Assembly (NCBI RefSeq): GCF_963675585.1 | Contig: NZ_OY776414.1 | Location: forward strand, 4,133,001-4,197,000 | Length of the DNA: 64,000 nucleotides | Direction of reading: 5' to 3' | Source of the DNA: an uncultured Draconibacterium sp. | Lineage (GTDB): Bacteria > Bacteroidota > Bacteroidia > Bacteroidales > Prolixibacteraceae | In this document: positions 1 to 64,000 of the stretch, one piece after another | Numbering within the stretch: position 1 is the stretch's first letter | Layout of the letters: each line of letters starts with the position of its first letter | Notes under the pieces: model-generated | Told to the model about the DNA's origin: nothing | The model's database searches: none | The model's input: the letters and a program-made list of their open reading frames with translations, nothing else | Position numbers and translations under genes: made by a program

Positions 1-87
1 CTTCTAAAAAATTTAAAACCTTGTCCATTGTGGAATTTATTTGAGTTATTTTTACCCTCGAAATTAATACATTTAACAAAAAGCAGG

Positions 88-756
88 GTGAAAAAGTTTG
101 CATTAATTGTGGCGGGTGGAAGTGGCAACCGAATGAACAATTCGTTACCCAAACAGTTTTTGGAAATTGGAGGGAAAACTGTGTTGATGTATACTTTCGA
201 AGCGTTTGCACAATTTAGCACCGACATTAATTTTGTTCTCGTTCTTCCCGAAAACCAGGTTGATTATTGGAAAGAGTTGTGTGTACAGCACAATTTCAGA
301 TACAACTACGAGCTTGCTTTTGGTGGCGCAAACCGCTTTCAGTCGGTGAAAAACGGCCTCGATAAGATTCACGGAGAAGGAATTGTATTTATCCATGATG
401 GTGTTCGTCCGCTGGTTTCAGCACAAACTTTAAACAACTGTTTATCTGGTGCCACAAAACACGGAAACGCGCTTCCTGTAATTTCGCCTTCCGAGTCGGT
501 GCGATACGCGGCAGATGGAAAAAACAATGCGCTTGACCGATCGAACTATTTCCTGGTACAAACACCACAAACTTTTAAGATAAGCGAAATTAAAAACGCG
601 TACCATTCAGCACCAAACGAAAACTTCACCGATGATGCTTCTGTATTGGAAAATACAGGTAAAGAGATTCATTTAGTTGAAGGAAACCGTGAAAATATAA
701 AGATTACCTGGCCCCAGGATATAATCGTCGCAAAATCATTTCTTCTTCCACAATAA
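88..756 (+). CDS. ispD: 2-C-methyl-D-erythritol 4-phosphate cytidylyltransferase (IspD)
   Basis: Third enzyme of the MEP isoprenoid pathway; transfers CMP from CTP to methylerythritol phosphate in the cytoplasm. The N-terminus has the nucleotidyltransferase signature AGGSGNRM (residues 9-16) followed by PKQF, and the mid-protein HDGVRPLVS motif is present. The frame is open back to an ATG at 28, but those 20 extra residues look nothing like the family; the GTG at 88 puts the start directly before KKFALIVAGG, giving 222 residues, close to the usual 220-236. The start is therefore inferred from the family. The end is certain. IspG of the same pathway lies far away at 58.8-60.6 kb. Confidence 0.93.
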   Translation: MKKFALIVAGGSGNRMNNSLPKQFLEIGGKTVLMYTFEAFAQFSTDINFVLVLPENQVDYWKELCVQHNFRYNYELAFGGANRFQSVKNGLDKIHGEGIVFIHDGVRPLVSAQTLNNCLSGATKHGNALPVISPSESVRYAADGKNNALDRSNYFLVQTPQTFKISEIKNAYHSAPNENFTDDASVLENTGKEIHLVEGNRENIKITWPQDIIVAKSFLLPQ

Positions 757-918
757 AATATTCGGGTTTTATTGGTACTATTTCGCCATTTACCGATTCC
801 GGGTTTGGAAACTTTACGTGTTCTTATAGTTTCACACTTCGATTTTAAAGCGTTAAAATACTCTGAATTGTAACTATTAGTATAAAAAACAATTAATAAA
901 CTTTTAATATGTTAAAAG

Positions 919-947
919 TTTCCCAAGCACAAATTAGATTACCTTTG
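919..947 (+). promoter_or_regulatory. Bacteroidota-type promoter for the TetR/efflux operon, possibly leaderless
   Basis: The -7 element TACCTTTG (940-947) matches TAnnTTTG exactly, with a weaker TTTC (919-922) upstream as the -33 element. Transcription would begin about 5-6 bases after the -7 box, that is at the GTG start codon at 953, so the mRNA would have almost no leader. Confidence 0.55.
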
Positions 948-952
948 CAGCT

Positions 953-1585
953 GTGGAAGAAAAAAAATTAAATATTATAAAGAATGTTGGCCGGATGTTT
1001 CTCAAACTTGGGATCAGGAATGTAACAATGGATAACATTGCTGCCGAATTTGGCATTTCAAAAAAAACACTCTACCAATATTTCTCTGATAAAGAAGATC
1101 TGGTTTCACAGGTAGTCGATTATTTTCTTGAAGACCTGAAAACAGACTTGCAAAAAATTGCACTGGGTAATGCCAATGCCATTGACGAAATGTTTAAAGT
1201 GCGCGAGCATGTCGATTTTATTCTAAAAATGTACAACAGCCACATCGAACAGGATTTAGAGAAAACCTATCCGAGACTGTATAAAAAAATACACGAGACC
1301 AAACGGCAAAGAATTTTTGCCAACACCATCGACAATCTCAATAAAGGAATTGCACAGGGATTGTACCGAAGTGATGTGGAAACCTACTTTATTGCAAAAC
1401 AACAAGTAGGTCTGATATTGTACACATTAAATCCTCATTTTAAACTTTTTGAGGACTACGAAGTGCAGACACTTGCCGTGTTTGACAATATGATGAATTA
1501 CCACATGCATGCCATTTGTACCGAACAAGGATTAAACTATTATAAGAAACAATTGAACATCGTGCAGCATGAAACAAGTTTGTGA
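953..1585 (+). CDS. TetR/AcrR-family transcriptional regulator
   Basis: Predicted one-component repressor of the adjacent efflux genes. An N-terminal TetR helix-turn-helix is visible: IIKNVGRMFLKLGIRNVT, then MDNIAAEFGISKKTLYQYFSDKEDLV (about residues 26-52). The C-terminal ligand and dimer region is divergent, as usual. Starts at GTG 953; the downstream Met codons would cut into the DNA-binding domain, so GTG is preferred. It is followed at 72 bases by the TolC gene on the same strand, so the repressor and its pump are probably cotranscribed. The ligand cannot be told from the sequence. Confidence 0.9.
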   Translation: MEEKKLNIIKNVGRMFLKLGIRNVTMDNIAAEFGISKKTLYQYFSDKEDLVSQVVDYFLEDLKTDLQKIALGNANAIDEMFKVREHVDFILKMYNSHIEQDLEKTYPRLYKKIHETKRQRIFANTIDNLNKGIAQGLYRSDVETYFIAKQQVGLILYTLNPHFKLFEDYEVQTLAVFDNMMNYHMHAICTEQGLNYYKKQLNIVQHETSL

Positions 1586-1656
1586 TCGTACTACACTATT
1601 AAGTGGATTACGGGCAAGTTACCTCCGACACGAGAGAAAACAAAAATTACTACCGA

Positions 1657-2997
1657 ATGAAAATAACAATTAAACCGTATTTGTTGCTTGTGGCTCTTGT
1701 CATAAGTAGTCTGGGTACAAAAGCTCAAGACAAAACAATGTCGTTTTCGTTGTACGAGGCTACACAATTTGCCATGGAAAACTCGTACATTTTAAAAAAT
1801 ACGAATAAAGACATTACCATTGCCCAAAAGAAAGTTTGGGAAACCATTTCCACCGGACTGCCACAGGTTTCCGGATCGGCAAATTACAATATGTTTTTGA
1901 ACCTACCTGTTTCGCTGTTGCCCGGCGAATTTTTTGGTGGAGAGCCCGGAACTTATGTACCCGTTAAGTTTGGACAAGATTACAATTCAGATTTTGGATT
2001 AAGTGTTTCGCAGCAAATTTTCGATGGATCGTGGATTGTGGGTGTAAGTTCGGCTGAACTGTATGTAAACCTTGCACGACAAGCCAACGAAAAAACCGAA
2101 ATTGACATCCGCGATGCTGTTTCGCAGGCCTACTACATGGTACTTATCAGCGAAAGGTACAAGCAGGTAATGGAAGAAAATCTGGACAACACACAACGGT
2201 TGCACGATGAAACTGAAGTTTATTATAAAAATGGTTTCCGCGAACAACAGGATGTTGACCAGTTGAAAATTCTTTTAAAAACCGCTGAAAACGAAGTTAA
2301 CCGCTCACTAAGGGAATTAACAATTGCGAAAACAGTGTTAAAATACACCATGGGATACAACATGGAAATGGAAATAGAACTTACTGAAGACATTGAAATT
2401 TTTGTACTTCCTTTGGTAAACGATGAAAATACACTTTCGTTTACTTTTAACGATCACATTGATTACCAGTTGGCGAATTCGAATTTTCAGGTTTCCGAAA
2501 AACTTTTTAAACTCGAAAAATCGACCTATTTACCTCGTTTGAGTGCATTTTACAGTTATACAAAAACATCGTACAGCAACAATGCCAACTTGTTTAAAGA
2601 AGAGTGGTATCCATCGTCCTTAATTGGATTTCAGGCAACCATCCCGATCTTTAACTCGGGCGAAAGACGCTCAAAAGTACAACAGGCAAAAATAGAGCTC
2701 GAAAAAGCGGAAAACGATCTGAAACTGGCAGAGCTTACGCTTCAGAAAGATTATTTGACTGCTTCTGCCGAAATGGAAACAGCCATCGATAAGTTTAAAA
2801 ACGACCAGGAAAGCCGCGATTTGGCGCGCAGCATACTTGATAAAACACATGTAAAATTTAACAACGGGATGGTTAGCAGTGCTGAACTCTCGCAACAAGA
2901 AACACAATACATAAACTCATTTCAGGCTTTGGTAACATCAACCATGCAACTGCTGCAAGCCGATTTAAAACTAAAAAAAGCAGCAGGAGCTTTATAA
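1657..2997 (+). CDS. TolC-family outer membrane efflux protein
   Basis: Outer membrane channel of the tripartite RND efflux system encoded with the next two genes. The frame opens at GTG 1603, but the ATG at 1657 begins a clear signal peptide (MKITIKPYLLLVALVISSLGTKAQ), so 1657 is preferred (446 residues). The long coiled-coil regions with repeated AEN/LAR/KAEND segments and the C-terminal QAKIELEKAENDLKLAEL helix are typical of TolC/OEP proteins. The order regulator, OEP, adaptor, pump is the usual Bacteroidota arrangement. Confidence 0.92.
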   Translation: MKITIKPYLLLVALVISSLGTKAQDKTMSFSLYEATQFAMENSYILKNTNKDITIAQKKVWETISTGLPQVSGSANYNMFLNLPVSLLPGEFFGGEPGTYVPVKFGQDYNSDFGLSVSQQIFDGSWIVGVSSAELYVNLARQANEKTEIDIRDAVSQAYYMVLISERYKQVMEENLDNTQRLHDETEVYYKNGFREQQDVDQLKILLKTAENEVNRSLRELTIAKTVLKYTMGYNMEMEIELTEDIEIFVLPLVNDENTLSFTFNDHIDYQLANSNFQVSEKLFKLEKSTYLPRLSAFYSYTKTSYSNNANLFKEEWYPSSLIGFQATIPIFNSGERRSKVQQAKIELEKAENDLKLAELTLQKDYLTASAEMETAIDKFKNDQESRDLARSILDKTHVKFNNGMVSSAELSQQETQYINSFQALVTSTMQLLQADLKLKKAAGAL

Positions 2998-3022
2998 TTC
3001 AAAACAATTAAGCAATAGAACA

Positions 3023-4144
3023 ATGAAAAATATTTTGATCATAGTAATAAGTGCAGTTCTTCTGTCGGCATGTGCCAGCACCCCAGTCAACGATGAAGCT
3101 GCAAAACGAAAACAACTTCAGCAATACAAACAAGATCTTCATGCTTTGGAGCAACAAATAAGTGCGCTGGAAAAAGAGCTGAACTCGGCTGAAAAAGAAG
3201 AAGTTATTAAGATTAGAGCTACGGAATTAACCCAACAAAAATTCGAGAACTTTATTGAAGTTACCGGTAAAGTTGAAGCCGAACTGGATGTAAATGTAAG
3301 TCCCGAGTCGGCCGGTGTTATTAAGGAGATTTATGTAACTGAAGGCGAATGGGTAAACAAAGGCGATTTAATTGCACGCTTAAATACCGAATTGCTGGAA
3401 AGCTCGATTGAAGAGATTGAGGTTCAATTGGATTTGGCCAAAACGAATTTCGAACGTCAGAAAAATTTATGGGACCAGAACATTGGCTCCGAAATGCAAT
3501 ACCTTCAGGCAAAAAACAACAAAGAGAGCCTTGAAAAACGGATCAATAGTTTGAATGCACAGATTTCCATGTCTGAAGTTCGTTCGCCGGTAAGCGGTGT
3601 TATTGATGACATTTTCCAAAAGAAAGGTCACATTGGGAGCCCACAAGTGCCTCTGGCCAAAGTTATCAATATCAATAAAATAAAAATTTACGGCGATGTT
3701 TCTGAAAGCTACATTACCAAAATACACAAAGGCGACAAGGTAAATGTAAGATTTCCGGCTTTAGACGAAAGCGTTGAAGCCAGTATCGATCAGATTGCAA
3801 ATACCATTGATCCAAACAACCGCACATTCCGAATTCGTATTAATTTAAACAATCCCGACAATCAAATTAAACCCAATTTGGTTTCGATAATTAGCTTGCG
3901 CGATTATGTAAACGAGAATGCCATTGTGGTTCCTTCGCTTTATATCAAAGAAGATTTTAAAGGACATTACACTTACATTGTTGAAAAAGAAGGTGCTAAA
4001 AATGTGGCCCGAAAAGTTTATTTAACGCCCGGTGTAACCAACAACAACATTACCGAAGTGGTTGATGGGCTAACTGCCGGAATGACAATCGTATCGCAGG
4101 GATACAATCAAATTGCCGACGGTACTTTTGTTCAAATTAATTAA
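3023..4144 (+). CDS. RND efflux periplasmic adaptor lipoprotein (HlyD/MFP family)
   Basis: Periplasmic adaptor linking the inner membrane pump to the TolC channel. The lipobox LSAC places Cys at residue 17, so it should be a lipoprotein. Then come a coiled coil (QQYKQDLHALEQQISALEKEL), the first half of a lipoyl/biotinyl domain (SAGVIKEIYVTEGEWVNKGD), an alpha-helical hairpin, and the second lipoyl half (VRSPVSGVIDDIF). Beta-barrel and membrane-proximal domains complete the 373 residues. Lies 25 bases after the TolC gene and 24 before the pump, so one operon. The extra N-terminal coiled coil before the lipoyl domain is longer than in AcrA. Confidence 0.93.
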   Translation: MKNILIIVISAVLLSACASTPVNDEAAKRKQLQQYKQDLHALEQQISALEKELNSAEKEEVIKIRATELTQQKFENFIEVTGKVEAELDVNVSPESAGVIKEIYVTEGEWVNKGDLIARLNTELLESSIEEIEVQLDLAKTNFERQKNLWDQNIGSEMQYLQAKNNKESLEKRINSLNAQISMSEVRSPVSGVIDDIFQKKGHIGSPQVPLAKVININKIKIYGDVSESYITKIHKGDKVNVRFPALDESVEASIDQIANTIDPNNRTFRIRINLNNPDNQIKPNLVSIISLRDYVNENAIVVPSLYIKEDFKGHYTYIVEKEGAKNVARKVYLTPGVTNNNITEVVDGLTAGMTIVSQGYNQIADGTFVQIN

Positions 4145-4168
4145 CCCACTACTAAAAAATTCTTCACA

Positions 4169-7100
4169 ATGGAGAAAGAGAAAAATAAAAAAGCAACCGA
4201 AATAACGCGCCGATTTACGCCAACGTATTTTGCGCTGAAAAATAAAATAACAGTATACATTTTTACTGTTCTGCTTGTATTCTTTGGTCTGTTTTCGTAC
4301 GTGCAAATGCCACGCGAAGCCATGCCCGAAATTGTAGTTCCCTACATTTTTATACAAACATTGTACCCGGGAAACTCGCCGGTTGATATCGAAAACCTGG
4401 TTACACGCCCCATCGAAAAAGAACTGAAAGGGCTAAAAGGAGTTAAAAAAATATCTTCAGCTTCGTTTCAGGATGTAAGTACAATTATTGTAGAATACAC
4501 CACAAAAGTTACCATTAAACAAGCACTGCAAGACACAAAAGACCGTGTTGACAAAGCCAAATCGGAACTTCCAACCGACTTGCCAAGCGATCCGTATGTT
4601 ACTGATTTCGATTTATCGGAATTCCCGATTATGAATGTAAATATTTCGGGAGAATACAACATGCGCGACCTGAAAAAGTTTGCCGAAACCATGCAGGACG
4701 AATTTGAAGGCTACAACGAAATATCGGAAGCCAACATTCGGGGTGTGGAAGAACGCGAAATTCAAATAAATGTCGACCCATATAAATTAGATGCAGTAGG
4801 ACTTGCATTTGAAGATGTTGCATTTGCCATTCAGTTCGAAAATATAAGCATGGGAGCCGGGCAGTTTACTGCCGATCAAACGCGTCGTACCATTCGCACC
4901 GATGCCAACTTTACCAATGTTGACCAAATTTCGAACACCATTATTAAGGTGAACATGGGAAAACCTGTTTACATTCGGGATATTGCGACAGTGGTAGACG
5001 GTTATAAAGAGCAAACTTCCATTGCCCGATTAGATGATAAACCTGTTGTTACACTTTCGATCACAAAAAAATCGGGTGAAAACATTTTGGCGGCTTCGCA
5101 AAATATTTTGAATGGAATTGACCAGTTAAAAGCACGCGGACAAATACCAAATAACCTGGAAGTGATTGTAACCGACGACATGACTACCTACATTGAAGAC
5201 ACCATTTCGAACCTGGAAAACAGTATAATTCTGGGAATGATTCTGGTAACCTTTGTACTCTTCCTGTTTTTGGGATTCCGCAATGCACTTTTCGCAGGTC
5301 TGGCCATTCCCTTATCCATGTTCCTGTCGTTTATTATTCTTCAGCAACGGGGAATAACACTTAACTCGATGGTACTTTACGGGCTGATTCTGGCCCTCGG
5401 AATGTTGGTGGATAATGCCATTGTGGTGGTTGAAAACGTATACCGACTATACAGCGAAGGAGTACCTTTACTAAGGGCAACAAAACGTGGTGTTAGCGAA
5501 ATTGCCTTTCCTATTATTTCATCAACATTAACCACTCTGGCCGCATTTTTCCCCTTGTTGGCCTGGGAAGGAATGGTAGGTGAGTTTATGAAAATTCTTC
5601 CGCAAACACTGATCGTTGTTTTAGCCTCATCGCTATTTGTGGCCTTAATTTTAAGTCCGGCATTTATTGCCACGTACATGAAAATTGAAGACATTACTCA
5701 AAAGGCTAACATTAAAAAAACACTTCGGAATGCAGGTATTATTACCATCATAGCCGTGCTGTTTTATATGGCAAAGGTTTACCTTATCGGAAATTTACTG
5801 GCTACAGTAGCTTTAATTATGGCACTTAACCTATTTGTATTAAGACCTGTGGCCCGATGGTTTCAAACAAAATTTTTGGTGTGGCTCGAATACTTTTATA
5901 CTCGTCAGTTACGGCATGCTTTAACCGGACCATGGCCGTATATTTATTTCGGAGGAACAATATCATTACTTATTTTCTCGATGTGGTTTTACTTTGCAGT
6001 AAGCCAGCCCAAAGTGGTGTTTTTCCCCGAAACCGATCCAACAACCGTGTTTGTAACCATGGAATTGCCTTTGGGAACGTCCATCGAAAAAACAGATGAA
6101 GTATCGCGTCAGGTAGAAGACATTATTAAAAGTACCATTAAACCGGTAAATCACATTGTAAAATCGGTTACCACAAACGTAGGAGTTGGAAAGGGTGGAA
6201 TGTTTGAAAACGATGCAAGTCCGAATAAATCGTTAACATCCATTTCGTTTGTTGAATACAAACTACGCGAAGGTATAAACACAAGTTTGGTAATGCAGGA
6301 CATTGCCAAAAATCTGGATGGATTTGTTGGTGCAAAAATTTACGTAGAAAAAGATGACCAGGGACCACCAACCGGCGCACCGGTAAACATCGATGTGACG
6401 GGTGACGAATTCGACCAGCTGATTACGATCACCGATGATTTTTTACGATTGATTGAAGAAGACAATATTCCCGGAGTTGATGAATTAAAATTAAACATCA
6501 ATACCAATCAGCCCGAAATGCTGATCCAGGTTAACCGCGAACAGGCACGTTTGCTCGAACTTTCAACCCAGCAGGTTGCCATGGCCTTTAGGAATGCCAT
6601 TTATGGTTACGAAGCCAGTAAATTTAAAGACGGAGAAGACGAATACGACATTTTTGTTCGCCTTGAAGAAAAATACAGAAATGATGTTTCAACTCTTATG
6701 AACCAAAAAATTCCGGTGAATGACTATAAAGTTCCAATTTCGTCGGTTGCCAGTTTTAAATATGGAACTTCGTACGATAAAATCAGCCGGATTGACAACA
6801 AGCGTGTTATTACCATTTCTTCGGAAATTGTTGATGGATATAATGCAAACGAGGTAAACGCACGAATCGAACAGATTCTGAGTGATTACAACATGCCTAA
6901 CGGCTACAATTACGAGTTTACCGGAGAACAACAGGAACAAGCTGAAAGTATGGAGTTTTTGGTGTTTGCCTTATTAATTGCAGTTGCGATGATCATGATT
7001 ATTATGGTAACACAGTTTAACTCGTTTATTCGCCCTGCAATTATTATCGGAACCGTAATTTTCAGTACCATTGGAGTTTTCCTTGGTCTTGGAATTTTCC

Positions 7101-7609
7101 ATATGGAATTTGTAGTAATTATGACCGGAATTGGGATTATTTCGCTGGCCGGAATTGTGGTGAATAACGGAATTGTACTGATCGATTACATCGACCTTAC
7201 GCGAAAAAGAAAACGCGAGGAACTGGGATATCCTGAAGGGGCATTTTTACCTCGTAATGTACAAATTGATGCATTGGTTGAAGCCGGAAAAACACGTTTA
7301 CGTCCGGTACTTTTAACAGCTATCACAACGGTTCTTGGTTTGCTTCCTCTGGCTATTGGATTAAACTTCAACTTTTTAACACTGTACACCAGTTTCGATC
7401 CACAGATTTCAATTGGTGGAGAAAGTGTTGCGTTTTGGGGGCCAATGTCGTGGACAGTAATTTTCGGATTAACTTTTGCCACATTTCTAACCCTGTTGAT
7501 TTCGCCGGTAATGTATTTGCTTACCATTCAAATCAACTACAGCATTAAAAAATGGACAGGTAAATTACCAAAAGACAAATTAGAAATAAAGCCTGAAGTT
7601 TCGGAATAG
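4169..7609 (+). CDS. RND-family efflux transporter permease (AcrB/HAE1-like)
   Basis: Proton-driven inner membrane pump of the tripartite system. At 1146 residues it is slightly longer than AcrB. The pattern of two halves, each with a TM1, a large periplasmic porter/docking loop and a TM cluster, is seen. TM4 carries GMLVDNAIVVVEN, with D415 at the place of AcrB D407 and N416 instead of D408, a variant found in many Bacteroidota and metal/hydrophobe RND pumps. The second half has GIGIISLAGIVVNNGIVLIDY. The mid-protein region (about 515-580) has extra hydrophobic segments between the halves. The substrate is unknown. A strong hairpin terminator follows. Confidence 0.94.
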   Translation: MEKEKNKKATEITRRFTPTYFALKNKITVYIFTVLLVFFGLFSYVQMPREAMPEIVVPYIFIQTLYPGNSPVDIENLVTRPIEKELKGLKGVKKISSASFQDVSTIIVEYTTKVTIKQALQDTKDRVDKAKSELPTDLPSDPYVTDFDLSEFPIMNVNISGEYNMRDLKKFAETMQDEFEGYNEISEANIRGVEEREIQINVDPYKLDAVGLAFEDVAFAIQFENISMGAGQFTADQTRRTIRTDANFTNVDQISNTIIKVNMGKPVYIRDIATVVDGYKEQTSIARLDDKPVVTLSITKKSGENILAASQNILNGIDQLKARGQIPNNLEVIVTDDMTTYIEDTISNLENSIILGMILVTFVLFLFLGFRNALFAGLAIPLSMFLSFIILQQRGITLNSMVLYGLILALGMLVDNAIVVVENVYRLYSEGVPLLRATKRGVSEIAFPIISSTLTTLAAFFPLLAWEGMVGEFMKILPQTLIVVLASSLFVALILSPAFIATYMKIEDITQKANIKKTLRNAGIITIIAVLFYMAKVYLIGNLLATVALIMALNLFVLRPVARWFQTKFLVWLEYFYTRQLRHALTGPWPYIYFGGTISLLIFSMWFYFAVSQPKVVFFPETDPTTVFVTMELPLGTSIEKTDEVSRQVEDIIKSTIKPVNHIVKSVTTNVGVGKGGMFENDASPNKSLTSISFVEYKLREGINTSLVMQDIAKNLDGFVGAKIYVEKDDQGPPTGAPVNIDVTGDEFDQLITITDDFLRLIEEDNIPGVDELKLNINTNQPEMLIQVNREQARLLELSTQQVAMAFRNAIYGYEASKFKDGEDEYDIFVRLEEKYRNDVSTLMNQKIPVNDYKVPISSVASFKYGTSYDKISRIDNKRVITISSEIVDGYNANEVNARIEQILSDYNMPNGYNYEFTGEQQEQAESMEFLVFALLIAVAMIMIIMVTQFNSFIRPAIIIGTVIFSTIGVFLGLGIFHMEFVVIMTGIGIISLAGIVVNNGIVLIDYIDLTRKRKREELGYPEGAFLPRNVQIDALVEAGKTRLRPVLLTAITTVLGLLPLAIGLNFNFLTLYTSFDPQISIGGESVAFWGPMSWTVIFGLTFATFLTLLISPVMYLLTIQINYSIKKWTGKLPKDKLEIKPEVSE

Positions 7610-7624
7610 AACTTTAAGCCAATA

Positions 7625-7659
7625 AAAAAACGGGCTGCAATTCTTGCAGCCCGTTTTTT
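7625..7659. terminator. Bidirectional intrinsic terminator after the RND operon
   Basis: Perfect 9-bp stem CGGGCTGCA (7631-7639) / TGCAGCCCG (7645-7653) with a 5-base loop, flanked by A-run and T-run, so it can act on both strands. It lies between the convergent RND pump and the mannose-1-phosphate guanylyltransferase genes. Confidence 0.88.
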
Positions 7660-7663
7660 GTGC

Positions 7664-7700
7664 ATAGTCATACGCTCACTTGACGTGAGCGTATGACTAT
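7664..7700. repeat. Long perfect hairpin, member 1 of a three-copy covarying family
   Basis: Arms ATAGTCATACGCTCAC (7664-7679) and GTGAGCGTATGACTAT (7685-7700) are perfectly complementary over 16 bp, with loop TTGAC. It lies just after a separate normal terminator in a convergent intergenic region, so it is not needed as the terminator. Two relatives are at 54021-54051 and 55814-55848. Confidence 0.85.
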
Positions 7701-7711
7701 AAACTTATAAA

Positions 7712-8800
7712 CTACACCAACGAATCGCCTTTTTTAATCCGAACGTCGGTTACAAATTTTTTGATTTGCAGCTCATCTTCACGACGACAAATCATTAATG
7801 TATCGTTCGACTCGGCTACAATATATCCGTCAAGCCCGTGAATAACCGCCACTTTCTCGTTCGAAATATTTACAATACAATTTTCGGTATCATAAGTCAG
7901 AATGTTGTCGCCGCTTATTAAATTGCCGTTCTCATCCTTTTCTTTATTTTCGTACAACGATCCCCAGGTACCCAAATCGCTCCATCCAAAATCGGCAGTT
8001 AAAACGTAAACGTTTGTCGCTTTTTCCATAATACCATAGTCGATTGAAATCGACGGACATTCTGAATATGTTTTTTTTATAAAAGGAACCTCGTTACCGG
8101 TATTCAGCAGTTTTCTACCATTTTCAAATTTTAAAGCAATCTCAGTTAAATGCTGCTGAAATGCCTCGAGCATGGTTTGCAACGAAGAAATAAAAATTCC
8201 CGAGTTCCAGTAAAACTCCCCACTGTCAACAAAAATTGAAGCCATTTCTTCGTTCGGCTTTTCGGTAAATGTTTTCACCTTGTATAAATTGTCAAGCTCC
8301 TTGAATTTTCGGGGCTTTTTTACCTGTATATATCCGTAACCGGTTTCGGGCCGGTTGGGTTTAATCCCCAGTGTTAACAAAGCCTCCTTTTCCGAAACAA
8401 AATCAAGCCCGTTTTCAAGTTGATGAATAAACTCATCTTCTTTCAGAATTAAATGGTCTGATGGAGTTACAATCAGGTTGGCATCTTCGGTTTTCGACCG
8501 TATTTTATTTGCTGCATAAGCCAGGCATGGTGCCGTATTGCGGCGAAGCGGTTCAAGTAAAATCTGTTCTTCTTTTAGCTCGGGTAGCTGTTCTTTTATC
8601 AGGTCGAGGTAGTTTACACTGGTAACTACCAGAAAGTTTTCGGGAGGTATTATTTTAGCAAATCGATCGTAAGTTTGTTGTAGAAAAGTTCTTCCGGTTC
8701 CTAAAATATCTAAAAATTGCTTTGGTCTTACGGTGCGGCTGAGGGGCCAAAAGCGGCTTCCAACTCCTCCGGCCATAATCACACAAAAATTGTTATTCAT
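7712..8800 (-). CDS. Mannose-1-phosphate guanylyltransferase
   Basis: Makes GDP-mannose from GTP and mannose 1-phosphate for surface glycans. The N-terminal nucleotidyltransferase motif AGGVGSRFWPLSR (residues 10-22) and PKQF are present, then FTEKP, YWNSGIF, and the late FGWSDLGTW typical of ManC-type enzymes. No phosphomannose isomerase domain is present at the C-terminus; 362 residues is normal for the single-domain form. The frame extends upstream to 8866, but the ATG at 8800 (MNNNFCVIMAGG) fits the family. Confidence 0.93.
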   Translation of the reverse strand: MNNNFCVIMAGGVGSRFWPLSRTVRPKQFLDILGTGRTFLQQTYDRFAKIIPPENFLVVTSVNYLDLIKEQLPELKEEQILLEPLRRNTAPCLAYAANKIRSKTEDANLIVTPSDHLILKEDEFIHQLENGLDFVSEKEALLTLGIKPNRPETGYGYIQVKKPRKFKELDNLYKVKTFTEKPNEEMASIFVDSGEFYWNSGIFISSLQTMLEAFQQHLTEIALKFENGRKLLNTGNEVPFIKKTYSECPSISIDYGIMEKATNVYVLTADFGWSDLGTWGSLYENKEKDENGNLISGDNILTYDTENCIVNISNEKVAVIHGLDGYIVAESNDTLMICRREDELQIKKFVTDVRIKKGDSLV

Positions 8801-8909
8801 TTGATTATCTTTTATTTCGGGCGCAAAAATATCTAAATTAAAAAAGAATCTATAGAAAATACGCAATTATTTAGTTTATGTTGCCCATGCCATTCAATTT
8901 CGCAAAAAT

Positions 8910-8939
8910 TTTGTTTAAGGTTTTTAAGTTGTAATTTTA
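8910..8939 (+). promoter_or_regulatory. Promoter for the mlaE-mlaF pair
   Basis: TTTG at 8910-8913, an 18-base spacer, and TAATTTTA (8932-8939), one mismatch from TAnnTTTG. The ATG of the permease gene is 33 bases downstream. Confidence 0.6.
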
Positions 8940-8971
8940 GCGCTACAACAAAAGCATCAGAACAAACAGAA

Positions 8972-9712
8972 ATGGGGTATTTCTTTCATATAGGACGTTA
9001 CTTTAGTATGCTGAGAAAGGTATTTTCTCGTCCTGAAAAACACAAAATGTATATCCGGCAATTGTTTCATGAAATTGACACACTTGGAGTAAATTCGGTA
9101 TGGATTGTGGTGATCATTTCGATTTTTATTGGCGGAATTATGACCATTCAGTTTGCTTATTCCATGTCGAATCCGATTTATCCACGCGACCTGATTGGAT
9201 TCGGAACACGCGATACTTTAATTCTGGAATTCTCTTCCACAATGCTGGCACTGATTATGGCCGGAAAAATGGGTTCAAACATCACCTCCGAAATTGGAAC
9301 CATGCGGGTTACCGAACAAATCGACTCGCTTGAAATTATGGGTGTTAATTCGGCCAGTTACCTAATATTACCCAAAATTGTAGCCGTTGTTCTCATCTTC
9401 CCTTTCCTGTTTATAATGAGTGTGTTTTTCGGAATTCTTGGCGGACTTTTTACCGGCCCGCTTGCAGGAGTGGTTACAGTTCCTGAATTTATACAAGGTT
9501 TAAAATTTGCATTTGTTCCGTATTACATCACTTTTTCCATCATAAAATCGTTTGTATTCGGTTTTTTAGTAGCATCCGTTCCGGCATATTACGGTTACTA
9601 TGTGCAGGGTGGAGCGCTCGAAGTTGGAAAAGCAAGTACCAAAGCTGTGGTTAACACCAATATTCTGGTGCTGTTTTTCGATTTAATATTAACTCGTTTG
9701 TTGTTAACATGA
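8972..9712 (+). CDS. mlaE: MlaE-family ABC transporter permease
   Basis: Inner membrane permease of an MCE-type phospholipid transporter that maintains outer membrane lipid asymmetry. 246 residues with about five membrane segments; the family motif around EFSSTMLALIMAGKMGSNITSEIGTMRVTEQIDSLEIMG (about residues 86-125) is very clear. Its stop overlaps the next gene's start as ATGA (9709-9712), so the two are translationally coupled. No MlaD (MCE) gene follows in this window. Confidence 0.92.
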   Translation: MGYFFHIGRYFSMLRKVFSRPEKHKMYIRQLFHEIDTLGVNSVWIVVIISIFIGGIMTIQFAYSMSNPIYPRDLIGFGTRDTLILEFSSTMLALIMAGKMGSNITSEIGTMRVTEQIDSLEIMGVNSASYLILPKIVAVVLIFPFLFIMSVFFGILGGLFTGPLAGVVTVPEFIQGLKFAFVPYYITFSIIKSFVFGFLVASVPAYYGYYVQGGALEVGKASTKAVVNTNILVLFFDLILTRLLLT

Positions 9713-10461
9713 TTGCACTTAAAAACATATACAAATCGTTTGATGGCAACGAAGTACTCAAAGATATTTCGATTGAATTTGAACCCGGAAAAACAAACCT
9801 GATCATTGGACGAAGCGGATCGGGGAAAACCGTATTGCTAAAATCAATTTTAGGCCTTTTTGAGGTCGACTCGGGTGAAATATGGTACAACGACCGCGAT
9901 TTTACCAAAATAAGCGAAAAAGAACGCAAATCGCTGCGCAAGGAAATTGGGATGGTCTTTCAGGGAGGAGCACTTTTTGACAGTATTAATGTTGAAGGAA
10001 ATGTTCGTTTCCCATTGGATATGTTTACCGATATGAGCAGCGTTGAAAAAACAAAACGCGTTGAATTTTGCCTCGACCACGTTAATATCGAAAAAAAAGC
10101 ATTTCATCTGTCGCCCAGTGAAATTAGTGGCGGAATGCAAAAACGTGTGGCCATTGCCCGTGCCATTGCTTTAAATCCGAAATACCTGTTTTGCGACGAA
10201 CCAAACTCGGGACTAGACCCTGAAACAGCAACCGTAATAGACCAGTTGATTCAAAATCTTACCAAAGAGTTTCAAATGACTACCATTATCAATACGCACG
10301 ATATGAACTCTGTTATTGAAATTGGTGAGTCGATCCTGTTTATCAGCAAAGGCGAAAAAGAATGGGTAGGCACCAAAAATGAAATTCTGGAATCGGGCAA
10401 TCAAAAGCTAAACGACTTTATTTTTGCCAATAAGTTGTATGCCCAAATGAAAGGAAAATAA
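9709..10461 (+). CDS. mlaF: MlaF-family ABC transporter ATP-binding protein
   Basis: ATPase partner of the preceding permease. Walker A GRSGSGKT (residues 34-41), Q-loop VFQGGALFDS, signature ISGGMQKRVAIARA, Walker B YLFCDEP and the switch NTHDM are all visible; 250 residues is normal. VFQGGALFDS and SGGMQKR are characteristic of the Mla/Ttg2A subfamily. The 170-base gap after it and the unrelated next gene suggest that the MCE protein is encoded elsewhere. Confidence 0.93.
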   Translation: MIALKNIYKSFDGNEVLKDISIEFEPGKTNLIIGRSGSGKTVLLKSILGLFEVDSGEIWYNDRDFTKISEKERKSLRKEIGMVFQGGALFDSINVEGNVRFPLDMFTDMSSVEKTKRVEFCLDHVNIEKKAFHLSPSEISGGMQKRVAIARAIALNPKYLFCDEPNSGLDPETATVIDQLIQNLTKEFQMTTIINTHDMNSVIEIGESILFISKGEKEWVGTKNEILESGNQKLNDFIFANKLYAQMKGK

Positions 10462-10631
10462 ATGCTGATGACATACATTTCCTGCAATTATAAAAAATCG
10501 CTTCATACATCTTAACTCTTTCTGAAATCACATGATGAACATTGGTTCTAAACAATACAAATTCAATAGTATTGTTACATTTATACCAACTTTGAATTCC
10601 GGAATAGGGTTTCTAACAACAATATGACTTT

Positions 10632-11483
10632 ATGAATTACGAATGCCTAATTTGCCAGGTAAAGGCGCTGCCCAAACGAATGGATAAATTCGAGATTGCA
10701 GAAGAAAAACGCAACGTTTTGGTTAGCCAAATGGTAAAAAACATTGCCAACATTGATTTAAACAACAGCTATTCACCTGAGATTACCCGAAACCTTCTTG
10801 CCGGTTTAAAATTACATTCAGCTATTGATGATCCGTACAAACAGGAAAAACAGCAAAGCAATAAAGAATTGCTGGCCCGATACGATGAATTTAAACAACG
10901 CGTAGAAAACTCAGCCGACCGTTTTGATACGGCTCTTCGTTTAGCCATTGCCGGAAATATTATTGATTTTGGCCCTACACACAAATTTGATGTGGAAGAA
11001 ACCATTGATCGGGTTCTTACATCTGACTTTGCCGTTGATGACTCTGCTGAGTTAAAAGATGAAATAGAAAAGGCCACAACCATTCTGTATTTGGGCGACA
11101 ACTGTGGCGAAATAGTGCTTGACAAATTGTTTTTGGAAACCATTAACCACCCCAATGTAATTTTTGCGGTGCGCGATAAACCCATTTTAAACGACGCAAC
11201 AATAAAAGAAGCCATGGAAGTTGGCATCCCCGAAGTGGCAAAACTAATATCGAACGGCGACGATGCTCCATCAACCCTATTGCATCGGGTAAGCAAGGAA
11301 TTTCTGGATATTTACAAGTCGGCCGATTTAATCATTGCAAAAGGCATGGGCAATTTCGAAGGTTTAATGTACGAAACCGATCCCCGCTTATTTAATTTAC
11401 TGATGATTAAATGCCAGGTAATTGGTGATATGCTTGGCGCCAACAAAGGCGAGTTTGTGGTGAAAAGGTATGCTCCAAAATAA
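10632..11483 (+). CDS. DUF89/ARMT1-family protein, probable damage-control phosphatase
   Basis: DUF89 proteins are metal-dependent phosphatases that act on damaged or side-product phosphometabolites. The short prokaryotic subfamily starts with a CxxC, here ECLIC (Cys5 and Cys8). Conserved residues are seen in YLGDNCGEIVLDKL (153-165), AVRDKPILNDAT (179-190) and LIIAKGMGNFEG near 233-244. At 283 residues it fits the single-domain archaeal/bacterial form. The physiological substrate is unknown. It stands alone between mlaF and a convergent peptidase gene. Confidence 0.85.
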   Translation: MNYECLICQVKALPKRMDKFEIAEEKRNVLVSQMVKNIANIDLNNSYSPEITRNLLAGLKLHSAIDDPYKQEKQQSNKELLARYDEFKQRVENSADRFDTALRLAIAGNIIDFGPTHKFDVEETIDRVLTSDFAVDDSAELKDEIEKATTILYLGDNCGEIVLDKLFLETINHPNVIFAVRDKPILNDATIKEAMEVGIPEVAKLISNGDDAPSTLLHRVSKEFLDIYKSADLIIAKGMGNFEGLMYETDPRLFNLLMIKCQVIGDMLGANKGEFVVKRYAPK

Positions 11484-11769
11484 ACCACTATGAATTGAAA
11501 ATCCATAGGTTTAACAAACCGAATGAAATTCACTAGAAAAACCACAAAGTCACTAAGACACGAAGAGGTTTCAATATTAAATTTCTTAAACTTTGTGGTA
11601 AGTATTCTTGATAAATGTATAGATACAAAAGTAGCTGCAATAAAATTGCAGAGCCTGCCCCCGATTTTATTCGGGGATTTTAACCATTAACTGGAAAATA
11701 TAAATCCAACTCGGATCAAAATCCCCAACAGAGCTTTGACTTTTGCTGTTATACCGATTTAGTCTGAAA
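11484..11769. other. Convergent intergenic region with a degenerate repeat-like tract
   Basis: No gene was found in these 286 bases. Near 11536-11570 is an A-rich tract of CACAAAG/CACTAAG/CACGAAG steps, the type of low-complexity degenerate repeat seen dispersed in many environmental genomes. A weak 6-bp hairpin CCCCGA (11659-11664) / TCGGGG (11671-11676) could stop transcription from either side. Confidence 0.4.
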
Positions 11770-13416
11770 TTACTTATTTTCGGTATCGCTGATACAAAAA
11801 CTGCCCACATAAAAATCCTTGTCAACCTCAACGCTTTTTACCGCCAGTTCAGGTGCCAAAGTTGCCCAACGTTGGGTGGGTTGTAACCAGGTTAATTCGC
11901 CGTTTATATAAACTTTAAGCATCATATTAAAATCGTCGACACAATTTGCCCAGCGGTACTTTAGCTCACCGTCTTGCAGTGCATATTCAAATGTCGGAAT
12001 TCGGGTATCTCTTAAAAACTGGTTAAAAACCGGCTGAAAATCCCGTCCTGTTTTTTCAATAATATACTTTTCAATTTCGGTGGTTTTTACTGTTTTATGG
12101 TAAAAGTGCTGCCCCAGATCACGCAAAAGTTGTCTCCATTCTTCGTCGTTGTCAATTATTTGTCGCATGGTATGTAACATATTCGAGCCTTTTGGATACA
12201 TATCGCCCGATCCCGGATAATTAACACCATGAATGCCAAGAACCGACCTGTCGTTGTAAATATTCTGACGTGTTCCCCGGCAATATTCAGCACTGGCGTT
12301 TTTGCCCCAGTAATAATCAACAAATAAATTTTCAGAATAAGCAATAAAACTCTCGTGAATCCACATATCGGCCTCATCCCAGTTGGTAATGCTGTTTGCA
12401 AACCATTCGTGACCTGATTCGTGCACTATTATAAAATCGAATTTGTGGCCCCAACCCGAGCCACTTATATCGCGACCACCATAACCATTTTCAAAGCCAT
12501 TCCCGTAAGTTACCGAACTCTGGTGTTCCATTCCCGGATACGGAACTTCCACCAATTTATAGCCGTCTTCGTAAAAAGGATAGGGTCCAAACCAGTGCTC
12601 AAATGCTTCCAACATCATTGGGGCCTGCTTAAAATGCTTTTTAGCTTTCTTCAGATTATAATCGAGTACCCAGTAATCGCAATCCAAATCGCCTTTTTCG
12701 CCTTTATAAACCTCATGCCAGTGCACATAATTTCCAATATTGATGTTTACTCCGTAACCATTAATCGGATTGTTTACAAACCAATGCGCGGTTTTTGTTC
12801 CGTTTTCGTTTTGCTCCACTTTTCGTAAACGGCCGTTGGAAACATCCATCAGATGTTCCGGAAAAGTAATACTGATTAACATACTATCCGGTTCGTCGTA
12901 AGGATGATCCTTGCAGGGCCACCACAAACTTGCTCCGTCTCCCTGAACTGTAGTCGTAATAAAATCGTTTCCGTTTTCGTCTTTGCGCCAGCTCACACCT
13001 CCGTCCCAGGGCGGGCGGCGGCTTACTTTTGGTTTCCCCGAATATTCCACCAACAATTCATTTACATCTCCGGTATTTTGTGTTTTGTTTAAGGCAACAA
13101 ACCAGGCATTTCCATCGCGCGTATAGTTTTGTTCTACTCCATCCTGAATAATCCGGTTAATTTTCATTGGTGGCTGTAAATCAATCTGCATTACCTGCTT
13201 CGGTTCCGAAACACGATACTGAATCAAGTTACTTCCCATAAAACTGCTGTCGGCAGGTTTTACAGCAACACTTAAATGATAATACGTTAAATCCCACCAC
13301 TCACGTTCCGGAGTAATACTTCCGCGCAAGGTATCCTGATGTGTAAATTCGGTTTTTTGGGCAAAACCCGACCATGCAATTGTTAAAATAAAAACGGTAA
13401 AGAATATTCTTTTCAT
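11770..13416 (-). CDS. Secreted M1-family metallopeptidase
   Basis: Zinc aminopeptidase-like enzyme, predicted periplasmic or secreted. Signal peptide MKRIFFTVFILTIAWSGFAQ with cleavage after Q20. The zinc motif is HESGH (332-336) with the third ligand E355 in WIHESFIAY. The substrate-binding motif reads GMEHQ (295-299) rather than the classical GAMEN, as in other Bacteroidota members. 548 residues, with no T9SS sorting tail, unlike the M1 gene at 34.8 kb. It follows the SRPBCC gene by about 31 bases on the same strand and may share a transcript with it and the lipocalin gene. Confidence 0.91.
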   Translation of the reverse strand: MKRIFFTVFILTIAWSGFAQKTEFTHQDTLRGSITPEREWWDLTYYHLSVAVKPADSSFMGSNLIQYRVSEPKQVMQIDLQPPMKINRIIQDGVEQNYTRDGNAWFVALNKTQNTGDVNELLVEYSGKPKVSRRPPWDGGVSWRKDENGNDFITTTVQGDGASLWWPCKDHPYDEPDSMLISITFPEHLMDVSNGRLRKVEQNENGTKTAHWFVNNPINGYGVNINIGNYVHWHEVYKGEKGDLDCDYWVLDYNLKKAKKHFKQAPMMLEAFEHWFGPYPFYEDGYKLVEVPYPGMEHQSSVTYGNGFENGYGGRDISGSGWGHKFDFIIVHESGHEWFANSITNWDEADMWIHESFIAYSENLFVDYYWGKNASAEYCRGTRQNIYNDRSVLGIHGVNYPGSGDMYPKGSNMLHTMRQIIDNDEEWRQLLRDLGQHFYHKTVKTTEIEKYIIEKTGRDFQPVFNQFLRDTRIPTFEYALQDGELKYRWANCVDDFNMMLKVYINGELTWLQPTQRWATLAPELAVKSVEVDKDFYVGSFCISDTENK

Positions 13417-13447
13417 GAAATGGTTTTCTTTTTTCTGGTATCAATAA

Positions 13448-13909
13448 TTAGGCTGGGAATAGTTCTTCCAGCACTTTTTTTCGGTATTCAAAAATCTCAA
13501 TCAATTTATTTTTAATCAGTATTGAATTGGCTATTTTACCCAGCCAGCCCATAGGAGGTTGATAACTCACAATATCGCGCATGAGAACTCCGTTTTCAAC
13601 TTCTTCGATAATGTGTTGATGGTGCCACAACGAATAAGGTCCCACCCGTTGCTCATCAACAAAATAATGTTTATCAACCACATGTGTAATTTCGGTTACC
13701 CAGGTAGTTGGTATATGTAAAACCGGCCGCACGATATAACTAATAATCATGCCCGGATAAATTTTGTCGGGTAAATTCGGGGTGCGAATATCAAAACCCA
13801 TGTAATCCGGGGTAATCTTTTTCAGGTTTTGCGGCGAAGAAATAAAATCCCAAACCTCATCTAATGTTGAATTAATTAACTGTTTGCGTTCGAATTGAAA
13901 AAATGCCAT
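13448..13909 (-). CDS. SRPBCC-fold (START-like) protein
   Basis: Small cytoplasmic helix-grip protein of the polyketide cyclase/START-like group, often annotated as a ligand-binding or cell-division-inhibitor-like protein. FERKQLINSTLDEVWDFISSPQNLKKITP at the N-terminus and the ending typical of coenzyme Q-binding/START proteins support the fold. The ATG at 13909 (MAFFQFERKQ) is preferred over the upstream ATG at 13939 because homology begins there. 153 residues. Ligand unknown. It sits 39 bases after the lipocalin gene; both may handle hydrophobic molecules, but that is only a guess. Confidence 0.8.
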   Translation of the reverse strand: MAFFQFERKQLINSTLDEVWDFISSPQNLKKITPDYMGFDIRTPNLPDKIYPGMIISYIVRPVLHIPTTWVTEITHVVDKHYFVDEQRVGPYSLWHHQHIIEEVENGVLMRDIVSYQPPMGWLGKIANSILIKNKLIEIFEYRKKVLEELFPA

Positions 13910-13948
13910 ATTAAGTGGTTTTTGTTGGACATATGCCAAGTGAGTGAT

Positions 13949-14497
13949 TTACTTAGGTTTTTGCTCCACTTTTATCAACTTCGACACATCGTATCCCCGC
14001 TTTGAAATTCGATTGAGTAAGTCGGAATACAAATCATCCGGTAAGTGCGGTGTGCGAGATAAAATCCAGAGGTATTTATCAGAGCTGCTTCCAATAATTG
14101 CCCACTGGTAATCCTTGTCAAGTTCCAACACAAAATAATCGCCGTAAAAAATCCAGAAAAACGACACTTTTAACTTAGCTGGTTCAGTATCGGGATTTGG
14201 GATTTTTGCTTTGCCTATGGCTTCACTGTATTCTCCCTCCAGCGAATTTTTATACCCACTGTTTAGTACCTTTATTTTTCCATCGTCGCGAAAAGAATAA
14301 TTGGCTGTAACTCCTACCATATCGCGTTCAAAACGATGATCGAAACGTGCAATTTCGTACCAGGTTCCAAGGTATTCCTGAATGTCCAACTCTTTTACAA
14401 CTGTTTTATCAATTGTTGATTTTTGTCCCATACAGCTAAAAAACAATACAATCATAAAGCTAATAAGAAGTAAAGAAAATGCACTACGTTTTTTCAT
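13949..14497 (-). CDS. blc: Lipocalin-family lipoprotein (Blc-like)
   Basis: Outer-membrane-anchored lipocalin expected to bind fatty acids or lysophospholipids. The ATG at 14497 begins MKKRSAFSLLLISFMIVLFFSC, a lipoprotein signal peptide; the longer frame to 14611 adds residues that hide it. The lipocalin signature GTWYEIARFDHRFERDM, the beta-barrel strands around VTANYSFRDDGKIKVLNSGY, and the late YLWILSRTPHLPDD are all characteristic of the bacterial Blc group. 182 residues is the normal size. Heads a probable operon with the SRPBCC and M1 peptidase genes. Confidence 0.9.
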   Translation of the reverse strand: MKKRSAFSLLLISFMIVLFFSCMGQKSTIDKTVVKELDIQEYLGTWYEIARFDHRFERDMVGVTANYSFRDDGKIKVLNSGYKNSLEGEYSEAIGKAKIPNPDTEPAKLKVSFFWIFYGDYFVLELDKDYQWAIIGSSSDKYLWILSRTPHLPDDLYSDLLNRISKRGYDVSKLIKVEQKPK

Positions 14498-14629
14498 TTC
14501 TCTATTTTTTAACATTGGCTTACATTTTACAAGACTTATATTATCCACAATAGACTTCTCACTATGTACAGATAAAAATTGTGACAAGAAAATATTCAAT
14601 CCTAAAAACAATGAAGTTACATGAACTGA

Positions 14630-15169
14630 TTACCTCAACTCAATTTTATCAATCTGAAGACTAAAATTTTCGACCTTTTTATTTCCTATTAAAAGGGCAA
14701 TTTCCACTAAACCAGATTCCGAAAAATTTGCCAAATCCAGCTTTCTTCCTCTAAACGAAGGATACATATTTTCCAACGGAATTTCTATTGTTTGCCATTC
14801 GCCCGAAGTATTAAAATAAGCAATATACGAGTAGTTATCGCTGGTATTGGCATAAACTCTTGCCTGGTATCTTTTGCCATCACCCTTTACATGTAAAACA
14901 AGTTTTTTAGAATCGCCTATTTCCATACGATCAAAACGATAATGCACTGATGCAAATCCGCCATTATTTTCCAATGAAACCTTGCCTTGAAAAAGTCCGT
15001 TTCCTGCTGCATCTATCTCAAATGCAGCCTGCGATCTTCCCCCCATTACATCATCGTTTACCACAAACCATCCTTGTAGATCGCTGTTTTTTGAAAAATC
15101 AAAAAGTACCATTGAATTTGGATTTAAGTTAAGTAAGCTGAAAAGAACAATTAAAAACATACTACACAT
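14630..15169 (-). CDS. CIA30-domain protein (NDUFAF1-like)
   Basis: Carries a CIA30 (complex I intermediate-associated protein 30) domain, a galactose-binding-like beta sandwich found in many bacteria with unknown function. The typical start MVLFDFSKNSDLQGWFVVNDDVMGGRSQ and the segment QGKVSLENNGGFASVHYRF are clear. A short hydrophobic leader (MCSMFLIVLFSLLNLNPNS) suggests export. 179 residues. Bacterial members are not shown to assemble complex I, so no role is assigned. Confidence 0.82.
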   Translation of the reverse strand: MCSMFLIVLFSLLNLNPNSMVLFDFSKNSDLQGWFVVNDDVMGGRSQAAFEIDAAGNGLFQGKVSLENNGGFASVHYRFDRMEIGDSKKLVLHVKGDGKRYQARVYANTSDNYSYIAYFNTSGEWQTIEIPLENMYPSFRGRKLDLANFSESGLVEIALLIGNKKVENFSLQIDKIELR

Positions 15170-15313
15170 TTTTAGTCAACAAAACACCAGACTACCTTTT
15201 TTCAACATGAAAGCCGAAAATATCAGTATTCGTAAACAACTTTTATTAAACACCCGTTCTCCTCTTTCAAGATCATTCAACTTACGCTTCCCTAATTTGC
15301 CCAATTACAGATT

Positions 15314-16174
15314 TTATTTCATGTTATCAAATCCCACTTTTGCTTCATTTGTTTTAAGGTGCAAATCCATTTGAGGAAAGGGAATGGTAATGTTATTTTC
15401 GATAAATTTTTGAGAAATGATTCGTCGTATATCGCTTTTCATTTTGCTGATTCGGAATATATTTTTTGTAAAAAACAGCACCTGAAAATCAAGCGATGAA
15501 TTACCAAAGTTCACCAGCCGTGCCTCTGTTAATTCGCGATTCGAAATATCGGGATGAGCAAAAGCACTTTCTTCCAGAATTTTTAGAACCTGTTCCACAT
15601 TGCTACCATAAGCAACTCCAACATCAATGCTAAAACGTGTTTTTTTCGACTGGTGACTCCAATTAATCACTTTATTTGTAGTAATTAAAGAGTTTGGAAT
15701 AATAATAGAAATATCGTCGCGGTTTAATCCTTTGGAGGTCCGTAAGCCAATTTCCTGAATTTTTACAACGTCACCATCAATTTCGAGTATATCATCAATT
15801 TTAATCGAACGCTCTGAAAGCAAAATAATGCCCGAAACAACATCGTTAAATGTTTGCTGTAAACCCAAACCAATACCTACCATCAATGCTGCCGATCCCG
15901 CAATAAGAACAGTAACTTTTATACCAATGGTTTCCAGAATGAGTCCGATTGCAACTACCCAAATTACATATTTAATAATCTGGTACAATGCATAGGTATT
16001 TCCCGCATCCAGTTTTTTAGTCCTGCTTTTTCGGTTAAGTGATTTTTTAATAATCCACAACACGGCTTTTGTTGCCAGAACAATCAACACTACAAGCACA
16101 AGCGTGTAAACTTTTATACTATACGCATCAAAGTTTAATAGTTCAAATTTTAATATTGTACTGATTGTTTCCAT
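15314..16174 (-). CDS. Small-conductance mechanosensitive channel (MscS family)
   Basis: Inner membrane channel that opens under hypo-osmotic stress. Three N-terminal membrane segments, then the pore helix and beta domain with the family sequence LMVGIGLGLQQTFNDVVSGIILLSERSIKIDD (about residues 97-128), IGLRTSKGLNRDDISIIIPNS and SIDVGVAYGSN. 286 residues match E. coli MscS. It stands alone, divided from its neighbours by 60-145 bases. Confidence 0.93.
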   Translation of the reverse strand: METISTILKFELLNFDAYSIKVYTLVLVVLIVLATKAVLWIIKKSLNRKSRTKKLDAGNTYALYQIIKYVIWVVAIGLILETIGIKVTVLIAGSAALMVGIGLGLQQTFNDVVSGIILLSERSIKIDDILEIDGDVVKIQEIGLRTSKGLNRDDISIIIPNSLITTNKVINWSHQSKKTRFSIDVGVAYGSNVEQVLKILEESAFAHPDISNRELTEARLVNFGNSSLDFQVLFFTKNIFRISKMKSDIRRIISQKFIENNITIPFPQMDLHLKTNEAKVGFDNMK

Positions 16175-16236
16175 ATACCATTTCCAATTGATAAAGAAAT
16201 AACAAGCTGCCTTTTCGAAAGTTTAAAACGACACTA

Positions 16237-18069
16237 TTAATTGGTCGCCTTTTTAAACGACTCAGATCCTCCCACAACGGGGATTTCTATACTGGTTGCA
16301 TCCAAATCAACTGTTAGTTTTGTGCCGGGTTGTGGATGTAGTGTAAATTCCTTGTCGCTCGAAAAAATCATCAATCCGATTTGCTGACCGGCCGGAATAA
16401 TCTGATCATCGGGCTGCAGTTCAAAAGTCATTTCGTAAAATTTTCCGGGTTCAAGCGGTTCACTTTCGGTAAGTGATTTGTAATTCTGAAGATCGGCCCA
16501 TCCGCGGGTAATTAAGTTGTCGGTAATTTTTGCATCACGTCGTTTTTCGGTCCAGGGTAACGAAACCAGATACACCGAAAGATTTACAGCTGGCTTACTA
16601 CTGGCTGCTTTAATGGTAATTTTTGTTTTTCCCGAAATATGCACATCCTCTTTTAATACCGGGGAAACGTACAACAGGCGGTGCTCCGTATTTTCGGCTT
16701 TGGCAAGCGCTTCGGAACTAAAAGAATAATTGTCCACCAATGTTTCGGTTCGCTGATTAGTATTTGGTGTAGTTGTTAATCCACCTTTTTCGGGTGCGCC
16801 ATTACTTAAGTACAATTTTACCGGCAAAGCACCGGGATTGGGATAATCCTCGTACGCAGTTGGATGATCGCGTTCATCATGTTCGCGCACAATCCATGCT
16901 TTTGGGTCGTTTTCAACACCATTGTCTATCCCAAATAAATAACGGGTAAACCAGCGGTTCATCAATGTAATGGGCGGTGGTCCGCCGTGGCCATTCTGAT
17001 GGTAATAAATTTGTGTTGGCAATCCTTTGGCTTTTGCAGCTTCGTAAATTCGCAAACTGTGCTCGGGCACAACATTCCAATCGTTAAAACCATGCGACAT
17101 TAACAAGGCAGCTTTCATTGGTTCCATATCATTCAAATAATCGCGGCCGGCCCAAAAATCGTTGTAATCACCAGTTTTACGATCCATTCCGTTTTTCATT
17201 TCGGTATCGCGCACATGTTCACGGGCATACGCTCTTTTATCCAAATCTCCGCTATGAATAAAATCGAAAAGTACATCAATGTCTTCACCCAGATATCCAC
17301 CCGGCGAGCGTACTAGACCATTCGAGCGGTAATAATGATAGTACGATGTATTTGGTGCCACCGGAATAATGGCTTCCAATCCCTCAACACCGGTTGTGGC
17401 GGCAGCTAACGGAAGTGTTCCATTGTACGATGTTCCGGTCATTCCAACTTTCCCGGTACTCCAGTAAGCAGTTACTTCTTCTTTGCCGGTGCGGGTTAAA
17501 TATCCCTTTGCCCGACCGCAAAGCCAGTCAATTACAGCTTTGGGTGCCAACGATTCGTTGTCGCCACCCACAGTAGGCGATCCATCGGATAATCCGGTGC
17601 CGGGCGAAGAGGAATGAACCACTATGTAACCTCGGGGAACCCATGTACTTACATGCCCTTTTGATATTATTGGACGCTCTCCCCTTCGTTCAATTTCGGG
17701 AGGATGAACATGCTGTTTTGGGTCTTCACCCAATTCCTGGTTTACATCCCAAAACAAATCCGGATCGTTTCCGGCAGTTCCTGCAAAATAAGGACTTGAG
17801 TTGTATACAACCGGCAACTTTAGCCCTTCCGTTTCAGTCTGACGCGGACGTGTAACATCCACGTGCATCCGGTCAGGTTTTCCATCACCATCGCTATCGA
17901 ATTCTGTTTCCACCCAAAGGTCTTCCCGAATCCACATATCCGGATCTTCGAATGCCTTTACAATCTGGGCTTCTCCATTTTCGAAAACAGGTAATGCACC
18001 TTGTTTGTCCTGTGCCATCAACCCGGCAACAAAGTATACACCTGCAATAAGTAAAATTGTTTTTTTCAT
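16237..18069 (-). CDS. Secreted Xaa-Pro dipeptidyl-peptidase-like S15 hydrolase
   Basis: Serine hydrolase of the PepX/CocE alpha-beta hydrolase group, expected to cleave X-Pro dipeptides from peptides outside the cytoplasm. Signal peptide MKKTILLIAGVYFVAGLMAQ. The nucleophile elbow GTSYNG puts Ser at 214; the probable triad partners are D330 (GFNDWNV) and H361 (NGHGG). The C-terminal jelly-roll (X-Pro DPP C-terminal domain, about residues 410-600) is present. 610 residues. The exact specificity is not proven from the sequence. Confidence 0.88.
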   Translation of the reverse strand: MKKTILLIAGVYFVAGLMAQDKQGALPVFENGEAQIVKAFEDPDMWIREDLWVETEFDSDGDGKPDRMHVDVTRPRQTETEGLKLPVVYNSSPYFAGTAGNDPDLFWDVNQELGEDPKQHVHPPEIERRGERPIISKGHVSTWVPRGYIVVHSSSPGTGLSDGSPTVGGDNESLAPKAVIDWLCGRAKGYLTRTGKEEVTAYWSTGKVGMTGTSYNGTLPLAAATTGVEGLEAIIPVAPNTSYYHYYRSNGLVRSPGGYLGEDIDVLFDFIHSGDLDKRAYAREHVRDTEMKNGMDRKTGDYNDFWAGRDYLNDMEPMKAALLMSHGFNDWNVVPEHSLRIYEAAKAKGLPTQIYYHQNGHGGPPPITLMNRWFTRYLFGIDNGVENDPKAWIVREHDERDHPTAYEDYPNPGALPVKLYLSNGAPEKGGLTTTPNTNQRTETLVDNYSFSSEALAKAENTEHRLLYVSPVLKEDVHISGKTKITIKAASSKPAVNLSVYLVSLPWTEKRRDAKITDNLITRGWADLQNYKSLTESEPLEPGKFYEMTFELQPDDQIIPAGQQIGLMIFSSDKEFTLHPQPGTKLTVDLDATSIEIPVVGGSESFKKATN

Positions 18070-18327
18070 CTCTTTAAAATTATCAGTTTCGGTTGTATTC
18101 GATGTATTTTAAGCTTTTTCTTTCTTAAAAAGATCGGTTTTTTTGTGGTAAATCTCTTTTACGCTCCCATTTTTAGCTGGCTATAAAGATACTTAGCTCG
18201 TTGTTTTATTTTATGACGAATCTGAGTATTTGTTAATTTATTGTAAGGAAATATACTGACAATCGTCCAAAAAACGCATTAAAAGAGTTTTTTGTATTTT
18301 ATTTGAACAGAATTTAAAAGATACAAA

Positions 18328-18765
18328 ATGAAACAGATAGTTTGTCCTATATCAAATGAAAAGGTTGATGAACAGGTTACCCGACTAAATGCTTTGATCG
18401 GAATCGTGTTTGTCGCATCAGGCTTTGCCTTCGATTCATCTTTATTCCTTGTAATTTTGACGGCAGACTTCTTTATGCGAGCATTTACAAAATTAAAATA
18501 CAGCCCAATTAGCTATGCAAGCTACCGTCTGGCCAATACTTTTAATCTGGATAGAAAAGACACAGATAAAGCGCCCAAGGTTTTTGCTGCACGACTAGGT
18601 TTTATTATGTCGTTTTCAATTACCCTATTGTTTGTGGCAGGTTTAAACACTGCTGCACTTGCTCTGGGTGGTGTGCTGGTATTTTTTGCTTCGCTCGAAT
18701 TTGCCCTTGCACTTTGTATGGGCTGTATACTTTACACTTACGTAATTCTACCTTTTTATAAATAA
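18328..18765 (+). CDS. DUF4395 membrane protein
   Basis: Small integral membrane protein of unknown function. Begins VCPISNEKVDEQVTRLNA, which is typical of DUF4395, followed by four hydrophobic segments (about 20-52, 89-125 as two or more helices). Two Cys (residues 5 and 131) are present; some relatives occur near thiosulfate/rhodanese proteins, but nothing in this neighbourhood supports that. 145 residues. The 258-base divergent region upstream has no other gene. Confidence 0.82.
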   Translation: MKQIVCPISNEKVDEQVTRLNALIGIVFVASGFAFDSSLFLVILTADFFMRAFTKLKYSPISYASYRLANTFNLDRKDTDKAPKVFAARLGFIMSFSITLLFVAGLNTAALALGGVLVFFASLEFALALCMGCILYTYVILPFYK

Positions 18766-18788
18766 TTTCTTTTTAATACACATTTTTG

Positions 18789-18822
18789 AAGGCATTCATT
18801 TTTTATATGAGTGCCTTTTTTA
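18789..18822. terminator. Bidirectional hairpin terminator
   Basis: Stem AAGGCATTCAT (18789-18799) / ATGAGTGCCTT (18807-18817), 11 pairs including one G-U, followed by a T-run; the upstream T-rich/A-rich flank lets it serve both the DUF4395 gene and the GH18 gene. Confidence 0.75.
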
Positions 18823-19998
18823 TTTGCTCAATTCAGAAACAAGTGCATTCAACAAGGTTTTATCATGATCGGCACTGTACTCCCAAAACATCACACCGGC
18901 CAATCCTCGTTTTTTCATAAAATCAACTTTATACTGAATTGATTCTTCATCTTCATACGAAATAAATGTACGCTCTTCCGGACTCCACAAATAGGGTGCT
19001 AAAGCATTTTCGTCCCAATACCGGGTGTATCCGTTCGCATTAATATTCTGATAAAAATCGGCATAATCAATTCCCGATCCTATTGTTTCCGCCTTTTTAA
19101 ACAACACTTCATTGTTTTCATTTTCAACGCCTTTCCAAATACGGCCGTAAAAAGGAATTCCAAGATTTATTTTCTCAACCGGAAATCCGGCATTTACGTG
19201 AACATCAATGGCATTTACCACACTGTTCATATCGAAACCGGCATCGGCCGAGGCTTTTAAATTGCTGTGATGCCCGGTAGTTTTATGATGTCCGTTGTAA
19301 AAGTCATACGTCATTATATTCAGAAAATCGAGGTATTTGTGGATTTCTGCCATTTCCACATTGTCAACGTAGGTTTTATCTGCCCCGGTTGCAATGGTAA
19401 GTAAATAGTGCTTTTCATCTCCTTTTGTTTTTGCCAACAAATCAAGTTGTTCTCTTACCGCTTTTAACATGAGTGTAAAATTCCGCACATCTTCTTTCCG
19501 ATATGCATTTCCAGCACCAATCTGATTTGGATACTCCCAGTCCAGATCAATTCCATCCAGATTGTGTACATCAACTAAAGTGGCACAGCTTTTTGCAAAT
19601 TTCAAACGCGACTCTTCACTTAAGGCGGCATCAGAAAATCCTTTCGACCAACTCCAACCACCAATCGAAATTAAAACATTCAGTTTCGGATTCTTTGCTT
19701 TCAAGCCATTCAACTCGGCCAGATCCTCGGGTGAAAGTCCTTGTCCATCAATTTTTGTAGAGTCGAATACTGCTTCTCCGTTGCGAATATTTCCAAATGC
19801 ATAGTTAATGTGCGTAATTCCGGAAACATCGATACTTGTAAAATCAAAATTCCGATATCCGGCAACATAAGCCACAACCATATACTCTTTTTCCGAATTG
19901 GAGCTCTGGTCCTGAGTGGTAGTTTTTGTTTTTGAGTTACATGCCAACATTGAAAATAAAGCAACAAAAGCTAAAAAGTAAATAATCCGGTGTTTCAT
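18820..19998 (-). CDS. GH18 lipoprotein, chitinase or endo-beta-N-acetylglucosaminidase
   Basis: Surface or periplasmic glycosidase that cleaves beta-1,4 bonds between GlcNAc residues in chitin or the N-glycan chitobiose core. The lipobox LAC gives Cys20. The GH18 active-site motif DGIDLDWE is at 148-155, with E155 the catalytic acid; SIGGWSWSKGF (111-121) is the other family hallmark. 392 residues. The neighbouring MFS importer and GH130 phosphorylase point towards N-glycan processing. Chitinase activity is equally possible from sequence alone. Confidence 0.9.
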   Translation of the reverse strand: MKHRIIYFLAFVALFSMLACNSKTKTTTQDQSSNSEKEYMVVAYVAGYRNFDFTSIDVSGITHINYAFGNIRNGEAVFDSTKIDGQGLSPEDLAELNGLKAKNPKLNVLISIGGWSWSKGFSDAALSEESRLKFAKSCATLVDVHNLDGIDLDWEYPNQIGAGNAYRKEDVRNFTLMLKAVREQLDLLAKTKGDEKHYLLTIATGADKTYVDNVEMAEIHKYLDFLNIMTYDFYNGHHKTTGHHSNLKASADAGFDMNSVVNAIDVHVNAGFPVEKINLGIPFYGRIWKGVENENNEVLFKKAETIGSGIDYADFYQNINANGYTRYWDENALAPYLWSPEERTFISYEDEESIQYKVDFMKKRGLAGVMFWEYSADHDKTLLNALVSELSK

Positions 19999-20023
19999 GA
20001 TTCTTATCTTAAAATTAAGTCAA

Positions 20024-20031
20024 CAAAATTA
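20024..20031 (-). promoter_or_regulatory. -7 element for the GH18 gene
   Basis: On the minus strand this reads TAATTTTG, an exact match to TAnnTTTG, 26 bases before the start codon. No clear -33 element at the right distance. Confidence 0.45.
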
Positions 20032-20090
20032 TCTTTTCTGGCAAAAAGACCTAAAAACATTTTAAATAAATTTAAAATTGCAGGCAAAAG

Positions 20091-20122
20091 TTTGTAAAAA
20101 AAATAAAATAGCTTCATTTTTG
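20091..20122 (+). promoter_or_regulatory. Promoter for the MFS-GH130 operon
   Basis: TTTG (20091-20094), a 20-base spacer, and CATTTTTG (20115-20122), one mismatch from TAnnTTTG. The MFS gene starts 35 bases downstream. Confidence 0.55.
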
Positions 20123-20156
20123 GACTAAAATCAAACAAAATAGAAACGCTTACCGT

Positions 20157-21455
20157 ATGTCGAAAGAAAATAGAAAACAAACAAAACCAGCATTCTGGGT
20201 ACCAACAGCCTATTTTGCAATGGGCTTACCTTTTGTTGCCATTGCACAGGCATCAGCATTGATGTACGAAGGTATGGGAATTTCAGATGCACAAATTGCT
20301 TTCTGGACTTCGCTAATCATGATTCCATGGACGATTAAATTCTTGTGGAGCCCGGTTCTGGAAATGTTTAAGTCGAAAAAATATTTTGTGGTTATTTCGC
20401 AGTTTGTAACCGGAATAACTTTTGCCCTGGTAGCATTTTCGCTCCCTTTAAACGACTTTTTCACCTATTCCATTGCCTTGCTTTCGATTATTGCTTTTAG
20501 CGGCGCTACAAACGACGTGGCAACCGATGGAGTTTATATGGATGTTTTAAGCCCCGGCCAACAAGCCGAATACATCGGATGGCAGGGTGCTTCGTACAAC
20601 ATTGCCAAATTACTTACTGCCGGTGGTTTTGTTGCCCTGGCTGGCGTTTTAGAAAAACAAATGGGCGTGGTTAATGCCTGGGTTTCGGTTATGTTGGGCA
20701 TCGGACTGGTAATGGCCTTAATTGGGCTGTACCATGCACGAATGCTGCCCAAAGGACAAAGTGCTTCTGAAGTAACTTCACTTAAAGAAGGTTTTGAAAC
20801 GCTTTGGGATGTTATTAAAACCTTTTTTCAGAAAAAATACATCTACCTCTACATCGGATTTATTGTTTTATTTCGTTTTGCTGAAGGATTTGCCATTAAA
20901 ATAGCACCCTTGTTTTTTAAAGCTGCAGTTGCCGATGGAGGTTTGGGACTTAGTCTTACCGAAATTGGAGTGATTTACGGAACATTCGGAACAGCTGCGT
21001 TTGTGCTTGGTTCGCTTCTTGGAGGTTATTTTATTGCGTGGCGTGGACTAAAAAAAGCACTTCTGTTTTTGGTAGCCAGTTTTAATATTCCGTTTGCCGT
21101 GTATGCATTTCTGGCAGCAACACAACCCGATAATTTATACATAATTGGAAGTGCCGTTGTTTTTGAATATTTTGGATACGGGTTTGGTTTTGTGGGCCTT
21201 ATACTTTTTATGATGCAACAAATTGCTCCCGGAAAATACAAAATGGCGCATTACGCATTTGCTTCGGGAATAATGAATCTTGGATTTATGATACCTTCGA
21301 TGCTTAGCGGTTATTTTAGCGACTGGCTGGGTTATAAAACCTTTTTCTTTTGGGTACTGGCAGCAACCATTCCAGTATTTATAGCAGCCTGGTTTATTCC
21401 TTTTGCCAATCCCGACAACAAAGAACAAAAAGAACTTGATGCGTTAAACAATTAA
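20157..21455 (+). CDS. MFS transporter, probable mannosyl-GlcNAc importer
   Basis: Inner membrane major facilitator with about 12 membrane helices in 432 residues; it resembles the AmpG/PAT-like MFS group (SGATNDVATDGVYMDVL near residue 115 is the typical D/N-rich loop). The GH130 phosphorylase gene starts 12 bases downstream, forming an operon. In Bacteroides thetaiotaomicron the N-glycan phosphorylase BT1033 also lies beside an MFS sugar importer, so import of beta-Man-1,4-GlcNAc is the best inference. The substrate is not shown by the sequence itself. Confidence 0.85.
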   Translation: MSKENRKQTKPAFWVPTAYFAMGLPFVAIAQASALMYEGMGISDAQIAFWTSLIMIPWTIKFLWSPVLEMFKSKKYFVVISQFVTGITFALVAFSLPLNDFFTYSIALLSIIAFSGATNDVATDGVYMDVLSPGQQAEYIGWQGASYNIAKLLTAGGFVALAGVLEKQMGVVNAWVSVMLGIGLVMALIGLYHARMLPKGQSASEVTSLKEGFETLWDVIKTFFQKKYIYLYIGFIVLFRFAEGFAIKIAPLFFKAAVADGGLGLSLTEIGVIYGTFGTAAFVLGSLLGGYFIAWRGLKKALLFLVASFNIPFAVYAFLAATQPDNLYIIGSAVVFEYFGYGFGFVGLILFMMQQIAPGKYKMAHYAFASGIMNLGFMIPSMLSGYFSDWLGYKTFFFWVLAATIPVFIAAWFIPFANPDNKEQKELDALNN

Positions 21456-21467
21456 GAAATACATAAA

Positions 21468-22436
21468 ATGACAACAAAAGTAAATATCCCATTTGAAGAA
21501 CGGCCACAAGGCTCAACCAACGTGATGTGGCGTTATTCGCAAAATCCGGTTATCGGACGTTACCACATTCCTTCGTCGAACAGTATTTTTAACAGTGCTG
21601 TTGTGCCTTTTGAAGACGGTTTTGCAGGCGTTTTCCGTTGCGACAACAAGGCGGTGCAAATGAATATTTTTGCCGGTTTTAGCAAAGACGGAATTAACTG
21701 GGACATTAACCACGAACCCATTGAAATGGTGGCCGGGAACACCGACATGATCGAATCGGATTACAAATACGATCCTCGTGTAGTTTGGATTGAAGACCGC
21801 TATTGGGTAACCTGGTGCAACGGATACCACGGTCCAACAATAGGAATAGCATATACTTTCGATTTTAAAACGTTCCATCAGTGTGAAAATGCATTTCTGC
21901 CATTTAACCGAAACGGAGTGCTTTTCCCTGAAAAAATTGATGGGAAATACGCCATGTTAAGTCGCCCGAGCGATAACGGACACACTCCTTTTGGCGATAT
22001 TTACATCAGTTACAGCCCCGATATGAAATACTGGGGAGAACACCGCTGTGTAATGAAAGTTACACCTTTCGAATTGAGTGCCTGGCAGTGTACAAAAATT
22101 GGTGCGGGTTCGGTACCTATTAAAACAAAAGATGGTTGGCTGGAATTTTACCACGGTGTAATTAATACCTGCAACGGTTTCCGTTATTCCATGGGAGCTG
22201 CTTTACTCGACCTCGAAGATCCATCGAAAGTGTTGTATCGCACACAACCCTATTTACTTGCTCCTGCGGCACCTTACGAACTTGCTGGCGATGTACCAAA
22301 CGTAGTATTCCCGTGCGCCGCTTTAAGCGATGGCGAAAAAATTGCTGTGTATTACGGAGCTGCCGACACTGTTGTGGGAATGGCTTTTGCCTACCAGCAG
22401 GAACTGATTGATTTTATCAAAAGGAATTCGATATAG
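21468..22436 (+). CDS. GH130 beta-1,4-mannoside phosphorylase (probable mannosyl-N-acetylglucosamine phosphorylase)
   Basis: Inverting phosphorylase that would split beta-Man-1,4-GlcNAc with phosphate into mannose 1-phosphate and GlcNAc in the cytoplasm. The GH130 five-bladed propeller sequence is plain: [47 protein letters not shown] and the C-terminal [14 protein letters not shown]. 322 residues with no signal peptide. The N-terminal pattern is closest to the BT1033-like subgroup active on N-glycan core disaccharide. Other mannosides, such as Man-glucose, cannot be ruled out. It would supply mannose 1-phosphate, also the substrate of the guanylyltransferase at 7.7 kb. Confidence 0.88.
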
Positions 22437-22453
22437 ATATTTTGAAAATAAAA

Positions 22454-22488
22454 AGGAGAGTAAATTTTAACATTTGCTCTCCTCTTTT
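22454..22488. terminator. Bidirectional terminator between GH130 and ompH
   Basis: Stem of AGGAGAGTAAA (22454-22464) with TTTGCTCTCCT (22473-22483), one T-G pair, followed by CTTTT on the plus side and preceded by an A-run. Confidence 0.75.
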
Positions 22489-22502
22489 CAGAACTTCGTT
22501 TC

Positions 22503-23018
22503 TTATTTCTTCTGAATTTTTTCCAATACAAGTGGTGTTATGTCCTCACTTTCGGGCGAAATATAAGCGACCGAACCGTTGCTGATATCTAAAATATAAG
22601 TGAACTTATTATAACCTGCGATGTTTGAAATTTCTTCGTTGATTTGCTCATACACTGGCCTTATAAGCTGCATATTTCTGCGCTGAAGTTGTTCTTCTGC
22701 GTTCTGGCTGTAGGTTTGAATTTTTTGAGCCAGTTCAAGCAACTCATTTTCTTTGGTAGTTCGAACAAACTCCGAATACGACTCACTTTCTTCTTCGTAC
22801 ACTTTAAGTTTTGCATCGTGTTCGGCTATCATTTCTCCATAAATCTCTTCCATATCTTTTGTTTCCTGCTCAACTATTGCCCGAATACTATCCATATCAG
22901 GATGTTTTTGTGCCAATTCCTGTACGTTTACATGTCCGATTTTTAATGCAGTTTGCGCTTTTAGGTTTACAAAAGAGCAAAATAAAACAAGAGCAAAAAG
23001 TAGAATTTTGAATTTCAT
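22503..23018 (-). CDS. OmpH/Skp-family periplasmic chaperone
   Basis: Periplasmic holdase for unfolded outer membrane proteins. Signal peptide MKFKILLFALVLFCSFVNLKAQ, then IGHVNVQELAQKHPD as the first beta strand of the Skp body. A long charged coiled coil (about residues 45-125, KDMEEIYGEMIAEHDAKLK onward) forms the tentacle, and the final strand YILDISNGSVAYISPE closes the body. 171 residues is normal. It is monocistronic here, whereas ompH often follows bamA. Confidence 0.9.
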   Translation of the reverse strand: MKFKILLFALVLFCSFVNLKAQTALKIGHVNVQELAQKHPDMDSIRAIVEQETKDMEEIYGEMIAEHDAKLKVYEEESESYSEFVRTTKENELLELAQKIQTYSQNAEEQLQRRNMQLIRPVYEQINEEISNIAGYNKFTYILDISNGSVAYISPESEDITPLVLEKIQKK

Positions 23019-23169
23019 GTGGTTTCCTTTTTTATGGATTCAAAGTTCAAACAAAAACATGGGATCTAAATACAACAGTTGTTAAATTACTCTGTGTCAA
23101 AAGTTAATAAAACGAAAGAGAAATACGGTCTTGCAAAAACCTATTTAACCCGAAATGATGCGCATAAAA

Positions 23170-23191
23170 AAAGGGCGCATAAACGCCCTTT
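23170..23191 (-). terminator. Terminator after the LolA-like gene
   Basis: Perfect stem AAAGGGCG (23170-23177) / CGCCCTTT (23184-23191) with a 6-base loop; on the minus strand it is followed by a T-run. Confidence 0.82.
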
Positions 23192-23211
23192 CAAATATAT
23201 TTTAGTCGGTA

Positions 23212-23922
23212 CTAATTTGCCGGCCTTTTAAAAACGGAATCATCAATGTTTTCATTTATTTTTATTTCTTCCATTATGGTTGTCATAGATCCCATTGGCA
23301 TGGAAGCTTCTATTTTTCTAGCCATTTTAATTCCATTAACCTCCTGGTATTCCAACATTTTGGTTTCAACATCCATGCTTTGTCCCATGGCTTCAACATT
23401 GGCTTTTACTTTTGTAATAAGATACGAATCGGCGTCGATAAAATACGTTTTAACACTTGTGTCTTTGTTGGTGAGCTTAATTTCGTAGGCGTCTTTACCA
23501 TCCTCGTTTACTTTACCCATCAATTCAGCTTTATGACCTTTTTGTGCGTAATGATACAACTCTCCTTCCATGTCGGCTTGTGTCATAGCTTGTTTTAGCT
23601 CAGCACCTTCCAGATCTTTTACACCGGCTCCCATCATCGGATTTATCATCCATCCTTTTGAACCGTCGAAAGCACTTATTGTTTTTTGGCCCATCATTTC
23701 CATTTCAACCTTAAATTTGTTGGGTTTTTTCACTTTAATTGTCATGGGCATTTCCATTCCCATTACACTCATTTTAGCAGTAATGTCAAATGTTTTAACG
23801 GCAGCTAATTTCTCTTGTCCGGTGGCGGCAAAATGTTTTTCAAGTACGTTGTCAAGCGTTTGTGCCTGCACTCCTACCAATGCAATAAGCATCAGGGCGG
23901 TTAAAAATAGGATTCGTTTCAT
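23212..23922 (-). CDS. LolA-like outer membrane lipoprotein-sorting protein
   Basis: Exported protein with a LolA/LolB-like half-barrel. Signal peptide MKRILFLTALMLIALVGVQAQ, then LDNVLEKHFAATGQEKLAAVKTFDITAKM, the usual start of the Bacteroidota group related to LolA and RseB. Repeated short strands with many Met residues (MSVMGMEMPMTIKV; GKVNEDGKDAYEIKLT) follow. 236 residues. The real cargo is unknown; these proteins occur in several copies per genome, so it is not necessarily the essential LolA. Confidence 0.8.
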   Translation of the reverse strand: MKRILFLTALMLIALVGVQAQTLDNVLEKHFAATGQEKLAAVKTFDITAKMSVMGMEMPMTIKVKKPNKFKVEMEMMGQKTISAFDGSKGWMINPMMGAGVKDLEGAELKQAMTQADMEGELYHYAQKGHKAELMGKVNEDGKDAYEIKLTNKDTSVKTYFIDADSYLITKVKANVEAMGQSMDVETKMLEYQEVNGIKMARKIEASMPMGSMTTIMEEIKINENIDDSVFKRPAN

Positions 23923-24025
23923 TGTAAAGTTTTTTAATAAGGTATTCGTTGTAATTAACTTTCTAATTCCATTTAATTAGTTGTAGCAATTTACAAATAT
24001 TACAAAGTAAACTACACTCAATGAG

Positions 24026-24694
24026 CTAAAAATATATTTCAGCAAGAATATTTTCGTACGGAACGCCCTTTTCAATCAACAAATCGCGCACTTCAACAAC
24101 CATCAGAGGTTTACCACACAAATAAAATTTCACATTGGGCAATTCGTTAATTTCTGAAAGATAAGCGGTAACGCGTCCGGGAAAAACATCGCATGAAGTC
24201 TCGCGTGAACAACACCTGACATAGTTACTGCCAAGTGCCCATTCCAGCTCATCTTCAAAATAAAATTGATTTAATGCGGCTACTCCATGTATTAACTTTT
24301 TGTTCTCTTCCATTCCGGAACGAAACATACTATAAAAAGGAGCAATTCCGGTACCGGTTGCAATCCACCAGGCCGGCTCGTTAACTCCAATAAAACTGCC
24401 ATAGGGTTTCGATACTAACAGTTTATCTCCCGGAATCATAGCTCCCATTTTGGGCGTTAAAAAACCATCTTCTTTAATGTTAAAAAGAATTTGCACCTCT
24501 TCCTCGTGGTTTCCGCTGCAAATACTATAAATACGTGGAGGATGATCGGTGTCGATACCAATTTTCACCACCTGACCGGGCATAAAATCAAAATCGCGCT
24601 TAAACGATATTACATGAACATCGGGCGAGATTTCTTCATTGTTCGTAATGATTTGTGTATAAAGTGTTGGTTCCTTTTTCCTCGATTTTGACAT
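24026..24694 (-). CDS. Ferredoxin-NADP reductase-like FAD protein
   Basis: Flavoprotein of the ferredoxin reductase-type FAD/NAD-binding group. The FAD-binding motif RIYSICSGN (about 55-63) and the pyridine nucleotide-binding GTGIAPFYSM (about 112-121) are present, and the C-terminus ENILAEIYF ends with an aromatic residue stacking on the flavin as in FNR. 222 residues with no [2Fe-2S] domain. The PHP gene upstream on the same strand ends 7 bases before it, so both may be cotranscribed. The electron partner is unknown. Confidence 0.85.
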   Translation of the reverse strand: MSKSRKKEPTLYTQIITNNEEISPDVHVISFKRDFDFMPGQVVKIGIDTDHPPRIYSICSGNHEEEVQILFNIKEDGFLTPKMGAMIPGDKLLVSKPYGSFIGVNEPAWWIATGTGIAPFYSMFRSGMEENKKLIHGVAALNQFYFEDELEWALGSNYVRCCSRETSCDVFPGRVTAYLSEINELPNVKFYLCGKPLMVVEVRDLLIEKGVPYENILAEIYF

Positions 24695-24701
24695 TTACTG
24701 C

Positions 24702-25802
24702 TTATTTATTTTTGAAGGTAAACGTCACAAGCAGGTTTTCGTTCACATCAGTAAGCATATTCAACACCCGATAATACACATTAATTTCTGCTGCATTACT
24801 TACTTCCGCCGAATTTCCGCTAAGCGTAAGCAATGTTATCTGGTGAGCTTTAAGCGTTATATTTTCAGGTGCATCGAATCCCACACCGGGCTGAACCAAT
24901 TCCAATTCGTAATCTACGTCCGAATCATTTTTAATGCGAACTACTCCATTGGTCCCTTCGCTTAGTTTTAAAAGGTCCTTTTGTATTTTCAATGAAGCAA
25001 AAAACAGAGGCTCGATTAAGGAAGATTTTCCAACAATCATATTGTCGTAATACACTGCTGTCCGGTGGCTAAACATGGCTTCCCTGATTCCACCCTGTGT
25101 TCGGCTTTTTGCAAATACCAAAGTCATTGGGCGGTGTCCGTCGTTCACATCCAGCGGATCGTGCACATCGGTACTTCCAATCATCGTCAGATTTTTAGAT
25201 TTGGCCCAGGCAAGTGCTTCGGGGCAAAGTCCCCAATTATACACTTCAATGCCGTGTAATAAATCATTATCGAAAAGATAGGAATGCTCGTCCCACCATA
25301 CGGTTGAATCGGGTTGTTGTACTTTCCAGCACGGATGATTCCACATAATGAAGGCTCCCTGATCGCGGGCTTCTTTTAATGCATCGTTAACATCGTCAAG
25401 CTCAAGCAAATTGGCGTTGCTAATAAACAGAGCATTTAAATGTCCGGGTGGCATGCTCCTGGTAATTTCGGTACCGCGCACTAAAATAATTCCCAATTGT
25501 TTCGAAAGCGGCTCTGCAATTTCGAAAGACCGGTTGTGATCGGCATTGATGTCAACTGTATGAGGGCGGTATTCAATATGATCGGTAATTGCAATGGCAT
25601 CCAAACCTTCTTTCCAGGCTTCTTCAACCCGTACAGTTGGCCAAACAGTACCATCCGAAAAAACAGTATGCATGTGAAAATCGCACTTTAAAGTAGTGTA
25701 TCCTTCAATATTGGGTATATTAATTACCCGGCGCGATTGTGCATTAGAACAATAAACAAACAACAGAACAAGCAGAAAAGTAGCCAATTTTTTAAGAATC
25801 AT
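24702..25802 (-). CDS. Exported PHP-domain phosphoesterase (Sb-PDE-like)
   Basis: Metal-dependent phosphoesterase of the PHP superfamily. After a signal peptide (MILKKLATFLLVLLFVYCSNAQ) comes the hallmark CDFHMHTVFSDG with the His-x-His pair, then AITDHIEYRPH, WNHPCW and STDVHDP supplying the other metal ligands. A C-terminal beta-domain (about 280-366) has an immunoglobulin-like look. The ATG at 25802 is chosen because it begins the signal peptide. Related Bacteroidota proteins are annotated as Sb-PDE-type phosphodiesterases. The substrate is unknown. Confidence 0.83.
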   Translation of the reverse strand: MILKKLATFLLVLLFVYCSNAQSRRVINIPNIEGYTTLKCDFHMHTVFSDGTVWPTVRVEEAWKEGLDAIAITDHIEYRPHTVDINADHNRSFEIAEPLSKQLGIILVRGTEITRSMPPGHLNALFISNANLLELDDVNDALKEARDQGAFIMWNHPCWKVQQPDSTVWWDEHSYLFDNDLLHGIEVYNWGLCPEALAWAKSKNLTMIGSTDVHDPLDVNDGHRPMTLVFAKSRTQGGIREAMFSHRTAVYYDNMIVGKSSLIEPLFFASLKIQKDLLKLSEGTNGVVRIKNDSDVDYELELVQPGVGFDAPENITLKAHQITLLTLSGNSAEVSNAAEINVYYRVLNMLTDVNENLLVTFTFKNK

Positions 25803-25953
25803 AATCCAATTTTTTTCTCGTAAAAAACAAGCATAAATATCTTTCAAAAAACTCAACAATTAAAGATTTATGCATTAATTTTTTATGAATTGTAAATGAA
25901 TAGTTAATTTTAGGTAAATTATTCAATTCTTTTTAATTTTTTTAAAAAGAGAC

Positions 25954-25984
25954 TTGTTTGATATTTAAATTATTCTGATTTTTG
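25954..25984 (+). promoter_or_regulatory. Promoter for the ROK-nagB operon
   Basis: TTGTTTG (25954-25960) upstream and GATTTTTG (25977-25984) as the -7 element, one mismatch from TAnnTTTG, with a 20-base spacing from the first TTG. The start codon is 15 bases downstream. Confidence 0.6.
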
Positions 25985-25998
25985 CAAACAACACAGTT

Positions 25999-27213
25999 AT
26001 GGAAAAACTATTTAAAAACACAGGGAACCAAAGCCAGGCAGTTGAACTTAAAAAAACTGCTCACAAAAAACATATTTTAAGAGCCATCTATTTTAACGGG
26101 CCCTTATCAAATTCAGAATTATCAAAATCGATTAAACTTAGTACACCAAAAATAAACAGCCTTTTGGTAGAGTTAATTGAAGACGGCCTGGTAGAAGAAT
26201 TGGGTCGCGGAGATTCGAGTGGCGGCAGAAGACCTAACATTTACGGTTTGGTGGAAGACGGTTTTTATGTAGTTGGAATTACCATAAACGTTACCCGGAC
26301 TATCATTTCGATTTTCAACAGTTGCAATAAAGAAGTTAGTGGGCCACACTACTTCCCTATTAAAATGCAATCGAATATTGAAATTTTTAAGCAGGTAAAC
26401 GAAAAGCTGGAAGAAGTTGTAAAGGCCAGCAACATTGCTCCGAACAAGATTTTAGTGGCGGGCATTGAACTTCCTGGTTTGATCAATCAGAAAAAAGGAA
26501 TTAACAAAACCTATTTCCCCGACATTGAGAATCTTTTTGACGAGCTGAAAAAGATATTTGGTATCCCCGTATTTTTTAATCACGATTCCAAAGTACGCAC
26601 CTTTGCCGAAATGCATTTTGGTCTGGCAAAAAACAAAAAGAATGTATTGATGCTTCAGGCCGATTGGGGCTTGGGACTTGGAATTATTGTTAACGGCCAA
26701 TTGTACGCCGGAAAATCGGGTTTCTCGGGCGAATTCGGACATTTACCACTTGCCGATAACGGCGTACTTTGTGTATGTGGCAAACAAGGTTGTCTGGAAA
26801 CAATTGTTTCGGCAAACGCCATTGCACGCCAGGCACGCGAAGGAATTGAGAATGGCAATTCATCGCTGATAAAAGAACTGGTAAATCAGGATTTAAGCAA
26901 AATAGATATATCAACAGTTATTCAGGCAGCCAATTCAGGCGACCAGTTTGCCATATCACTTTTTTCGAAAGTTGGAGAATGGCTGGGACGTGGAATGGCA
27001 TACCTCATCCAGATTTTTAATCCGGAACTGATTATTATTGGCGGGCAGGTTGCTGTGGCCAACCAATTTATTTTAGCTCCCATTCAACAGGCAATTCACA
27101 CATTTAGCAACCGCGACATCAGTAACGAAACCGAAATCCAGTTCTCGGAACTAGGACCAAAGGCCGGAACGATGGGTGCTGCTGCTTATGCATTAGAGCG
27201 AATTTCAAAATAA
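25999..27213 (+). CDS. NagC/Mlc-type ROK transcriptional regulator
   Basis: Probable repressor of amino-sugar genes. Residues about 20-65 form a winged helix (HILRAIYFNGPLSNSELSKSIKLSTPKINSLLVELIEDGLVEE), followed by a ROK domain with the zinc motif CVCGKQGCLE (about 257-266) and GEFGHLPL before it. 404 residues is normal for NagC/Mlc. It is 6 bases upstream of the nagB fusion and shares its strand, so it is likely autoregulated. In this family an amino-sugar or its phosphate commonly relieves repression; the ligand here is inferred from the neighbours only. Confidence 0.9.
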   Translation: MEKLFKNTGNQSQAVELKKTAHKKHILRAIYFNGPLSNSELSKSIKLSTPKINSLLVELIEDGLVEELGRGDSSGGRRPNIYGLVEDGFYVVGITINVTRTIISIFNSCNKEVSGPHYFPIKMQSNIEIFKQVNEKLEEVVKASNIAPNKILVAGIELPGLINQKKGINKTYFPDIENLFDELKKIFGIPVFFNHDSKVRTFAEMHFGLAKNKKNVLMLQADWGLGLGIIVNGQLYAGKSGFSGEFGHLPLADNGVLCVCGKQGCLETIVSANAIARQAREGIENGNSSLIKELVNQDLSKIDISTVIQAANSGDQFAISLFSKVGEWLGRGMAYLIQIFNPELIIIGGQVAVANQFILAPIQQAIHTFSNRDISNETEIQFSELGPKAGTMGAAAYALERISK

Positions 27214-27219
27214 ATAGAC

Positions 27220-29526
27220 ATGGAAGTCAATTTTACAAAGGTTGAAAAGGCATTTTTTGAAGAAACAAAAGCGAAGAAGATTTCAACCCTAATGCCCTAT
27301 ATCACAACAGAAAGTTTTCCAAAACTTGGTTTACTTTCGGCATTAAGTTTTTTAGAATGGGTTAGCGATAATCCGAATGGAGTAGTAAGTTTGCCAACAG
27401 GTAAAACAGCTCAGTATTTTCTTGATTTCACCCACCTTTTACTCGAAAACTGGAACAACAAAAAAGGAAAAGATTTACTTGCCAAATACGGTTTGGAAGG
27501 TTTAAAAAAGCCTGATTTAAGTGAACTCACCTTTGTGCAGATGGGCGAATTTTTTCCAATCGATCCAACTCAGCACAACAGCCTTTACAACAATGCAATA
27601 CAACAGTACATTAATGCATTTAACCTAAATCCCGAAAAAGCTCTTTTGATTAATTCAGAGGAGATTGAACTTGCCGAAGGAAAACACTACTCGGAAATCT
27701 TTCCTGATTTTAAAATTGATTTATCGCTGCGTTACCGCGAAGCAAAAACAAACCAGGAAAAGCTTCAGCAAGAATCGATATTTAAAATTGACAACTGGTG
27801 TACAGCTTACGAAAATAAAATCAGAGCCTTAGGCGGAATTGGCTTTTTCCTGGGCGGAATTGGTCCCGACGGTCACATTGCTTTTAACACCCGTGGATCG
27901 GATCATTATTCATCCACACGTTTAACACAAACCAATTTCGAAACACAGGCAATTACTGCAGCCGATCTTGGTGGAATTGAGGTTTCGCGCAACCGACTTG
28001 TAATTACCATCGGACTTGGAACGCTTGGATATAATCCGAACAACAAAGCAATTATATACGCTGCCGGTGAAGCTATCGCCGACACAATTAAAGAATCGCT
28101 GGAATTTAAACCCACCGTTTCGTACCCGGCTACAGCCTTGCAAAAACTTAAAAATGCCCGCTTTTACTTAACCGAAGGAGCGGCAGTTAAACTGGAAGAC
28201 AGTATAGACTGTTTCTACGAATGTGGTCCGTGGACGCATCAGAAAACGGAGCGCGCAGTAATTGAGTTGTGCAAAAAAATAAATAAGTTTGGTTCGAAAC
28301 TGGAACTTGAAGATTTAAAAGCCGATAAATATTGCAGCAAAATTCCCGGATTAAACGAAAATACAGTTCAATCGGTAATTGATTCCATTCTTGTAAAATT
28401 GCGCCGGGGAATGGAAAAAGAAGTGAACCAGGTGTACTATCACACCGGCCCGCACCACGACGATATTATGCTGGGAATTATGCCCACAACCAACCGACAG
28501 TCGCGCGATGCCAGTAACGAATTACACTTTTCGGTACTTACCTCTGGTTTTACAGCTGTTACCAATCGTTTTTTATACGATTTGCTGGTTGATACCAAAG
28601 ACCTGATTAACCTGGGAAAAATTGAAATGATCCATTTCCCGGATTTCTTTAAGGACGGATACAAATACAAATGGGACAAAGATATTTACCATTACCTCGA
28701 CAATATTGCGGCTCAAAACGACGAAGAAAAGCGTCGTGGAGTTTGTCACCGCGTTATTCGGGCCCTGGTTTCAATCTGGAATGTTAAAAACCAGGACGAG
28801 CTGCGTGAAACGATTTATGAAATCCTTACTATTCTGAAAAACAGTTACGATGGTGGAAAAAATCCTCCAAAAGTTCAGAAATTAAAGGGGATGATCCGCG
28901 AATTTGAGGAAGAACTGGTTTGGGCTCACTACGGTATAATGGTAAAAAATGTACACCATTTAAGATTGGGTTTCTACTCTGGCGAATCAAATTACGATCG
29001 CGACGTATTACCAATTCTTGAAGACTTCCGGAAATACAAACCAACCGTAATTAGTTTGGCCATGGACCCACAGGGAAGTGGTCCGGATACACATTATAAA
29101 GTGTTGCAGGCCATTGCAAAAGCAGTTGAAGCCTGGAACCAGGAAGAAGATTTAAGCAATTTGAGAATTGTTGGCTACCGAAACGTTTGGTTTAAATACA
29201 ATCCATGGGATGTTGAAGTAATCGTTCCGGTTTCGCTAAACTCGCTGGCAACTCTTGATAAATCGTTTACCGAATGTTACATCACTCAGGTAAATGCATC
29301 GTTCCCGAGTTATCAGTTGGATGGAAAATTTAGCGACCTGACACAACGCGTTTGGTTCGAACAACACAAACAAATACAGTTTTTGCTGGGTAAGAACTTT
29401 TTCTATCAAAACGAATCGCCATTGTTAAGGGCAACGCACGGAGTAATATACCACCGCGATTTAACCGTCGACCAGTTTCTGGAAGAAGCTTTTAAACTTG
29501 AAAAAGCAATGGCCGGAATTTTATAA
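27220..29526 (+). CDS. NagB-like sugar isomerase domain fused to a PIG-L/LmbE deacetylase-like domain
   Basis: Two-domain protein of 768 residues, annotated in relatives as glucosamine-6-phosphate deaminase. The N-terminal half (about 20-330) has the NagB fold with LGGIGPDGHIAFN (211-223). The C-terminal half has YYHTGPHHDDIMLGI (406-420), the metal-binding motif of PIG-L/LmbE N-acetylglucosaminyl deacetylases, and PDTHYKVLQA (622-631) matches the later His motif of that fold. In the NagB half the position of catalytic Asp72 of E. coli is Gly109, and Glu148 is Thr224, so ordinary deamination is doubtful. It lies between the ROK regulator and a stand-alone nagB. A role in GlcNAc-6-P deacetylation is inference. 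Confidence 0.85.
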   Translation: MEVNFTKVEKAFFEETKAKKISTLMPYITTESFPKLGLLSALSFLEWVSDNPNGVVSLPTGKTAQYFLDFTHLLLENWNNKKGKDLLAKYGLEGLKKPDLSELTFVQMGEFFPIDPTQHNSLYNNAIQQYINAFNLNPEKALLINSEEIELAEGKHYSEIFPDFKIDLSLRYREAKTNQEKLQQESIFKIDNWCTAYENKIRALGGIGFFLGGIGPDGHIAFNTRGSDHYSSTRLTQTNFETQAITAADLGGIEVSRNRLVITIGLGTLGYNPNNKAIIYAAGEAIADTIKESLEFKPTVSYPATALQKLKNARFYLTEGAAVKLEDSIDCFYECGPWTHQKTERAVIELCKKINKFGSKLELEDLKADKYCSKIPGLNENTVQSVIDSILVKLRRGMEKEVNQVYYHTGPHHDDIMLGIMPTTNRQSRDASNELHFSVLTSGFTAVTNRFLYDLLVDTKDLINLGKIEMIHFPDFFKDGYKYKWDKDIYHYLDNIAAQNDEEKRRGVCHRVIRALVSIWNVKNQDELRETIYEILTILKNSYDGGKNPPKVQKLKGMIREFEEELVWAHYGIMVKNVHHLRLGFYSGESNYDRDVLPILEDFRKYKPTVISLAMDPQGSGPDTHYKVLQAIAKAVEAWNQEEDLSNLRIVGYRNVWFKYNPWDVEVIVPVSLNSLATLDKSFTECYITQVNASFPSYQLDGKFSDLTQRVWFEQHKQIQFLLGKNFFYQNESPLLRATHGVIYHRDLTVDQFLEEAFKLEKAMAGIL

Positions 29527-29544
29527 ACACTATTAAAAATTGAC

Positions 29545-30324
29545 ATGAAACTAGTAATTCATAAAACATACAACGAAATAAGCCAGTGGGCTGCCAACTA
29601 TATTGCAGAAAGCATAAACAAATTTAATCCAAGCGAAGAAAAACCATTTGTGTTGGGACTTCCTACTGGTTCGTCGCCTTTAGGCACTTACACTGCACTG
29701 ATTGAATTGTACAAGGCAAAAAAAGTATCGTTCGAGCACGTGATAACATTTAACATGGACGAATATGTTGCCATTGCCGAAGATCATCCGGAAAGCTATC
29801 ACAGTTTTATGTTTGAGAACTTTTTCAATCACATCGATATAAAAAAGGAAAACGTAAATATTTTAGATGGTAATGCCGCTGATTTAGACAAAGAATGTAA
29901 CGATTACGAAGCCAAAATTAAGGCAATTGGCGGAATACATTTGTTTCTTGGCGGAATGGGTGCCGACGGTCATCTTGCATTTAATGTTCCCGGTTCATCG
30001 CTGCAATCTACAACCCGACTGGTGAATTTAAATTACGATACAATTGTTGCTAATTCGCGTTTCTTTAACAACGACCTGAGTCTTGTTCCAAAACAAGCAC
30101 TTACGGTGGGTGTTAAAACCGTACTCGACTCGAAAGAGGTTTTAATTGTTGTAAACGGTTATAAAAAGGCCCGCGCTTTGCAAAATGTAGTTGAAAACGG
30201 CATGAACCACATGTGGACACTTTCGGCTTTGCAAAACCACCCAAATGGAATTATTGTATGCGACGAAGATGCCACAATGGAATTAAAAGTTGGTACGGTA
30301 AAATACTTTAAAGAATCGATGTAA
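29545..30324 (+). CDS. nagB: Glucosamine-6-phosphate deaminase
   Basis: Converts glucosamine 6-phosphate to fructose 6-phosphate and ammonia. 259 residues, aligning without gaps to E. coli NagB through the active site: D72 (FNMDEY), D141 and H143 (GADGHLAFN) are kept, and the C-terminal [13 protein letters not shown] is nearly identical. Glu148 is replaced by Val148 (FNVPGSS), which is unusual because it belongs to the ring-opening D141-H143-E148 relay. It lies 18 bases after the NagB/PIG-L fusion and ends the operon, followed by a terminator. Confidence 0.92.
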
Positions 30325-30355
30325 GAATCTACTCCGGATTGATACTATAAAAAAT

Positions 30356-30386
30356 AGCCCACCTGTTATACAGAGTGGGCTGTTTT
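30356..30386 (+). terminator. Terminator of the ROK-nagB operon
   Basis: AGCCCACCTGT (30356-30366) pairs with ACAG-A-GTGGGCT (30370-30381) around a tiny loop with one bulged A, followed by GTTTTAT. Confidence 0.8.
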
Positions 30387-30530
30387 ATTGGTAATCCCGA
30401 ATTGATTTGTGCATTGCACACACCGAAAATACATTTTCTTTTGTTTTGAAACAAACTATTTAAGCGCTTACAAAACGTTTGTAAAACAGAAATTTTTTTG
30501 ACAAAATATTTTATTCTTTAATTTTTTATT
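30382..30530. other. AT-rich convergent intergenic stretch with a perfect small palindrome
   Basis: No gene was found. TTTGTTT-TG-AAACAAA (30440-30455) is a perfect inverted repeat, and ACAAA/TTTGT occurs again near 30470-30482. No promoter follows on either strand, so no function is assigned. Confidence 0.3.
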
Positions 30531-30719
30531 TTAGTCGTTCGTCTTTTTGTACGGTTTTATCGGTTTAATCACCACTTCTGAGTTGCACGAAGGACAAATA
30601 TAGATTTCGCAACCTGAGCAGGCAAAACAGTTGCTGCATGTTCGGGAAACATTAAGGTTTGAAAATTCAAAACCACACTCCCCGCACTGGTATAACTTTT
30701 CTTTTTTTTGCCCCAGCAT
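30531..30719 (-). CDS. Small zinc-ribbon protein at the end of the zinc importer operon
   Basis: 62 residues with nine Cys arranged as CGEC, CSNC, CSGC and CPSC pairs plus a single, so a multi-knuckle zinc ribbon. The start overlaps the permease stop as TAATG (30717-30721), which implies translational coupling to the importer. The C-terminus is basic (KPIKPYKKTND). No named family was recognised. It might bind or deliver zinc, or be a small regulator. That role is inferred from the operon only. Confidence 0.75.
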   Translation of the reverse strand: MLGQKKEKLYQCGECGFEFSNLNVSRTCSNCFACSGCEIYICPSCNSEVVIKPIKPYKKTND

Positions 30720-31528
30720 TATACAAACGATTTAACAACCCGAAGTACGGCAAAAATAATAACCAGGGTAAAAATAATTGCTGCCCCCGAAGGAATATCG
30801 AGAAAGTAGGAAAAAAACAATCCTGAAATTGTTCCTATAAAAGCAAATACAGAAGACAGAACAAGCAAACGTTTAAAGTCTTTTGTATACAAGTTGGCAG
30901 TTGCCTGCGGTATTGTAAGCAAGGATAAAATAAGAATGATACCAACTACGCGAATATTTAATACAACTGTTAATGCAATTAAGGTAATGGTTAAGTAATT
31001 AAACAATGCAACCGGCAAACCTGCAGCCCTTGCAAATTCTTCGTCAAAAGCGATGTACAGAATCTTACTGAAAAACAGGACAACCAATGATATAATTACA
31101 ATATTCAAAGCTAGCATCCACCAGAGTTCGGAAGAAGTAACCGTAAGAATATTACCAAAAAGGTAACTCATTAAATTGGGAGTATAACCCGGGGTAAGAA
31201 AAACAAAAATGATACCCAGCGCCATACCCAGCGACCACCAGATGGCAATTGAAGAATCTTCGCGGATTTCGGCCACTTTTGTAAAAAACTGAATGCCAAG
31301 TGCCGACAAAACCGCAAATAAAACAGCTCCCAAAAGTGGATTAAATCCCAGAAAAAATGCAAGACCAATACCGCCAAACGAAGCATGTGTAATTCCTCCG
31401 CTAATAAAAACAATGCGGCGCGAAACAATATAAGCACCAATAATTCCACACGAAATACTGGCAAAAACGGCTGCTAAAAATGCCTTTTGAAAAAAATCAT
31501 ATGAAAAAAGTTCGATAATTGCGCTCAT
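30719..31528 (-). CDS. znuB: Metal ABC transporter permease (ZnuB/TroC family)
   Basis: Inner membrane permease of a zinc or manganese importer. 269 residues with about eight membrane helices; SYDFFQKAFLAAVFASISCGIIGAYIVSRRIVFISGGITHASFGGIGLAFFLG is the classical ABC-3 family start and DEEFARAAGLPV (about 165) the coupling helix. One base separates it from the ATPase gene upstream and its stop overlaps the zinc-ribbon gene. Metal specificity is inferred as zinc from the partner proteins. Confidence 0.92.
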   Translation of the reverse strand: MSAIIELFSYDFFQKAFLAAVFASISCGIIGAYIVSRRIVFISGGITHASFGGIGLAFFLGFNPLLGAVLFAVLSALGIQFFTKVAEIREDSSIAIWWSLGMALGIIFVFLTPGYTPNLMSYLFGNILTVTSSELWWMLALNIVIISLVVLFFSKILYIAFDEEFARAAGLPVALFNYLTITLIALTVVLNIRVVGIILILSLLTIPQATANLYTKDFKRLLVLSSVFAFIGTISGLFFSYFLDIPSGAAIIFTLVIIFAVLRVVKSFV

Positions 31529-31529
31529 A

Positions 31530-32276
31530 TCAATGGTGGTGATGCTTTAAAATAGTATGTGGAATTTCTCCGTGCGAAATAATCTGAATCGGACAGTTAT
31601 AATCATTTAATTGCTCCTGGCTAATAATATTACTTGCATGATAATGCAAATTACTGTTTACGCATGCAATGGTTTTAACATGGCTCGATATTGTTCCCAC
31701 ATCGTGAGAAACCAGAATTATTGCAATTTTTTCGTTTAGTAGCCGCAATTTCTCATACAACTCGCCTTCAAACCTGTTATCAACAAAAGTGTCCGGCTCG
31801 TCTAAAATTAATAGTTTTGGATTGCTCAACAAGGCGCGGCATAAAAATACGCGTTGCATTTGTCCTCCCGATAATTCTCCAATTGCTTTGTTTCGTATAT
31901 CGGCTACACCCATTTCGTGCAGTAGCTTTTCAACCCTGTTTCTGGCATCCGCTTTATTTTTCTTCCCGTTTTCCATAATCGATCCGGAAAGGACGACGTC
32001 GAAAACAGTAATCGGGAATTTTCTGTCGATATGACGAACCTGCGGTAAATAACCGATCGGTTTTTTCCTCCCTTTCATATCGTTTCTAAATACAATGCGC
32101 CCTTCTTCCGGTTTTAACAATCCCAAAATTGCCTTTAACAAAGTAGTTTTACCCCCTCCGTTGGGACCGATAACACCTAAAAAGTCTTTGTCAAAAATTT
32201 CGAGATTCACATTCCGAAGTACAGGAACTTTGTCGTAAGCTACCGTCAGATTTTCTATTTTAAGTATGGGCTCCAT
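31530..32276 (-). CDS. znuC: Metal ABC transporter ATP-binding protein (ZnuC family)
   Basis: ATPase of the importer. Walker A GPNGGGKTTLLKAILG (about 36-51), signature LSGGQMQRVFLCRAL, Walker B LLILDEPDTFVD and switch VSHDVG are seen. 248 residues. The C-terminus is histidine-rich (TILKHHHH). The start overlaps the stop of the binding protein gene by TAATG (32274-32278), so the operon is tightly coupled. Confidence 0.93.
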   Translation of the reverse strand: MEPILKIENLTVAYDKVPVLRNVNLEIFDKDFLGVIGPNGGGKTTLLKAILGLLKPEEGRIVFRNDMKGRKKPIGYLPQVRHIDRKFPITVFDVVLSGSIMENGKKNKADARNRVEKLLHEMGVADIRNKAIGELSGGQMQRVFLCRALLSNPKLLILDEPDTFVDNRFEGELYEKLRLLNEKIAIILVSHDVGTISSHVKTIACVNSNLHYHASNIISQEQLNDYNCPIQIISHGEIPHTILKHHHH

Positions 32277-33157
32277 TAAAAATTTTCAATAAGAGTGTCG
32301 GTCATTTTTCTCAGATTATCTGCCCATTCCGGATTTAAAGGCCACACCTGAATGATTGATCCTCCAATTTCGTCGGCAAATACCCGGGCATGTTCGCGGT
32401 CAAATTCACTCTGAATGTATATTACTTTTATCCCCTCGTTGTTGGCCATATCAACCATACTTTTTAAATGTTGTGGCGTTGGTTCTTTACCTCCCGACTC
32501 AAGTGAATACTGATCCAGCTCATATTCGCGTGCATAATACGATAAACTAGGATGAAACACGATAAACTTTCGGTGTTTATAAGGCTCAAGTTTGTTTTTT
32601 AATTCATGGTTCAACTCATCGCATTCTATTGCAAAACGCTGGTAATTTAAATTGTACTCTTCTTCCTTTTCTGGCTTAAGAACAATCAGTTCATCCAGAA
32701 TACGTTTTGCCATTTGTTTTGCCAAAACCGGCGACAACCAAACATGTGGATCAACACCATCGATATGAACATGATCGCCATGTTGTTCCATTTTATCAGC
32801 GATTAAATCAAGTCCTTCCGAAATATTAATCACTTTCATATTGGTATTGGCCTGTGCAATTTTATCTTTCCACGAATGCTCGAAACCAATATATCCGATA
32901 CGAAACCACACATCAGAACGGGCAATGTCTTTTAACTGCGAAGGGAGCAAAGTATAAGCAGCCGGGCTCGATCCCGGTGGAATCAGCAGATTAACTTCAA
33001 AATCGTCTCCTGCAATTTTTTTGACAAAAGTCTGCTGCGGCAATATACTTACTGTGACAACACTTTTTTCGTCTTGTTTTTTCGAATTATTCTTTGTTCC
33101 GCACGATACAATAAAAGCAGCAACTGCCAATAACAATACTATTTTTTTCATTAACAT
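32276..33157 (-). CDS. znuA: Zinc/metal ABC transporter substrate-binding lipoprotein (ZnuA/TroA family)
   Basis: Captures the metal in the periplasm. The lipoprotein signal peptide has lipobox VSC with Cys19 (ATG at 33157; ATG at 33151 is also possible). Metal-ligand sequences are EHSW, a short His-rich loop EQHGDHVHIDGVDPHVWLSP (about 143-162), and VFHPSLSYYAREY. The short His loop is typical of zinc-specific rather than manganese-specific proteins. 293 residues. First gene of the operon. Confidence 0.92.
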   Translation of the reverse strand: MLMKKIVLLLAVAAFIVSCGTKNNSKKQDEKSVVTVSILPQQTFVKKIAGDDFEVNLLIPPGSSPAAYTLLPSQLKDIARSDVWFRIGYIGFEHSWKDKIAQANTNMKVINISEGLDLIADKMEQHGDHVHIDGVDPHVWLSPVLAKQMAKRILDELIVLKPEKEEEYNLNYQRFAIECDELNHELKNKLEPYKHRKFIVFHPSLSYYAREYELDQYSLESGGKEPTPQHLKSMVDMANNEGIKVIYIQSEFDREHARVFADEIGGSIIQVWPLNPEWADNLRKMTDTLIENF

Positions 33158-33192
33158 ATCCTTTTTGAATGTTTCAACTTAACAAATGAATA

Positions 33193-33200
33193 CAAATTTA
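33193..33200 (-). promoter_or_regulatory. -7 element of the znuACB operon
   Basis: Reads TAAATTTG on the minus strand, an exact TAnnTTTG match, 36 bases before the znuA start. No Zur-like palindrome was recognised nearby. Confidence 0.5.
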
Positions 33201-33241
33201 GTTTTAAGTTTTTAAAATGTCCATGATATCGGATCAATCCG

Positions 33242-33505
33242 CTATTTATTCTTTCTTTCTTTGGGCGGAACCGGATCGTAACCATGCGTTCCCCACGGAT
33301 GGCATTTCGAAATCCGTTTTGAAGTTAAAATAAAGCCTTTTATTGGCCCATGAATTTTTATCGCCTGAACAGCATACTCGGAACACGTTGGAACATGACG
33401 ACAGGAAGCCGGAGTGTACGGAGAAATTCCATACTTATAAATGTAAATAGGAACCAACAAAATCCATCCTATTCCTTTAAGCAATATCTGTCCAAATTTT
33501 TTCAT
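33242..33505 (-). CDS. yidD: Membrane protein insertion efficiency factor YidD
   Basis: Small membrane-associated protein that assists the YidC insertase. 87 residues from ATG 33505: an amphipathic/hydrophobic N-terminus (GIGWILLVPIYIYKYGISPY), then the highly conserved CRHVPTCSEYAVQAIKIHG and CHPWGTHGYDPVP. The open frame runs on to 33865, but the extra 120 residues are not part of the family and overlap the divergent glucokinase gene. In many bacteria yidD lies beside rnpA; that link is absent here. Confidence 0.93.
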   Translation of the reverse strand: MKKFGQILLKGIGWILLVPIYIYKYGISPYTPASCRHVPTCSEYAVQAIKIHGPIKGFILTSKRISKCHPWGTHGYDPVPPKERKNK

Positions 33506-33658
33506 TTCGTGCCCTACAAAGCTATAATTTATATTAATGAGAAAGAAATACCATTGCCTTTTGCAAGAATGTGTATTAAAAAAAGTTAATGCTTGTTTTA
33601 AATTAGAATAAATAGAGCCAATAGCGGTTTTTGTATTCAAAGAATTGTATAATATTTT

Positions 33659-33666
33659 TAAATTTG
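33659..33666 (+). promoter_or_regulatory. -7 element for the ROK glucokinase gene
   Basis: TAAATTTG, an exact TAnnTTTG match, 47 bases before the ATG. The nearest TTTG (33630-33633) is 25 bases upstream, longer than the usual spacing. Confidence 0.5.
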
Positions 33667-33713
33667 CTGTGCTACAACCTAAAAATATTAAAAACAAGTA
33701 AATTATAAAGACA

Positions 33714-34691
33714 ATGAAAAAAGTTGCGATAGGTGTTGATATTGGTGGAACAAATACTGCTATAGGAGTTGTTGATGAAGCCGGTAATGTAATGGTGAAA
33801 GACAATATCTCTACTCCTTCACATGGAGATATTAATCTGTATATTTCTGATTTGGCTGCTGCCATTAAAGAACTAATTAAATCGGTTAAGCTTCTAAACA
33901 GCGAATTGGAAGTTTTAGGTGTAGGTATTGGTGCACCAAATGGAAACTACTATAGCGGTACAATTGAATACGCTCCAAACCTATCGTTCAGAGGAGTGGT
34001 TCGTTTGGTTGAACTTCTTCGTGCACATTTTCCTGAAATGAAAGCATTGGCTTTAACCAACGATGCAAACGCTGCAGCCATTGGTGAAATGATTTATGGT
34101 GGCGCCAAAGGAATGAAAAACTTTGTAATGTTTACCTTAGGAACAGGAGTTGGTAGTGGTATTGTTGTAAATGGCGACCTGGTTTATGGTCACGATGGAT
34201 TTGCAGGTGAGTGTGGTCACACAACACTTATTCCCGGCGGACGTTTATGCGGTTGTACTGCTCTTGGTCACCTGGAAGCTTATTGTTCAGCTCCCGGAAT
34301 GAAACGTACTGCATTCGAATTGATGGTTCAGTACAATGCTACCGATAGTTTACTGGCTGATAAATCATTCAATGAACTTGATTCGAAAATGATTTATGAT
34401 GCCGCTGAAAAAGGAGATAAAATTGCACTGGAAGTTTTTGAAAAAACAGGTGCATGGTTGGGACAGGGTTTGGCTGACACAGTTCACCATTTAAGTCCTG
34501 AAGCCGTTTTCTTATTTGGAGGACCAACTGCCGCAGGCGACTATATTTTCAAACCTACAAAAGAAAATATGGAAAAACATTTGCTTCCTATCTTCAAAGA
34601 CAAAATCAAAATTCTTCCATCGGAACTAAAAGCTGGCGACGCTGCTATTGTTGGAGCAAGTGCTTTGGTTTGGAAAGAATTAGAAAAATAA
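33714..34691 (+). CDS. ROK-family glucokinase/hexokinase
   Basis: Phosphorylates glucose or a related hexose with ATP. 325 residues: phosphate-binding VDIGGTNTAIGVV (8-20), catalytic Asp117 in TNDANAAA, GTGVGSGIVVNG (143-154) and GHTTLIPGGRLCGC (168-181). The zinc motif CxCGxxGCxE is altered to CGCTALGHLE, so the third Cys is His186, which may still bind metal. It has no HTH domain, so is an enzyme and not a repressor. It stands alone with its own terminator. N-acetyl-hexosamine kinase activity is also possible given the amino-sugar genes nearby. Confidence 0.9.
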   Translation: MKKVAIGVDIGGTNTAIGVVDEAGNVMVKDNISTPSHGDINLYISDLAAAIKELIKSVKLLNSELEVLGVGIGAPNGNYYSGTIEYAPNLSFRGVVRLVELLRAHFPEMKALALTNDANAAAIGEMIYGGAKGMKNFVMFTLGTGVGSGIVVNGDLVYGHDGFAGECGHTTLIPGGRLCGCTALGHLEAYCSAPGMKRTAFELMVQYNATDSLLADKSFNELDSKMIYDAAEKGDKIALEVFEKTGAWLGQGLADTVHHLSPEAVFLFGGPTAAGDYIFKPTKENMEKHLLPIFKDKIKILPSELKAGDAAIVGASALVWKELEK

Positions 34692-34712
34692 TCCAAAACA
34701 AAATATTGAAAG

Positions 34713-34741
34713 AGGCTGTTCTGAAAAGAATGGCCTTTTTT
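34713..34741 (+). terminator. Terminator after the glucokinase gene
   Basis: Stem AGGCTGTTCT (34713-34722) / AGAATGGCCT (34727-34736) with two G-U pairs and a GAAA tetraloop, then a T6 run. Confidence 0.75.
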
Positions 34742-34769
34742 ATTACCTTTTAGGCTAGAAACTGTTTTG

Positions 34770-34777
34770 TAACTTTA
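34770..34777 (+). promoter_or_regulatory. -7-like element directly before the M1 peptidase start
   Basis: TAACTTTA is one mismatch from TAnnTTTG and ends four bases before the ATG at 34782, so transcription would begin at or very near the start codon. Confidence 0.35.
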
Positions 34778-34781
34778 TCGC

Positions 34782-36713
34782 ATGATTCGAACTCTAATAT
34801 TTCTATTTTTTACGTTTGCTTTTTCGAGTTTGGCAAAAGCACAGAAGCCGGAATTTCAAACAGATAAAATTGCATTTAACGAGAGTCAGTCCTATGCAAA
34901 CAAATCAGCTTTTAAGGAAACACAATCAGCCGCTGAAACCGATTTCATTTACACAAAAATGGAATGGGACATCGATCCTGCAGTTCGATACATTTCAGGA
35001 AAAGTTTCTACTTCCTTTAAAAGTAAAAAAGCAGATTTAAACCAGGTATACTTCGATTTGAGCAGTGCTCTCAAGGTCGACTCAGTTGTTCAGAACACTC
35101 AAAAAATAGATTTTTTACACGAAACAGACTTGCTTTCAGTATCACTGTTCACTGCTTTGAATGTGGATGAAATCGACTCTGTTTGTATTTATTATAAGGG
35201 TGTTCCTCCACAATCGGGTTTTGGCTCTTTTGCTCAGAGCACGCATGGAGCCAACCAGACTCCGGTTCTATGGACACTATCGGAGCCCTATGGTGCTAAA
35301 GAATGGTGGCCGTGCAAACAATCTTTGTCTGACAAAATTGATTCGATTGAAGTGATTGTAACTACTCCTGAGGAATTTCGGACTGCCAGTAACGGAACAC
35401 TGGTTTCGGAAGTAGAAGCTCGCGGAAAACGAAGTATGCATTGGAAACACAACTATCCGATTACACCTTACCTTGTTGCTATTGCTGTTACTGATTACGT
35501 TGATTATTCGGAATATGCAACTCTTGAAAGTGGTGACAGTGTAGAAATTTTAAACTATGTATATCCTGAAGATCTTGAAAATGCCAAAACAAAAACTCCT
35601 GTAACTGCAGAGCTAATACAACTGTATAATTCATTGATTGGAGAATATCCTTTTGCCTCTGAAAAATACGGGCACGCGCAGTTTGGCTGGGGCGGCGGCA
35701 TGGAGCACCAAACCATGAGTTTTATGAATAATTTTGGATTCGAACTGATTGCGCATGAGCTGGCACATCAATGGTTTGGCGATTACATTACTTTGGGGTC
35801 GTGGCAACACATTTGGCTTAACGAAGGTTTTGCAACCTATGTTACCGGTTTGGCCTACGAAAATTTGCTGGATGGAGAATATTGGCCACTTTGGAAAAGC
35901 GTTTATAAAAACAAAGTATTAAGTCAGCCTGACGGATCAGTATTTGTTGAAGACACCACTTCTATTTCGCGTTTATTCAGTTCGAGACTTTCTTATGCCA
36001 AAGGGGGATTTTTATTGCATATGCAACGTTGGATAGTGGGTGACGAAGCTTTTTTCAAGGCTTTAAAAAGCTACTTTGACGACGAAAAAATTGCCAACGG
36101 TTTTGCACTCACCGAAGATTGGATAAAACACATTGAAGCCGAAGGAGATACCACGCTAACCGAATTCTTCAACGACTGGTTTTATGGAGAAGGCTATCCG
36201 ATTTATTCCATCCACTACCGCCAAAACGGCTTCGACTCTTTGTTCATCGAACTTGCACAAAGCACATCTCATTCTTCGGTCGATTTTTTTGAAATGCCGG
36301 TTCCAATCCGTGTTTATGGAAACAACAAAACCGATTCCGCCGATTTCAGATTAGCACACACAAGCAATCACCAACAATTTGTTTTGTCTCCGGGATTTAA
36401 GGTGGATGAAATAAAAATTGATCCCGACAACAGGATTCTTTGTATGACTGACCAAATCGTAAATGCTCCCTTTCGTTTTGTACAAAATGATATACAGATT
36501 TATCCAAATCCAAGCCACAGCCGGGTTACAATTCGTATTCCAGCAACTGAGAAATCAGAGCAAATCCGGCTCATTTCCATAAATGGTGACTGTATTCGAT
36601 ATTATTCTGGAAATACAAAAGAAATAGATCTTAATAATCTTGCAAATGGAACCTATTTTCTACAAATAAAAACCGAAAACTCGGTTTATAACAAAAAAAT
36701 CGTCAAGCAATAA
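34782..36713 (+). CDS. M1-family metallopeptidase with T9SS C-terminal sorting domain
   Basis: Secreted zinc aminopeptidase. Signal peptide MIRTLIFLFFTFAFSSLAKAQ; zinc motif HELAH (325-329) with third ligand E348 in WLNEGFATY; GMEHQ (306-310) is the substrate motif. The last about 75 residues, starting FVQNDIQIYPNPSHSRVTI and ending GTYFLQIKTENSVYNKKIVKQ, form a type A T9SS sorting domain, so the protein should cross the outer membrane through the secretion system encoded at 41.9-47.8 kb. 643 residues. Its stop is 2 bases from the convergent lipoprotein gene. Confidence 0.93.
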   Translation: MIRTLIFLFFTFAFSSLAKAQKPEFQTDKIAFNESQSYANKSAFKETQSAAETDFIYTKMEWDIDPAVRYISGKVSTSFKSKKADLNQVYFDLSSALKVDSVVQNTQKIDFLHETDLLSVSLFTALNVDEIDSVCIYYKGVPPQSGFGSFAQSTHGANQTPVLWTLSEPYGAKEWWPCKQSLSDKIDSIEVIVTTPEEFRTASNGTLVSEVEARGKRSMHWKHNYPITPYLVAIAVTDYVDYSEYATLESGDSVEILNYVYPEDLENAKTKTPVTAELIQLYNSLIGEYPFASEKYGHAQFGWGGGMEHQTMSFMNNFGFELIAHELAHQWFGDYITLGSWQHIWLNEGFATYVTGLAYENLLDGEYWPLWKSVYKNKVLSQPDGSVFVEDTTSISRLFSSRLSYAKGGFLLHMQRWIVGDEAFFKALKSYFDDEKIANGFALTEDWIKHIEAEGDTTLTEFFNDWFYGEGYPIYSIHYRQNGFDSLFIELAQSTSHSSVDFFEMPVPIRVYGNNKTDSADFRLAHTSNHQQFVLSPGFKVDEIKIDPDNRILCMTDQIVNAPFRFVQNDIQIYPNPSHSRVTIRIPATEKSEQIRLISINGDCIRYYSGNTKEIDLNNLANGTYFLQIKTENSVYNKKIVKQ

Positions 36714-36715
36714 AA

Positions 36716-37108
36716 TCAATCCAATCCCAACTCTTCCATTTTTTTATCCACTTTCTCTGAAATCTCGTCAAAACGTTTTTCATATTTTTCTCTCGAAGCA
36801 CATTTCAAAACATCCCATTGACTGTACCAGGTCATGGCTTCGTTTGCCAATTTTGTATAATCCGTCATCAACGACTGGTCCATCGGATTTTTCATGTATT
36901 TTTCAATGACCTTCAAATAATCATCCACCCATTTTTCGTAATTATCTAAAAATTCATCACAGTTTTTGGTTTCGTTAACCTCGTCCATTACTGCCGACTT
37001 TTCTTCCGTAATAACTTCATCTGTAGTCGATTCTTTTTTGGTTTGGTTGTTACCACACGAAACTAAAAACATCGTAAACAAAAGGCTAAGTGCAAAAAGG
37101 TTTTTCAT
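36716..37108 (-). CDS. Small hypothetical lipoprotein with charged helical domain
   Basis: 130 residues. Lipobox LVSC gives Cys18, followed by a Ser/Thr/Glu-rich linker and a compact helical domain with two Cys (CDEFLDNYEKWVDDYLKVIEKYMKNP and DVLKCASREKYEKRF). It resembles DUF6591-like lipoproteins common in Bacteroidota, but the family is uncertain and the function unknown. It converges on the M1 peptidase gene with only 2 bases between, so their transcripts must overlap. Confidence 0.75.
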   Translation of the reverse strand: MKNLFALSLLFTMFLVSCGNNQTKKESTTDEVITEEKSAVMDEVNETKNCDEFLDNYEKWVDDYLKVIEKYMKNPMDQSLMTDYTKLANEAMTWYSQWDVLKCASREKYEKRFDEISEKVDKKMEELGLD

Positions 37109-37293
37109 AACTAAAAGTTTATTGGTTTTATTAAAAAAGAAAAATGTGTTTAAGATTTACTGAAAGCATTGTTATAGTTTAAACGACTAATAATCAGCAC
37201 CAATCACTAATTTACAAAAAATATTCCGAATGTTCTTTACTCTTTTCCTGAAACCTCTTTACTTGTTTACATCCTTGTTGGAATAGCCTTGTA

Positions 37294-37698
37294 CTACCAG
37301 CTAAATGTAATGGTTTGTTTTAAGTCGGGATGTAAACTAAGAGGAACCGGGCTCGTTCCGGCTACGCTTTCTACCAACTGCTTTTCCTCTTCGGTATATC
37401 CCTTTTTCGGGAATGTAAAAGCTACGATTACTTCTGCAACCCGCCTCGGATCTGAAGCCATGATTTTAGTTACAGCTACTTCTGTCCCTTCGATATCGAT
37501 GTTATTGTCGCGCGCCTTAATTCCCATAATTGTTAGTATACAACTACCCAAAGCAGTGGCTAACATGTCGGTTGGCGAGAAGAATTCTCCTTTTCCCTGG
37601 TTGTCGGTTGGTGCATCGGTTATTACTTTATTTCCCGATTGCAAATGTTCATTCTCGGTGCGTAATCCGCCTAAATAAATGGTTTTAACAGTTGTCAT
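37294..37698 (-). CDS. OsmC-family protein
   Basis: OsmC/Ohr-fold protein; active members reduce organic hydroperoxides with two Cys. The first Cys is present (C53 in ATALGSCILTIMGI), but the second conserved Cys position is Ser116 in AGTSPVPLSLHPD, so the usual disulfide cycle is not possible. 134 residues is the normal size. It is monocistronic. It may be a binding protein or use another thiol partner. Confidence 0.88.
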   Translation of the reverse strand: MTTVKTIYLGGLRTENEHLQSGNKVITDAPTDNQGKGEFFSPTDMLATALGSCILTIMGIKARDNNIDIEGTEVAVTKIMASDPRRVAEVIVAFTFPKKGYTEEEKQLVESVAGTSPVPLSLHPDLKQTITFSW

Positions 37699-38040
37699 TC
37701 TATGTATTTTTATAATTTTTTCTCACTTTTCGTTCGGTATTAAATATACAACTTATTTAATTACCGCATATTTCTCCATTCGTTTCCGTTTTGTTTAAAA
37801 TGAAGAATGAAACTCATCACAGCAAAATACCTCATCTATCTTAATGAAATCTTCAATTTTAGTACGCATCAAGTTGCGAGGAATAAAATCCATTAGATCC
37901 TTCGACGATCGCTCAGGATCGGTTCGGCAGATGATTTTGAAAACTAAAATCATAGTCTCAATGATTTAATTCTATGGAAATAACTCAATCCAGATAAAGA
38001 TTTTTATCTTCGTGCTACCAATCTCTAAAAAAGTAACACG
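37699..38040. promoter_or_regulatory. 342-base divergent region before the NikR-like gene
   Basis: No gene was found. It holds a CCTTCGAC...GCTCAGGATC motif with CGATC (37906-37910) / GATCG (37917-37921), resembling a dispersed environmental repeat; a perfect hairpin ATGATTTT (37931-37938) / AAAATCAT (37946-37953); a palindrome GATAAA-GATT-TTTATC (37993-38008); and a -7-like TATCTTCG (38005-38012) for the regulator gene. Confidence 0.5.
38012..38039 (+). promoter_or_regulatory. Candidate operator GTGCTAC-N14-GTAACAC before the NikR-like gene
   Basis: GTGCTAC (38012-38018) and GTAACAC (38033-38039) are inverted with one mismatch and are 21 bp apart start to start, close to the 22 bp of the NikR operator of E. 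coli. The first half overlaps the -7-like box and the second abuts the ATG, as expected for autorepression. Confidence 0.45.
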
Positions 38041-38442
38041 ATGTCAGTTTCCAGATTTGGTGTATCATTAGATGAAAAGCTTTTAAAGGCATTAGATGAC
38101 TACGTTGCAGACAATGCTTTTGCAAACCGCTCGCAAGCCATCCGCCACCTGATTGAAAAAAATATGGTGGAAGAAAAATGGAAGTGCGACAACATTGTTG
38201 CCGGAGCAATTGTGCTGGTTTATGAACACGACAAAAAAGAAATTCTTAAGAAATCTTCCGACATTCAGTTTTCCTATAAAAGTTTTGTCCTTTCGGTACA
38301 GGGATTCTATTTAAACGATCAAAATTACATGGAGGTTATTGCTGTAAAAGGACCTTCGAAAAAGCTCACAGAAATATCGGAAAAGCTGATTAGCATAAAA
38401 GGAATACAACACGGTAAGCTTGTAATGAGCAAGGCCAAATAA
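38041..38442 (+). CDS. NikR-like ribbon-helix-helix regulator lacking nickel ligands
   Basis: 133 residues. The N-terminus MSVSRFGVSLDEKLLKALDDYV followed by ANRSQAIRHLI is the RHH DNA-binding domain of NikR; the rest aligns to the ACT-like nickel domain through YEHDKKEILKK, MEVIAVKG and IKGIQHGKL. The four high-affinity nickel ligands of E. coli NikR (H76, H87, H89, C95) correspond here to F77, G88, Y90 and Y96. The protein therefore should not sense nickel in the known way. The next gene is a TonB-dependent receptor 53 bases downstream. Confidence 0.85.
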   Translation: MSVSRFGVSLDEKLLKALDDYVADNAFANRSQAIRHLIEKNMVEEKWKCDNIVAGAIVLVYEHDKKEILKKSSDIQFSYKSFVLSVQGFYLNDQNYMEVIAVKGPSKKLTEISEKLISIKGIQHGKLVMSKAK

Positions 38443-38459
38443 TTTTTTTTACACAAACA

Positions 38460-38487
38460 GTAACACGAATCAACAATAAAGTAACAC
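38460..38487 (+). promoter_or_regulatory. Two GTAACAC repeats spaced 21 bp before the TonB receptor
   Basis: GTAACAC occurs at 38460-38466 and 38481-38487, direct repeats exactly 21 bp apart, the same spacing as the half-sites in front of the regulator gene. The second ends 8 bases before the ATG. Confidence 0.45.
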
Positions 38488-38495
38488 TACCAATA

Positions 38496-40346
38496 ATGAA
38501 AAAACAATTTTTACTTGCAATACTAGCCCTGTCGGTGCTACTTATTTTTACAAACAAATTGCAGGCTCAAATGCAATATTTTACAGAAGATACCATCGAA
38601 ATTAATGAAGTAGTTGTAACTGGTTCTCATGTAAAAGTAAACCGAAACAACGTACCAATGGCCGTTTCTGTGGTTAACCGATTGCAAATTGAAGAAAGCG
38701 ATGAATCGGCAGTTTTACCCATTTTAAATGGTCGGGTTCCAGGGCTTTTTGTAACTGAAAGAGGGGTTACAGGTTTTGGGGTTGCTACCGGTTCGGCAGG
38801 TCAAATCACCATCCGGGGTATTGGTGGAAGTCCAACAACCGGTGTACTAATGCTTATCGATGGACATCCTCAATTTATGGGAATTATGGGTCACCCGCTT
38901 CCCGATTCGTATGTTGCTTCCGATGTTGAACAGGTGGAAGTGATTCGCGGCCCCGCTTCTATTCTATACGGTTCAAATGCCATGGGAGGTGTAATTAACA
39001 TTATCACAAAGAAACAAAGCAACGATGGCATTCATGGAAACGCACGACTTTCATACGGTTCATACAACACACAAAAGTACATGGGCTCGGTTGGTTTTAA
39101 AAAGGAAAAGTTTAGTGCTTTTATTTCAGGAAACCACGACCAAACAGATGGACACAGACCAAATTCTGACTTTAAAATTAGTAATGGATATTTAAAACTT
39201 GCGTACGATATTAACGAACATTTTTTTGCATCGGGAGATGTTAGTCTGGCTGCATTTGAATCTTCTGATCCCGGGCCTGACACCTTAAATGCAATGCCTG
39301 GAGAAAGTATTGATATTGTGCGTGGATACACGGCATTTACATTGTTAAACGAATTTGAAAACGCGTCGGGCGCCATAAAGTTTTTTTACAATTTTGGTGA
39401 GCACGAAATTACAGATGGATTTCATTCAACAGACCATAATTACGGAGTAAATCTGTACGAAGCATTTCATTTATTTGAAGGAAATACATTTACAGCAGGT
39501 TACGACTTTATGAATTATGGAGGACTGGCCGAAAATGAACTTGCAATGGGTGGAAAGGGAATTGTTTTTGCTGACACAACAATTACTGAACAAGGTGTTT
39601 ATGCTTTACTGCAACAAAACATTGCGACTAAACTGACCATTAATGCAGGACTTCGGTTTCAACACCACAGCAAATATGGCGGACAATGGATTCCTTCGTT
39701 GGGTTTTGCCTACGAGCTCGACAAACAAACAGCGTGGAAAGGTTCAGTTTCAAAAGGATTTAGAAGTCCAACTATGCGTGAATTATTTTTGTGGGGGCCT
39801 AATCCAGACTTAAATCCTGAAACCATCTGGAATTATGAAACCGGCATTTCAAAAGCATTTTTCAACAAAAAAATACAAACAGAACTTACATTATTTATGC
39901 TTGAAGGCGACAACCTGATCGTAAATGCCGGCCCACCAACCGGCTACCAAAACACAGGAGAAGTTTCAAACAAAGGAATTGAATTTGCATTAACAGCCGA
40001 ACCGGTTGAAAATTTGACACTGAATGCGACTTACAGCTACATAAACATGAAAAATCCGGTATTTGCAACACCTGAACATCATTTGTTTTTAAACGCTAAA
40101 TATCGCTTTAAAAAGCTTCTCTTAAATGCAAACATTCAGCAGGTTTCAAATCTCGACAATGATGCAAGTGCGGCAGTAAATCTGGAAAGCTATACTCTTC
40201 TGAATGCAAAAGCCACGTATAACTTATCCCAAAAACTCAGGTTATTTATTAGTGGCGAGAATTTATTAGGTACAAAATACGAGGTAAATCGCTACTACAC
40301 AATGCCGGAAGCAACTGTTTTTGCCGGAATCAGCTTTCTGTTTTAA
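38496..40346 (+). CDS. TonB-dependent outer membrane receptor
   Basis: Energised outer membrane channel for a metal chelate, vitamin or similar ligand. Signal peptide MKKQFLLAILALSVLLIFTNKLQAQ, then a TonB-box-like EINEVVVTGSHVKV, a plug domain with QITIRGIGGSPTTGVLMLIDG and VEVIRGPASILYGSNAMGGVINIITKK, and a 22-strand barrel ending in AGISFLF with a terminal Phe. 616 residues, without the carboxypeptidase-like N-terminal extension seen in SusC proteins, so it resembles BtuB/CirA/FecA-type receptors. The regulator upstream may control it. The ligand is unknown. Confidence 0.92.
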   Translation: MKKQFLLAILALSVLLIFTNKLQAQMQYFTEDTIEINEVVVTGSHVKVNRNNVPMAVSVVNRLQIEESDESAVLPILNGRVPGLFVTERGVTGFGVATGSAGQITIRGIGGSPTTGVLMLIDGHPQFMGIMGHPLPDSYVASDVEQVEVIRGPASILYGSNAMGGVINIITKKQSNDGIHGNARLSYGSYNTQKYMGSVGFKKEKFSAFISGNHDQTDGHRPNSDFKISNGYLKLAYDINEHFFASGDVSLAAFESSDPGPDTLNAMPGESIDIVRGYTAFTLLNEFENASGAIKFFYNFGEHEITDGFHSTDHNYGVNLYEAFHLFEGNTFTAGYDFMNYGGLAENELAMGGKGIVFADTTITEQGVYALLQQNIATKLTINAGLRFQHHSKYGGQWIPSLGFAYELDKQTAWKGSVSKGFRSPTMRELFLWGPNPDLNPETIWNYETGISKAFFNKKIQTELTLFMLEGDNLIVNAGPPTGYQNTGEVSNKGIEFALTAEPVENLTLNATYSYINMKNPVFATPEHHLFLNAKYRFKKLLLNANIQQVSNLDNDASAAVNLESYTLLNAKATYNLSQKLRLFISGENLLGTKYEVNRYYTMPEATVFAGISFLF

Positions 40347-40459
40347 ACAGATACCGACACTTATTTAGTACGAATTAAAACTACTTCTTTTGGTGATGCA
40401 GTTTTCTTAAGAATTTAGTGAAATAAACATGTTTTGTCGTGATACGAAAAACATTGCAG

Positions 40460-41812
40460 CTATTTTTTCTGTAAATCGTTTCGGAATGAAGTTCTTACAC
40501 AACGGAATCCGATATAAGATTTAGCTGTATCCTGATACTCATAAGTTCGTGTTCCGGTTTGAATGTAATATGCCACATCTTTCCACGATCCACCACGAAT
40601 TACTTTTCGTTTCATAACTTGTGGATCGTCAGGTCGGGCATTGTACTGAATTTCCGGATTAAAGTCGTCGATGGTATTGTACCCAGCTTCGTAAAATGCA
40701 GTTGAAGTCCATTCGGCAACATTTCCGGCCATATCATAAACGCCATAAGGGTTGGGATCAAATTCTCCCACTTTCATGGTAGTAGTTGTTGTTGGACTGT
40801 CGGCGACATAGTTTCCACGCAGCGGTTTAAAATTGGCCACAAAACATCCGTTTACATTTCGTGTGTAGTAACTTCCCCATGGATACATATTGTTGTGCAT
40901 TCCACCTCTTGCTGCAATCTCCCACTCTGTTTCGGTTGGAAGCCGGAAATCGTGTGCCGGCATTTCATTAAAACGCTCCGATGTTATCGAACGTAATCCA
41001 CTTCGCCAGTTACAAAATGCGTTTGCCTGTTTCCAGCTCACTCCAACTACCGGATAATCATCAAAACCAACATGCGAAAAATATTTTAAGGTAAAAGGCT
41101 CGTTAAAAGAGTATGTAAAATCACGGATCCAAACCAATGTATCGGGATAAACAGGAACTGACTCGCGCATTAAAAATGAACTACGATTTTGAATTGGAAC
41201 AAGTTCACCATCCGAATTCACAACATTACCTTCGTACTTTTGTGTGTCGTAATTGAAACTGTTACTTCTTTTAGCTGCCTGTTTAAAATCAATCCAATAA
41301 TACTCGTATACCAATTTCCTTGTGTCAATTTCTCTTTTATAACCAAAACGTTCTTGTTCCGGAACATAAAGTTCATCCATTGCCATTTGATATTCACGAT
41401 CATTCCACTCAATACGTTCTTCCCAATTTATTTTTGGCTCTTTAAGTGGGGCACCATACTTATCTTCAGTAATAATAAAATCAGTGTATGTTTGACCCAG
41501 TAATTCCCGTGCCTTTTTATCTCTTACCCAATATACAAACTGGCGGTATTCGTTGTTTGTAATTTCCGTATCATCAATCCAAAACGCTTCGGTAGAAACG
41601 GTTCTGGTAGGAAGCAAGTCATAAATTTCGTCGTCATTCGATCCAAGATTAAACGATCCTCTCTCGATATAAACCATACCATATGGAATTGGCTCAAACC
41701 ATTTTTCCCTGGTGCCTTTTCCAAGCGTCAGGTACTGATTTGTTGTTTCCTTTTGGCAAGAAGTAAAAAGCATCACTGCTGCAACAAATAAATATGTGAT
41801 GGCTCTTTTCAT
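40460..41812 (-). CDS. GldK/GldJ-like lipoprotein with SUMF1 (FGE-like) domain, second copy
   Basis: 450-residue lipoprotein (lipobox TSC) with a formylglycine-generating-enzyme-like fold: YGMVYIERGSFNLGS, WIDDTEITNNEYRQFVYWV, YPVVGVSWKQANAFCNWR, FRLPTETEWEIAARGG, YDMAGNVAEWTSTAF and VIRGGSWKD. It is very similar in sequence and length to the GldK at 45.3-46.7 kb. It follows gldN across a hairpin terminator. GldK and GldJ keep this fold in the T9SS without known enzymatic function, so a structural role in the secretion ring is likely. Confidence 0.88.
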   Translation of the reverse strand: MKRAITYLFVAAVMLFTSCQKETTNQYLTLGKGTREKWFEPIPYGMVYIERGSFNLGSNDDEIYDLLPTRTVSTEAFWIDDTEITNNEYRQFVYWVRDKKARELLGQTYTDFIITEDKYGAPLKEPKINWEERIEWNDREYQMAMDELYVPEQERFGYKREIDTRKLVYEYYWIDFKQAAKRSNSFNYDTQKYEGNVVNSDGELVPIQNRSSFLMRESVPVYPDTLVWIRDFTYSFNEPFTLKYFSHVGFDDYPVVGVSWKQANAFCNWRSGLRSITSERFNEMPAHDFRLPTETEWEIAARGGMHNNMYPWGSYYTRNVNGCFVANFKPLRGNYVADSPTTTTTMKVGEFDPNPYGVYDMAGNVAEWTSTAFYEAGYNTIDDFNPEIQYNARPDDPQVMKRKVIRGGSWKDVAYYIQTGTRTYEYQDTAKSYIGFRCVRTSFRNDLQKK

Positions 41813-41878
41813 TTATAAAACGGTCGTTATCGCTATTCTTAATAACGTTACTTATGCTGCTAAATTGTTTCAAAAAAA

Positions 41879-41900
41879 AGCCTTATGTTTCCATAAGGCT
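41879..41900 (-). terminator. Terminator between gldN and the second gldK-like gene
   Basis: Perfect 9-bp stem AGCCTTATG (41879-41887) / CATAAGGCT (41892-41900); on the minus strand it is followed by a T8 run. Confidence 0.85.
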
Positions 41901-41921
41901 GCATATATTTAATGAAAATGA

Positions 41922-42773
41922 TCAATATTCCCAAAGATCTTGTTCGAAGTTGAATATTTCATCCTCGATCTTTTTTGATTCTAACATGGCTTGTTTGCCC
42001 TGCAGGTAAGCACTGATATCGCGATTATTGTAGACGTTTGATTCTTTCACGATGTAGCTGCTAAACATTCTTTTTATAAATAAATCGTCGAACGAATTCT
42101 GACGCGCATCGTTATACGGATTTAACACCAGATTGGTAGCTAAAAGCGGACGTGCTTCAGGATAATATACCCAGAATACTTTCTGACGTTGTACCAATCC
42201 CGAAGTATCTCCTTCTCGCATATATTCACGAACCGGGCAAATTCCAAGTACACGTACATTCAAAGTAGATGTTTGCTTATCGAAATACCATTGTTCTTTA
42301 ACCATGTACTGTTTAATTTCATTCGGTCTGATATCGCCTGATACCACAACATCCTCTTCTTCACCTGTATCGAAATTAATTTTCTTCTGTGTTGTTGCCT
42401 GGGCACCAAATCTGGTTTTTACCTGAGCATAACTCATCGGAATCTTAAAATCATCATCTGCCTGAGCATCATAAGGAGTGATTTGTCCGTTCTCGATTCC
42501 CTGTAACAATAAGTTAATCAAGTTAGTTCGATCGGCAATTTCCTGTGTAGGATAATAAAGCGGAAGATTCATTTTCTCTCGCAAATCGATAATTCGCCAA
42601 ATTGTTTTCGACCAAAATACATCTGCTTCACGAACAGATACCAAGGGCATTGGCTTTTTGGCATAAATATCGTTTTGTTTGTAAGCTCCATTTACGATTT
42701 GTGCATTAGTACGCGTTTGCGCAAAACACATCATCATTGAAACTATTCCGATATAGATCACTAACTTTCTCAT
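41922..42773 (-). CDS. gldN: T9SS ring component GldN/PorN
   Basis: Periplasmic protein that forms the T9SS ring with GldK. Signal peptide MRKLVIYIGIVSMMMCFAQTRTNAQ, then the family sequence DVFWSKTIWRIIDLREKMNLPLYYPTQEI (about 52-80) and FDDLFIKRMFSSYIVKESN. 283 residues. Begins 6 bases after gldM. The order porP-gldK-gldL-gldM-gldN is the same as in Porphyromonas gingivalis and Flavobacterium. Confidence 0.95.
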   Translation of the reverse strand: MRKLVIYIGIVSMMMCFAQTRTNAQIVNGAYKQNDIYAKKPMPLVSVREADVFWSKTIWRIIDLREKMNLPLYYPTQEIADRTNLINLLLQGIENGQITPYDAQADDDFKIPMSYAQVKTRFGAQATTQKKINFDTGEEEDVVVSGDIRPNEIKQYMVKEQWYFDKQTSTLNVRVLGICPVREYMREGDTSGLVQRQKVFWVYYPEARPLLATNLVLNPYNDARQNSFDDLFIKRMFSSYIVKESNVYNNRDISAYLQGKQAMLESKKIEDEIFNFEQDLWEY

Positions 42774-42779
42774 ATTTCA

Positions 42780-44390
42780 TTATTTTATTTTAAATGATAT
42801 TGGGTCCAGATCTCTCGTAGTTCCGTCGTCACCAACCGCCTTAATATCACCTATATAAACTTTACTATTTACGTTTACGCGTTTTAATGCTTCTTTTTGT
42901 TCCGGAGTAAATCTGTTAGAGCGCGAAGGATAACTGTTTGTAAATCCACCGGCTGCACTGGTTTCAATTGTAAATTGTGTAATTGTATATTTAAAGTCGA
43001 AATCAAAATCAACCAAAACTGCCAATACCCCGTCCTGAATACCTAAAACTTCCTTTCGTATATCTCCTCCTGACTGTCCGTTGATTTGAGCAACCGGATC
43101 CGGAACTTTCTTAACCCTCCAGCTTGTAGTATTAATCAATCGTCGCTGTCCGCCAATGTTGGCATAAACCGAAACCTTTGTTTTCGATTGATTAGGATCT
43201 AAATCAGTTGGTTCAATCATATACGCATCACCAACTTTCGAAATTTTACCGTTGGTCATTGTAACTTCAAGGTTTTCATTCGGGATTGCTCCTCCACCCA
43301 CTTCGAACGGATTCTTTATTCCCCGATAGAATACATTCATTTTAGTAGCCGACATGGTAACACTTGGTTGTGCAACCTGGTATTCCTGCTTAAATGGGTA
43401 ACTTTTAATAATTCCTCCCGGTGTTTTATATTTTATTAAACCTTCCCAAGTAAATACTCCGGCTCTTTCAGTGCTACCACGGTAAGTTGCTTTACCATCT
43501 TTTACTTCAACCTCGCGGTTATTTATAAATATTTGTGGTTGTTGTGTTGTATCTTCCGCTGCCAAAAACACGTCTGCCTGATAGGTATCGCCCAGTAGAA
43601 CAATATTTGAATTTGCAATAACCTTCGCCCCCAACTTGTTAAATTTAAACGATCCGGCATCAATTTCGGAATACAAATATTTTGCAATATTTGATTCTGA
43701 GTTTTTTACATCGATCTGAATTTTAGAAAGTAAAGTTAACACTGCAATCAATGGTTTATCTTCAAAGTATTCAGACTCCCAGGTTTTCGCATCGCGTTTA
43801 CTATTTAAATTGGATGTAGGGTCAGCCACGCTAAGTTCTCTCAATATGGTTTCTCTCAGGTCAACGTCATCTTCGTTAACTAATGAAACGAGAAAATCAC
43901 GATATTGATTAATTTTTGCTTTTAATTCAGCGGCCCTTTTCTGGGTTATCATCAATTCTGAAGGTCCGTTTAAATCATCAACTTTTCCAATTTCAAGAGT
44001 ATCCCCCTCAACAGTAACATGAATATAGTCTTCTTCGGTAATTTGATTTTGTTCATCAACCAACTTGCTACCTGAATATTTTACCAATTCGTCCTTTAAT
44101 GACGACACATAAAGTATCAGTTCAGCTGATTTGGATTCAACATCATCAGCTTTCTTTTTCCATTCAGCAACCTTTGCAGGATTTTCTGCATAGGCTTGTT
44201 CAAACGAAGAATAAATTTGGGAATTCTGCATTTGTACTGCCTCAAGGGTTTGCATCAGGCTGGTATCTACCACTCTGAAAGACTCAAGCACCTCAGCCGC
44301 AACGTTTAACGCCAACATTGCAGTGAGGACAATGTACATCATGTTTATCATTTTTTGCCGCGGGGTCTCCGGACAATTTTTTGCACCCAT
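42780..44390 (-). CDS. gldM: T9SS motor component GldM/PorM
   Basis: Periplasmic shaft of the T9SS motor, anchored by one N-terminal helix (MINMMYIVLTAMLALNVAAEVLESF). Four extracytoplasmic domains follow in 536 residues, ending in the beta-rich C-terminus YTITQFTIETSAAGG. GldM couples the GldL proton motor to the GldKN ring. The start MGAKNCPETPRQKMINMMYIVLTAML is the classic GldM N-terminus. 20 bases after gldL. Confidence 0.96.
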   Translation of the reverse strand: MGAKNCPETPRQKMINMMYIVLTAMLALNVAAEVLESFRVVDTSLMQTLEAVQMQNSQIYSSFEQAYAENPAKVAEWKKKADDVESKSAELILYVSSLKDELVKYSGSKLVDEQNQITEEDYIHVTVEGDTLEIGKVDDLNGPSELMITQKRAAELKAKINQYRDFLVSLVNEDDVDLRETILRELSVADPTSNLNSKRDAKTWESEYFEDKPLIAVLTLLSKIQIDVKNSESNIAKYLYSEIDAGSFKFNKLGAKVIANSNIVLLGDTYQADVFLAAEDTTQQPQIFINNREVEVKDGKATYRGSTERAGVFTWEGLIKYKTPGGIIKSYPFKQEYQVAQPSVTMSATKMNVFYRGIKNPFEVGGGAIPNENLEVTMTNGKISKVGDAYMIEPTDLDPNQSKTKVSVYANIGGQRRLINTTSWRVKKVPDPVAQINGQSGGDIRKEVLGIQDGVLAVLVDFDFDFKYTITQFTIETSAAGGFTNSYPSRSNRFTPEQKEALKRVNVNSKVYIGDIKAVGDDGTTRDLDPISFKIK

Positions 44391-44410
44391 AAGCTTTCTT
44401 CTTCAGAGTT

Positions 44411-45313
44411 TTACTTTTTATAACTCATTGCTCCCAACATATTGCCATAAATTTCATTTAAGGCTTGAAGATTCTTGTTGAGCATTTCTGCATTTTCTTT
44501 GTATTTTCTTAATTCATCAACCGATGAAGTCAAAACACTATTCATTTCAGATAAATCAGCATTAAACTTCTGATTTGCCTTAAATTGATCCTGAGTTTCT
44601 TTTAGCTGTCCTTCAAAATTGGAATTTAAACTATCCAGATTTTTATTCAGCCTTTCCAGGTTGCCTGAATATTTTTTCGAACTATTTCCAATATTTTCTA
44701 ACTCGCCGGATATTACTTCAGCCGACTTATCGTAAGTTGCCGAAAGTCTTTTTCCAGTTTCCGAAAGTTGAGACGCTGCAACAGAATAGGAATCAACCAA
44801 AGAATGCACTGATTTATTAATTGAATCGTTGGCTTTATTGTTGATTTGGGCAAACGAATTCATGGATTCAGAAGCCGATCCTAAGTTTTTAACATACATG
44901 TCGGTGGCTAAGGTTGCTGAAGAAATATCACTAATTCCTCTTGCGGTATTACTTAATTCGTTTAATCCTTTGCCAACTTTATCCAATAATTCGGGTGTTA
45001 ATTCCGAATTACCAAACAATTTATCGATTCCACCTTTCTTGGGTTGAAGTTCTTCAAAATCTTCCAGGTCATAGTCTTCCCGAAGTTCCGGATATACTTT
45101 ATCCCACTCTGGAATTTCTACCGGAGGTTCGAAAGCAGATAAAAAGAAAATAAATGCTTCGGTAAGCAAACCAACCGTTAACAATTCGCCGGAATATTGC
45201 CAGTGTTGCAGTTTGAATAAAGCACCAACCATTACGACAGCAGCACCCCATCCATAAACATATCCCATGAATGTTTTCCAGCGTTTTGACTTAAAAAGTT
45301 CTCCAATATTCAT
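44411..45313 (-). CDS. gldL: T9SS motor component GldL/PorL
   Basis: Inner membrane proton-motive motor protein. Two membrane helices at about 15-60 (GYVYGWGAAVVMVGALFKLQHW and LLTVGLLTEAFIFFLSAFEPP) carry the conserved Glu of the second helix, followed by a long cytoplasmic coiled-coil tail with many N/S/L residues (about 110-300). 300 residues. Starts 33 bases after gldK. Confidence 0.95.
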   Translation of the reverse strand: MNIGELFKSKRWKTFMGYVYGWGAAVVMVGALFKLQHWQYSGELLTVGLLTEAFIFFLSAFEPPVEIPEWDKVYPELREDYDLEDFEELQPKKGGIDKLFGNSELTPELLDKVGKGLNELSNTARGISDISSATLATDMYVKNLGSASESMNSFAQINNKANDSINKSVHSLVDSYSVAASQLSETGKRLSATYDKSAEVISGELENIGNSSKKYSGNLERLNKNLDSLNSNFEGQLKETQDQFKANQKFNADLSEMNSVLTSSVDELRKYKENAEMLNKNLQALNEIYGNMLGAMSYKK

Positions 45314-45346
45314 ATCTGTTTGGAATAAAGTTTGATAAAATAAAAT

Positions 45347-46693
45347 CTAAAATTCGTCACCAAATGTTGAACGAACACAACGGAAACCAACATACGATTT
45401 AGTTGTATCCTGATATTCGTAGTTACGTGTTGATACCTGAACAAATTGAGAGATATCTTTCCACGAACCACCTCTGATTACTTTACGTTTCATTACCGGC
45501 GGATCGTCTTTTCGTGCATTATATGTGAAGGTTGGATTCAAATCGCTAAAATAATTGTATCCAGCCTCGTCATATGCAGTACTTGTCCACTCTGCTACGT
45601 TACCTGCCATGTCATACAAACCGTACTCGTTCGGATCGTAGCTTCCTACTTTTATGGTGGCAATTGCTCCATCTTCAACATAATTACCACGTAAAGGTTT
45701 GAAGTTTGCTAAAAACACTCCGTCTTCATCTCTTGGATAATAACCTCCCCACGGATACATTGAAAATTCTTTTCCACCTCTGGCTGCATATTCCCACTCT
45801 ACTTCGGTAGGCAGACGATACTCCATAAGCGTCGCTTCTCCTCTTTCGCTCAAATAATCTGTTTGAATTTTTGTACGCCAGTTACAAAATGCGTTCACCT
45901 GTTTCCAGGTTACACCAACAACCGGGTATTCGTCAAAACCAGGGTGATAGAAATAACGTGTTGCCAGCGGTTCGTTGTACGAATAGGTAAAATCACGAAT
46001 CCAGCATAAAGTATCGGGATAAACGTGAACCTGATCGCGCATCATAAACGATGAACGGTTTTCGATAGGCACAAGGTCGCCTTCCACATTATATACGTTT
46101 CCTTCGTATCGTTGTGTCTCAAAATTAAAGCTATTGCTACGTTTTGCTGCCTGATTTAAATCAACCCACCAGTATTCATAAACCAGCTTACGGGTATCAA
46201 TTTCCTTTTTGCCAAAAAAGCGTTCGTTTTCAGGCAAGTACATATCTTCCATTGCCATTTGGAAATCAGGATCTTCCCAATCAATTTTTTCGCGCCAGTT
46301 AATTTGCGGCGGATCAATCGGATTACCATCTCGGTCTTCTGTAATTAAAAATTCAGGATATTGATCTCCCAACATTCTGCGAGCCATCGATTCTTTTACC
46401 CAACCCACAAACTGACGGTACTCATTATTAGTTATTTCAGTATCATCCATCCAAAATGGTTCCTGCGAAACAGTTTTTGTAGGTACACCTGCACTACTGG
46501 CGTCCTGATCACTGGGTCCAATATTGAAACTTCCTCTACGTATGTATACCATTCCATAAGGTTGGGTTTCCTTAAATCTTTGCCTTTTTTGCACCCCGGT
46601 CAGCTCTCCGTTTCCTCCGGAACCACCTCCAAGGCATCCCGTAAAACCTAGTGCAAAAGAGAATACCACTGCAATTAAAAGTAGTTTCTTCAT
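45347..46693 (-). CDS. gldK: T9SS lipoprotein GldK/PorK
   Basis: Outer-membrane-attached lipoprotein that makes the periplasmic ring with GldN. Lipobox FTGC, then the FGE-like fold with YGMVYIRRGSFNIGPSDQD, WMDDTEITNNEYRQFVGW, YRLPTEVEWEYAARGG and YDMAGNVAEWTST. 448 residues. The enzymatic Cys residues of true formylglycine-generating enzymes are not evident. Its near twin is at 40.5-41.8 kb. Confidence 0.94.
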   Translation of the reverse strand: MKKLLLIAVVFSFALGFTGCLGGGSGGNGELTGVQKRQRFKETQPYGMVYIRRGSFNIGPSDQDASSAGVPTKTVSQEPFWMDDTEITNNEYRQFVGWVKESMARRMLGDQYPEFLITEDRDGNPIDPPQINWREKIDWEDPDFQMAMEDMYLPENERFFGKKEIDTRKLVYEYWWVDLNQAAKRSNSFNFETQRYEGNVYNVEGDLVPIENRSSFMMRDQVHVYPDTLCWIRDFTYSYNEPLATRYFYHPGFDEYPVVGVTWKQVNAFCNWRTKIQTDYLSERGEATLMEYRLPTEVEWEYAARGGKEFSMYPWGGYYPRDEDGVFLANFKPLRGNYVEDGAIATIKVGSYDPNEYGLYDMAGNVAEWTSTAYDEAGYNYFSDLNPTFTYNARKDDPPVMKRKVIRGGSWKDISQFVQVSTRNYEYQDTTKSYVGFRCVRSTFGDEF

Positions 46694-46805
46694 AGTATGT
46701 TGTTTTTCTTTTTCAGAACTTCGTTAGATTCGTAAATATACTTATATGCAATAAAATAATAAAATATTGCTGTGTAATCCAAACACGTTTAAATATTAAT
46801 TCAAA

Positions 46806-47750
46806 TTACAAAAAGCGAATACTCTTATATTTTTGGCTCCTATTCTTGTCTAAATCAATCGAATAGCTTAAAAACACCTCATGCGACCCTATCGCATTTC
46901 TGCTTAGGGCCGAAGTTACCAAATCAAACGAATATCCAACTCTTAATCCATTAAATAATTCCATTCCCAGCAGCAGTGCCAGCGCATCCTGGTGCCGATA
47001 CGAAAGACCACCCCAGATTTTTTCATTGTAAACAATATTCGCATTTATATCAAACTGGACACTGGCCAAATCTGTTTTCACCATAAACGATGGCCACAAT
47101 TCAAACAACGGATCGCTTAGCTTAATATTGTAAGCTCCCATTAAATAATAATGCCTTACCAGATAGTCGGTTGCAACTTCGTCGTACTTAACAGCAGCCT
47201 GATTCAGATGTGTTACTGAAAAACCTGCATAGTACTTATTAGTATACAGAAAAGCCCCAAATCCCATATCGAAAGCCATTTGACTGGCCTCGCCCTGGGG
47301 AATTGAAGGATCAGACTCTGGTTGCGTATACATATCATCTTGTGGAATAACCCACTCTCCGTTAATACTATAATTAAAAACTCCCGGCGAGATACCTAGT
47401 CCCAGTGTTCCAAGAGCTGTTGTTATTTTATGTGAAAAACTTAGGGTAACCCAGGTATTGTCATAAAATCCGTACTTGTCACTCAGTACATTTATTCCAA
47501 CTCCTTCCGATCCTCCAAATGCTTTAATTGTTGCATCGGCACTAAACACCAACGTTTTTGGTGCTCCGCTTACTCCAGACCATTGATACCGATTTATTAA
47601 CAAGCCAGTAATGGCATCCCCTGTTCCTGCAAACCCAGGATTTACACCTAATTTATAATGCATATTATTGGTGTACTGAGGATCTTGCTGACCATAAGCA
47701 GCGAACTCTACTATTATCACTAAAAACAAAAAAGAAACAGTTCTTCTCAT
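46806..47750 (-). CDS. porP: PorP/SprF-family T9SS outer membrane protein
   Basis: Outer membrane beta-barrel of the T9SS/gliding system. Signal peptide MRRTVSFLFLVIIVEFAAYGQQ, then QDPQYTNNMHYKLGVNPGFAGTGD, the PorP/SprF family start, and alternating strands to RVGYSFDLVTSAL. The ATG at 47750 is chosen because it starts the signal peptide; the frame opens further upstream at 47780. It lies 112 bases before gldK on the same strand and heads the operon. Confidence 0.93.
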   Translation of the reverse strand: MRRTVSFLFLVIIVEFAAYGQQDPQYTNNMHYKLGVNPGFAGTGDAITGLLINRYQWSGVSGAPKTLVFSADATIKAFGGSEGVGINVLSDKYGFYDNTWVTLSFSHKITTALGTLGLGISPGVFNYSINGEWVIPQDDMYTQPESDPSIPQGEASQMAFDMGFGAFLYTNKYYAGFSVTHLNQAAVKYDEVATDYLVRHYYLMGAYNIKLSDPLFELWPSFMVKTDLASVQFDINANIVYNEKIWGGLSYRHQDALALLLGMELFNGLRVGYSFDLVTSALSRNAIGSHEVFLSYSIDLDKNRSQKYKSIRFL

Positions 47751-47866
47751 ACTTCTCTTTTCATGGGCCAATTTAACCATTTCTCAAACTCCGAAAGAAA
47801 TAAAAATTATTTATTTGTAACAATCTACTGTTAACAAGGTATGCAAAGAACGCTGTTAAGTTCGGA

Positions 47867-49018
47867 TTATTTTAATATTTCGTCTATTTTTTGAATATAT
47901 TTTAACCAAATAGTAGGAATTTCATTGCTACAAGCGTCGAAATAATCCTTTTCCAAACACGCCAAATATATGATTTCGTTGTTTATTGCCTGTATTTCCA
48001 TCCACCACTGATTTGTCTCAATATTCTGATAAAATTTAAGTGGCGCATCCAGTTCGGCAATGTCAACTTTGTTCACACTAAACCCTTCTTTCCCTTCAGG
48101 TTTTAGAGCACTTCTGTTTGAATGCCCTTCAATAAAATACCAGATAATTTGCGCTGCTATCCCCACAGAAATGGGACATTTCTCAATTTCAGACTGCATT
48201 CCCATTAGTCCAAAAACCTTAAGACGCGTACTTAAACCGGCGTATTTGGCAAGCTGGCAGGCTTCTTCATTTCGCAAGCCATTTGGCTGATTACTTGCCC
48301 CCGGAGCGTCACTGTGTTTTAATGCAACAAAATCGAAAGAAAGAAAATCGGTATTCCGAAAAACAGGCTCTGCCAAACCAATATTGTCTCTTAACTGCCC
48401 TAACCGAAGATGGTTATTAACACCTTTCACCTTTGCAAAATATTCGGTTGGAATATAATGACTTTGATGCCCCAATAAATTAAACTCAAAAATAGTTGGC
48501 TGGCTGCTAAAAATACGCGATAAATAATTTGCCTGACTAAATGTTTCTTTTCCTTTTTTTACATCCAGAAATGCATCGATGGTAGAATACGAAAAGAATT
48601 TATTATTCCGAAAGGCTTGACAAACACCATAACTAAAATCCTGGCTGCCACCTAAAATCAAGGTAACGATATTCATTTCGTTGAGGTAATCAACAACATC
48701 GCGCAAAGCCAGATAATTCCCTTTATTACTGCTCGACTCCTTTAAATTTCCAAAATCAATGAGATTAACTTTCCCTTGTGCAGCAAGCTGATACAATTCT
48801 TTCCGAATCAGGTTTGTGGCGTCGGAATAAAGCGATATATTTTCATTTGTAACAAAGGGAACTCCTACAATTGCCAGTTCAATATTTTTCTCATTTCCTT
48901 CTCTGAATCGCGTGGTGCACTTTTCGATAGTCGCTCCAAGGGAATATTTCCAGTTATACGTAATGTCTTTGGAATACGCTTCAAAATCAACAGGATTGAA
49001 ATAATGTTGTAGGTTCAT
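47867..49018 (-). CDS. Arginase-fold (ureohydrolase-like) protein with degraded metal site
   Basis: 383 residues with the order of motifs of ureohydrolases (arginase/formimidoylglutamase) but with changed ligands: GGSQDFSYG (123-131) where GG(D/G)H is expected, IDAFLDV (147-153) where DAHxD is expected, and SFDFVAL (227-233) where SxDxD is expected. Two Asp of DAxLD and one of SFD remain; the two His and the last Asp are gone. Catalysis is unlikely. Relatives with the same neighbourhood (topA on one side, T9SS genes on the other) are, from memory, common in Bacteroidota and often called formimidoylglutamase. Confidence 0.82.
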   Translation of the reverse strand: MNLQHYFNPVDFEAYSKDITYNWKYSLGATIEKCTTRFREGNEKNIELAIVGVPFVTNENISLYSDATNLIRKELYQLAAQGKVNLIDFGNLKESSSNKGNYLALRDVVDYLNEMNIVTLILGGSQDFSYGVCQAFRNNKFFSYSTIDAFLDVKKGKETFSQANYLSRIFSSQPTIFEFNLLGHQSHYIPTEYFAKVKGVNNHLRLGQLRDNIGLAEPVFRNTDFLSFDFVALKHSDAPGASNQPNGLRNEEACQLAKYAGLSTRLKVFGLMGMQSEIEKCPISVGIAAQIIWYFIEGHSNRSALKPEGKEGFSVNKVDIAELDAPLKFYQNIETNQWWMEIQAINNEIIYLACLEKDYFDACSNEIPTIWLKYIQKIDEILK

Positions 49019-49072
49019 CTTTTTTGCTTAAAAATAAGGGCAAATGACGAAATCACCTGCCCCTGCGTATTT

Positions 49073-51415
49073 TTATTTTTTTCTTCCCCGCCTTGGTTTT
49101 TGTTCGGGAGCTTCGTTAATAATCTTCATACAATCTTCAAACGTAAGGTCTTTGGCTTCAACCTTTATTGTTTTTGGTATTTTTACATTCTTCTTACCGT
49201 GTTTAATGTAGGGTCCCCATCTGCCGTTTAAAATCTGCACTTCCGCATCCTCTTCAAATAGTTTCACAACTGCCAATCGGTCTTTTTCACGTTTTGCCTC
49301 AATCAGTTCAATGGCTCTTTCGTTGTTCACCGAATACGGATCATCTTCCTTCCCTAAAGAAACAAATTTATTGTTGTGCCGTACATAAGGACCAAAACGA
49401 CCAATGGCAACGGTTATCTTTTTACCTTCATATTCTCCCACTTCCCTTGGAAGCCGGAACAACTCAAGTGCCTCTTCAAGCGTTATTGTTTCAATGTGTT
49501 GCCCAACACGTAAACTCGAGAATTGTGGTTTTTCTGCTCCCTCTTCGGTTGATGATTCACCAATTTGAGCCATCGGTCCAAATCGGCCAATTTTTACCGA
49601 CACTTCTTTGCCCGATTTCGGATCAACTCCCAGAATACGTTCTCCTTTTGATCGCTCGGCATTCTCAAGGGCATCTTCAACTTTTTTATGAAACGGCAGA
49701 TAAAACTTATCAATCATTTCGTTCCAAACCCGGTTACCATCGGCAATATCATCAAATTCCTTCTCAACGCTTGCAGTAAAGTTGTAGTCCATTATCTGAT
49801 CAAAATTGTCGAGTAAGAAGTCATTTACAACAATTCCGATATCAGTTGGAAACAGTTTGTTCTTTTCTGCTCCGGTTATTTCGGTTTTCACTTCCTCACT
49901 TATTTCACCTTCTTGCAAAGAAAGCACTGTATAATTGCGTTCCACTCCCGGACGCTCTTCTTTAACAACATAATTTCGGTTCTGTACCGTTGTAATTGTT
50001 GGTGCGTAAGTAGACGGACGTCCAATTCCAAGTTCTTCCAAACGTTTCACCAGCGAAGCTTCCGTATATCGCGGCGGACGTTGCGTAAAACGTTCGGTGG
50101 AAATTACAGATGTCATTTCCAGTTTATCATTTACATGTAAAGGTGGAATAATGGCCTGTCCGTTTCCATTGCCTCCGTTTTCGTCGTCGGTTGATTCAAT
50201 ATAAACACGTAAAAATCCGTCGAATACGATGACCTCGCCAGTTGCCTGAAAACTTTCAGCGGCATTCGAAACATTTATGCTTACGTTGGTACGCTCCAGA
50301 ATTGCATCGGCCATTTGCGAAGCAATGGTGCGCTTCCATATTAATTCGTAAAGCCTTTGTTCCTGCGACGAACCTTCAACCGTTTCATTCTCCATGTATG
50401 TTGGACGAATCGCTTCGTGAGCCTCTTGAGCTCCTTTGGCTTTTGTTTTAAACTTTCTGATTTTTACATACTTTTCTCCATGTAAATCTTCAATCTTTTT
50501 CTTTGATGTATTTAAAGCAAGATTTGAAAGATTTACCGAATCGGTACGCATGTATGTAATTTTTCCACTTTCGTACAAACGTTGCGCAACCGCCATGGTT
50601 TGCGAAACCGAAAAACCAAGTTTTCTACTGGCTTCCTGTTGCAGAGTAGATGTTGTAAATGGCATGGCCGGTGTTCTTTTTCCGGGCTTTTTTACCACAT
50701 CGGCAACTGTAAATTCTGCTGTTTTACATTTTTCCAGAAACGCATTCGCTTCGTCGCGGGTTTTAAAACGTTTCGGAAGTTCGGCTTTTAATTCAGTTGC
50801 ATTTCCTGCGTCATCGGCAACCAGAAAATACCCGTTTACTCTAAAAGCTGATTCACTTGTAAAATTCCTGATTTCGCGTTCGCGTTCAACAATTAAACGA
50901 ACAGCTACCGACTGAACCCTTCCTGCCGAAAGCGATGGTTTAACCTTTTTCCATAGTACCGGCGAAACTTCAAAACCAACAATACGATCCAATACCCTGC
51001 GGGCTTGTTGCGCATTTACCAGGTTTATATCAATATCTCTCGGATGTTGGACTGCTTTTGTGATTGCTTCTTTCGTAATTTCATGAAAAACAATTCGTTT
51101 TGTATTTTCATCTTTTAACTTGAGCACTTCTTTTAAGTGCCAGGCAATCGCTTCTCCCTCGCGGTCCTCATCGGATGCGAGCCATACAGTATCAGCTGTT
51201 TTTGCCAGTTTCTTTAGTTCCGAAACTATTTTCTTTTTATCGGGCGATACAATGTATTTAGGCGTATATTTCTTCTGTAAATCAATACCAAAATCCTTCT
51301 TCTCAAGATCCCTGATATGCCCCATGCTTGAGGTCACAACAAATCCGTCTCCAAGAAATTTTTCAATAGTTTTTGCCTTCGCAGGCGACTCGACAATTAC
51401 CAGGTTTTCGTGCAT
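49073..51415 (-). CDS. topA: DNA topoisomerase I (TopA)
   Basis: Relaxes negative supercoils. Toprim start MHENLVIVESPAKAKTIEKFLG, then SDEDREGEAIAWHL (acidic catalytic residues), and the active-site Tyr in ESGKITYMRTDSVNLS. The C-terminus carries repeated KIGRFGPMAQIG, AIGRFGPYVRHN and RWGPYIKHGKKNVKIP modules, the zinc-free topoisomerase C-terminal repeats, and ends basic (PRRGRKK). 780 residues is typical for Bacteroidota. Confidence 0.95.
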   Translation of the reverse strand: MHENLVIVESPAKAKTIEKFLGDGFVVTSSMGHIRDLEKKDFGIDLQKKYTPKYIVSPDKKKIVSELKKLAKTADTVWLASDEDREGEAIAWHLKEVLKLKDENTKRIVFHEITKEAITKAVQHPRDIDINLVNAQQARRVLDRIVGFEVSPVLWKKVKPSLSAGRVQSVAVRLIVEREREIRNFTSESAFRVNGYFLVADDAGNATELKAELPKRFKTRDEANAFLEKCKTAEFTVADVVKKPGKRTPAMPFTTSTLQQEASRKLGFSVSQTMAVAQRLYESGKITYMRTDSVNLSNLALNTSKKKIEDLHGEKYVKIRKFKTKAKGAQEAHEAIRPTYMENETVEGSSQEQRLYELIWKRTIASQMADAILERTNVSINVSNAAESFQATGEVIVFDGFLRVYIESTDDENGGNGNGQAIIPPLHVNDKLEMTSVISTERFTQRPPRYTEASLVKRLEELGIGRPSTYAPTITTVQNRNYVVKEERPGVERNYTVLSLQEGEISEEVKTEITGAEKNKLFPTDIGIVVNDFLLDNFDQIMDYNFTASVEKEFDDIADGNRVWNEMIDKFYLPFHKKVEDALENAERSKGERILGVDPKSGKEVSVKIGRFGPMAQIGESSTEEGAEKPQFSSLRVGQHIETITLEEALELFRLPREVGEYEGKKITVAIGRFGPYVRHNNKFVSLGKEDDPYSVNNERAIELIEAKREKDRLAVVKLFEEDAEVQILNGRWGPYIKHGKKNVKIPKTIKVEAKDLTFEDCMKIINEAPEQKPRRGRKK

Positions 51416-51573
51416 ATGCTTTCTAATCCGTTCTCAAAATTTCTGCAAATTAAAGAAAATGAAACGCTAAGTTCAAAATTTATCGTGCTATTTTTTATTT
51501 TCTATTTAATTGAAAATGATGAATTTATTTTTTAAAAAATAAAATATTACCCAATTTCGCGCCGTTAAAACAA

Positions 51574-51603
51574 TTGTTACGAATACATAATCATATATAT
51601 TTG
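51574..51603 (+). promoter_or_regulatory. Near-consensus promoter for the PBP1A gene
   Basis: TTG (51574-51576), 19-base spacer, TATATTTG (51596-51603), an exact TAnnTTTG match; 26 bases before the ATG. It sits in the AT-rich divergent region between topA and the PBP1A gene. Confidence 0.7.
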
Positions 51604-51629
51604 TTGCCTTAATAAAATCCATAAAATTC

Positions 51630-54008
51630 ATGGTTGAAAAGAAAATAAATTTCAGAAAATATATCATTTGGTTTTGGTCTATCGTGTTAGTTTCCATTGC
51701 ATCTGCTGTATTGTTCTTCGTTTTACTGGCACAGGGAAAACTTGGTTTTATGCCGAGTTTTGAGGAGCTCGAAAATCCTAAAAACATACTGGCGACAGAG
51801 ATCTTTTTTGAAGACGGCAAAGGCCTTGACAAATATTTTATTCGCGAAAACAGAACTTCTGTTGGCTATAATAATTTACCTCCGCATTTAGTTGATGCTT
51901 TAATTGCAACCGAAGATGTGCGTTTTTACGATCACTCTGGCATTGATTTACGTGGATTGTTTCGTGTGGTAAAAGGGTTGGCAACAGGCGATTCAAGTTC
52001 CGGGGGTGGAAGTACATTAAGCCAGCAGCTGGCCAAAATGCTTTTCCCGCGTGATGGTGTTTCAAGCCCGGTCGATCTTGTTCTTCGGAAATTTAAAGAA
52101 TGGGTTATTTCGGTAAAACTGGAACGTAGCTACACCAAAGAAGAAATTATTTTAATGTACCTAAACAAGTACGATTATTTAAACAATGCGGTAGGTATTA
52201 AATCGGCTGCGCTTGTTTATTTTAACATACCTCCCGACTCGCTACAGTTGCACCAGTCGGCCATGTTGGTTGGAATGGCAAAAAACTCTTCTCTGTACAA
52301 TCCTGTCCGACGTCCGGAACTTGTTCAACAACGTCGCAATGTGGTTTTAAAACAAATGGAGAAATATGGATACATTACAAAAGCGGTAAAAGATTCGGTT
52401 CAACAACTTCCTTTAGGACTGGAATACCGAAAGGTGGATTACAAGTTGGGACCGGCGCCTTATTTTCGCGAATACCTCCGTTTAACTTTATCGGCGAAAG
52501 AACCTGTGCGCGAAAACTATGCGTCGTGGCAAGGACAGAAATACATTGAAGATTTAGACGAATGGAAAAACAATCCGCTTTTTGGCTGGTGTAGTAAAAA
52601 CCAGAAACCCAATGGCGAAAACTACAACATTTATACCGACGGACTTAAAATTTATACCACACTCGACTCGCGTATGCAGCAGTATGCCGTTGAAGCGGTA
52701 CAACAGCATCTGGGAAACGATTTGCAGCCCTTGTTCGACGGCAGTTTGAAAGACCTCGACAATCCACCTTTTGCCAATAATATGGATGCCGAAGAAGTGG
52801 AGAGCCTCTTAAATCGTGAAATAAGAAAAAGCGAACGTTACCGGGTTTTAAATCTGGCAGGTAAAAATTTTAAGGAAATTAAGAAGGTATTCAATGAACC
52901 TGTTGAAATGACCATTTTTTCGTGGGCAGGCGAAGTCGACACTTTAATGGCACCCATTGATTCTATTAAATATTATCTACGCTATTTCCGTTCGTCGTTT
53001 ATGGCCATGGACACTGAAAGCGGGAAAGTAAAAGCGTATGTTGGCGGCCCCAACTACCAGTATTTTATGTACGACATGGTAAAAGACGGGAAACGCCAGG
53101 TGGGATCAACGGTTAAACCATTTTTATATACACTGGCCATGCAAAACGGCTTAACTCCATGTACCAAAGTTCCATATGTTAGTCAGCAATTTCAGCAGTG
53201 GGATGGCAGTATTTACGAACCCAAAGACTCGGATGTTGACGAAGAAATGGACGGCCAGATGGTTACCTTAAAATGGGGATTGGCCAACTCAAAAAACCGT
53301 ATTTCGGCCTGGGTATTAAAACAGTTTAATCCGCAAGCTGTGGTCGACGTAATGAAACGCCTGGGTATTTACAGTCCGATTGAACCTGTAAATTCAATGT
53401 TTTTAGGTGTTTCGGATGTAACCTTGTACGAAATGGTTGGCGCGTTTAATACTTTTGCAAACCTGGGTGTGTACACCAAACCCTATTTTGTTACCCGCAT
53501 AGAAGACCGCCATGGCAACGTAATTGCACGTTTTCAGCCGGAACGCCACGAAGCAATCGATGAACAAACATCGTACTTAATGCTGAATTTATTACAGGGT
53601 GTAATCGACGAAGGAACCGGAATTCGTTTGCGCGGCTCAAATTTATGGCGCGAAAGAGTTACGCAGGAATATGGAGAATTCACAATGCCAATTGCCGGAA
53701 AAACAGGTACCACCCAAAACCACTCGGATGGCTGGTTTATTGGAACTACTCCGAAATTAACCGCCGGGGTTTGGACCGGAGCCGATTTGCGAAGCATTCA
53801 TTTTAAAACCATTGGTTCGGGTCAGGGTGCGAATATGGCCTTACCTATTTGGGGCTATTTTTACAAAAAAGTTTTGGCAGACGAATCACTCGGAATCAAG
53901 GAAGAAGAAATGGAATTTAAAAAACCGTTGCACTTCGATATAAATCTTGATTGTGACGAGCTGGAACAGAAGAAGAATAAACCGGCCGAATTTGACGATT
54001 TCTTTTAA
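51630..54008 (+). CDS. Bifunctional penicillin-binding protein 1A
   Basis: Class A PBP that polymerises and cross-links peptidoglycan. One N-terminal membrane helix (about 11-34). GT51 domain with catalytic E95 in ATEDVRFYDHSG and GGSTLSQQLAK (127-137). Transpeptidase motifs S493-T-V-K496, S554-K-N and K691-T-G (AGKTGTTQNHSDGWFIG). 792 residues, ending in an acidic Asp/Glu-rich tail. It is monocistronic. Confidence 0.95.
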   Translation: MVEKKINFRKYIIWFWSIVLVSIASAVLFFVLLAQGKLGFMPSFEELENPKNILATEIFFEDGKGLDKYFIRENRTSVGYNNLPPHLVDALIATEDVRFYDHSGIDLRGLFRVVKGLATGDSSSGGGSTLSQQLAKMLFPRDGVSSPVDLVLRKFKEWVISVKLERSYTKEEIILMYLNKYDYLNNAVGIKSAALVYFNIPPDSLQLHQSAMLVGMAKNSSLYNPVRRPELVQQRRNVVLKQMEKYGYITKAVKDSVQQLPLGLEYRKVDYKLGPAPYFREYLRLTLSAKEPVRENYASWQGQKYIEDLDEWKNNPLFGWCSKNQKPNGENYNIYTDGLKIYTTLDSRMQQYAVEAVQQHLGNDLQPLFDGSLKDLDNPPFANNMDAEEVESLLNREIRKSERYRVLNLAGKNFKEIKKVFNEPVEMTIFSWAGEVDTLMAPIDSIKYYLRYFRSSFMAMDTESGKVKAYVGGPNYQYFMYDMVKDGKRQVGSTVKPFLYTLAMQNGLTPCTKVPYVSQQFQQWDGSIYEPKDSDVDEEMDGQMVTLKWGLANSKNRISAWVLKQFNPQAVVDVMKRLGIYSPIEPVNSMFLGVSDVTLYEMVGAFNTFANLGVYTKPYFVTRIEDRHGNVIARFQPERHEAIDEQTSYLMLNLLQGVIDEGTGIRLRGSNLWRERVTQEYGEFTMPIAGKTGTTQNHSDGWFIGTTPKLTAGVWTGADLRSIHFKTIGSGQGANMALPIWGYFYKKVLADESLGIKEEEMEFKKPLHFDINLDCDELEQKKNKPAEFDDFF

Positions 54009-54020
54009 AAATAATATCCG

Positions 54021-54051
54021 GTGATAGCCCCACTTTGAGTGAGGCTATCAC
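54021..54051. repeat. Covarying hairpin, member 2 of the three-copy family
   Basis: GTGATAGCCCCAC (54021-54033) pairs with GTGAGGCTATCAC (54039-54051) with one mismatch; loop TTTGA. It lies in the 50-base convergent gap between the PBP1A and nitroreductase genes and may also serve as their terminator. Confidence 0.8.
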
Positions 54052-54058
54052 TTATTTT

Positions 54059-54583
54059 CTAATTCTCAAATCCATTTATCCTGATCTTTTCAAACTGAAG
54101 CTCGTCAAACGATTTCCCTGATCTTTCGGTTTCGGCATAACCTATTGTTACAATACTCAACACCTTAAATTTTTCAGGAATATTCAATACATTCTGAATG
54201 TATTGTTCCGACGAAATTTCTTCAGAAAACATGCGCTTTCTTATTTGAATCCAGCAGCTTCCCAAACCAAGTGTTTGTGCTGTTAATTGCAATAATATCG
54301 AAGCAATGGAACAGTCTTCCACCCACACATCATTTTTGCATTCGTCGGCACAAATTACCACTGCCAAAGGCGCAGTTATTAAAGGCGTTACTCCATGCGG
54401 TTTACAACTTTTCAGCTTTTCAATTATCTCCTTCTCATCAACAAAAACAAACTCCCAGGGATTTATATTTTTCGACGACGGCGCTCTTAAAACGGCCTCT
54501 TTTAACAACTCAACTTTTTCTGACTCAACCCGTTTGTTGGTATATTTTCGAATACTTCTGCGCTTTCTTAAAATATCAATCAT
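54059..54583 (-). CDS. Nitroreductase-family FMN protein
   Basis: NAD(P)H-dependent flavin oxidoreductase. The start IDILRKRRSIRKYTNKRVESEKVELLKEAVLRAPSSKN is the classical family N-terminus, with FMN-binding RRSIRKY and APSSKN, followed by the late ALGLGSCWIQ segment. 174 residues is a short single-domain type. Its substrate is unknown. Confidence 0.88.
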   Translation of the reverse strand: MIDILRKRRSIRKYTNKRVESEKVELLKEAVLRAPSSKNINPWEFVFVDEKEIIEKLKSCKPHGVTPLITAPLAVVICADECKNDVWVEDCSIASILLQLTAQTLGLGSCWIQIRKRMFSEEISSEQYIQNVLNIPEKFKVLSIVTIGYAETERSGKSFDELQFEKIRINGFEN

Positions 54584-54710
54584 ATCAAATTATTTTCAAA
54601 AACATAAGTACATAAATTTTTCGTTTCAAAATGCCCGAAAAATCCGGTTTTTTATTCTCCCAAGTAACTAAAAAATATTTACCTTCAACTTCTCAACTTA
54701 ACCTTTTATC

Positions 54711-55772
54711 ATGAAAAAAAACAGGATTTTACTTTTGATAGTAAGCGCAATTGCCTTTTCGTGTGGCAACCATTATACAATGGAAGATTTTAAAACGGCT
54801 GAAAAAATTGATGCCCATTTTCATGTGTACACCAGCGAAAGTGCTGCCATGGAACAAGCCCAAAAAGATAATTTTAAACTGCTGGTGCTAAACACAAATT
54901 CAAAGAGCTGCGAGCATGTTGTGGAAACACAACAATGGCTGCAGAAATTAGACGAAACCTATACCAATAAGTTTGCATATTCTACCACCTTTTGTGATGA
55001 TGGTTGGGACGAACCCGCTTGGACTCAGAATACAATTGACTGGCTGGATCAGTGTTTAAACGATGGCGCGAATTCGGTAAAGGTATGGAAAAACATAGGG
55101 ATGAAATTGCGCAATAAAGACGGAAAACTGGTGATGATTGACGATCCTCAGTTTGATGTAGTTTTTGCTCATATAGCTGTAAAACAAATTCCGGTTGTAG
55201 CGCACATGGGAGAACCCAAAAACTGCTGGCTTCCCCTAAACGAGATGACAACCAAAAACGACAGCAGTTATTACGCCAGACAAGCGCAGTACCATATGTT
55301 TAAACACCCCGAAATGCCTTCTTACAACGAACAAATGAGTGCCCGCGACCGCATGCTCGATAAAAACCCGACGCTGGTATTTATAGGCTGCCACCTGGCC
55401 AGCCTCGAATGGAGTGTTGACACGCTTTCGGAGTGGCTCGACAAATACCCCAATGCCGCTGTCGACCTGTCGGGACGAATGGGACAACTGTTTTATCAAA
55501 CCTGCGAAAACAGGGAAAAAGTTCGTACTTTTTTTATCAATTACCAGGACCGGATTTTGTATGGAACAGATATTATTGATGGCGGAAAAAACAATGAAAA
55601 GCTTTTCAGCCAAATGCACGAAACCTGGTTGCGCGACTGGGAATATTTTTGTACAAAAAATAAAATGACCAGTGACCTGATCGTTGGAGAATTCCGCGGA
55701 CTTCAACTGCCAAAAGATGTGGTTGACAAGGTTTTTTCTAAAAACGCTCGAATGTGGTACGGAAGTTTTTAA
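54711..55772 (+). CDS. Amidohydrolase-family lipoprotein
   Basis: Exported metal-dependent hydrolase with an amidohydrolase-2-like TIM barrel. Lipobox FSC gives Cys18. Metal residues are H36-F-H38 (IDAHFHVY), AHMGEPKNCW and GTDIIDG. 353 residues. Homologues are annotated as amidohydrolases in Bacteroidota; the substrate is unknown. Ends before a hairpin terminator and a member of the covarying hairpin family. Confidence 0.82.
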   Translation: MKKNRILLLIVSAIAFSCGNHYTMEDFKTAEKIDAHFHVYTSESAAMEQAQKDNFKLLVLNTNSKSCEHVVETQQWLQKLDETYTNKFAYSTTFCDDGWDEPAWTQNTIDWLDQCLNDGANSVKVWKNIGMKLRNKDGKLVMIDDPQFDVVFAHIAVKQIPVVAHMGEPKNCWLPLNEMTTKNDSSYYARQAQYHMFKHPEMPSYNEQMSARDRMLDKNPTLVFIGCHLASLEWSVDTLSEWLDKYPNAAVDLSGRMGQLFYQTCENREKVRTFFINYQDRILYGTDIIDGGKNNEKLFSQMHETWLRDWEYFCTKNKMTSDLIVGEFRGLQLPKDVVDKVFSKNARMWYGSF

Positions 55773-55777
55773 AAACA

Positions 55778-55808
55778 AAAGGAACCGCTAAAAGCGATTC
55801 CTTTGTAT
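55778..55808 (+). terminator. Terminator after the amidohydrolase gene
   Basis: AAAGGAACCGC (55778-55788) pairs with GCGATTCCTTT (55794-55804), one mismatch, followed by T-rich sequence. Confidence 0.7.
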
Positions 55809-55813
55809 ATTTT

Positions 55814-55848
55814 TAGTGATACTCTCACTCTAAGTGAGAGTATCACTA
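55814..55848. repeat. Long perfect hairpin, member 3 of the covarying family
   Basis: TAGTGATACTCTCAC (55814-55828) and GTGAGAGTATCACTA (55834-55848) are perfectly complementary over 15 bp, with loop TCTAA. A normal terminator lies just upstream, as with member 1. Convergent intergenic region between the amidohydrolase and M3 peptidase genes. Confidence 0.85.
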
Positions 55849-55862
55849 TATTCACTAGCTAA

Positions 55863-57917
55863 TTAATTCAAACCACTTCTTTCTAAAAGGGCGTCAACCG
55901 TTGGTTCTTGTCCGCGGAAACGTTTGTATAAAACCATCGGGTGTTCGGTACCACCTTTTTCCAGAATATTTTCGCGGAAAGCAGCTGCCACTTCTTTGCT
56001 AAATAAGCCTTTTTCTTTGAACAAGCTAAAAGCGTCGGCATCTAACACTTCGGCCCACTTGTATCCGTAATAACCTGCAGCATAACCTCCGGCAAACAAA
56101 TGCCCGAATTGCGTGCTCATGCAGCTCTCATCGATTACCGGAAAGATTTGCACTTTCTTCCACGCCTGCTCTTCAAAGTCTTTTACGCTGCCTGTAAATG
56201 GCTGCTCAAGCGTGTGCCATGCCATATCCAAATAGCCAAAACTCAACTGACGAACAGATAAATATCCTGCCAGGTAATTTTGCGATGCTACAATTTTTTG
56301 AACCAACTCGGCCGGAATAGTTTCGCCGGTTTTATAATGTTTTGCAAAACGATCAAGAAAATCTTTTTCCACTGCCCAGTTTTCCATAATTTGCGAAGGC
56401 AGCTCTACAAAGTCGCGGTAAACGCTGGTTCCCGAAAGACTTGAATAAGTTGAGTTGGCCAACATTCCGTGCAATGCATGTCCAAATTCGTGTAGGAAAG
56501 TTTCTACCTCATCGAAAGTTAACAGCGCAGGTTTACTTTCTGTCGGGCGTGTAAAATTCATTACAATGGTTACATGCGGACGCGAATCAACGCCATTCTC
56601 TTTCCACTGGCCTTTAAAATCGTTCATCCATGCACCACCTTGTTTTCCTTTTCTCGGATGAAAATCGGTATAAAACACTGAAAGGAATGAACCATCAGCG
56701 TCGAAAACCTCGTAAGCAGTTACTTCTTCGTTATAAACCGGAATGTCTTTATTTTCTTTAAAAGTAATGCCATACAACTCGGTAGCTAAACCAAAGACTC
56801 CATCCACAACATTACTTAATTCGAAGTAAGGTTTAAGCATTTCATCGTTCAGATCAAATTTTTCAACCTTAAGTTTTTCGCTGTAATAACTCCAGTCCCA
56901 AGGCATAATTTCGCCATCGAATCCGCTCTTTTCGGCGTATTTCTGAATTTCAGCTTTTTCTTCCAAAGCCACTTTATACGATGCTTCATACAAATCGTTT
57001 AACAAACCGTAAACACCATCAGGATTCATTGCCATTCTGCGTTCCAAAACATAATCGGCATAATTGCTGTATCCCAACAATTTGGCAATTTCCAAACGCA
57101 ATTCAGCAATTCGTTTTACATTGTTTTGGTTGTCTAACTCATCGCCTTTAAACGATTTCGAACCGTAGGCCAAATATAACTCTTTACGTAAATCGCGGTT
57201 GTCGATGTATTTCATAAACGGAATGTAACTTGGCATCGAAATGTCAAACAACCAACCTTCCTTGTCTTTCGCTTTTGCTCTTCCGGCAGCGGCTTCAAGT
57301 GCTCCTTCGGGTAAACCTGCCAGTTTCGATCTATCGGTAATCAGCAACTCGTAGTTGTTCGTTTCTTTTAGTACATTTTCGCCAAAAGTTAAACTCAGTT
57401 TCGAAAGCTCAGTGCTTATTTCGCGGAATTTGTCTTTGTCGGCTTCCGATAAATTAGCTCCCTGCCGCACAAAACCTACATAACTGTTTTCCAACAATGT
57501 ATTTTGCTCAACGCTTAAATCCAGCTGATCCTTTGCTGCATAAACCGCTTTAATACGCTCAAAAAGAACCGGATCTAAGGAAATATCGTTCTGGTACTTT
57601 GTAAGAATCGGAGATACTTCCTGGGCAATGTTTTGCAATTCTTCATCGGTCTCCGAACTCAACAAGTTAAAAAATATACCTGCTGTTCTTCCCAGCAAAC
57701 GACCCGCCACGTCCAAGGCAACCACTGTATTTTCGAATGTTGGTGTTGCCGTATTGTTTTTTATGGCTTCCACTTCGGCCTCTCCTTGTTTTATGGCTTC
57801 TTTAAAGGCCGGCAAAAAATGTGCGTTTTCAATTTTATCAAACGGTGCCGCTTCATGTGGGGTACCAAACTCGCCCAAAAGCGGATTATCTTGTGCTTTT
57901 ACCATTCCTAAACTCAT
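55863..57917 (-). CDS. M3-family metallopeptidase (Dcp/oligopeptidase-like), probable signal peptide frame break
   Basis: Zinc endopeptidase or dipeptidyl carboxypeptidase. The zinc motif HEFGHALHG (about residues 470-480) and the family C-terminus GTEHPMVLYKRFRGQEPTVDALLERSG are clear; 684 residues from ATG 57917. That start gives MSLGMVKAQDNPLLGEF, which is the end of a signal peptide (…KAQ, then D) without its beginning. A start MKSINVF lies 35 bases upstream in another frame (57952), and one extra base would join them into a full signal peptide. So the 5' end is probably frameshifted, by mutation or sequencing error. Confidence 0.88.
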   Translation of the reverse strand: MSLGMVKAQDNPLLGEFGTPHEAAPFDKIENAHFLPAFKEAIKQGEAEVEAIKNNTATPTFENTVVALDVAGRLLGRTAGIFFNLLSSETDEELQNIAQEVSPILTKYQNDISLDPVLFERIKAVYAAKDQLDLSVEQNTLLENSYVGFVRQGANLSEADKDKFREISTELSKLSLTFGENVLKETNNYELLITDRSKLAGLPEGALEAAAGRAKAKDKEGWLFDISMPSYIPFMKYIDNRDLRKELYLAYGSKSFKGDELDNQNNVKRIAELRLEIAKLLGYSNYADYVLERRMAMNPDGVYGLLNDLYEASYKVALEEKAEIQKYAEKSGFDGEIMPWDWSYYSEKLKVEKFDLNDEMLKPYFELSNVVDGVFGLATELYGITFKENKDIPVYNEEVTAYEVFDADGSFLSVFYTDFHPRKGKQGGAWMNDFKGQWKENGVDSRPHVTIVMNFTRPTESKPALLTFDEVETFLHEFGHALHGMLANSTYSSLSGTSVYRDFVELPSQIMENWAVEKDFLDRFAKHYKTGETIPAELVQKIVASQNYLAGYLSVRQLSFGYLDMAWHTLEQPFTGSVKDFEEQAWKKVQIFPVIDESCMSTQFGHLFAGGYAAGYYGYKWAEVLDADAFSLFKEKGLFSKEVAAAFRENILEKGGTEHPMVLYKRFRGQEPTVDALLERSGLN

Positions 57918-57952
57918 TAAAAATATTACACAAATACATTAATACTCTTCAT
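57918..57952 (-). pseudogene. Out-of-frame start of the M3 peptidase signal peptide
   Basis: On the minus strand ATG 57952 opens MKSINVFV then a stop. Adding one base in the T3 run (plus-strand A3 at 57932-57934) gives MKSINVFCVIFLMSLGMVKAQ, a textbook signal peptide continuous with the downstream gene. The region is 35 bases long, one short of a multiple of three. Confidence 0.7.
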
Positions 57953-58038
57953 TTTATAACAATTATAGATTTACCTGAAAGTAGTCTGCTTTCAGTCTCA
58001 ATAATTACAAATTCCGATTTGCTTTGTTCAAAAAGAGA

Positions 58039-58611
58039 CTATTTTTTCTTTTTCTTTTCAACCGACCAGCCAAACTTGCCGATTTTATCGCCCATTCCGA
58101 AATAATGGCCATGACTATACACCAGGGGATTTGCTTTTGAGAAACTAAAGGCTTCGTTTTCATTCAGATATTTATCGTCAACAGAAACGCCAACTACCTC
58201 TGAAATAAACATGTGATGTGAGCCCAGTTCTACGATCTCTTTTACCCGGCATTCGATATTTACCGGCGATTCCTGAATAATTGGAGCTTTTACAAATTTG
58301 GCCGGAGCCGGTGTCAGGTTCATCTCCTTCCATTTGTTGTATTTCCTTCCCGAACGGCATCCACACCAATCAGTAGCTTTTGCCAGTTTTTCGGTGGTCA
58401 AATTAATTACATATTCGCCGGTACGTTTAATAATATCGTACGAATGGCGCCCCGGACGCACGGAGATATAACACATGGGAGGATCGCTGTTGATGGTCCC
58501 AGTCCAGGCAATTGTTATGATATTATATTCTTCGGGATTTTCGCCACAGCTAACCATTACTGCCGGCAACGGATAAATTATTGTTCCGGGTTTCCAATAT
58601 GTTCTTGCCAT
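58039..58611 (-). CDS. Flavin reductase-family FMN-binding protein
   Basis: Single-domain protein of the DIM6/NTAB-like flavin reductase group. N-terminal YPLPAVMVSCG...NIITIAWTGTINSDPPMCYISVRPGRHSYDII is the FMN-binding core; TGEYVINLTTEKLAKATDWCG follows. 190 residues, ending in a very basic lysine tail (EKKKKK). Function in the cell unknown; a general flavin or diflavin reductase is likely. Confidence 0.88.
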   Translation of the reverse strand: MARTYWKPGTIIYPLPAVMVSCGENPEEYNIITIAWTGTINSDPPMCYISVRPGRHSYDIIKRTGEYVINLTTEKLAKATDWCGCRSGRKYNKWKEMNLTPAPAKFVKAPIIQESPVNIECRVKEIVELGSHHMFISEVVGVSVDDKYLNENEAFSFSKANPLVYSHGHYFGMGDKIGKFGWSVEKKKKK

Positions 58612-58770
58612 TGTTTCTATTTTTTTGATTTTACTTTTCCTGGGTCAAAGATAAAAAATGCCAGAGAGTAAAACGATTTAAGCCATATCAAAACAAGCTT
58701 ACACAAGCTGTAAAATAAGGGAATTTATAAGAAACAGGGAGAGCAGTCTACTTCATCCCGAAACAAAAAG

Positions 58771-60630
58771 TTAATCAGAAGGATCTTTCCAGTCGCCATT
58801 CTCGCGAATAAGCTGCTCCAGTTCTTCCACGGCATTTTCGTAATTGATGTGACGTTTCACCGGTTTCAATCCTTTGTACAGATTTACCTTTCCGTTTCCG
58901 GCGCCCACAAAACCATAATCAACGTCCCCCATTTCACCGGGTCCGTTTACCACACATCCCATAATACCAATTTTCAAATGATCGAGATGTTTAAAGTGTT
59001 CCTTTATGTTTTTAGTGGTTTCGTGCAAATCGAATAAGGTTCTTCCACAACCCGGGCACGAAATAAATTCGGTTTTCGAAACCCGCATCCGGCTTGCCTG
59101 AAGTATACCAAAACTCAGATCTTTTAATTCGGTAAAAGTGATATTTTCGCTGTCGTTGGCCAGGCAAATTCCATCGCCATAACCGTCAATCAGTATACTA
59201 CCTAAATCGGCCGATGCTTTAATGTGCATGTCGCCCAAATTATCATCATCGTACTTACGGTAAAGAATTACAGGCACTTTCCAAATGTGTGTATCCAGAG
59301 CCATGAAGAAAGCACGCAATTCAGCCATTGGATTTGCATTGAAACTTTCAAGAATAAGAACCGTTTTACGGGTTTGCTTCAGTTTCATTATAATTTCGGG
59401 GTGCATGTCCATAAAACGATCGAAATCGGCTTTACTTGTACGAATAAATTTCATTCTTCCCCAACGTGTACTTTCAAATAAATACTCTTCCAAAGTAATT
59501 ACCGGGTACTCTTCGCCGGTAATATCGAGTACTTTATTCCCCGACAGGAAATAATCGGGAATGAGTTTCCCGCGAATTGGAATCATTTCGCGCAAACTAC
59601 GATCGCCTAAATCAGCAACAACCACCGGCAATTCTTGACCACCCATGTTTAAAACAGGTCTTGTATCGCGGCGTTCGTACTCAAACGGATTGGTTTGAGC
59701 AATCATTGGTGCTGTTATTGGCTCGTGGTTTTGGTATCCTTTAAAATGATTTACCAGTTTTAAAGCCACCGGAATTTCGTTGATCGGTTTTTCGGTTAAC
59801 GAAACACGCACCGTGTCGCCAATTCCATCCGAAAGTAAAGCTCCAATTCCAACAGCCGATTTAATACGTCCGTCTTCTCCTTCACCTGCTTCGGTTACAC
59901 CCAAATGAATCGGGAAAGGCATTTCTTCCAGTCGCATTTTAAAATTAAGCAAACGAACTGTGTAAACCATTACACGCGTATTGCTCGATTTTATTGAAAC
60001 AACAACATTCTCAAACTTTTCCTTTTTACAAATTCGAAGAAATTCAAGAACCGACTCGGCAATTCCGGCCGGAGTATCGCCAAAACGACTCATTACCCGA
60101 TCCGAAAGCGAACCGTGATTGGCTCCAATCCGAAGTGCGGTATTGGTGTCTTTCAATAACTTCAAAAACGGAATAAATTGCTGTTCAATCTTTTCCAGTT
60201 CTGTTTTATATTCCTCGTCGGTGTATATTTTATTCTGAAACTGTGCCCGCTTATCGTAAAAATTACCCGGATTAATTCTGACTTTGGAAACATATTTTGC
60301 CGCCACCTCAGCCAGTTTCGGATTAAAGTGAATATCAGCAATTAACGGAGTATTGTAACCTCGTGCAACTAGTTCTTTTTTGATAACTTTTAAGTTCTCG
60401 GCATCGCCCATTCCTTTTACAGTTACCCGTACATAGTCGGCTCCCGCCTTTACCACCCGAATTACCTGTTCAACGATAGCTTCAGTATTTTGCGTGTCGG
60501 TGTCGGTCATGGTCTGAATCCGGATCGGATTATTACCACCAACCGGAACACTCCCAATCATTACTTCAGTTGTCTCTTGTCTTTGGTACTTGGTTAAATC
60601 TTTGATATAATTGAAATGCTGATCTTTCAT
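58771..60630 (-). CDS. ispG: 4-hydroxy-3-methylbut-2-enyl-diphosphate synthase (IspG), large type
   Basis: [4Fe-4S] enzyme of the MEP pathway that forms HMBPP. The N-terminal TIM barrel begins RQETTEVMIGSVPVGGNNPIRIQTMTDTDT; the C-terminal iron-sulfur domain has ISCPGCGRTLFDL and GIMGCVVNGPGEMGDVDYGFVGAG. At 619 residues it is the plant/Bacteroidota three-domain type with a central insert (about residues 260-480), much longer than the 370-residue E. coli enzyme. IspD of the same pathway is at the other end of the window. Confidence 0.95.
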   Translation of the reverse strand: MKDQHFNYIKDLTKYQRQETTEVMIGSVPVGGNNPIRIQTMTDTDTQNTEAIVEQVIRVVKAGADYVRVTVKGMGDAENLKVIKKELVARGYNTPLIADIHFNPKLAEVAAKYVSKVRINPGNFYDKRAQFQNKIYTDEEYKTELEKIEQQFIPFLKLLKDTNTALRIGANHGSLSDRVMSRFGDTPAGIAESVLEFLRICKKEKFENVVVSIKSSNTRVMVYTVRLLNFKMRLEEMPFPIHLGVTEAGEGEDGRIKSAVGIGALLSDGIGDTVRVSLTEKPINEIPVALKLVNHFKGYQNHEPITAPMIAQTNPFEYERRDTRPVLNMGGQELPVVVADLGDRSLREMIPIRGKLIPDYFLSGNKVLDITGEEYPVITLEEYLFESTRWGRMKFIRTSKADFDRFMDMHPEIIMKLKQTRKTVLILESFNANPMAELRAFFMALDTHIWKVPVILYRKYDDDNLGDMHIKASADLGSILIDGYGDGICLANDSENITFTELKDLSFGILQASRMRVSKTEFISCPGCGRTLFDLHETTKNIKEHFKHLDHLKIGIMGCVVNGPGEMGDVDYGFVGAGNGKVNLYKGLKPVKRHINYENAVEELEQLIRENGDWKDPSD

Positions 60631-60655
60631 GAACTGAATCTGTTAAGCTGAGGTG

Positions 60656-60663
60656 CAAATTTA
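60656..60663 (-). promoter_or_regulatory. -7 element for ispG
   Basis: Reads TAAATTTG on the minus strand, an exact TAnnTTTG match, 26 bases before the ispG start. Confidence 0.45.
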
Positions 60664-60694
60664 AGCTAATGCTTCAAAAATAAAAAGAATCGGC

Positions 60695-60702
60695 TATTTT
60701 TG
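60695..60702 (+). promoter_or_regulatory. -7 element for gldA
   Basis: TATTTTTG, exact TAnnTTTG match, 20 bases before the preferred gldA ATG at 60722; it also excludes the upstream ATG at 60704 as a likely start. Confidence 0.5.
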
Positions 60703-60721
60703 TTTGCATTATTCAGCGCGT

Positions 60722-61636
60722 ATGACTGTAGAAACAAGGAACATTATTAAATTGTTCGGGAAGCAGAAAGCCCTTGATGATGTTGGGTTCTCAATAAATA
60801 AAGGTGAATTGGTCGGTTTTTTGGGTCCGAATGGAGCCGGAAAATCAACTATGATGAAAATTATTACGGGGTATTTACCCCAGGATTCAGGCGAAGTTTT
60901 GATTCATGGAGACAAAATTTCGATAAATAACCTCGACTACAAACAAGAAATTGGCTACTTGCCCGAACACAACCCACTTTACACCGACTTGTACGTAAAA
61001 GAATTTCTGGAAATTACGGCCGGTTTTTACAAGCTAAAGAATAAAAAACAACGGGTTTCCGAAATGGTGGACCTCACCGGGCTGGGGCTCGAACAACACA
61101 AAAAAATAAGAGCACTTTCGAAAGGCTACAGGCAGCGTGTTGGATTGGCACAGGCGCTTATTCACAATCCTTCGATTCTTATTTTAGATGAACCTACAAC
61201 CGGGCTCGATCCCAACCAGCTGGAAGAAATCAGGAACCTGATTCGTGAGATAAGTAAAGAAAAAACGGTAATCCTGTCGTCGCACATCATGCAGGAGGTA
61301 GAGGCAGTTTGCAACCGTGTAATTATTATCAATCGTGGAAAAATTGTTGCCGACGGTGGCATTTCAGAAATCAAAAACCAAAGTTTCAAACGAAACCAGC
61401 TGGTAGTTGCCGAATTTACTTCGAAAGTAACAAGCGAGCAATTACTGTCAATTGCGGGTGTAAAAGCTGCAGTACTTCAGCACAAAACCTGGGAAATTGA
61501 AGCTGATACTTCAGTAGATATTCGCCCGGCTATTTTTGAATTTGCGGTAAAAAACCAACTAACGTTGCTCACGTTGCAGGAACAACAACAAAACCTCGAA
61601 AACGTATTTCATCAGCTTACACAAAACCAGCTATGA
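60722..61636 (+). CDS. gldA: Gliding-motility-associated ABC transporter ATPase GldA
   Basis: ATP-binding subunit of the GldAFG-type ABC transporter. Starts MTVETRNIIKLFGKQKALDDVGF; Walker A GPNGAGKST, signature LSKGYRQRVGLAQAL, Walker B LILDEPTTGLDPNQ and SSHIMQEVEAVC are visible, with a C-terminal regulatory segment of about 90 residues. 304 residues. The GldF/GldG partners are not adjacent; a glycosyltransferase gene follows. The T9SS core is 14 kb away, but in Bacteroidales without gliding this transporter is of unknown use. Confidence 0.87.
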   Translation: MTVETRNIIKLFGKQKALDDVGFSINKGELVGFLGPNGAGKSTMMKIITGYLPQDSGEVLIHGDKISINNLDYKQEIGYLPEHNPLYTDLYVKEFLEITAGFYKLKNKKQRVSEMVDLTGLGLEQHKKIRALSKGYRQRVGLAQALIHNPSILILDEPTTGLDPNQLEEIRNLIREISKEKTVILSSHIMQEVEAVCNRVIIINRGKIVADGGISEIKNQSFKRNQLVVAEFTSKVTSEQLLSIAGVKAAVLQHKTWEIEADTSVDIRPAIFEFAVKNQLTLLTLQEQQQNLENVFHQLTQNQL

Positions 61637-61653
61637 AAATGGAGCAGTAAGAG

Positions 61654-62655
61654 GTGAAAAACAATCCGGAAATATCAGTTGTGCTTCCATTTTTCAACGC
61701 TGAAAATACTTTACAAGCAGCGATTGACAGTATTCTCAGCCAAGGATTTACAAATTTTGAATTGCTGTTAGTCGACAATAACTCAACCGATGGCAGTTAC
61801 GAAATTGCCGAAAAATCAGCAAACAGCGATTCAAGAATCATACTCCTGAAAGAAACAAAACAAGGTGTGGCACATGCCATGAATTGCGGGCTACAAAATG
61901 CCCGGGGCGAATTTCTGGCCCGAATGGATGCCGATGATATTTCGTTTCCAACCCGATTTGAAAAGCAAATCCATTTTTTAAACGCTCATCCTGAAATCGA
62001 TTTTGTTGGTTCAGAGGTAAAATACGTTCCGCACAATAAAAATACGGCAGGATTCAAACGTTTTGTTGCCCGGGTAAACTCGTTTCACACTGCCAAAGAA
62101 ATCGAAAACAAGCGTTTTATTGAAATCCCTGTTGTTAATCCTACCCTGCTTTTTAGGCGCGAATTGTTCGAAAAGTACGGGGCTTGCCTTGATGGCGATT
62201 TTCCGGAAGATTACGAAATGCAGCTGCGCTATTTGGATGCCGGTGTTAAAATGGCGAAAATACCCGAACCGCTTTTGGAATGGCACGACTACTCCACCCG
62301 GTTAACCCGAACCGACAAACGTTATTCAACCACAGCCTTTTTTAAAACCAAGGCTGCATATTTTAGTAAATGGTCGGAAAAGAACAATCCGTTTCACCCG
62401 TTTATCTGGGTATGGGGCGCAGGACGAAAAACGCGGCAAAGAACAGTATTTCTGGAAGAAGAAGGTCTACGAATTGCGGGCTTAATCGACATTAAAAAAT
62501 CGAAAACCGACACGCTTTATTATAAAAATATTCCATCGCCGGGGCGACTATTTATTGTATCGATGGTAAACAACACCGGAGCCGGTGAAAAAATCAGGGA
62601 GTTTTTAGTGGACAAAAATTATGCTGAAGGCAAAGATTTTGTTTTGATGGGATGA
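61654..62655 (+). CDS. Family 2 glycosyltransferase with extra C-terminal domain
   Basis: Inverting GT-A glycosyltransferase. ISVVLPFFNAENTLQAAIDSILSQGFTNFELLLVDNNSTDGS at the start and RMDADDISFPTRFEKQI (DxD-type metal motif) are GT2 hallmarks. Residues about 248-333 form a separate module (WVWGAGRKTRQRTVFLEEEGLRIAGLIDI), resembling the Rossmann-like tails of some methyltransferase and PglD-type proteins. GTG start at 61654, supported by GGAG at 61641-61644. 333 residues. Acceptor unknown. It follows gldA by 17 bases. Confidence 0.85.
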   Translation: MKNNPEISVVLPFFNAENTLQAAIDSILSQGFTNFELLLVDNNSTDGSYEIAEKSANSDSRIILLKETKQGVAHAMNCGLQNARGEFLARMDADDISFPTRFEKQIHFLNAHPEIDFVGSEVKYVPHNKNTAGFKRFVARVNSFHTAKEIENKRFIEIPVVNPTLLFRRELFEKYGACLDGDFPEDYEMQLRYLDAGVKMAKIPEPLLEWHDYSTRLTRTDKRYSTTAFFKTKAAYFSKWSEKNNPFHPFIWVWGAGRKTRQRTVFLEEEGLRIAGLIDIKKSKTDTLYYKNIPSPGRLFIVSMVNNTGAGEKIREFLVDKNYAEGKDFVLMG

Positions 62656-63513
62656 TTACATGAGCCAACCATGTTCCTGGTAAGTAATTACCTCTCCGGT
62701 TTGAGTATCAATGTAAACATGATTAAATGAATCTTCTCCAATTTTAATGTAAGCATACCAACACTCTCTAATTTCAACGTTTGAATTATTCCTATTCACA
62801 TACAATTCTCTGGTAATGCTTCTTTCAGTTTCTTTCTTTTTTGCATTAATTCCATGTTCTTCAGAAATCCGATCAAGAGCAATCTGATAAGCTTCTTCCT
62901 CCGAATAGATTTCGGAAGATGTAACTAAAGCTTCCGGCCACCAATTACCTCCAACTATCACTTTATTTTCCTCTTCATAAAAAACAAATGACAGGAATGC
63001 CCATTTCAGTTTCCGATCGTTCAATATATTCTGAAACAAACTAACAGAGTGAATGTTAAGCTCGTCAGAAACGTCAACCCATTCCTCATCTCTCAAATCA
63101 TCCAACATTTCAAAATAAGAATATATATCGGTACTTCCTCCTGGTGCTAAAAAAGGAATCGGAGTAATAATCTCATACCCAACATTTATTTGTGTTCCCT
63201 CGGGAATCCCCATATAACCTTTGTATATTTCAATCAAATTCTCAATTGTTTCTATTACGAAGTCTACCGTAACAGAATCATTGGCATCCAACACAACTTC
63301 TCCCTCAACAAATCCAAATGCATTAATACTTAATCCATCATAACTAGTAATTTTCTGAAATTCGGCGTTAACAGCCTCCCATTCGCTTTGCGAAAGAACG
63401 TTATAAGTTGTTGGATAACCGGCTTCAGGCAAGGGTTTTGGTGTTTCCTCCTTTTCGCATGAAACGAGAAGCAGGATGACCAGAAGAAAAAACAGTGAAA
63501 TGTGGGTTTTCAT
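62656..63513 (-). CDS. Hypothetical lipoprotein with PepSY-like C-terminus
   Basis: 285 residues with lipobox VSC at Cys19. No family was recognised for the main part. The last about 90 residues (EEEAYQIALDRISEEHGINAKK then HVYIDTQTGEVITYQEHGW) have the PepSY pattern of a helix followed by a YIDxxTGEV strand. Its stop is directly against the glycosyltransferase stop (62655/62656), so the two convergent genes share no spacer. Confidence 0.7.
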   Translation of the reverse strand: MKTHISLFFLLVILLLVSCEKEETPKPLPEAGYPTTYNVLSQSEWEAVNAEFQKITSYDGLSINAFGFVEGEVVLDANDSVTVDFVIETIENLIEIYKGYMGIPEGTQINVGYEIITPIPFLAPGGSTDIYSYFEMLDDLRDEEWVDVSDELNIHSVSLFQNILNDRKLKWAFLSFVFYEEENKVIVGGNWWPEALVTSSEIYSEEEAYQIALDRISEEHGINAKKKETERSITRELYVNRNNSNVEIRECWYAYIKIGEDSFNHVYIDTQTGEVITYQEHGWLM

Positions 63514-63618
63514 AATTTGAAAGTATTTGTGAAGGCCATGTAAAGATAGTCAAAATACGAAACATTTAATTATTAAGAATAATTTCAAATAAGTTCTTTT
63601 TTATTCAAAAAAACCCCT

Positions 63619-63626
63619 TACATTTG
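63619..63626 (+). promoter_or_regulatory. -7 element for the metK leader
   Basis: TACATTTG, an exact TAnnTTTG match, just upstream of the riboswitch, so the transcript would start near 63631 and include it. Confidence 0.6.
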
Positions 63627-63634
63627 TGCCCGCT

Positions 63635-63691
63635 ACGTGGAAAGATTTGAGATTGATTGCAACCACATGAAAAAAACGCTAAAACAATCGC
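63635..63691 (+). ncRNA. SAM-II riboswitch upstream of metK
   Basis: The order of conserved parts fits the SAM-II (SAM_alpha) fold: P1 GTGG (63637-63640) / CCAC (63663-63666), loop AGATTTGAGATTG, the conserved GATTGCAACCAC, an A-rich linker, then the conserved CGCTAAA, and a pseudoknot strand CAATC (63685-63689) that pairs with GATTG (63651-63655). SAM-II is known from Bacteroidota and alphaproteobacteria and normally controls methionine and SAM synthesis genes. Confidence 0.85.
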
Positions 63692-63728
63692 ATTTTTCAA
63701 TATCAATCGAACATCCCGCAGTTTTTTA

Positions 63729-63773
63729 ATGTTTAACGAGCTGAAAATTTCAGCAAAAAAGGGATTATTATGA
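63729..63773 (+). CDS. Possible 14-residue leader peptide overlapping metK
   Basis: ATG at 63729 opens [14 protein letters not shown] and its TGA stop overlaps the metK start as ATGA (63770-63773). Translational coupling to metK is possible. The inside holds GCTGAAA-A-TTTCAGC (63740-63754). No Shine-Dalgarno sequence precedes it. It could be a chance ORF. Confidence 0.35.
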
Positions 63774-64000
63774 ATTATTTATTTACAAGTGAATCGGTAT
63801 CGGAAGGACACCCTGACAAGGTTTCCGATCAGATTTCGGATGCATTGCTGGATCAGTTTCTGGCATTTGACCCCAACTCGAAAGTAGCAATCGAGACCTT
63901 GGTAACCACAGGACAAGTTGTTGTTGCCGGCGAAGTAAAATCGAATGCTTACGTTGATGTACAGGAAGTAACACGAAGTATTATCAACAAAATTGGCTAC
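63770..64000 (+). CDS. metK: S-adenosylmethionine synthetase (MetK), 5' part
   Basis: Makes S-adenosylmethionine from methionine and ATP. Starts [31 protein letters not shown], the conserved N-terminus with the ATP/Mg-binding GHPDK (13-17), followed by [14 protein letters not shown]. 77 codons are in the window; the gene runs off the end. Regulated by the SAM-II riboswitch upstream, which would reduce expression when SAM is plentiful. Confidence 0.96.

Follow-up and report, generated by a model that had tools for sequence, protein, structure and literature searches.

RAYT proteins (TnpA_REP) are regarded as domesticated transposases and the short palindromes known as REPs as their substrates, and the available parts of three studies (PMC6006769, PMC8266576, and PMC3733652) also describe REPs lying in frame within the RAYT genes of group 4, or TnpA_REP subclass 2.4. 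The system analyzed here resembles the REPtrons of this group, which occur in Bacteroidetes and Cyanobacteria, carry an NH[IFV]H motif, and are associated with palindromic "double foot" REPs (PMC6006769, available sections). According to the same sections, unusually long proteins were excluded from that survey as gene fusions or annotation errors. According to PMC8266576, evidence that RAYT genes are themselves mobile is lacking. How REPs, which are common bacterial repeats, spread and why their transposases persist are open questions, and the locus described below bears on both. In this bacterium and several relatives, a transposase and a folate-synthesis enzyme are joined through one of the transposase's own palindromes.

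Three hairpins in a 64-kb window

The window is the whole stretch of 64,000 nucleotides that was analyzed, from an uncultured Draconibacterium sp. A first-pass annotation had reported three hairpins of one design at positions 7664-7700, 54021-54051, and 55814-55848, and all three were found there, each between convergent ORFs. The relevant features are as follows.

4169-7609, plus strand: flanking gene, AcrB/AcrD/AcrF-family transporter (PF00873)
7625-7659: terminator-like hairpin with a T-tail, adjoining copy 1 and outside the hairpin family
7664-7700: copy 1, candidate REP-type palindrome, GTCATACGCTCAC-TTGAC-GTGAGCGTATGAC, 49.7 bits (covariance model)
7712-8866, minus strand: flanking gene, nucleotidyl transferase with a ManC/GMP beta-helix domain (PF00483, PF22640)
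51630-54008, plus strand: gene A, penicillin-binding protein with transglycosylase and transpeptidase domains (PF00912, PF00905)
54018-54054 (core 54021-54051): copy 2, candidate REP-type palindrome, GTGATAGCCCCAC-TTTGA-GTGAGGCTATCAC, 46.1 bits (covariance model)
54059-54583, minus strand: gene B, nitroreductase family (PF00881)
54711-55772, plus strand: gene C, amidohydrolase (PF04909)
55781-55812: terminator-like hairpin with a T-rich tail, read from the sequence, adjoining copy 3 and outside the family
55813-55849 (55814-55848 in the first-pass annotation): copy 3, candidate REP-type palindrome, GTGATACTCTCAC-TCTAA-GTGAGAGTATCAC, 60.1 bits (covariance model)
55863-57917, minus strand: gene D, peptidase family M3 (PF01432)

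Copy 1 has 16-bp arms with zero mismatches and lies 14 nt from the stop codon of the minus-strand gene. Copy 2 is the sole hairpin seen in its 50-nt convergent gap, with the two stop codons 12 and 7 nt away, and copy 3, which is mismatch-free, lies 16 nt from the stop codon of the minus-strand gene. The single mismatch that had been noted among the three is a C.A at arm position 10 of copy 2, and the compensated differences described for arm positions 3, 7, and 8 were borne out. Two of the three hairpins do adjoin an ordinary terminator, with stems at 7625-7659 and about 55781-55801, the latter followed by TTTGTATATTTTT (read from the sequence). The hairpins exceed chance: when one mismatch was allowed, the half-site GTGAGNNTATSAC matched the window 7 times against 1.02 expected, a number reached by 0 of 100 shuffles. 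The covariance model described below found exactly three hairpins in the window at E ≤ 1. A search of the whole window against Rfam at gathering scores left the hairpins unmatched and returned a single match, a SAM-II riboswitch elsewhere.

A covarying, multicopy palindrome family

A covariance model built from 80 hairpins identified 24 distinct sites in the 6.03-Mb genome at E ≤ 0.01 and one more weak site (E 0.035). The genome scan proposed with the first-pass annotation thus yielded further copies, and the family is larger than the three members reported. Its consensus is (tA)GTSATANNYTCACT-NNN-AGTGARNNTATSACT(a), a palindrome of 33 to 37 bp with a 15-bp stem and a 3-nt loop. A strict 31-base pattern matched 10 places in this genome and a looser one 12, versus 0 for the reversed-pattern control in each case. 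Because the search patterns left positions 3 and 7 to 9 open (S or N) separately in each arm, the agreement of the arms at these positions was not forced. Across 80 distinct rows, 98.6% of cells were paired, and 76 double-change cells were observed, compared with 18.1 ± 3.2 after shuffling and no more than 11 in slid controls. Pairing usually fails at arm position 8, where 85 of 120 copies have no Watson-Crick pair; in most of these a T.G on one strand corresponds to a C.A on the other.

The strict pattern occurs in 90 stretches when one genome each of 84,980 species is searched, and the 80 listed out of these 90 all belong to Bacteroidota (among them Draconibacterium, Tangfeifania, Prolixibacteraceae, Paludibacter, uncultured Bacteroidales and Bacteroidia, one Saprospiraceae MAG, and one Lewinellaceae MAG). 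One viral contig carries a copy. The Draconibacterium orientale genome G124, reached through locus L044, shares its RAYT coordinates with G103, a genome of the same genus as the window, which probably places the window in Draconibacterium. Of the 37 genomes of the window's genus, the model matches 27, and the number of strand matches, about two per site, ranges from 0 to 70 per genome; copy number is low overall and highest in G103 (70 strand matches). Larger repeats surround copies in two lake genomes. Neither the relatives within the genus nor the other members of the G091 genus offered a clean empty counterpart to a dispersed copy, because the matched stretches are only about 67 to 84% identical in the former and the longer stretches 63 to 76% identical in the latter. 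The gap that holds copy 3 has other hairpins and no family copy in the four relatives in which it is readable (G107, G117, G115, and G090), which would fit gain and loss alike.

These hairpins are very probably REP-type elements, short palindromes that are the predicted single-strand substrates of a cognate RAYT, an enzyme of the HUH-Y1 type. As in REPs, the palindromes are short (33 to 37 bp, within the 20 to 50 nt of REPs), multicopy, and mostly extragenic, 21 of the 24 sites in this genome lying outside called ORFs. They lack the unpaired 5′ GTAG (GT[AG]G) tag that marks classical REPs. The elements would work like REPs, but they are not canonical GTAG REPs because their ends are paired, AGTS...SACT.

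A cognate RAYT fused to HPPK

The matching TnpA-REP transposase that the first-pass annotation had suggested looking for is encoded in the same genome, where it is joined in frame to a second HPPK (folK2):

G000 (own genome), contig C1, outside the window, ORF at about 870771-871775, minus strand: cognate RAYT fused to HPPK (folK2)

Altogether 61 PF01797 (Y1_Tnp) loci were read, of which 52 were distinct once identical copies were removed, and 0 of the 52 carry the hairpin family. This absence loses weight as an argument against a RAYT, because the cognate protein has diverged too far for PF01797 to match it even at E ≤ 10. The protein matches NCBIfam NF047646 (46.8 bits, E 2.6e-12), below the curated 80-bit cut-off of this equivalog-type model, under which unfused relatives also score. 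It has an HUH motif and a single catalytic Tyr, assigned by motif, in a Y1 fold. In a first structure prediction of the whole fusion (8 sequences) the RAYT half had low confidence (mean pLDDT 57.5), and no RAYT was among the matches listed for the whole-fusion model, which HPPK filled; the RAYT half was predicted anew with 27 sequences.

Two HPPK genes were present in 41 of the 54 genome handles searched (G137 repeats G104), so the fused HPPK is usually not the sole HPPK. It is the sole one seen in G105 and G111, genomes with a completeness of 79% and 73%. Only one pair was far from saturation, and its dN/dS was 0.100 for RAYT and 0.106 for HPPK; other computable pairs gave 0.08 to 0.22. Genomes with the fusion have more hairpin copies than those with an unfused gene (medians 14 versus 2, p = 0.017; 7 versus 29 genomes, uncorrected for kinship, and with G116 omitted because of a contig end).

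Palindromes in and around RAYT genes

Physical linkage and shared sequence dialects connect the family to RAYT genes. In the genome of the window, palindromes lie 5′ of the RAYT, within it, at the RAYT-HPPK joint, where the palindrome is translated as a linker, and behind the stop codon. The joint palindrome is read in frame in 8/8 fused genes. An internal palindrome 192 to 213 nt behind the ATG is present in 6/8 (all except G105 and G063), and one 5′ of the ATG was found by scan in 6/8 (G000, G099, G122, G105, G063, and G009); in G083 an extra hairpin behind the folB stop was seen by eye. Among 91 loci collected by the hairpin pattern only (L037 to L127), five RAYT ORFs belong to the lineage of the fused RAYTs, and four of them have a hairpin: L042 (the fusion itself), L057 on both sides, L120 inside, and L124 on the 3′ side, with L077 the one that has none. 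NCBIfam names L057, L120, and L124 REP_Tyr_transpos, under the cut-off. Ten further unfused RAYTs were examined. Eight (L300, L301, L302, L305 to L308, and L309) are flanked on both sides by hairpins of other letters, one hairpin each was found at L303 and L304, and three of the ten (L300, L307, and L308) carry an internal palindrome at +210 to +223.

RAYT genes thus occur with matching palindromes, in that the letters of the palindromes in the RAYT gene match those of the dispersed copies, although the match is imperfect. The G111 RAYT carries AGTSGTCACCCGACT palindromes, and a pattern spanning the dialects then known (reversed control 0 in all 38 genomes) found five sites in that genome, every one of the AGTSGTCACCCGACT type; two of them belong to the RAYT and the other three lie away from it. 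The GTC form is common to the RAYT palindromes of G009 and its 13 dispersed strict copies. As exceptions, the embedded palindromes of G083 combine two forms, and G090, which is fusion-free, has one palindrome of the G111 type. G103 has the most copies, but its folK2 is unfused, and the related RAYT in this genome contains an in-frame stop and is accompanied by hairpins in a different dialect.

The folB-folK2 junction

Among 27 genomes, the junction was read in 25, G114 and G116 being without folB. It was empty in 15, filled in 8, and occupied by a lone, altered palindrome in 2 (G113 and G120, judged by eye). At the empty junction the folB stop codon overlaps the folK2 start as ATGA. Filled genomes lack an ATG at the former start of folK2, and the palindrome is translated as a linker. 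The left palindrome contains the folB stop, or has it at its edge, in G000, G099, G122, G105, and G063, and in G009 the stop touches the palindrome.

The fused RAYTs form a single clade with support 100/100, but fused and empty genomes are intermingled on the HPPK2 tree (8 changes versus a shuffled mean of 7.8), both being single-gene trees with many weak forks. Between G099 and G083, pN was 0.200 for the RAYT halves versus 0.095 for the HPPK halves, a twofold gap. Taken together, these three observations suggest that the RAYT may have entered or been exchanged at the junction more than once, or may have been cleanly lost many times. Tentatively, and with more doubt than confidence, we suggest that a REP-RAYT-REP unit homes repeatedly into one site, the four bases (ATGA) that folB and folK2 share. 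The left palindrome could supply the folB stop and the right one the translated linker, which would tie the transposase to a metabolic enzyme and place both halves under selection. This reading draws on the single clade of fused RAYTs, the mixed HPPK2 labels, and the two genomes with a lone palindrome. The empty, filled, and lone-palindrome versions of the site in related species represent a natural experiment on RAYT domestication, RAYT/REP co-evolution, and RAYT gene mobility.

Placement relative to genes and alternative explanations

The 120 copies are distributed over tandem gaps (51), convergent gaps (38), divergent gaps (8), ORF interiors (15), and locus edges (8), with genes called as longest ORFs and no trained gene finder. 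Leaving out the last two classes, 97 copies were compared with all gaps of at least 35 nt in the same loci (266 tandem, 83 convergent, and 80 divergent). The gap classes differ (chi-square p = 5e-5, with related copies non-independent), and convergent gaps are enriched (38/97 copies versus 83/429 gaps). The convergent placement emphasized in the first-pass annotation therefore holds as an enrichment but not as a defining feature, since tandem gaps hold most copies (51/97) and the 24 sites in the genome of the window comprise 6 convergent, 15 tandem, and 3 inside ORFs. The bias toward a few bases behind a stop codon is stronger than the convergent bias: 16 of the 24 sites have a stop codon within 20 nt.

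Behind gene A, a family hairpin lies 10 to 12 nt past the stop codon of the orthologues in G000, G083, G053, G103, G104, G121, and G030; it is decayed in G122, and in G096 the covariance model alone puts it at the corresponding position. A regular expression flagged 3 of 30 genomes here, and the others were recognized by eye and from model places. The arms vary with compensation, position 7 being G-C in G000 and C-G in G083, and at least seven relatives (G093, G077, G099, G087, G119, G110, and G101) have an ordinary U-tailed terminator there instead. Because the hairpin behind gene A has been retained over long divergence, some copies are probably kept as gene-end structures that replace an ordinary terminator. 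The palindromes take on everyday jobs as a stop codon, a protein linker, or, probably, a gene end.

This orthologous placement, and the crowding of stop-to-hairpin distances at about 6 to 16 nt, would also be expected if the family were a lineage-specific, sequence-constrained terminator or 3′-end element that acts as an RNA hairpin and is inherited vertically. We consider that explanation very unlikely. No clear U-tract is present (across 59 copies, a mean of 4.0 T per 10 nt downstream, one of which is a paired stem base, versus 3.0 on the upstream side and 2.6 in the following 10 nt downstream), in agreement with the earlier view that the hairpins are not simply terminators, and the strand bearing G.U shows no significant link to the direction of transcription (23 to 14, p = 0.19). 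Vertical inheritance of a terminator also leaves unexplained the palindromes within RAYT genes and at the RAYT-folK2 joint, as well as the dialects; a terminator or 3′-end role may be a secondary use of the palindromes. The strong conservation of most arm letters could instead indicate a double-stranded regulator binding site with AGTGA/TCACT half-sites, which is less probable still: position 3, which is G or C and rarely A, varies yet pairs in 76/77 distinct hairpins, whereas a degenerate double-stranded site needs no pairing, and the copies lie behind stop codons rather than in promoters, with only 8/120 in divergent gaps. Least probable of all, in our estimation, is that the hairpins are the termini of a MITE or of some unrelated insertion sequence. 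The uneven counts within the genus (0 to 70 strand matches) are compatible with such elements, but flank conservation stops after one or two bases, and in an unsystematic search of other transposase families the RAYT was the sole transposase found repeatedly at the hairpins.

In the favored explanation, that of REP-type elements with a cognate RAYT, the enzyme would cut and rejoin one strand at the hairpin while the DNA is single-stranded, and this reaction would seed copies across the genome. The copies that persist would be mostly those just behind stop codons, where insertion would be harmless. Several findings weigh against this explanation: the missing GT[AG]G tag, the 52 PF01797 loci free of the family, a RAYT recognized by NCBIfam only below the cut-off, the low copy number, the many copies in G103 despite its unfused folK2, and the lack of a clean empty counterpart to any dispersed copy.

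Comparison with known systems

The palindrome feet and the RAYT-HPPK fusion appear to be new, the latter because no such fusion is described, by title or abstract start, in the open-access papers listed on RAYTs, REPtrons, and folK-transposase fusions; neither HPPK nor folK appears in the available main text of PMC6006769. As in the group 4/subclass 2.4 REPtrons of the available sections of that study, an in-frame REP lies between HuH and Y, here at +192 to +213 in 6/8 fused genes. In those sections the feet read GT[AG]G...C[TC]AC, whereas here they are base-paired GTSA...TSAC, or GTCG/CGAC, and the RAYT is fused to HPPK, unlike the REPtrons described there. The palindromes differ from the REPs of Escherichia coli in lacking the GTAG tag and in numbering tens of copies rather than about six hundred (PMC8266576, accessible part), and, from an unsystematic look, REP pairs (BIME/REPIN) are not the usual arrangement, unlike in E. 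coli. Identity to the E. coli TnpA_REP (PDB 4ER8) is 17% across the aligned part. In contrast to IS200/IS605 elements (IS608 and ISDra2), no transposon-sized repeat was seen, and the protein model is closer to TnpA_REP. Finally, in HPPK fusions of the HPPK-DHPS type the partner is a folate enzyme, whereas the partner here is a REP transposase.

Other probable REP-RAYT systems and gene-end hairpins

Two other loci of the window genome that carry a gene matching Y1_Tnp (PF01797), L016 and L017, have pairs of other short hairpins close to that gene, of the GCCGTTGGC and GCCGTAGGT types. These hairpins and their Y1_Tnp genes are probably separate REP-RAYT systems within the same genome. Unfused RAYT genes in two relatives (L307 in G114 and L308 in G108) are accompanied by ATTGTCGGTGTCACT palindromes on the 5′ side, inside the gene (+210) and on the 3′ side, and another palindrome type is present further 5′ of the gene.

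G070 (L246, behind gene A) is the nearest relative of the window genome in the penicillin-binding protein gene (gene A); the covariance model built from 80 family hairpins gave 0 matches in G070 as a whole. In several members of the genus (L354 to L357 and L360 to L363), a hairpin resembling GGTCAAAC...GTTTGACC lies immediately 3′ of the folK2 stop codon; it looks like a gene-end hairpin of the ordinary type and has similar letters. At Rfam gathering scores, the whole window yielded a SAM-II riboswitch aptamer (positions 63631-63692, + strand; 57.2 bits) and no other match.

Family palindromes in further settings

At L282, family palindromes at 1738-1774 and 2632-2668, spaced ∼0.9 kb apart, flank an ORF that by eye resembles an AraC-type regulator, and the ORF is possibly a REP-bounded insert. 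A single family copy was identified on an IMG/VR viral contig (L127, 8557-8587), a locus brought in by the hairpin pattern alone. In one lake Bacteroidales MAG (L048, L093, L096, and L110), the palindrome forms part of a longer repeat, and the sequence on either side of it is conserved in part, reading ..aacga ahead of the palindrome and ..agtggagaccag after it in most copies, an arrangement that differs from that in most other genomes.
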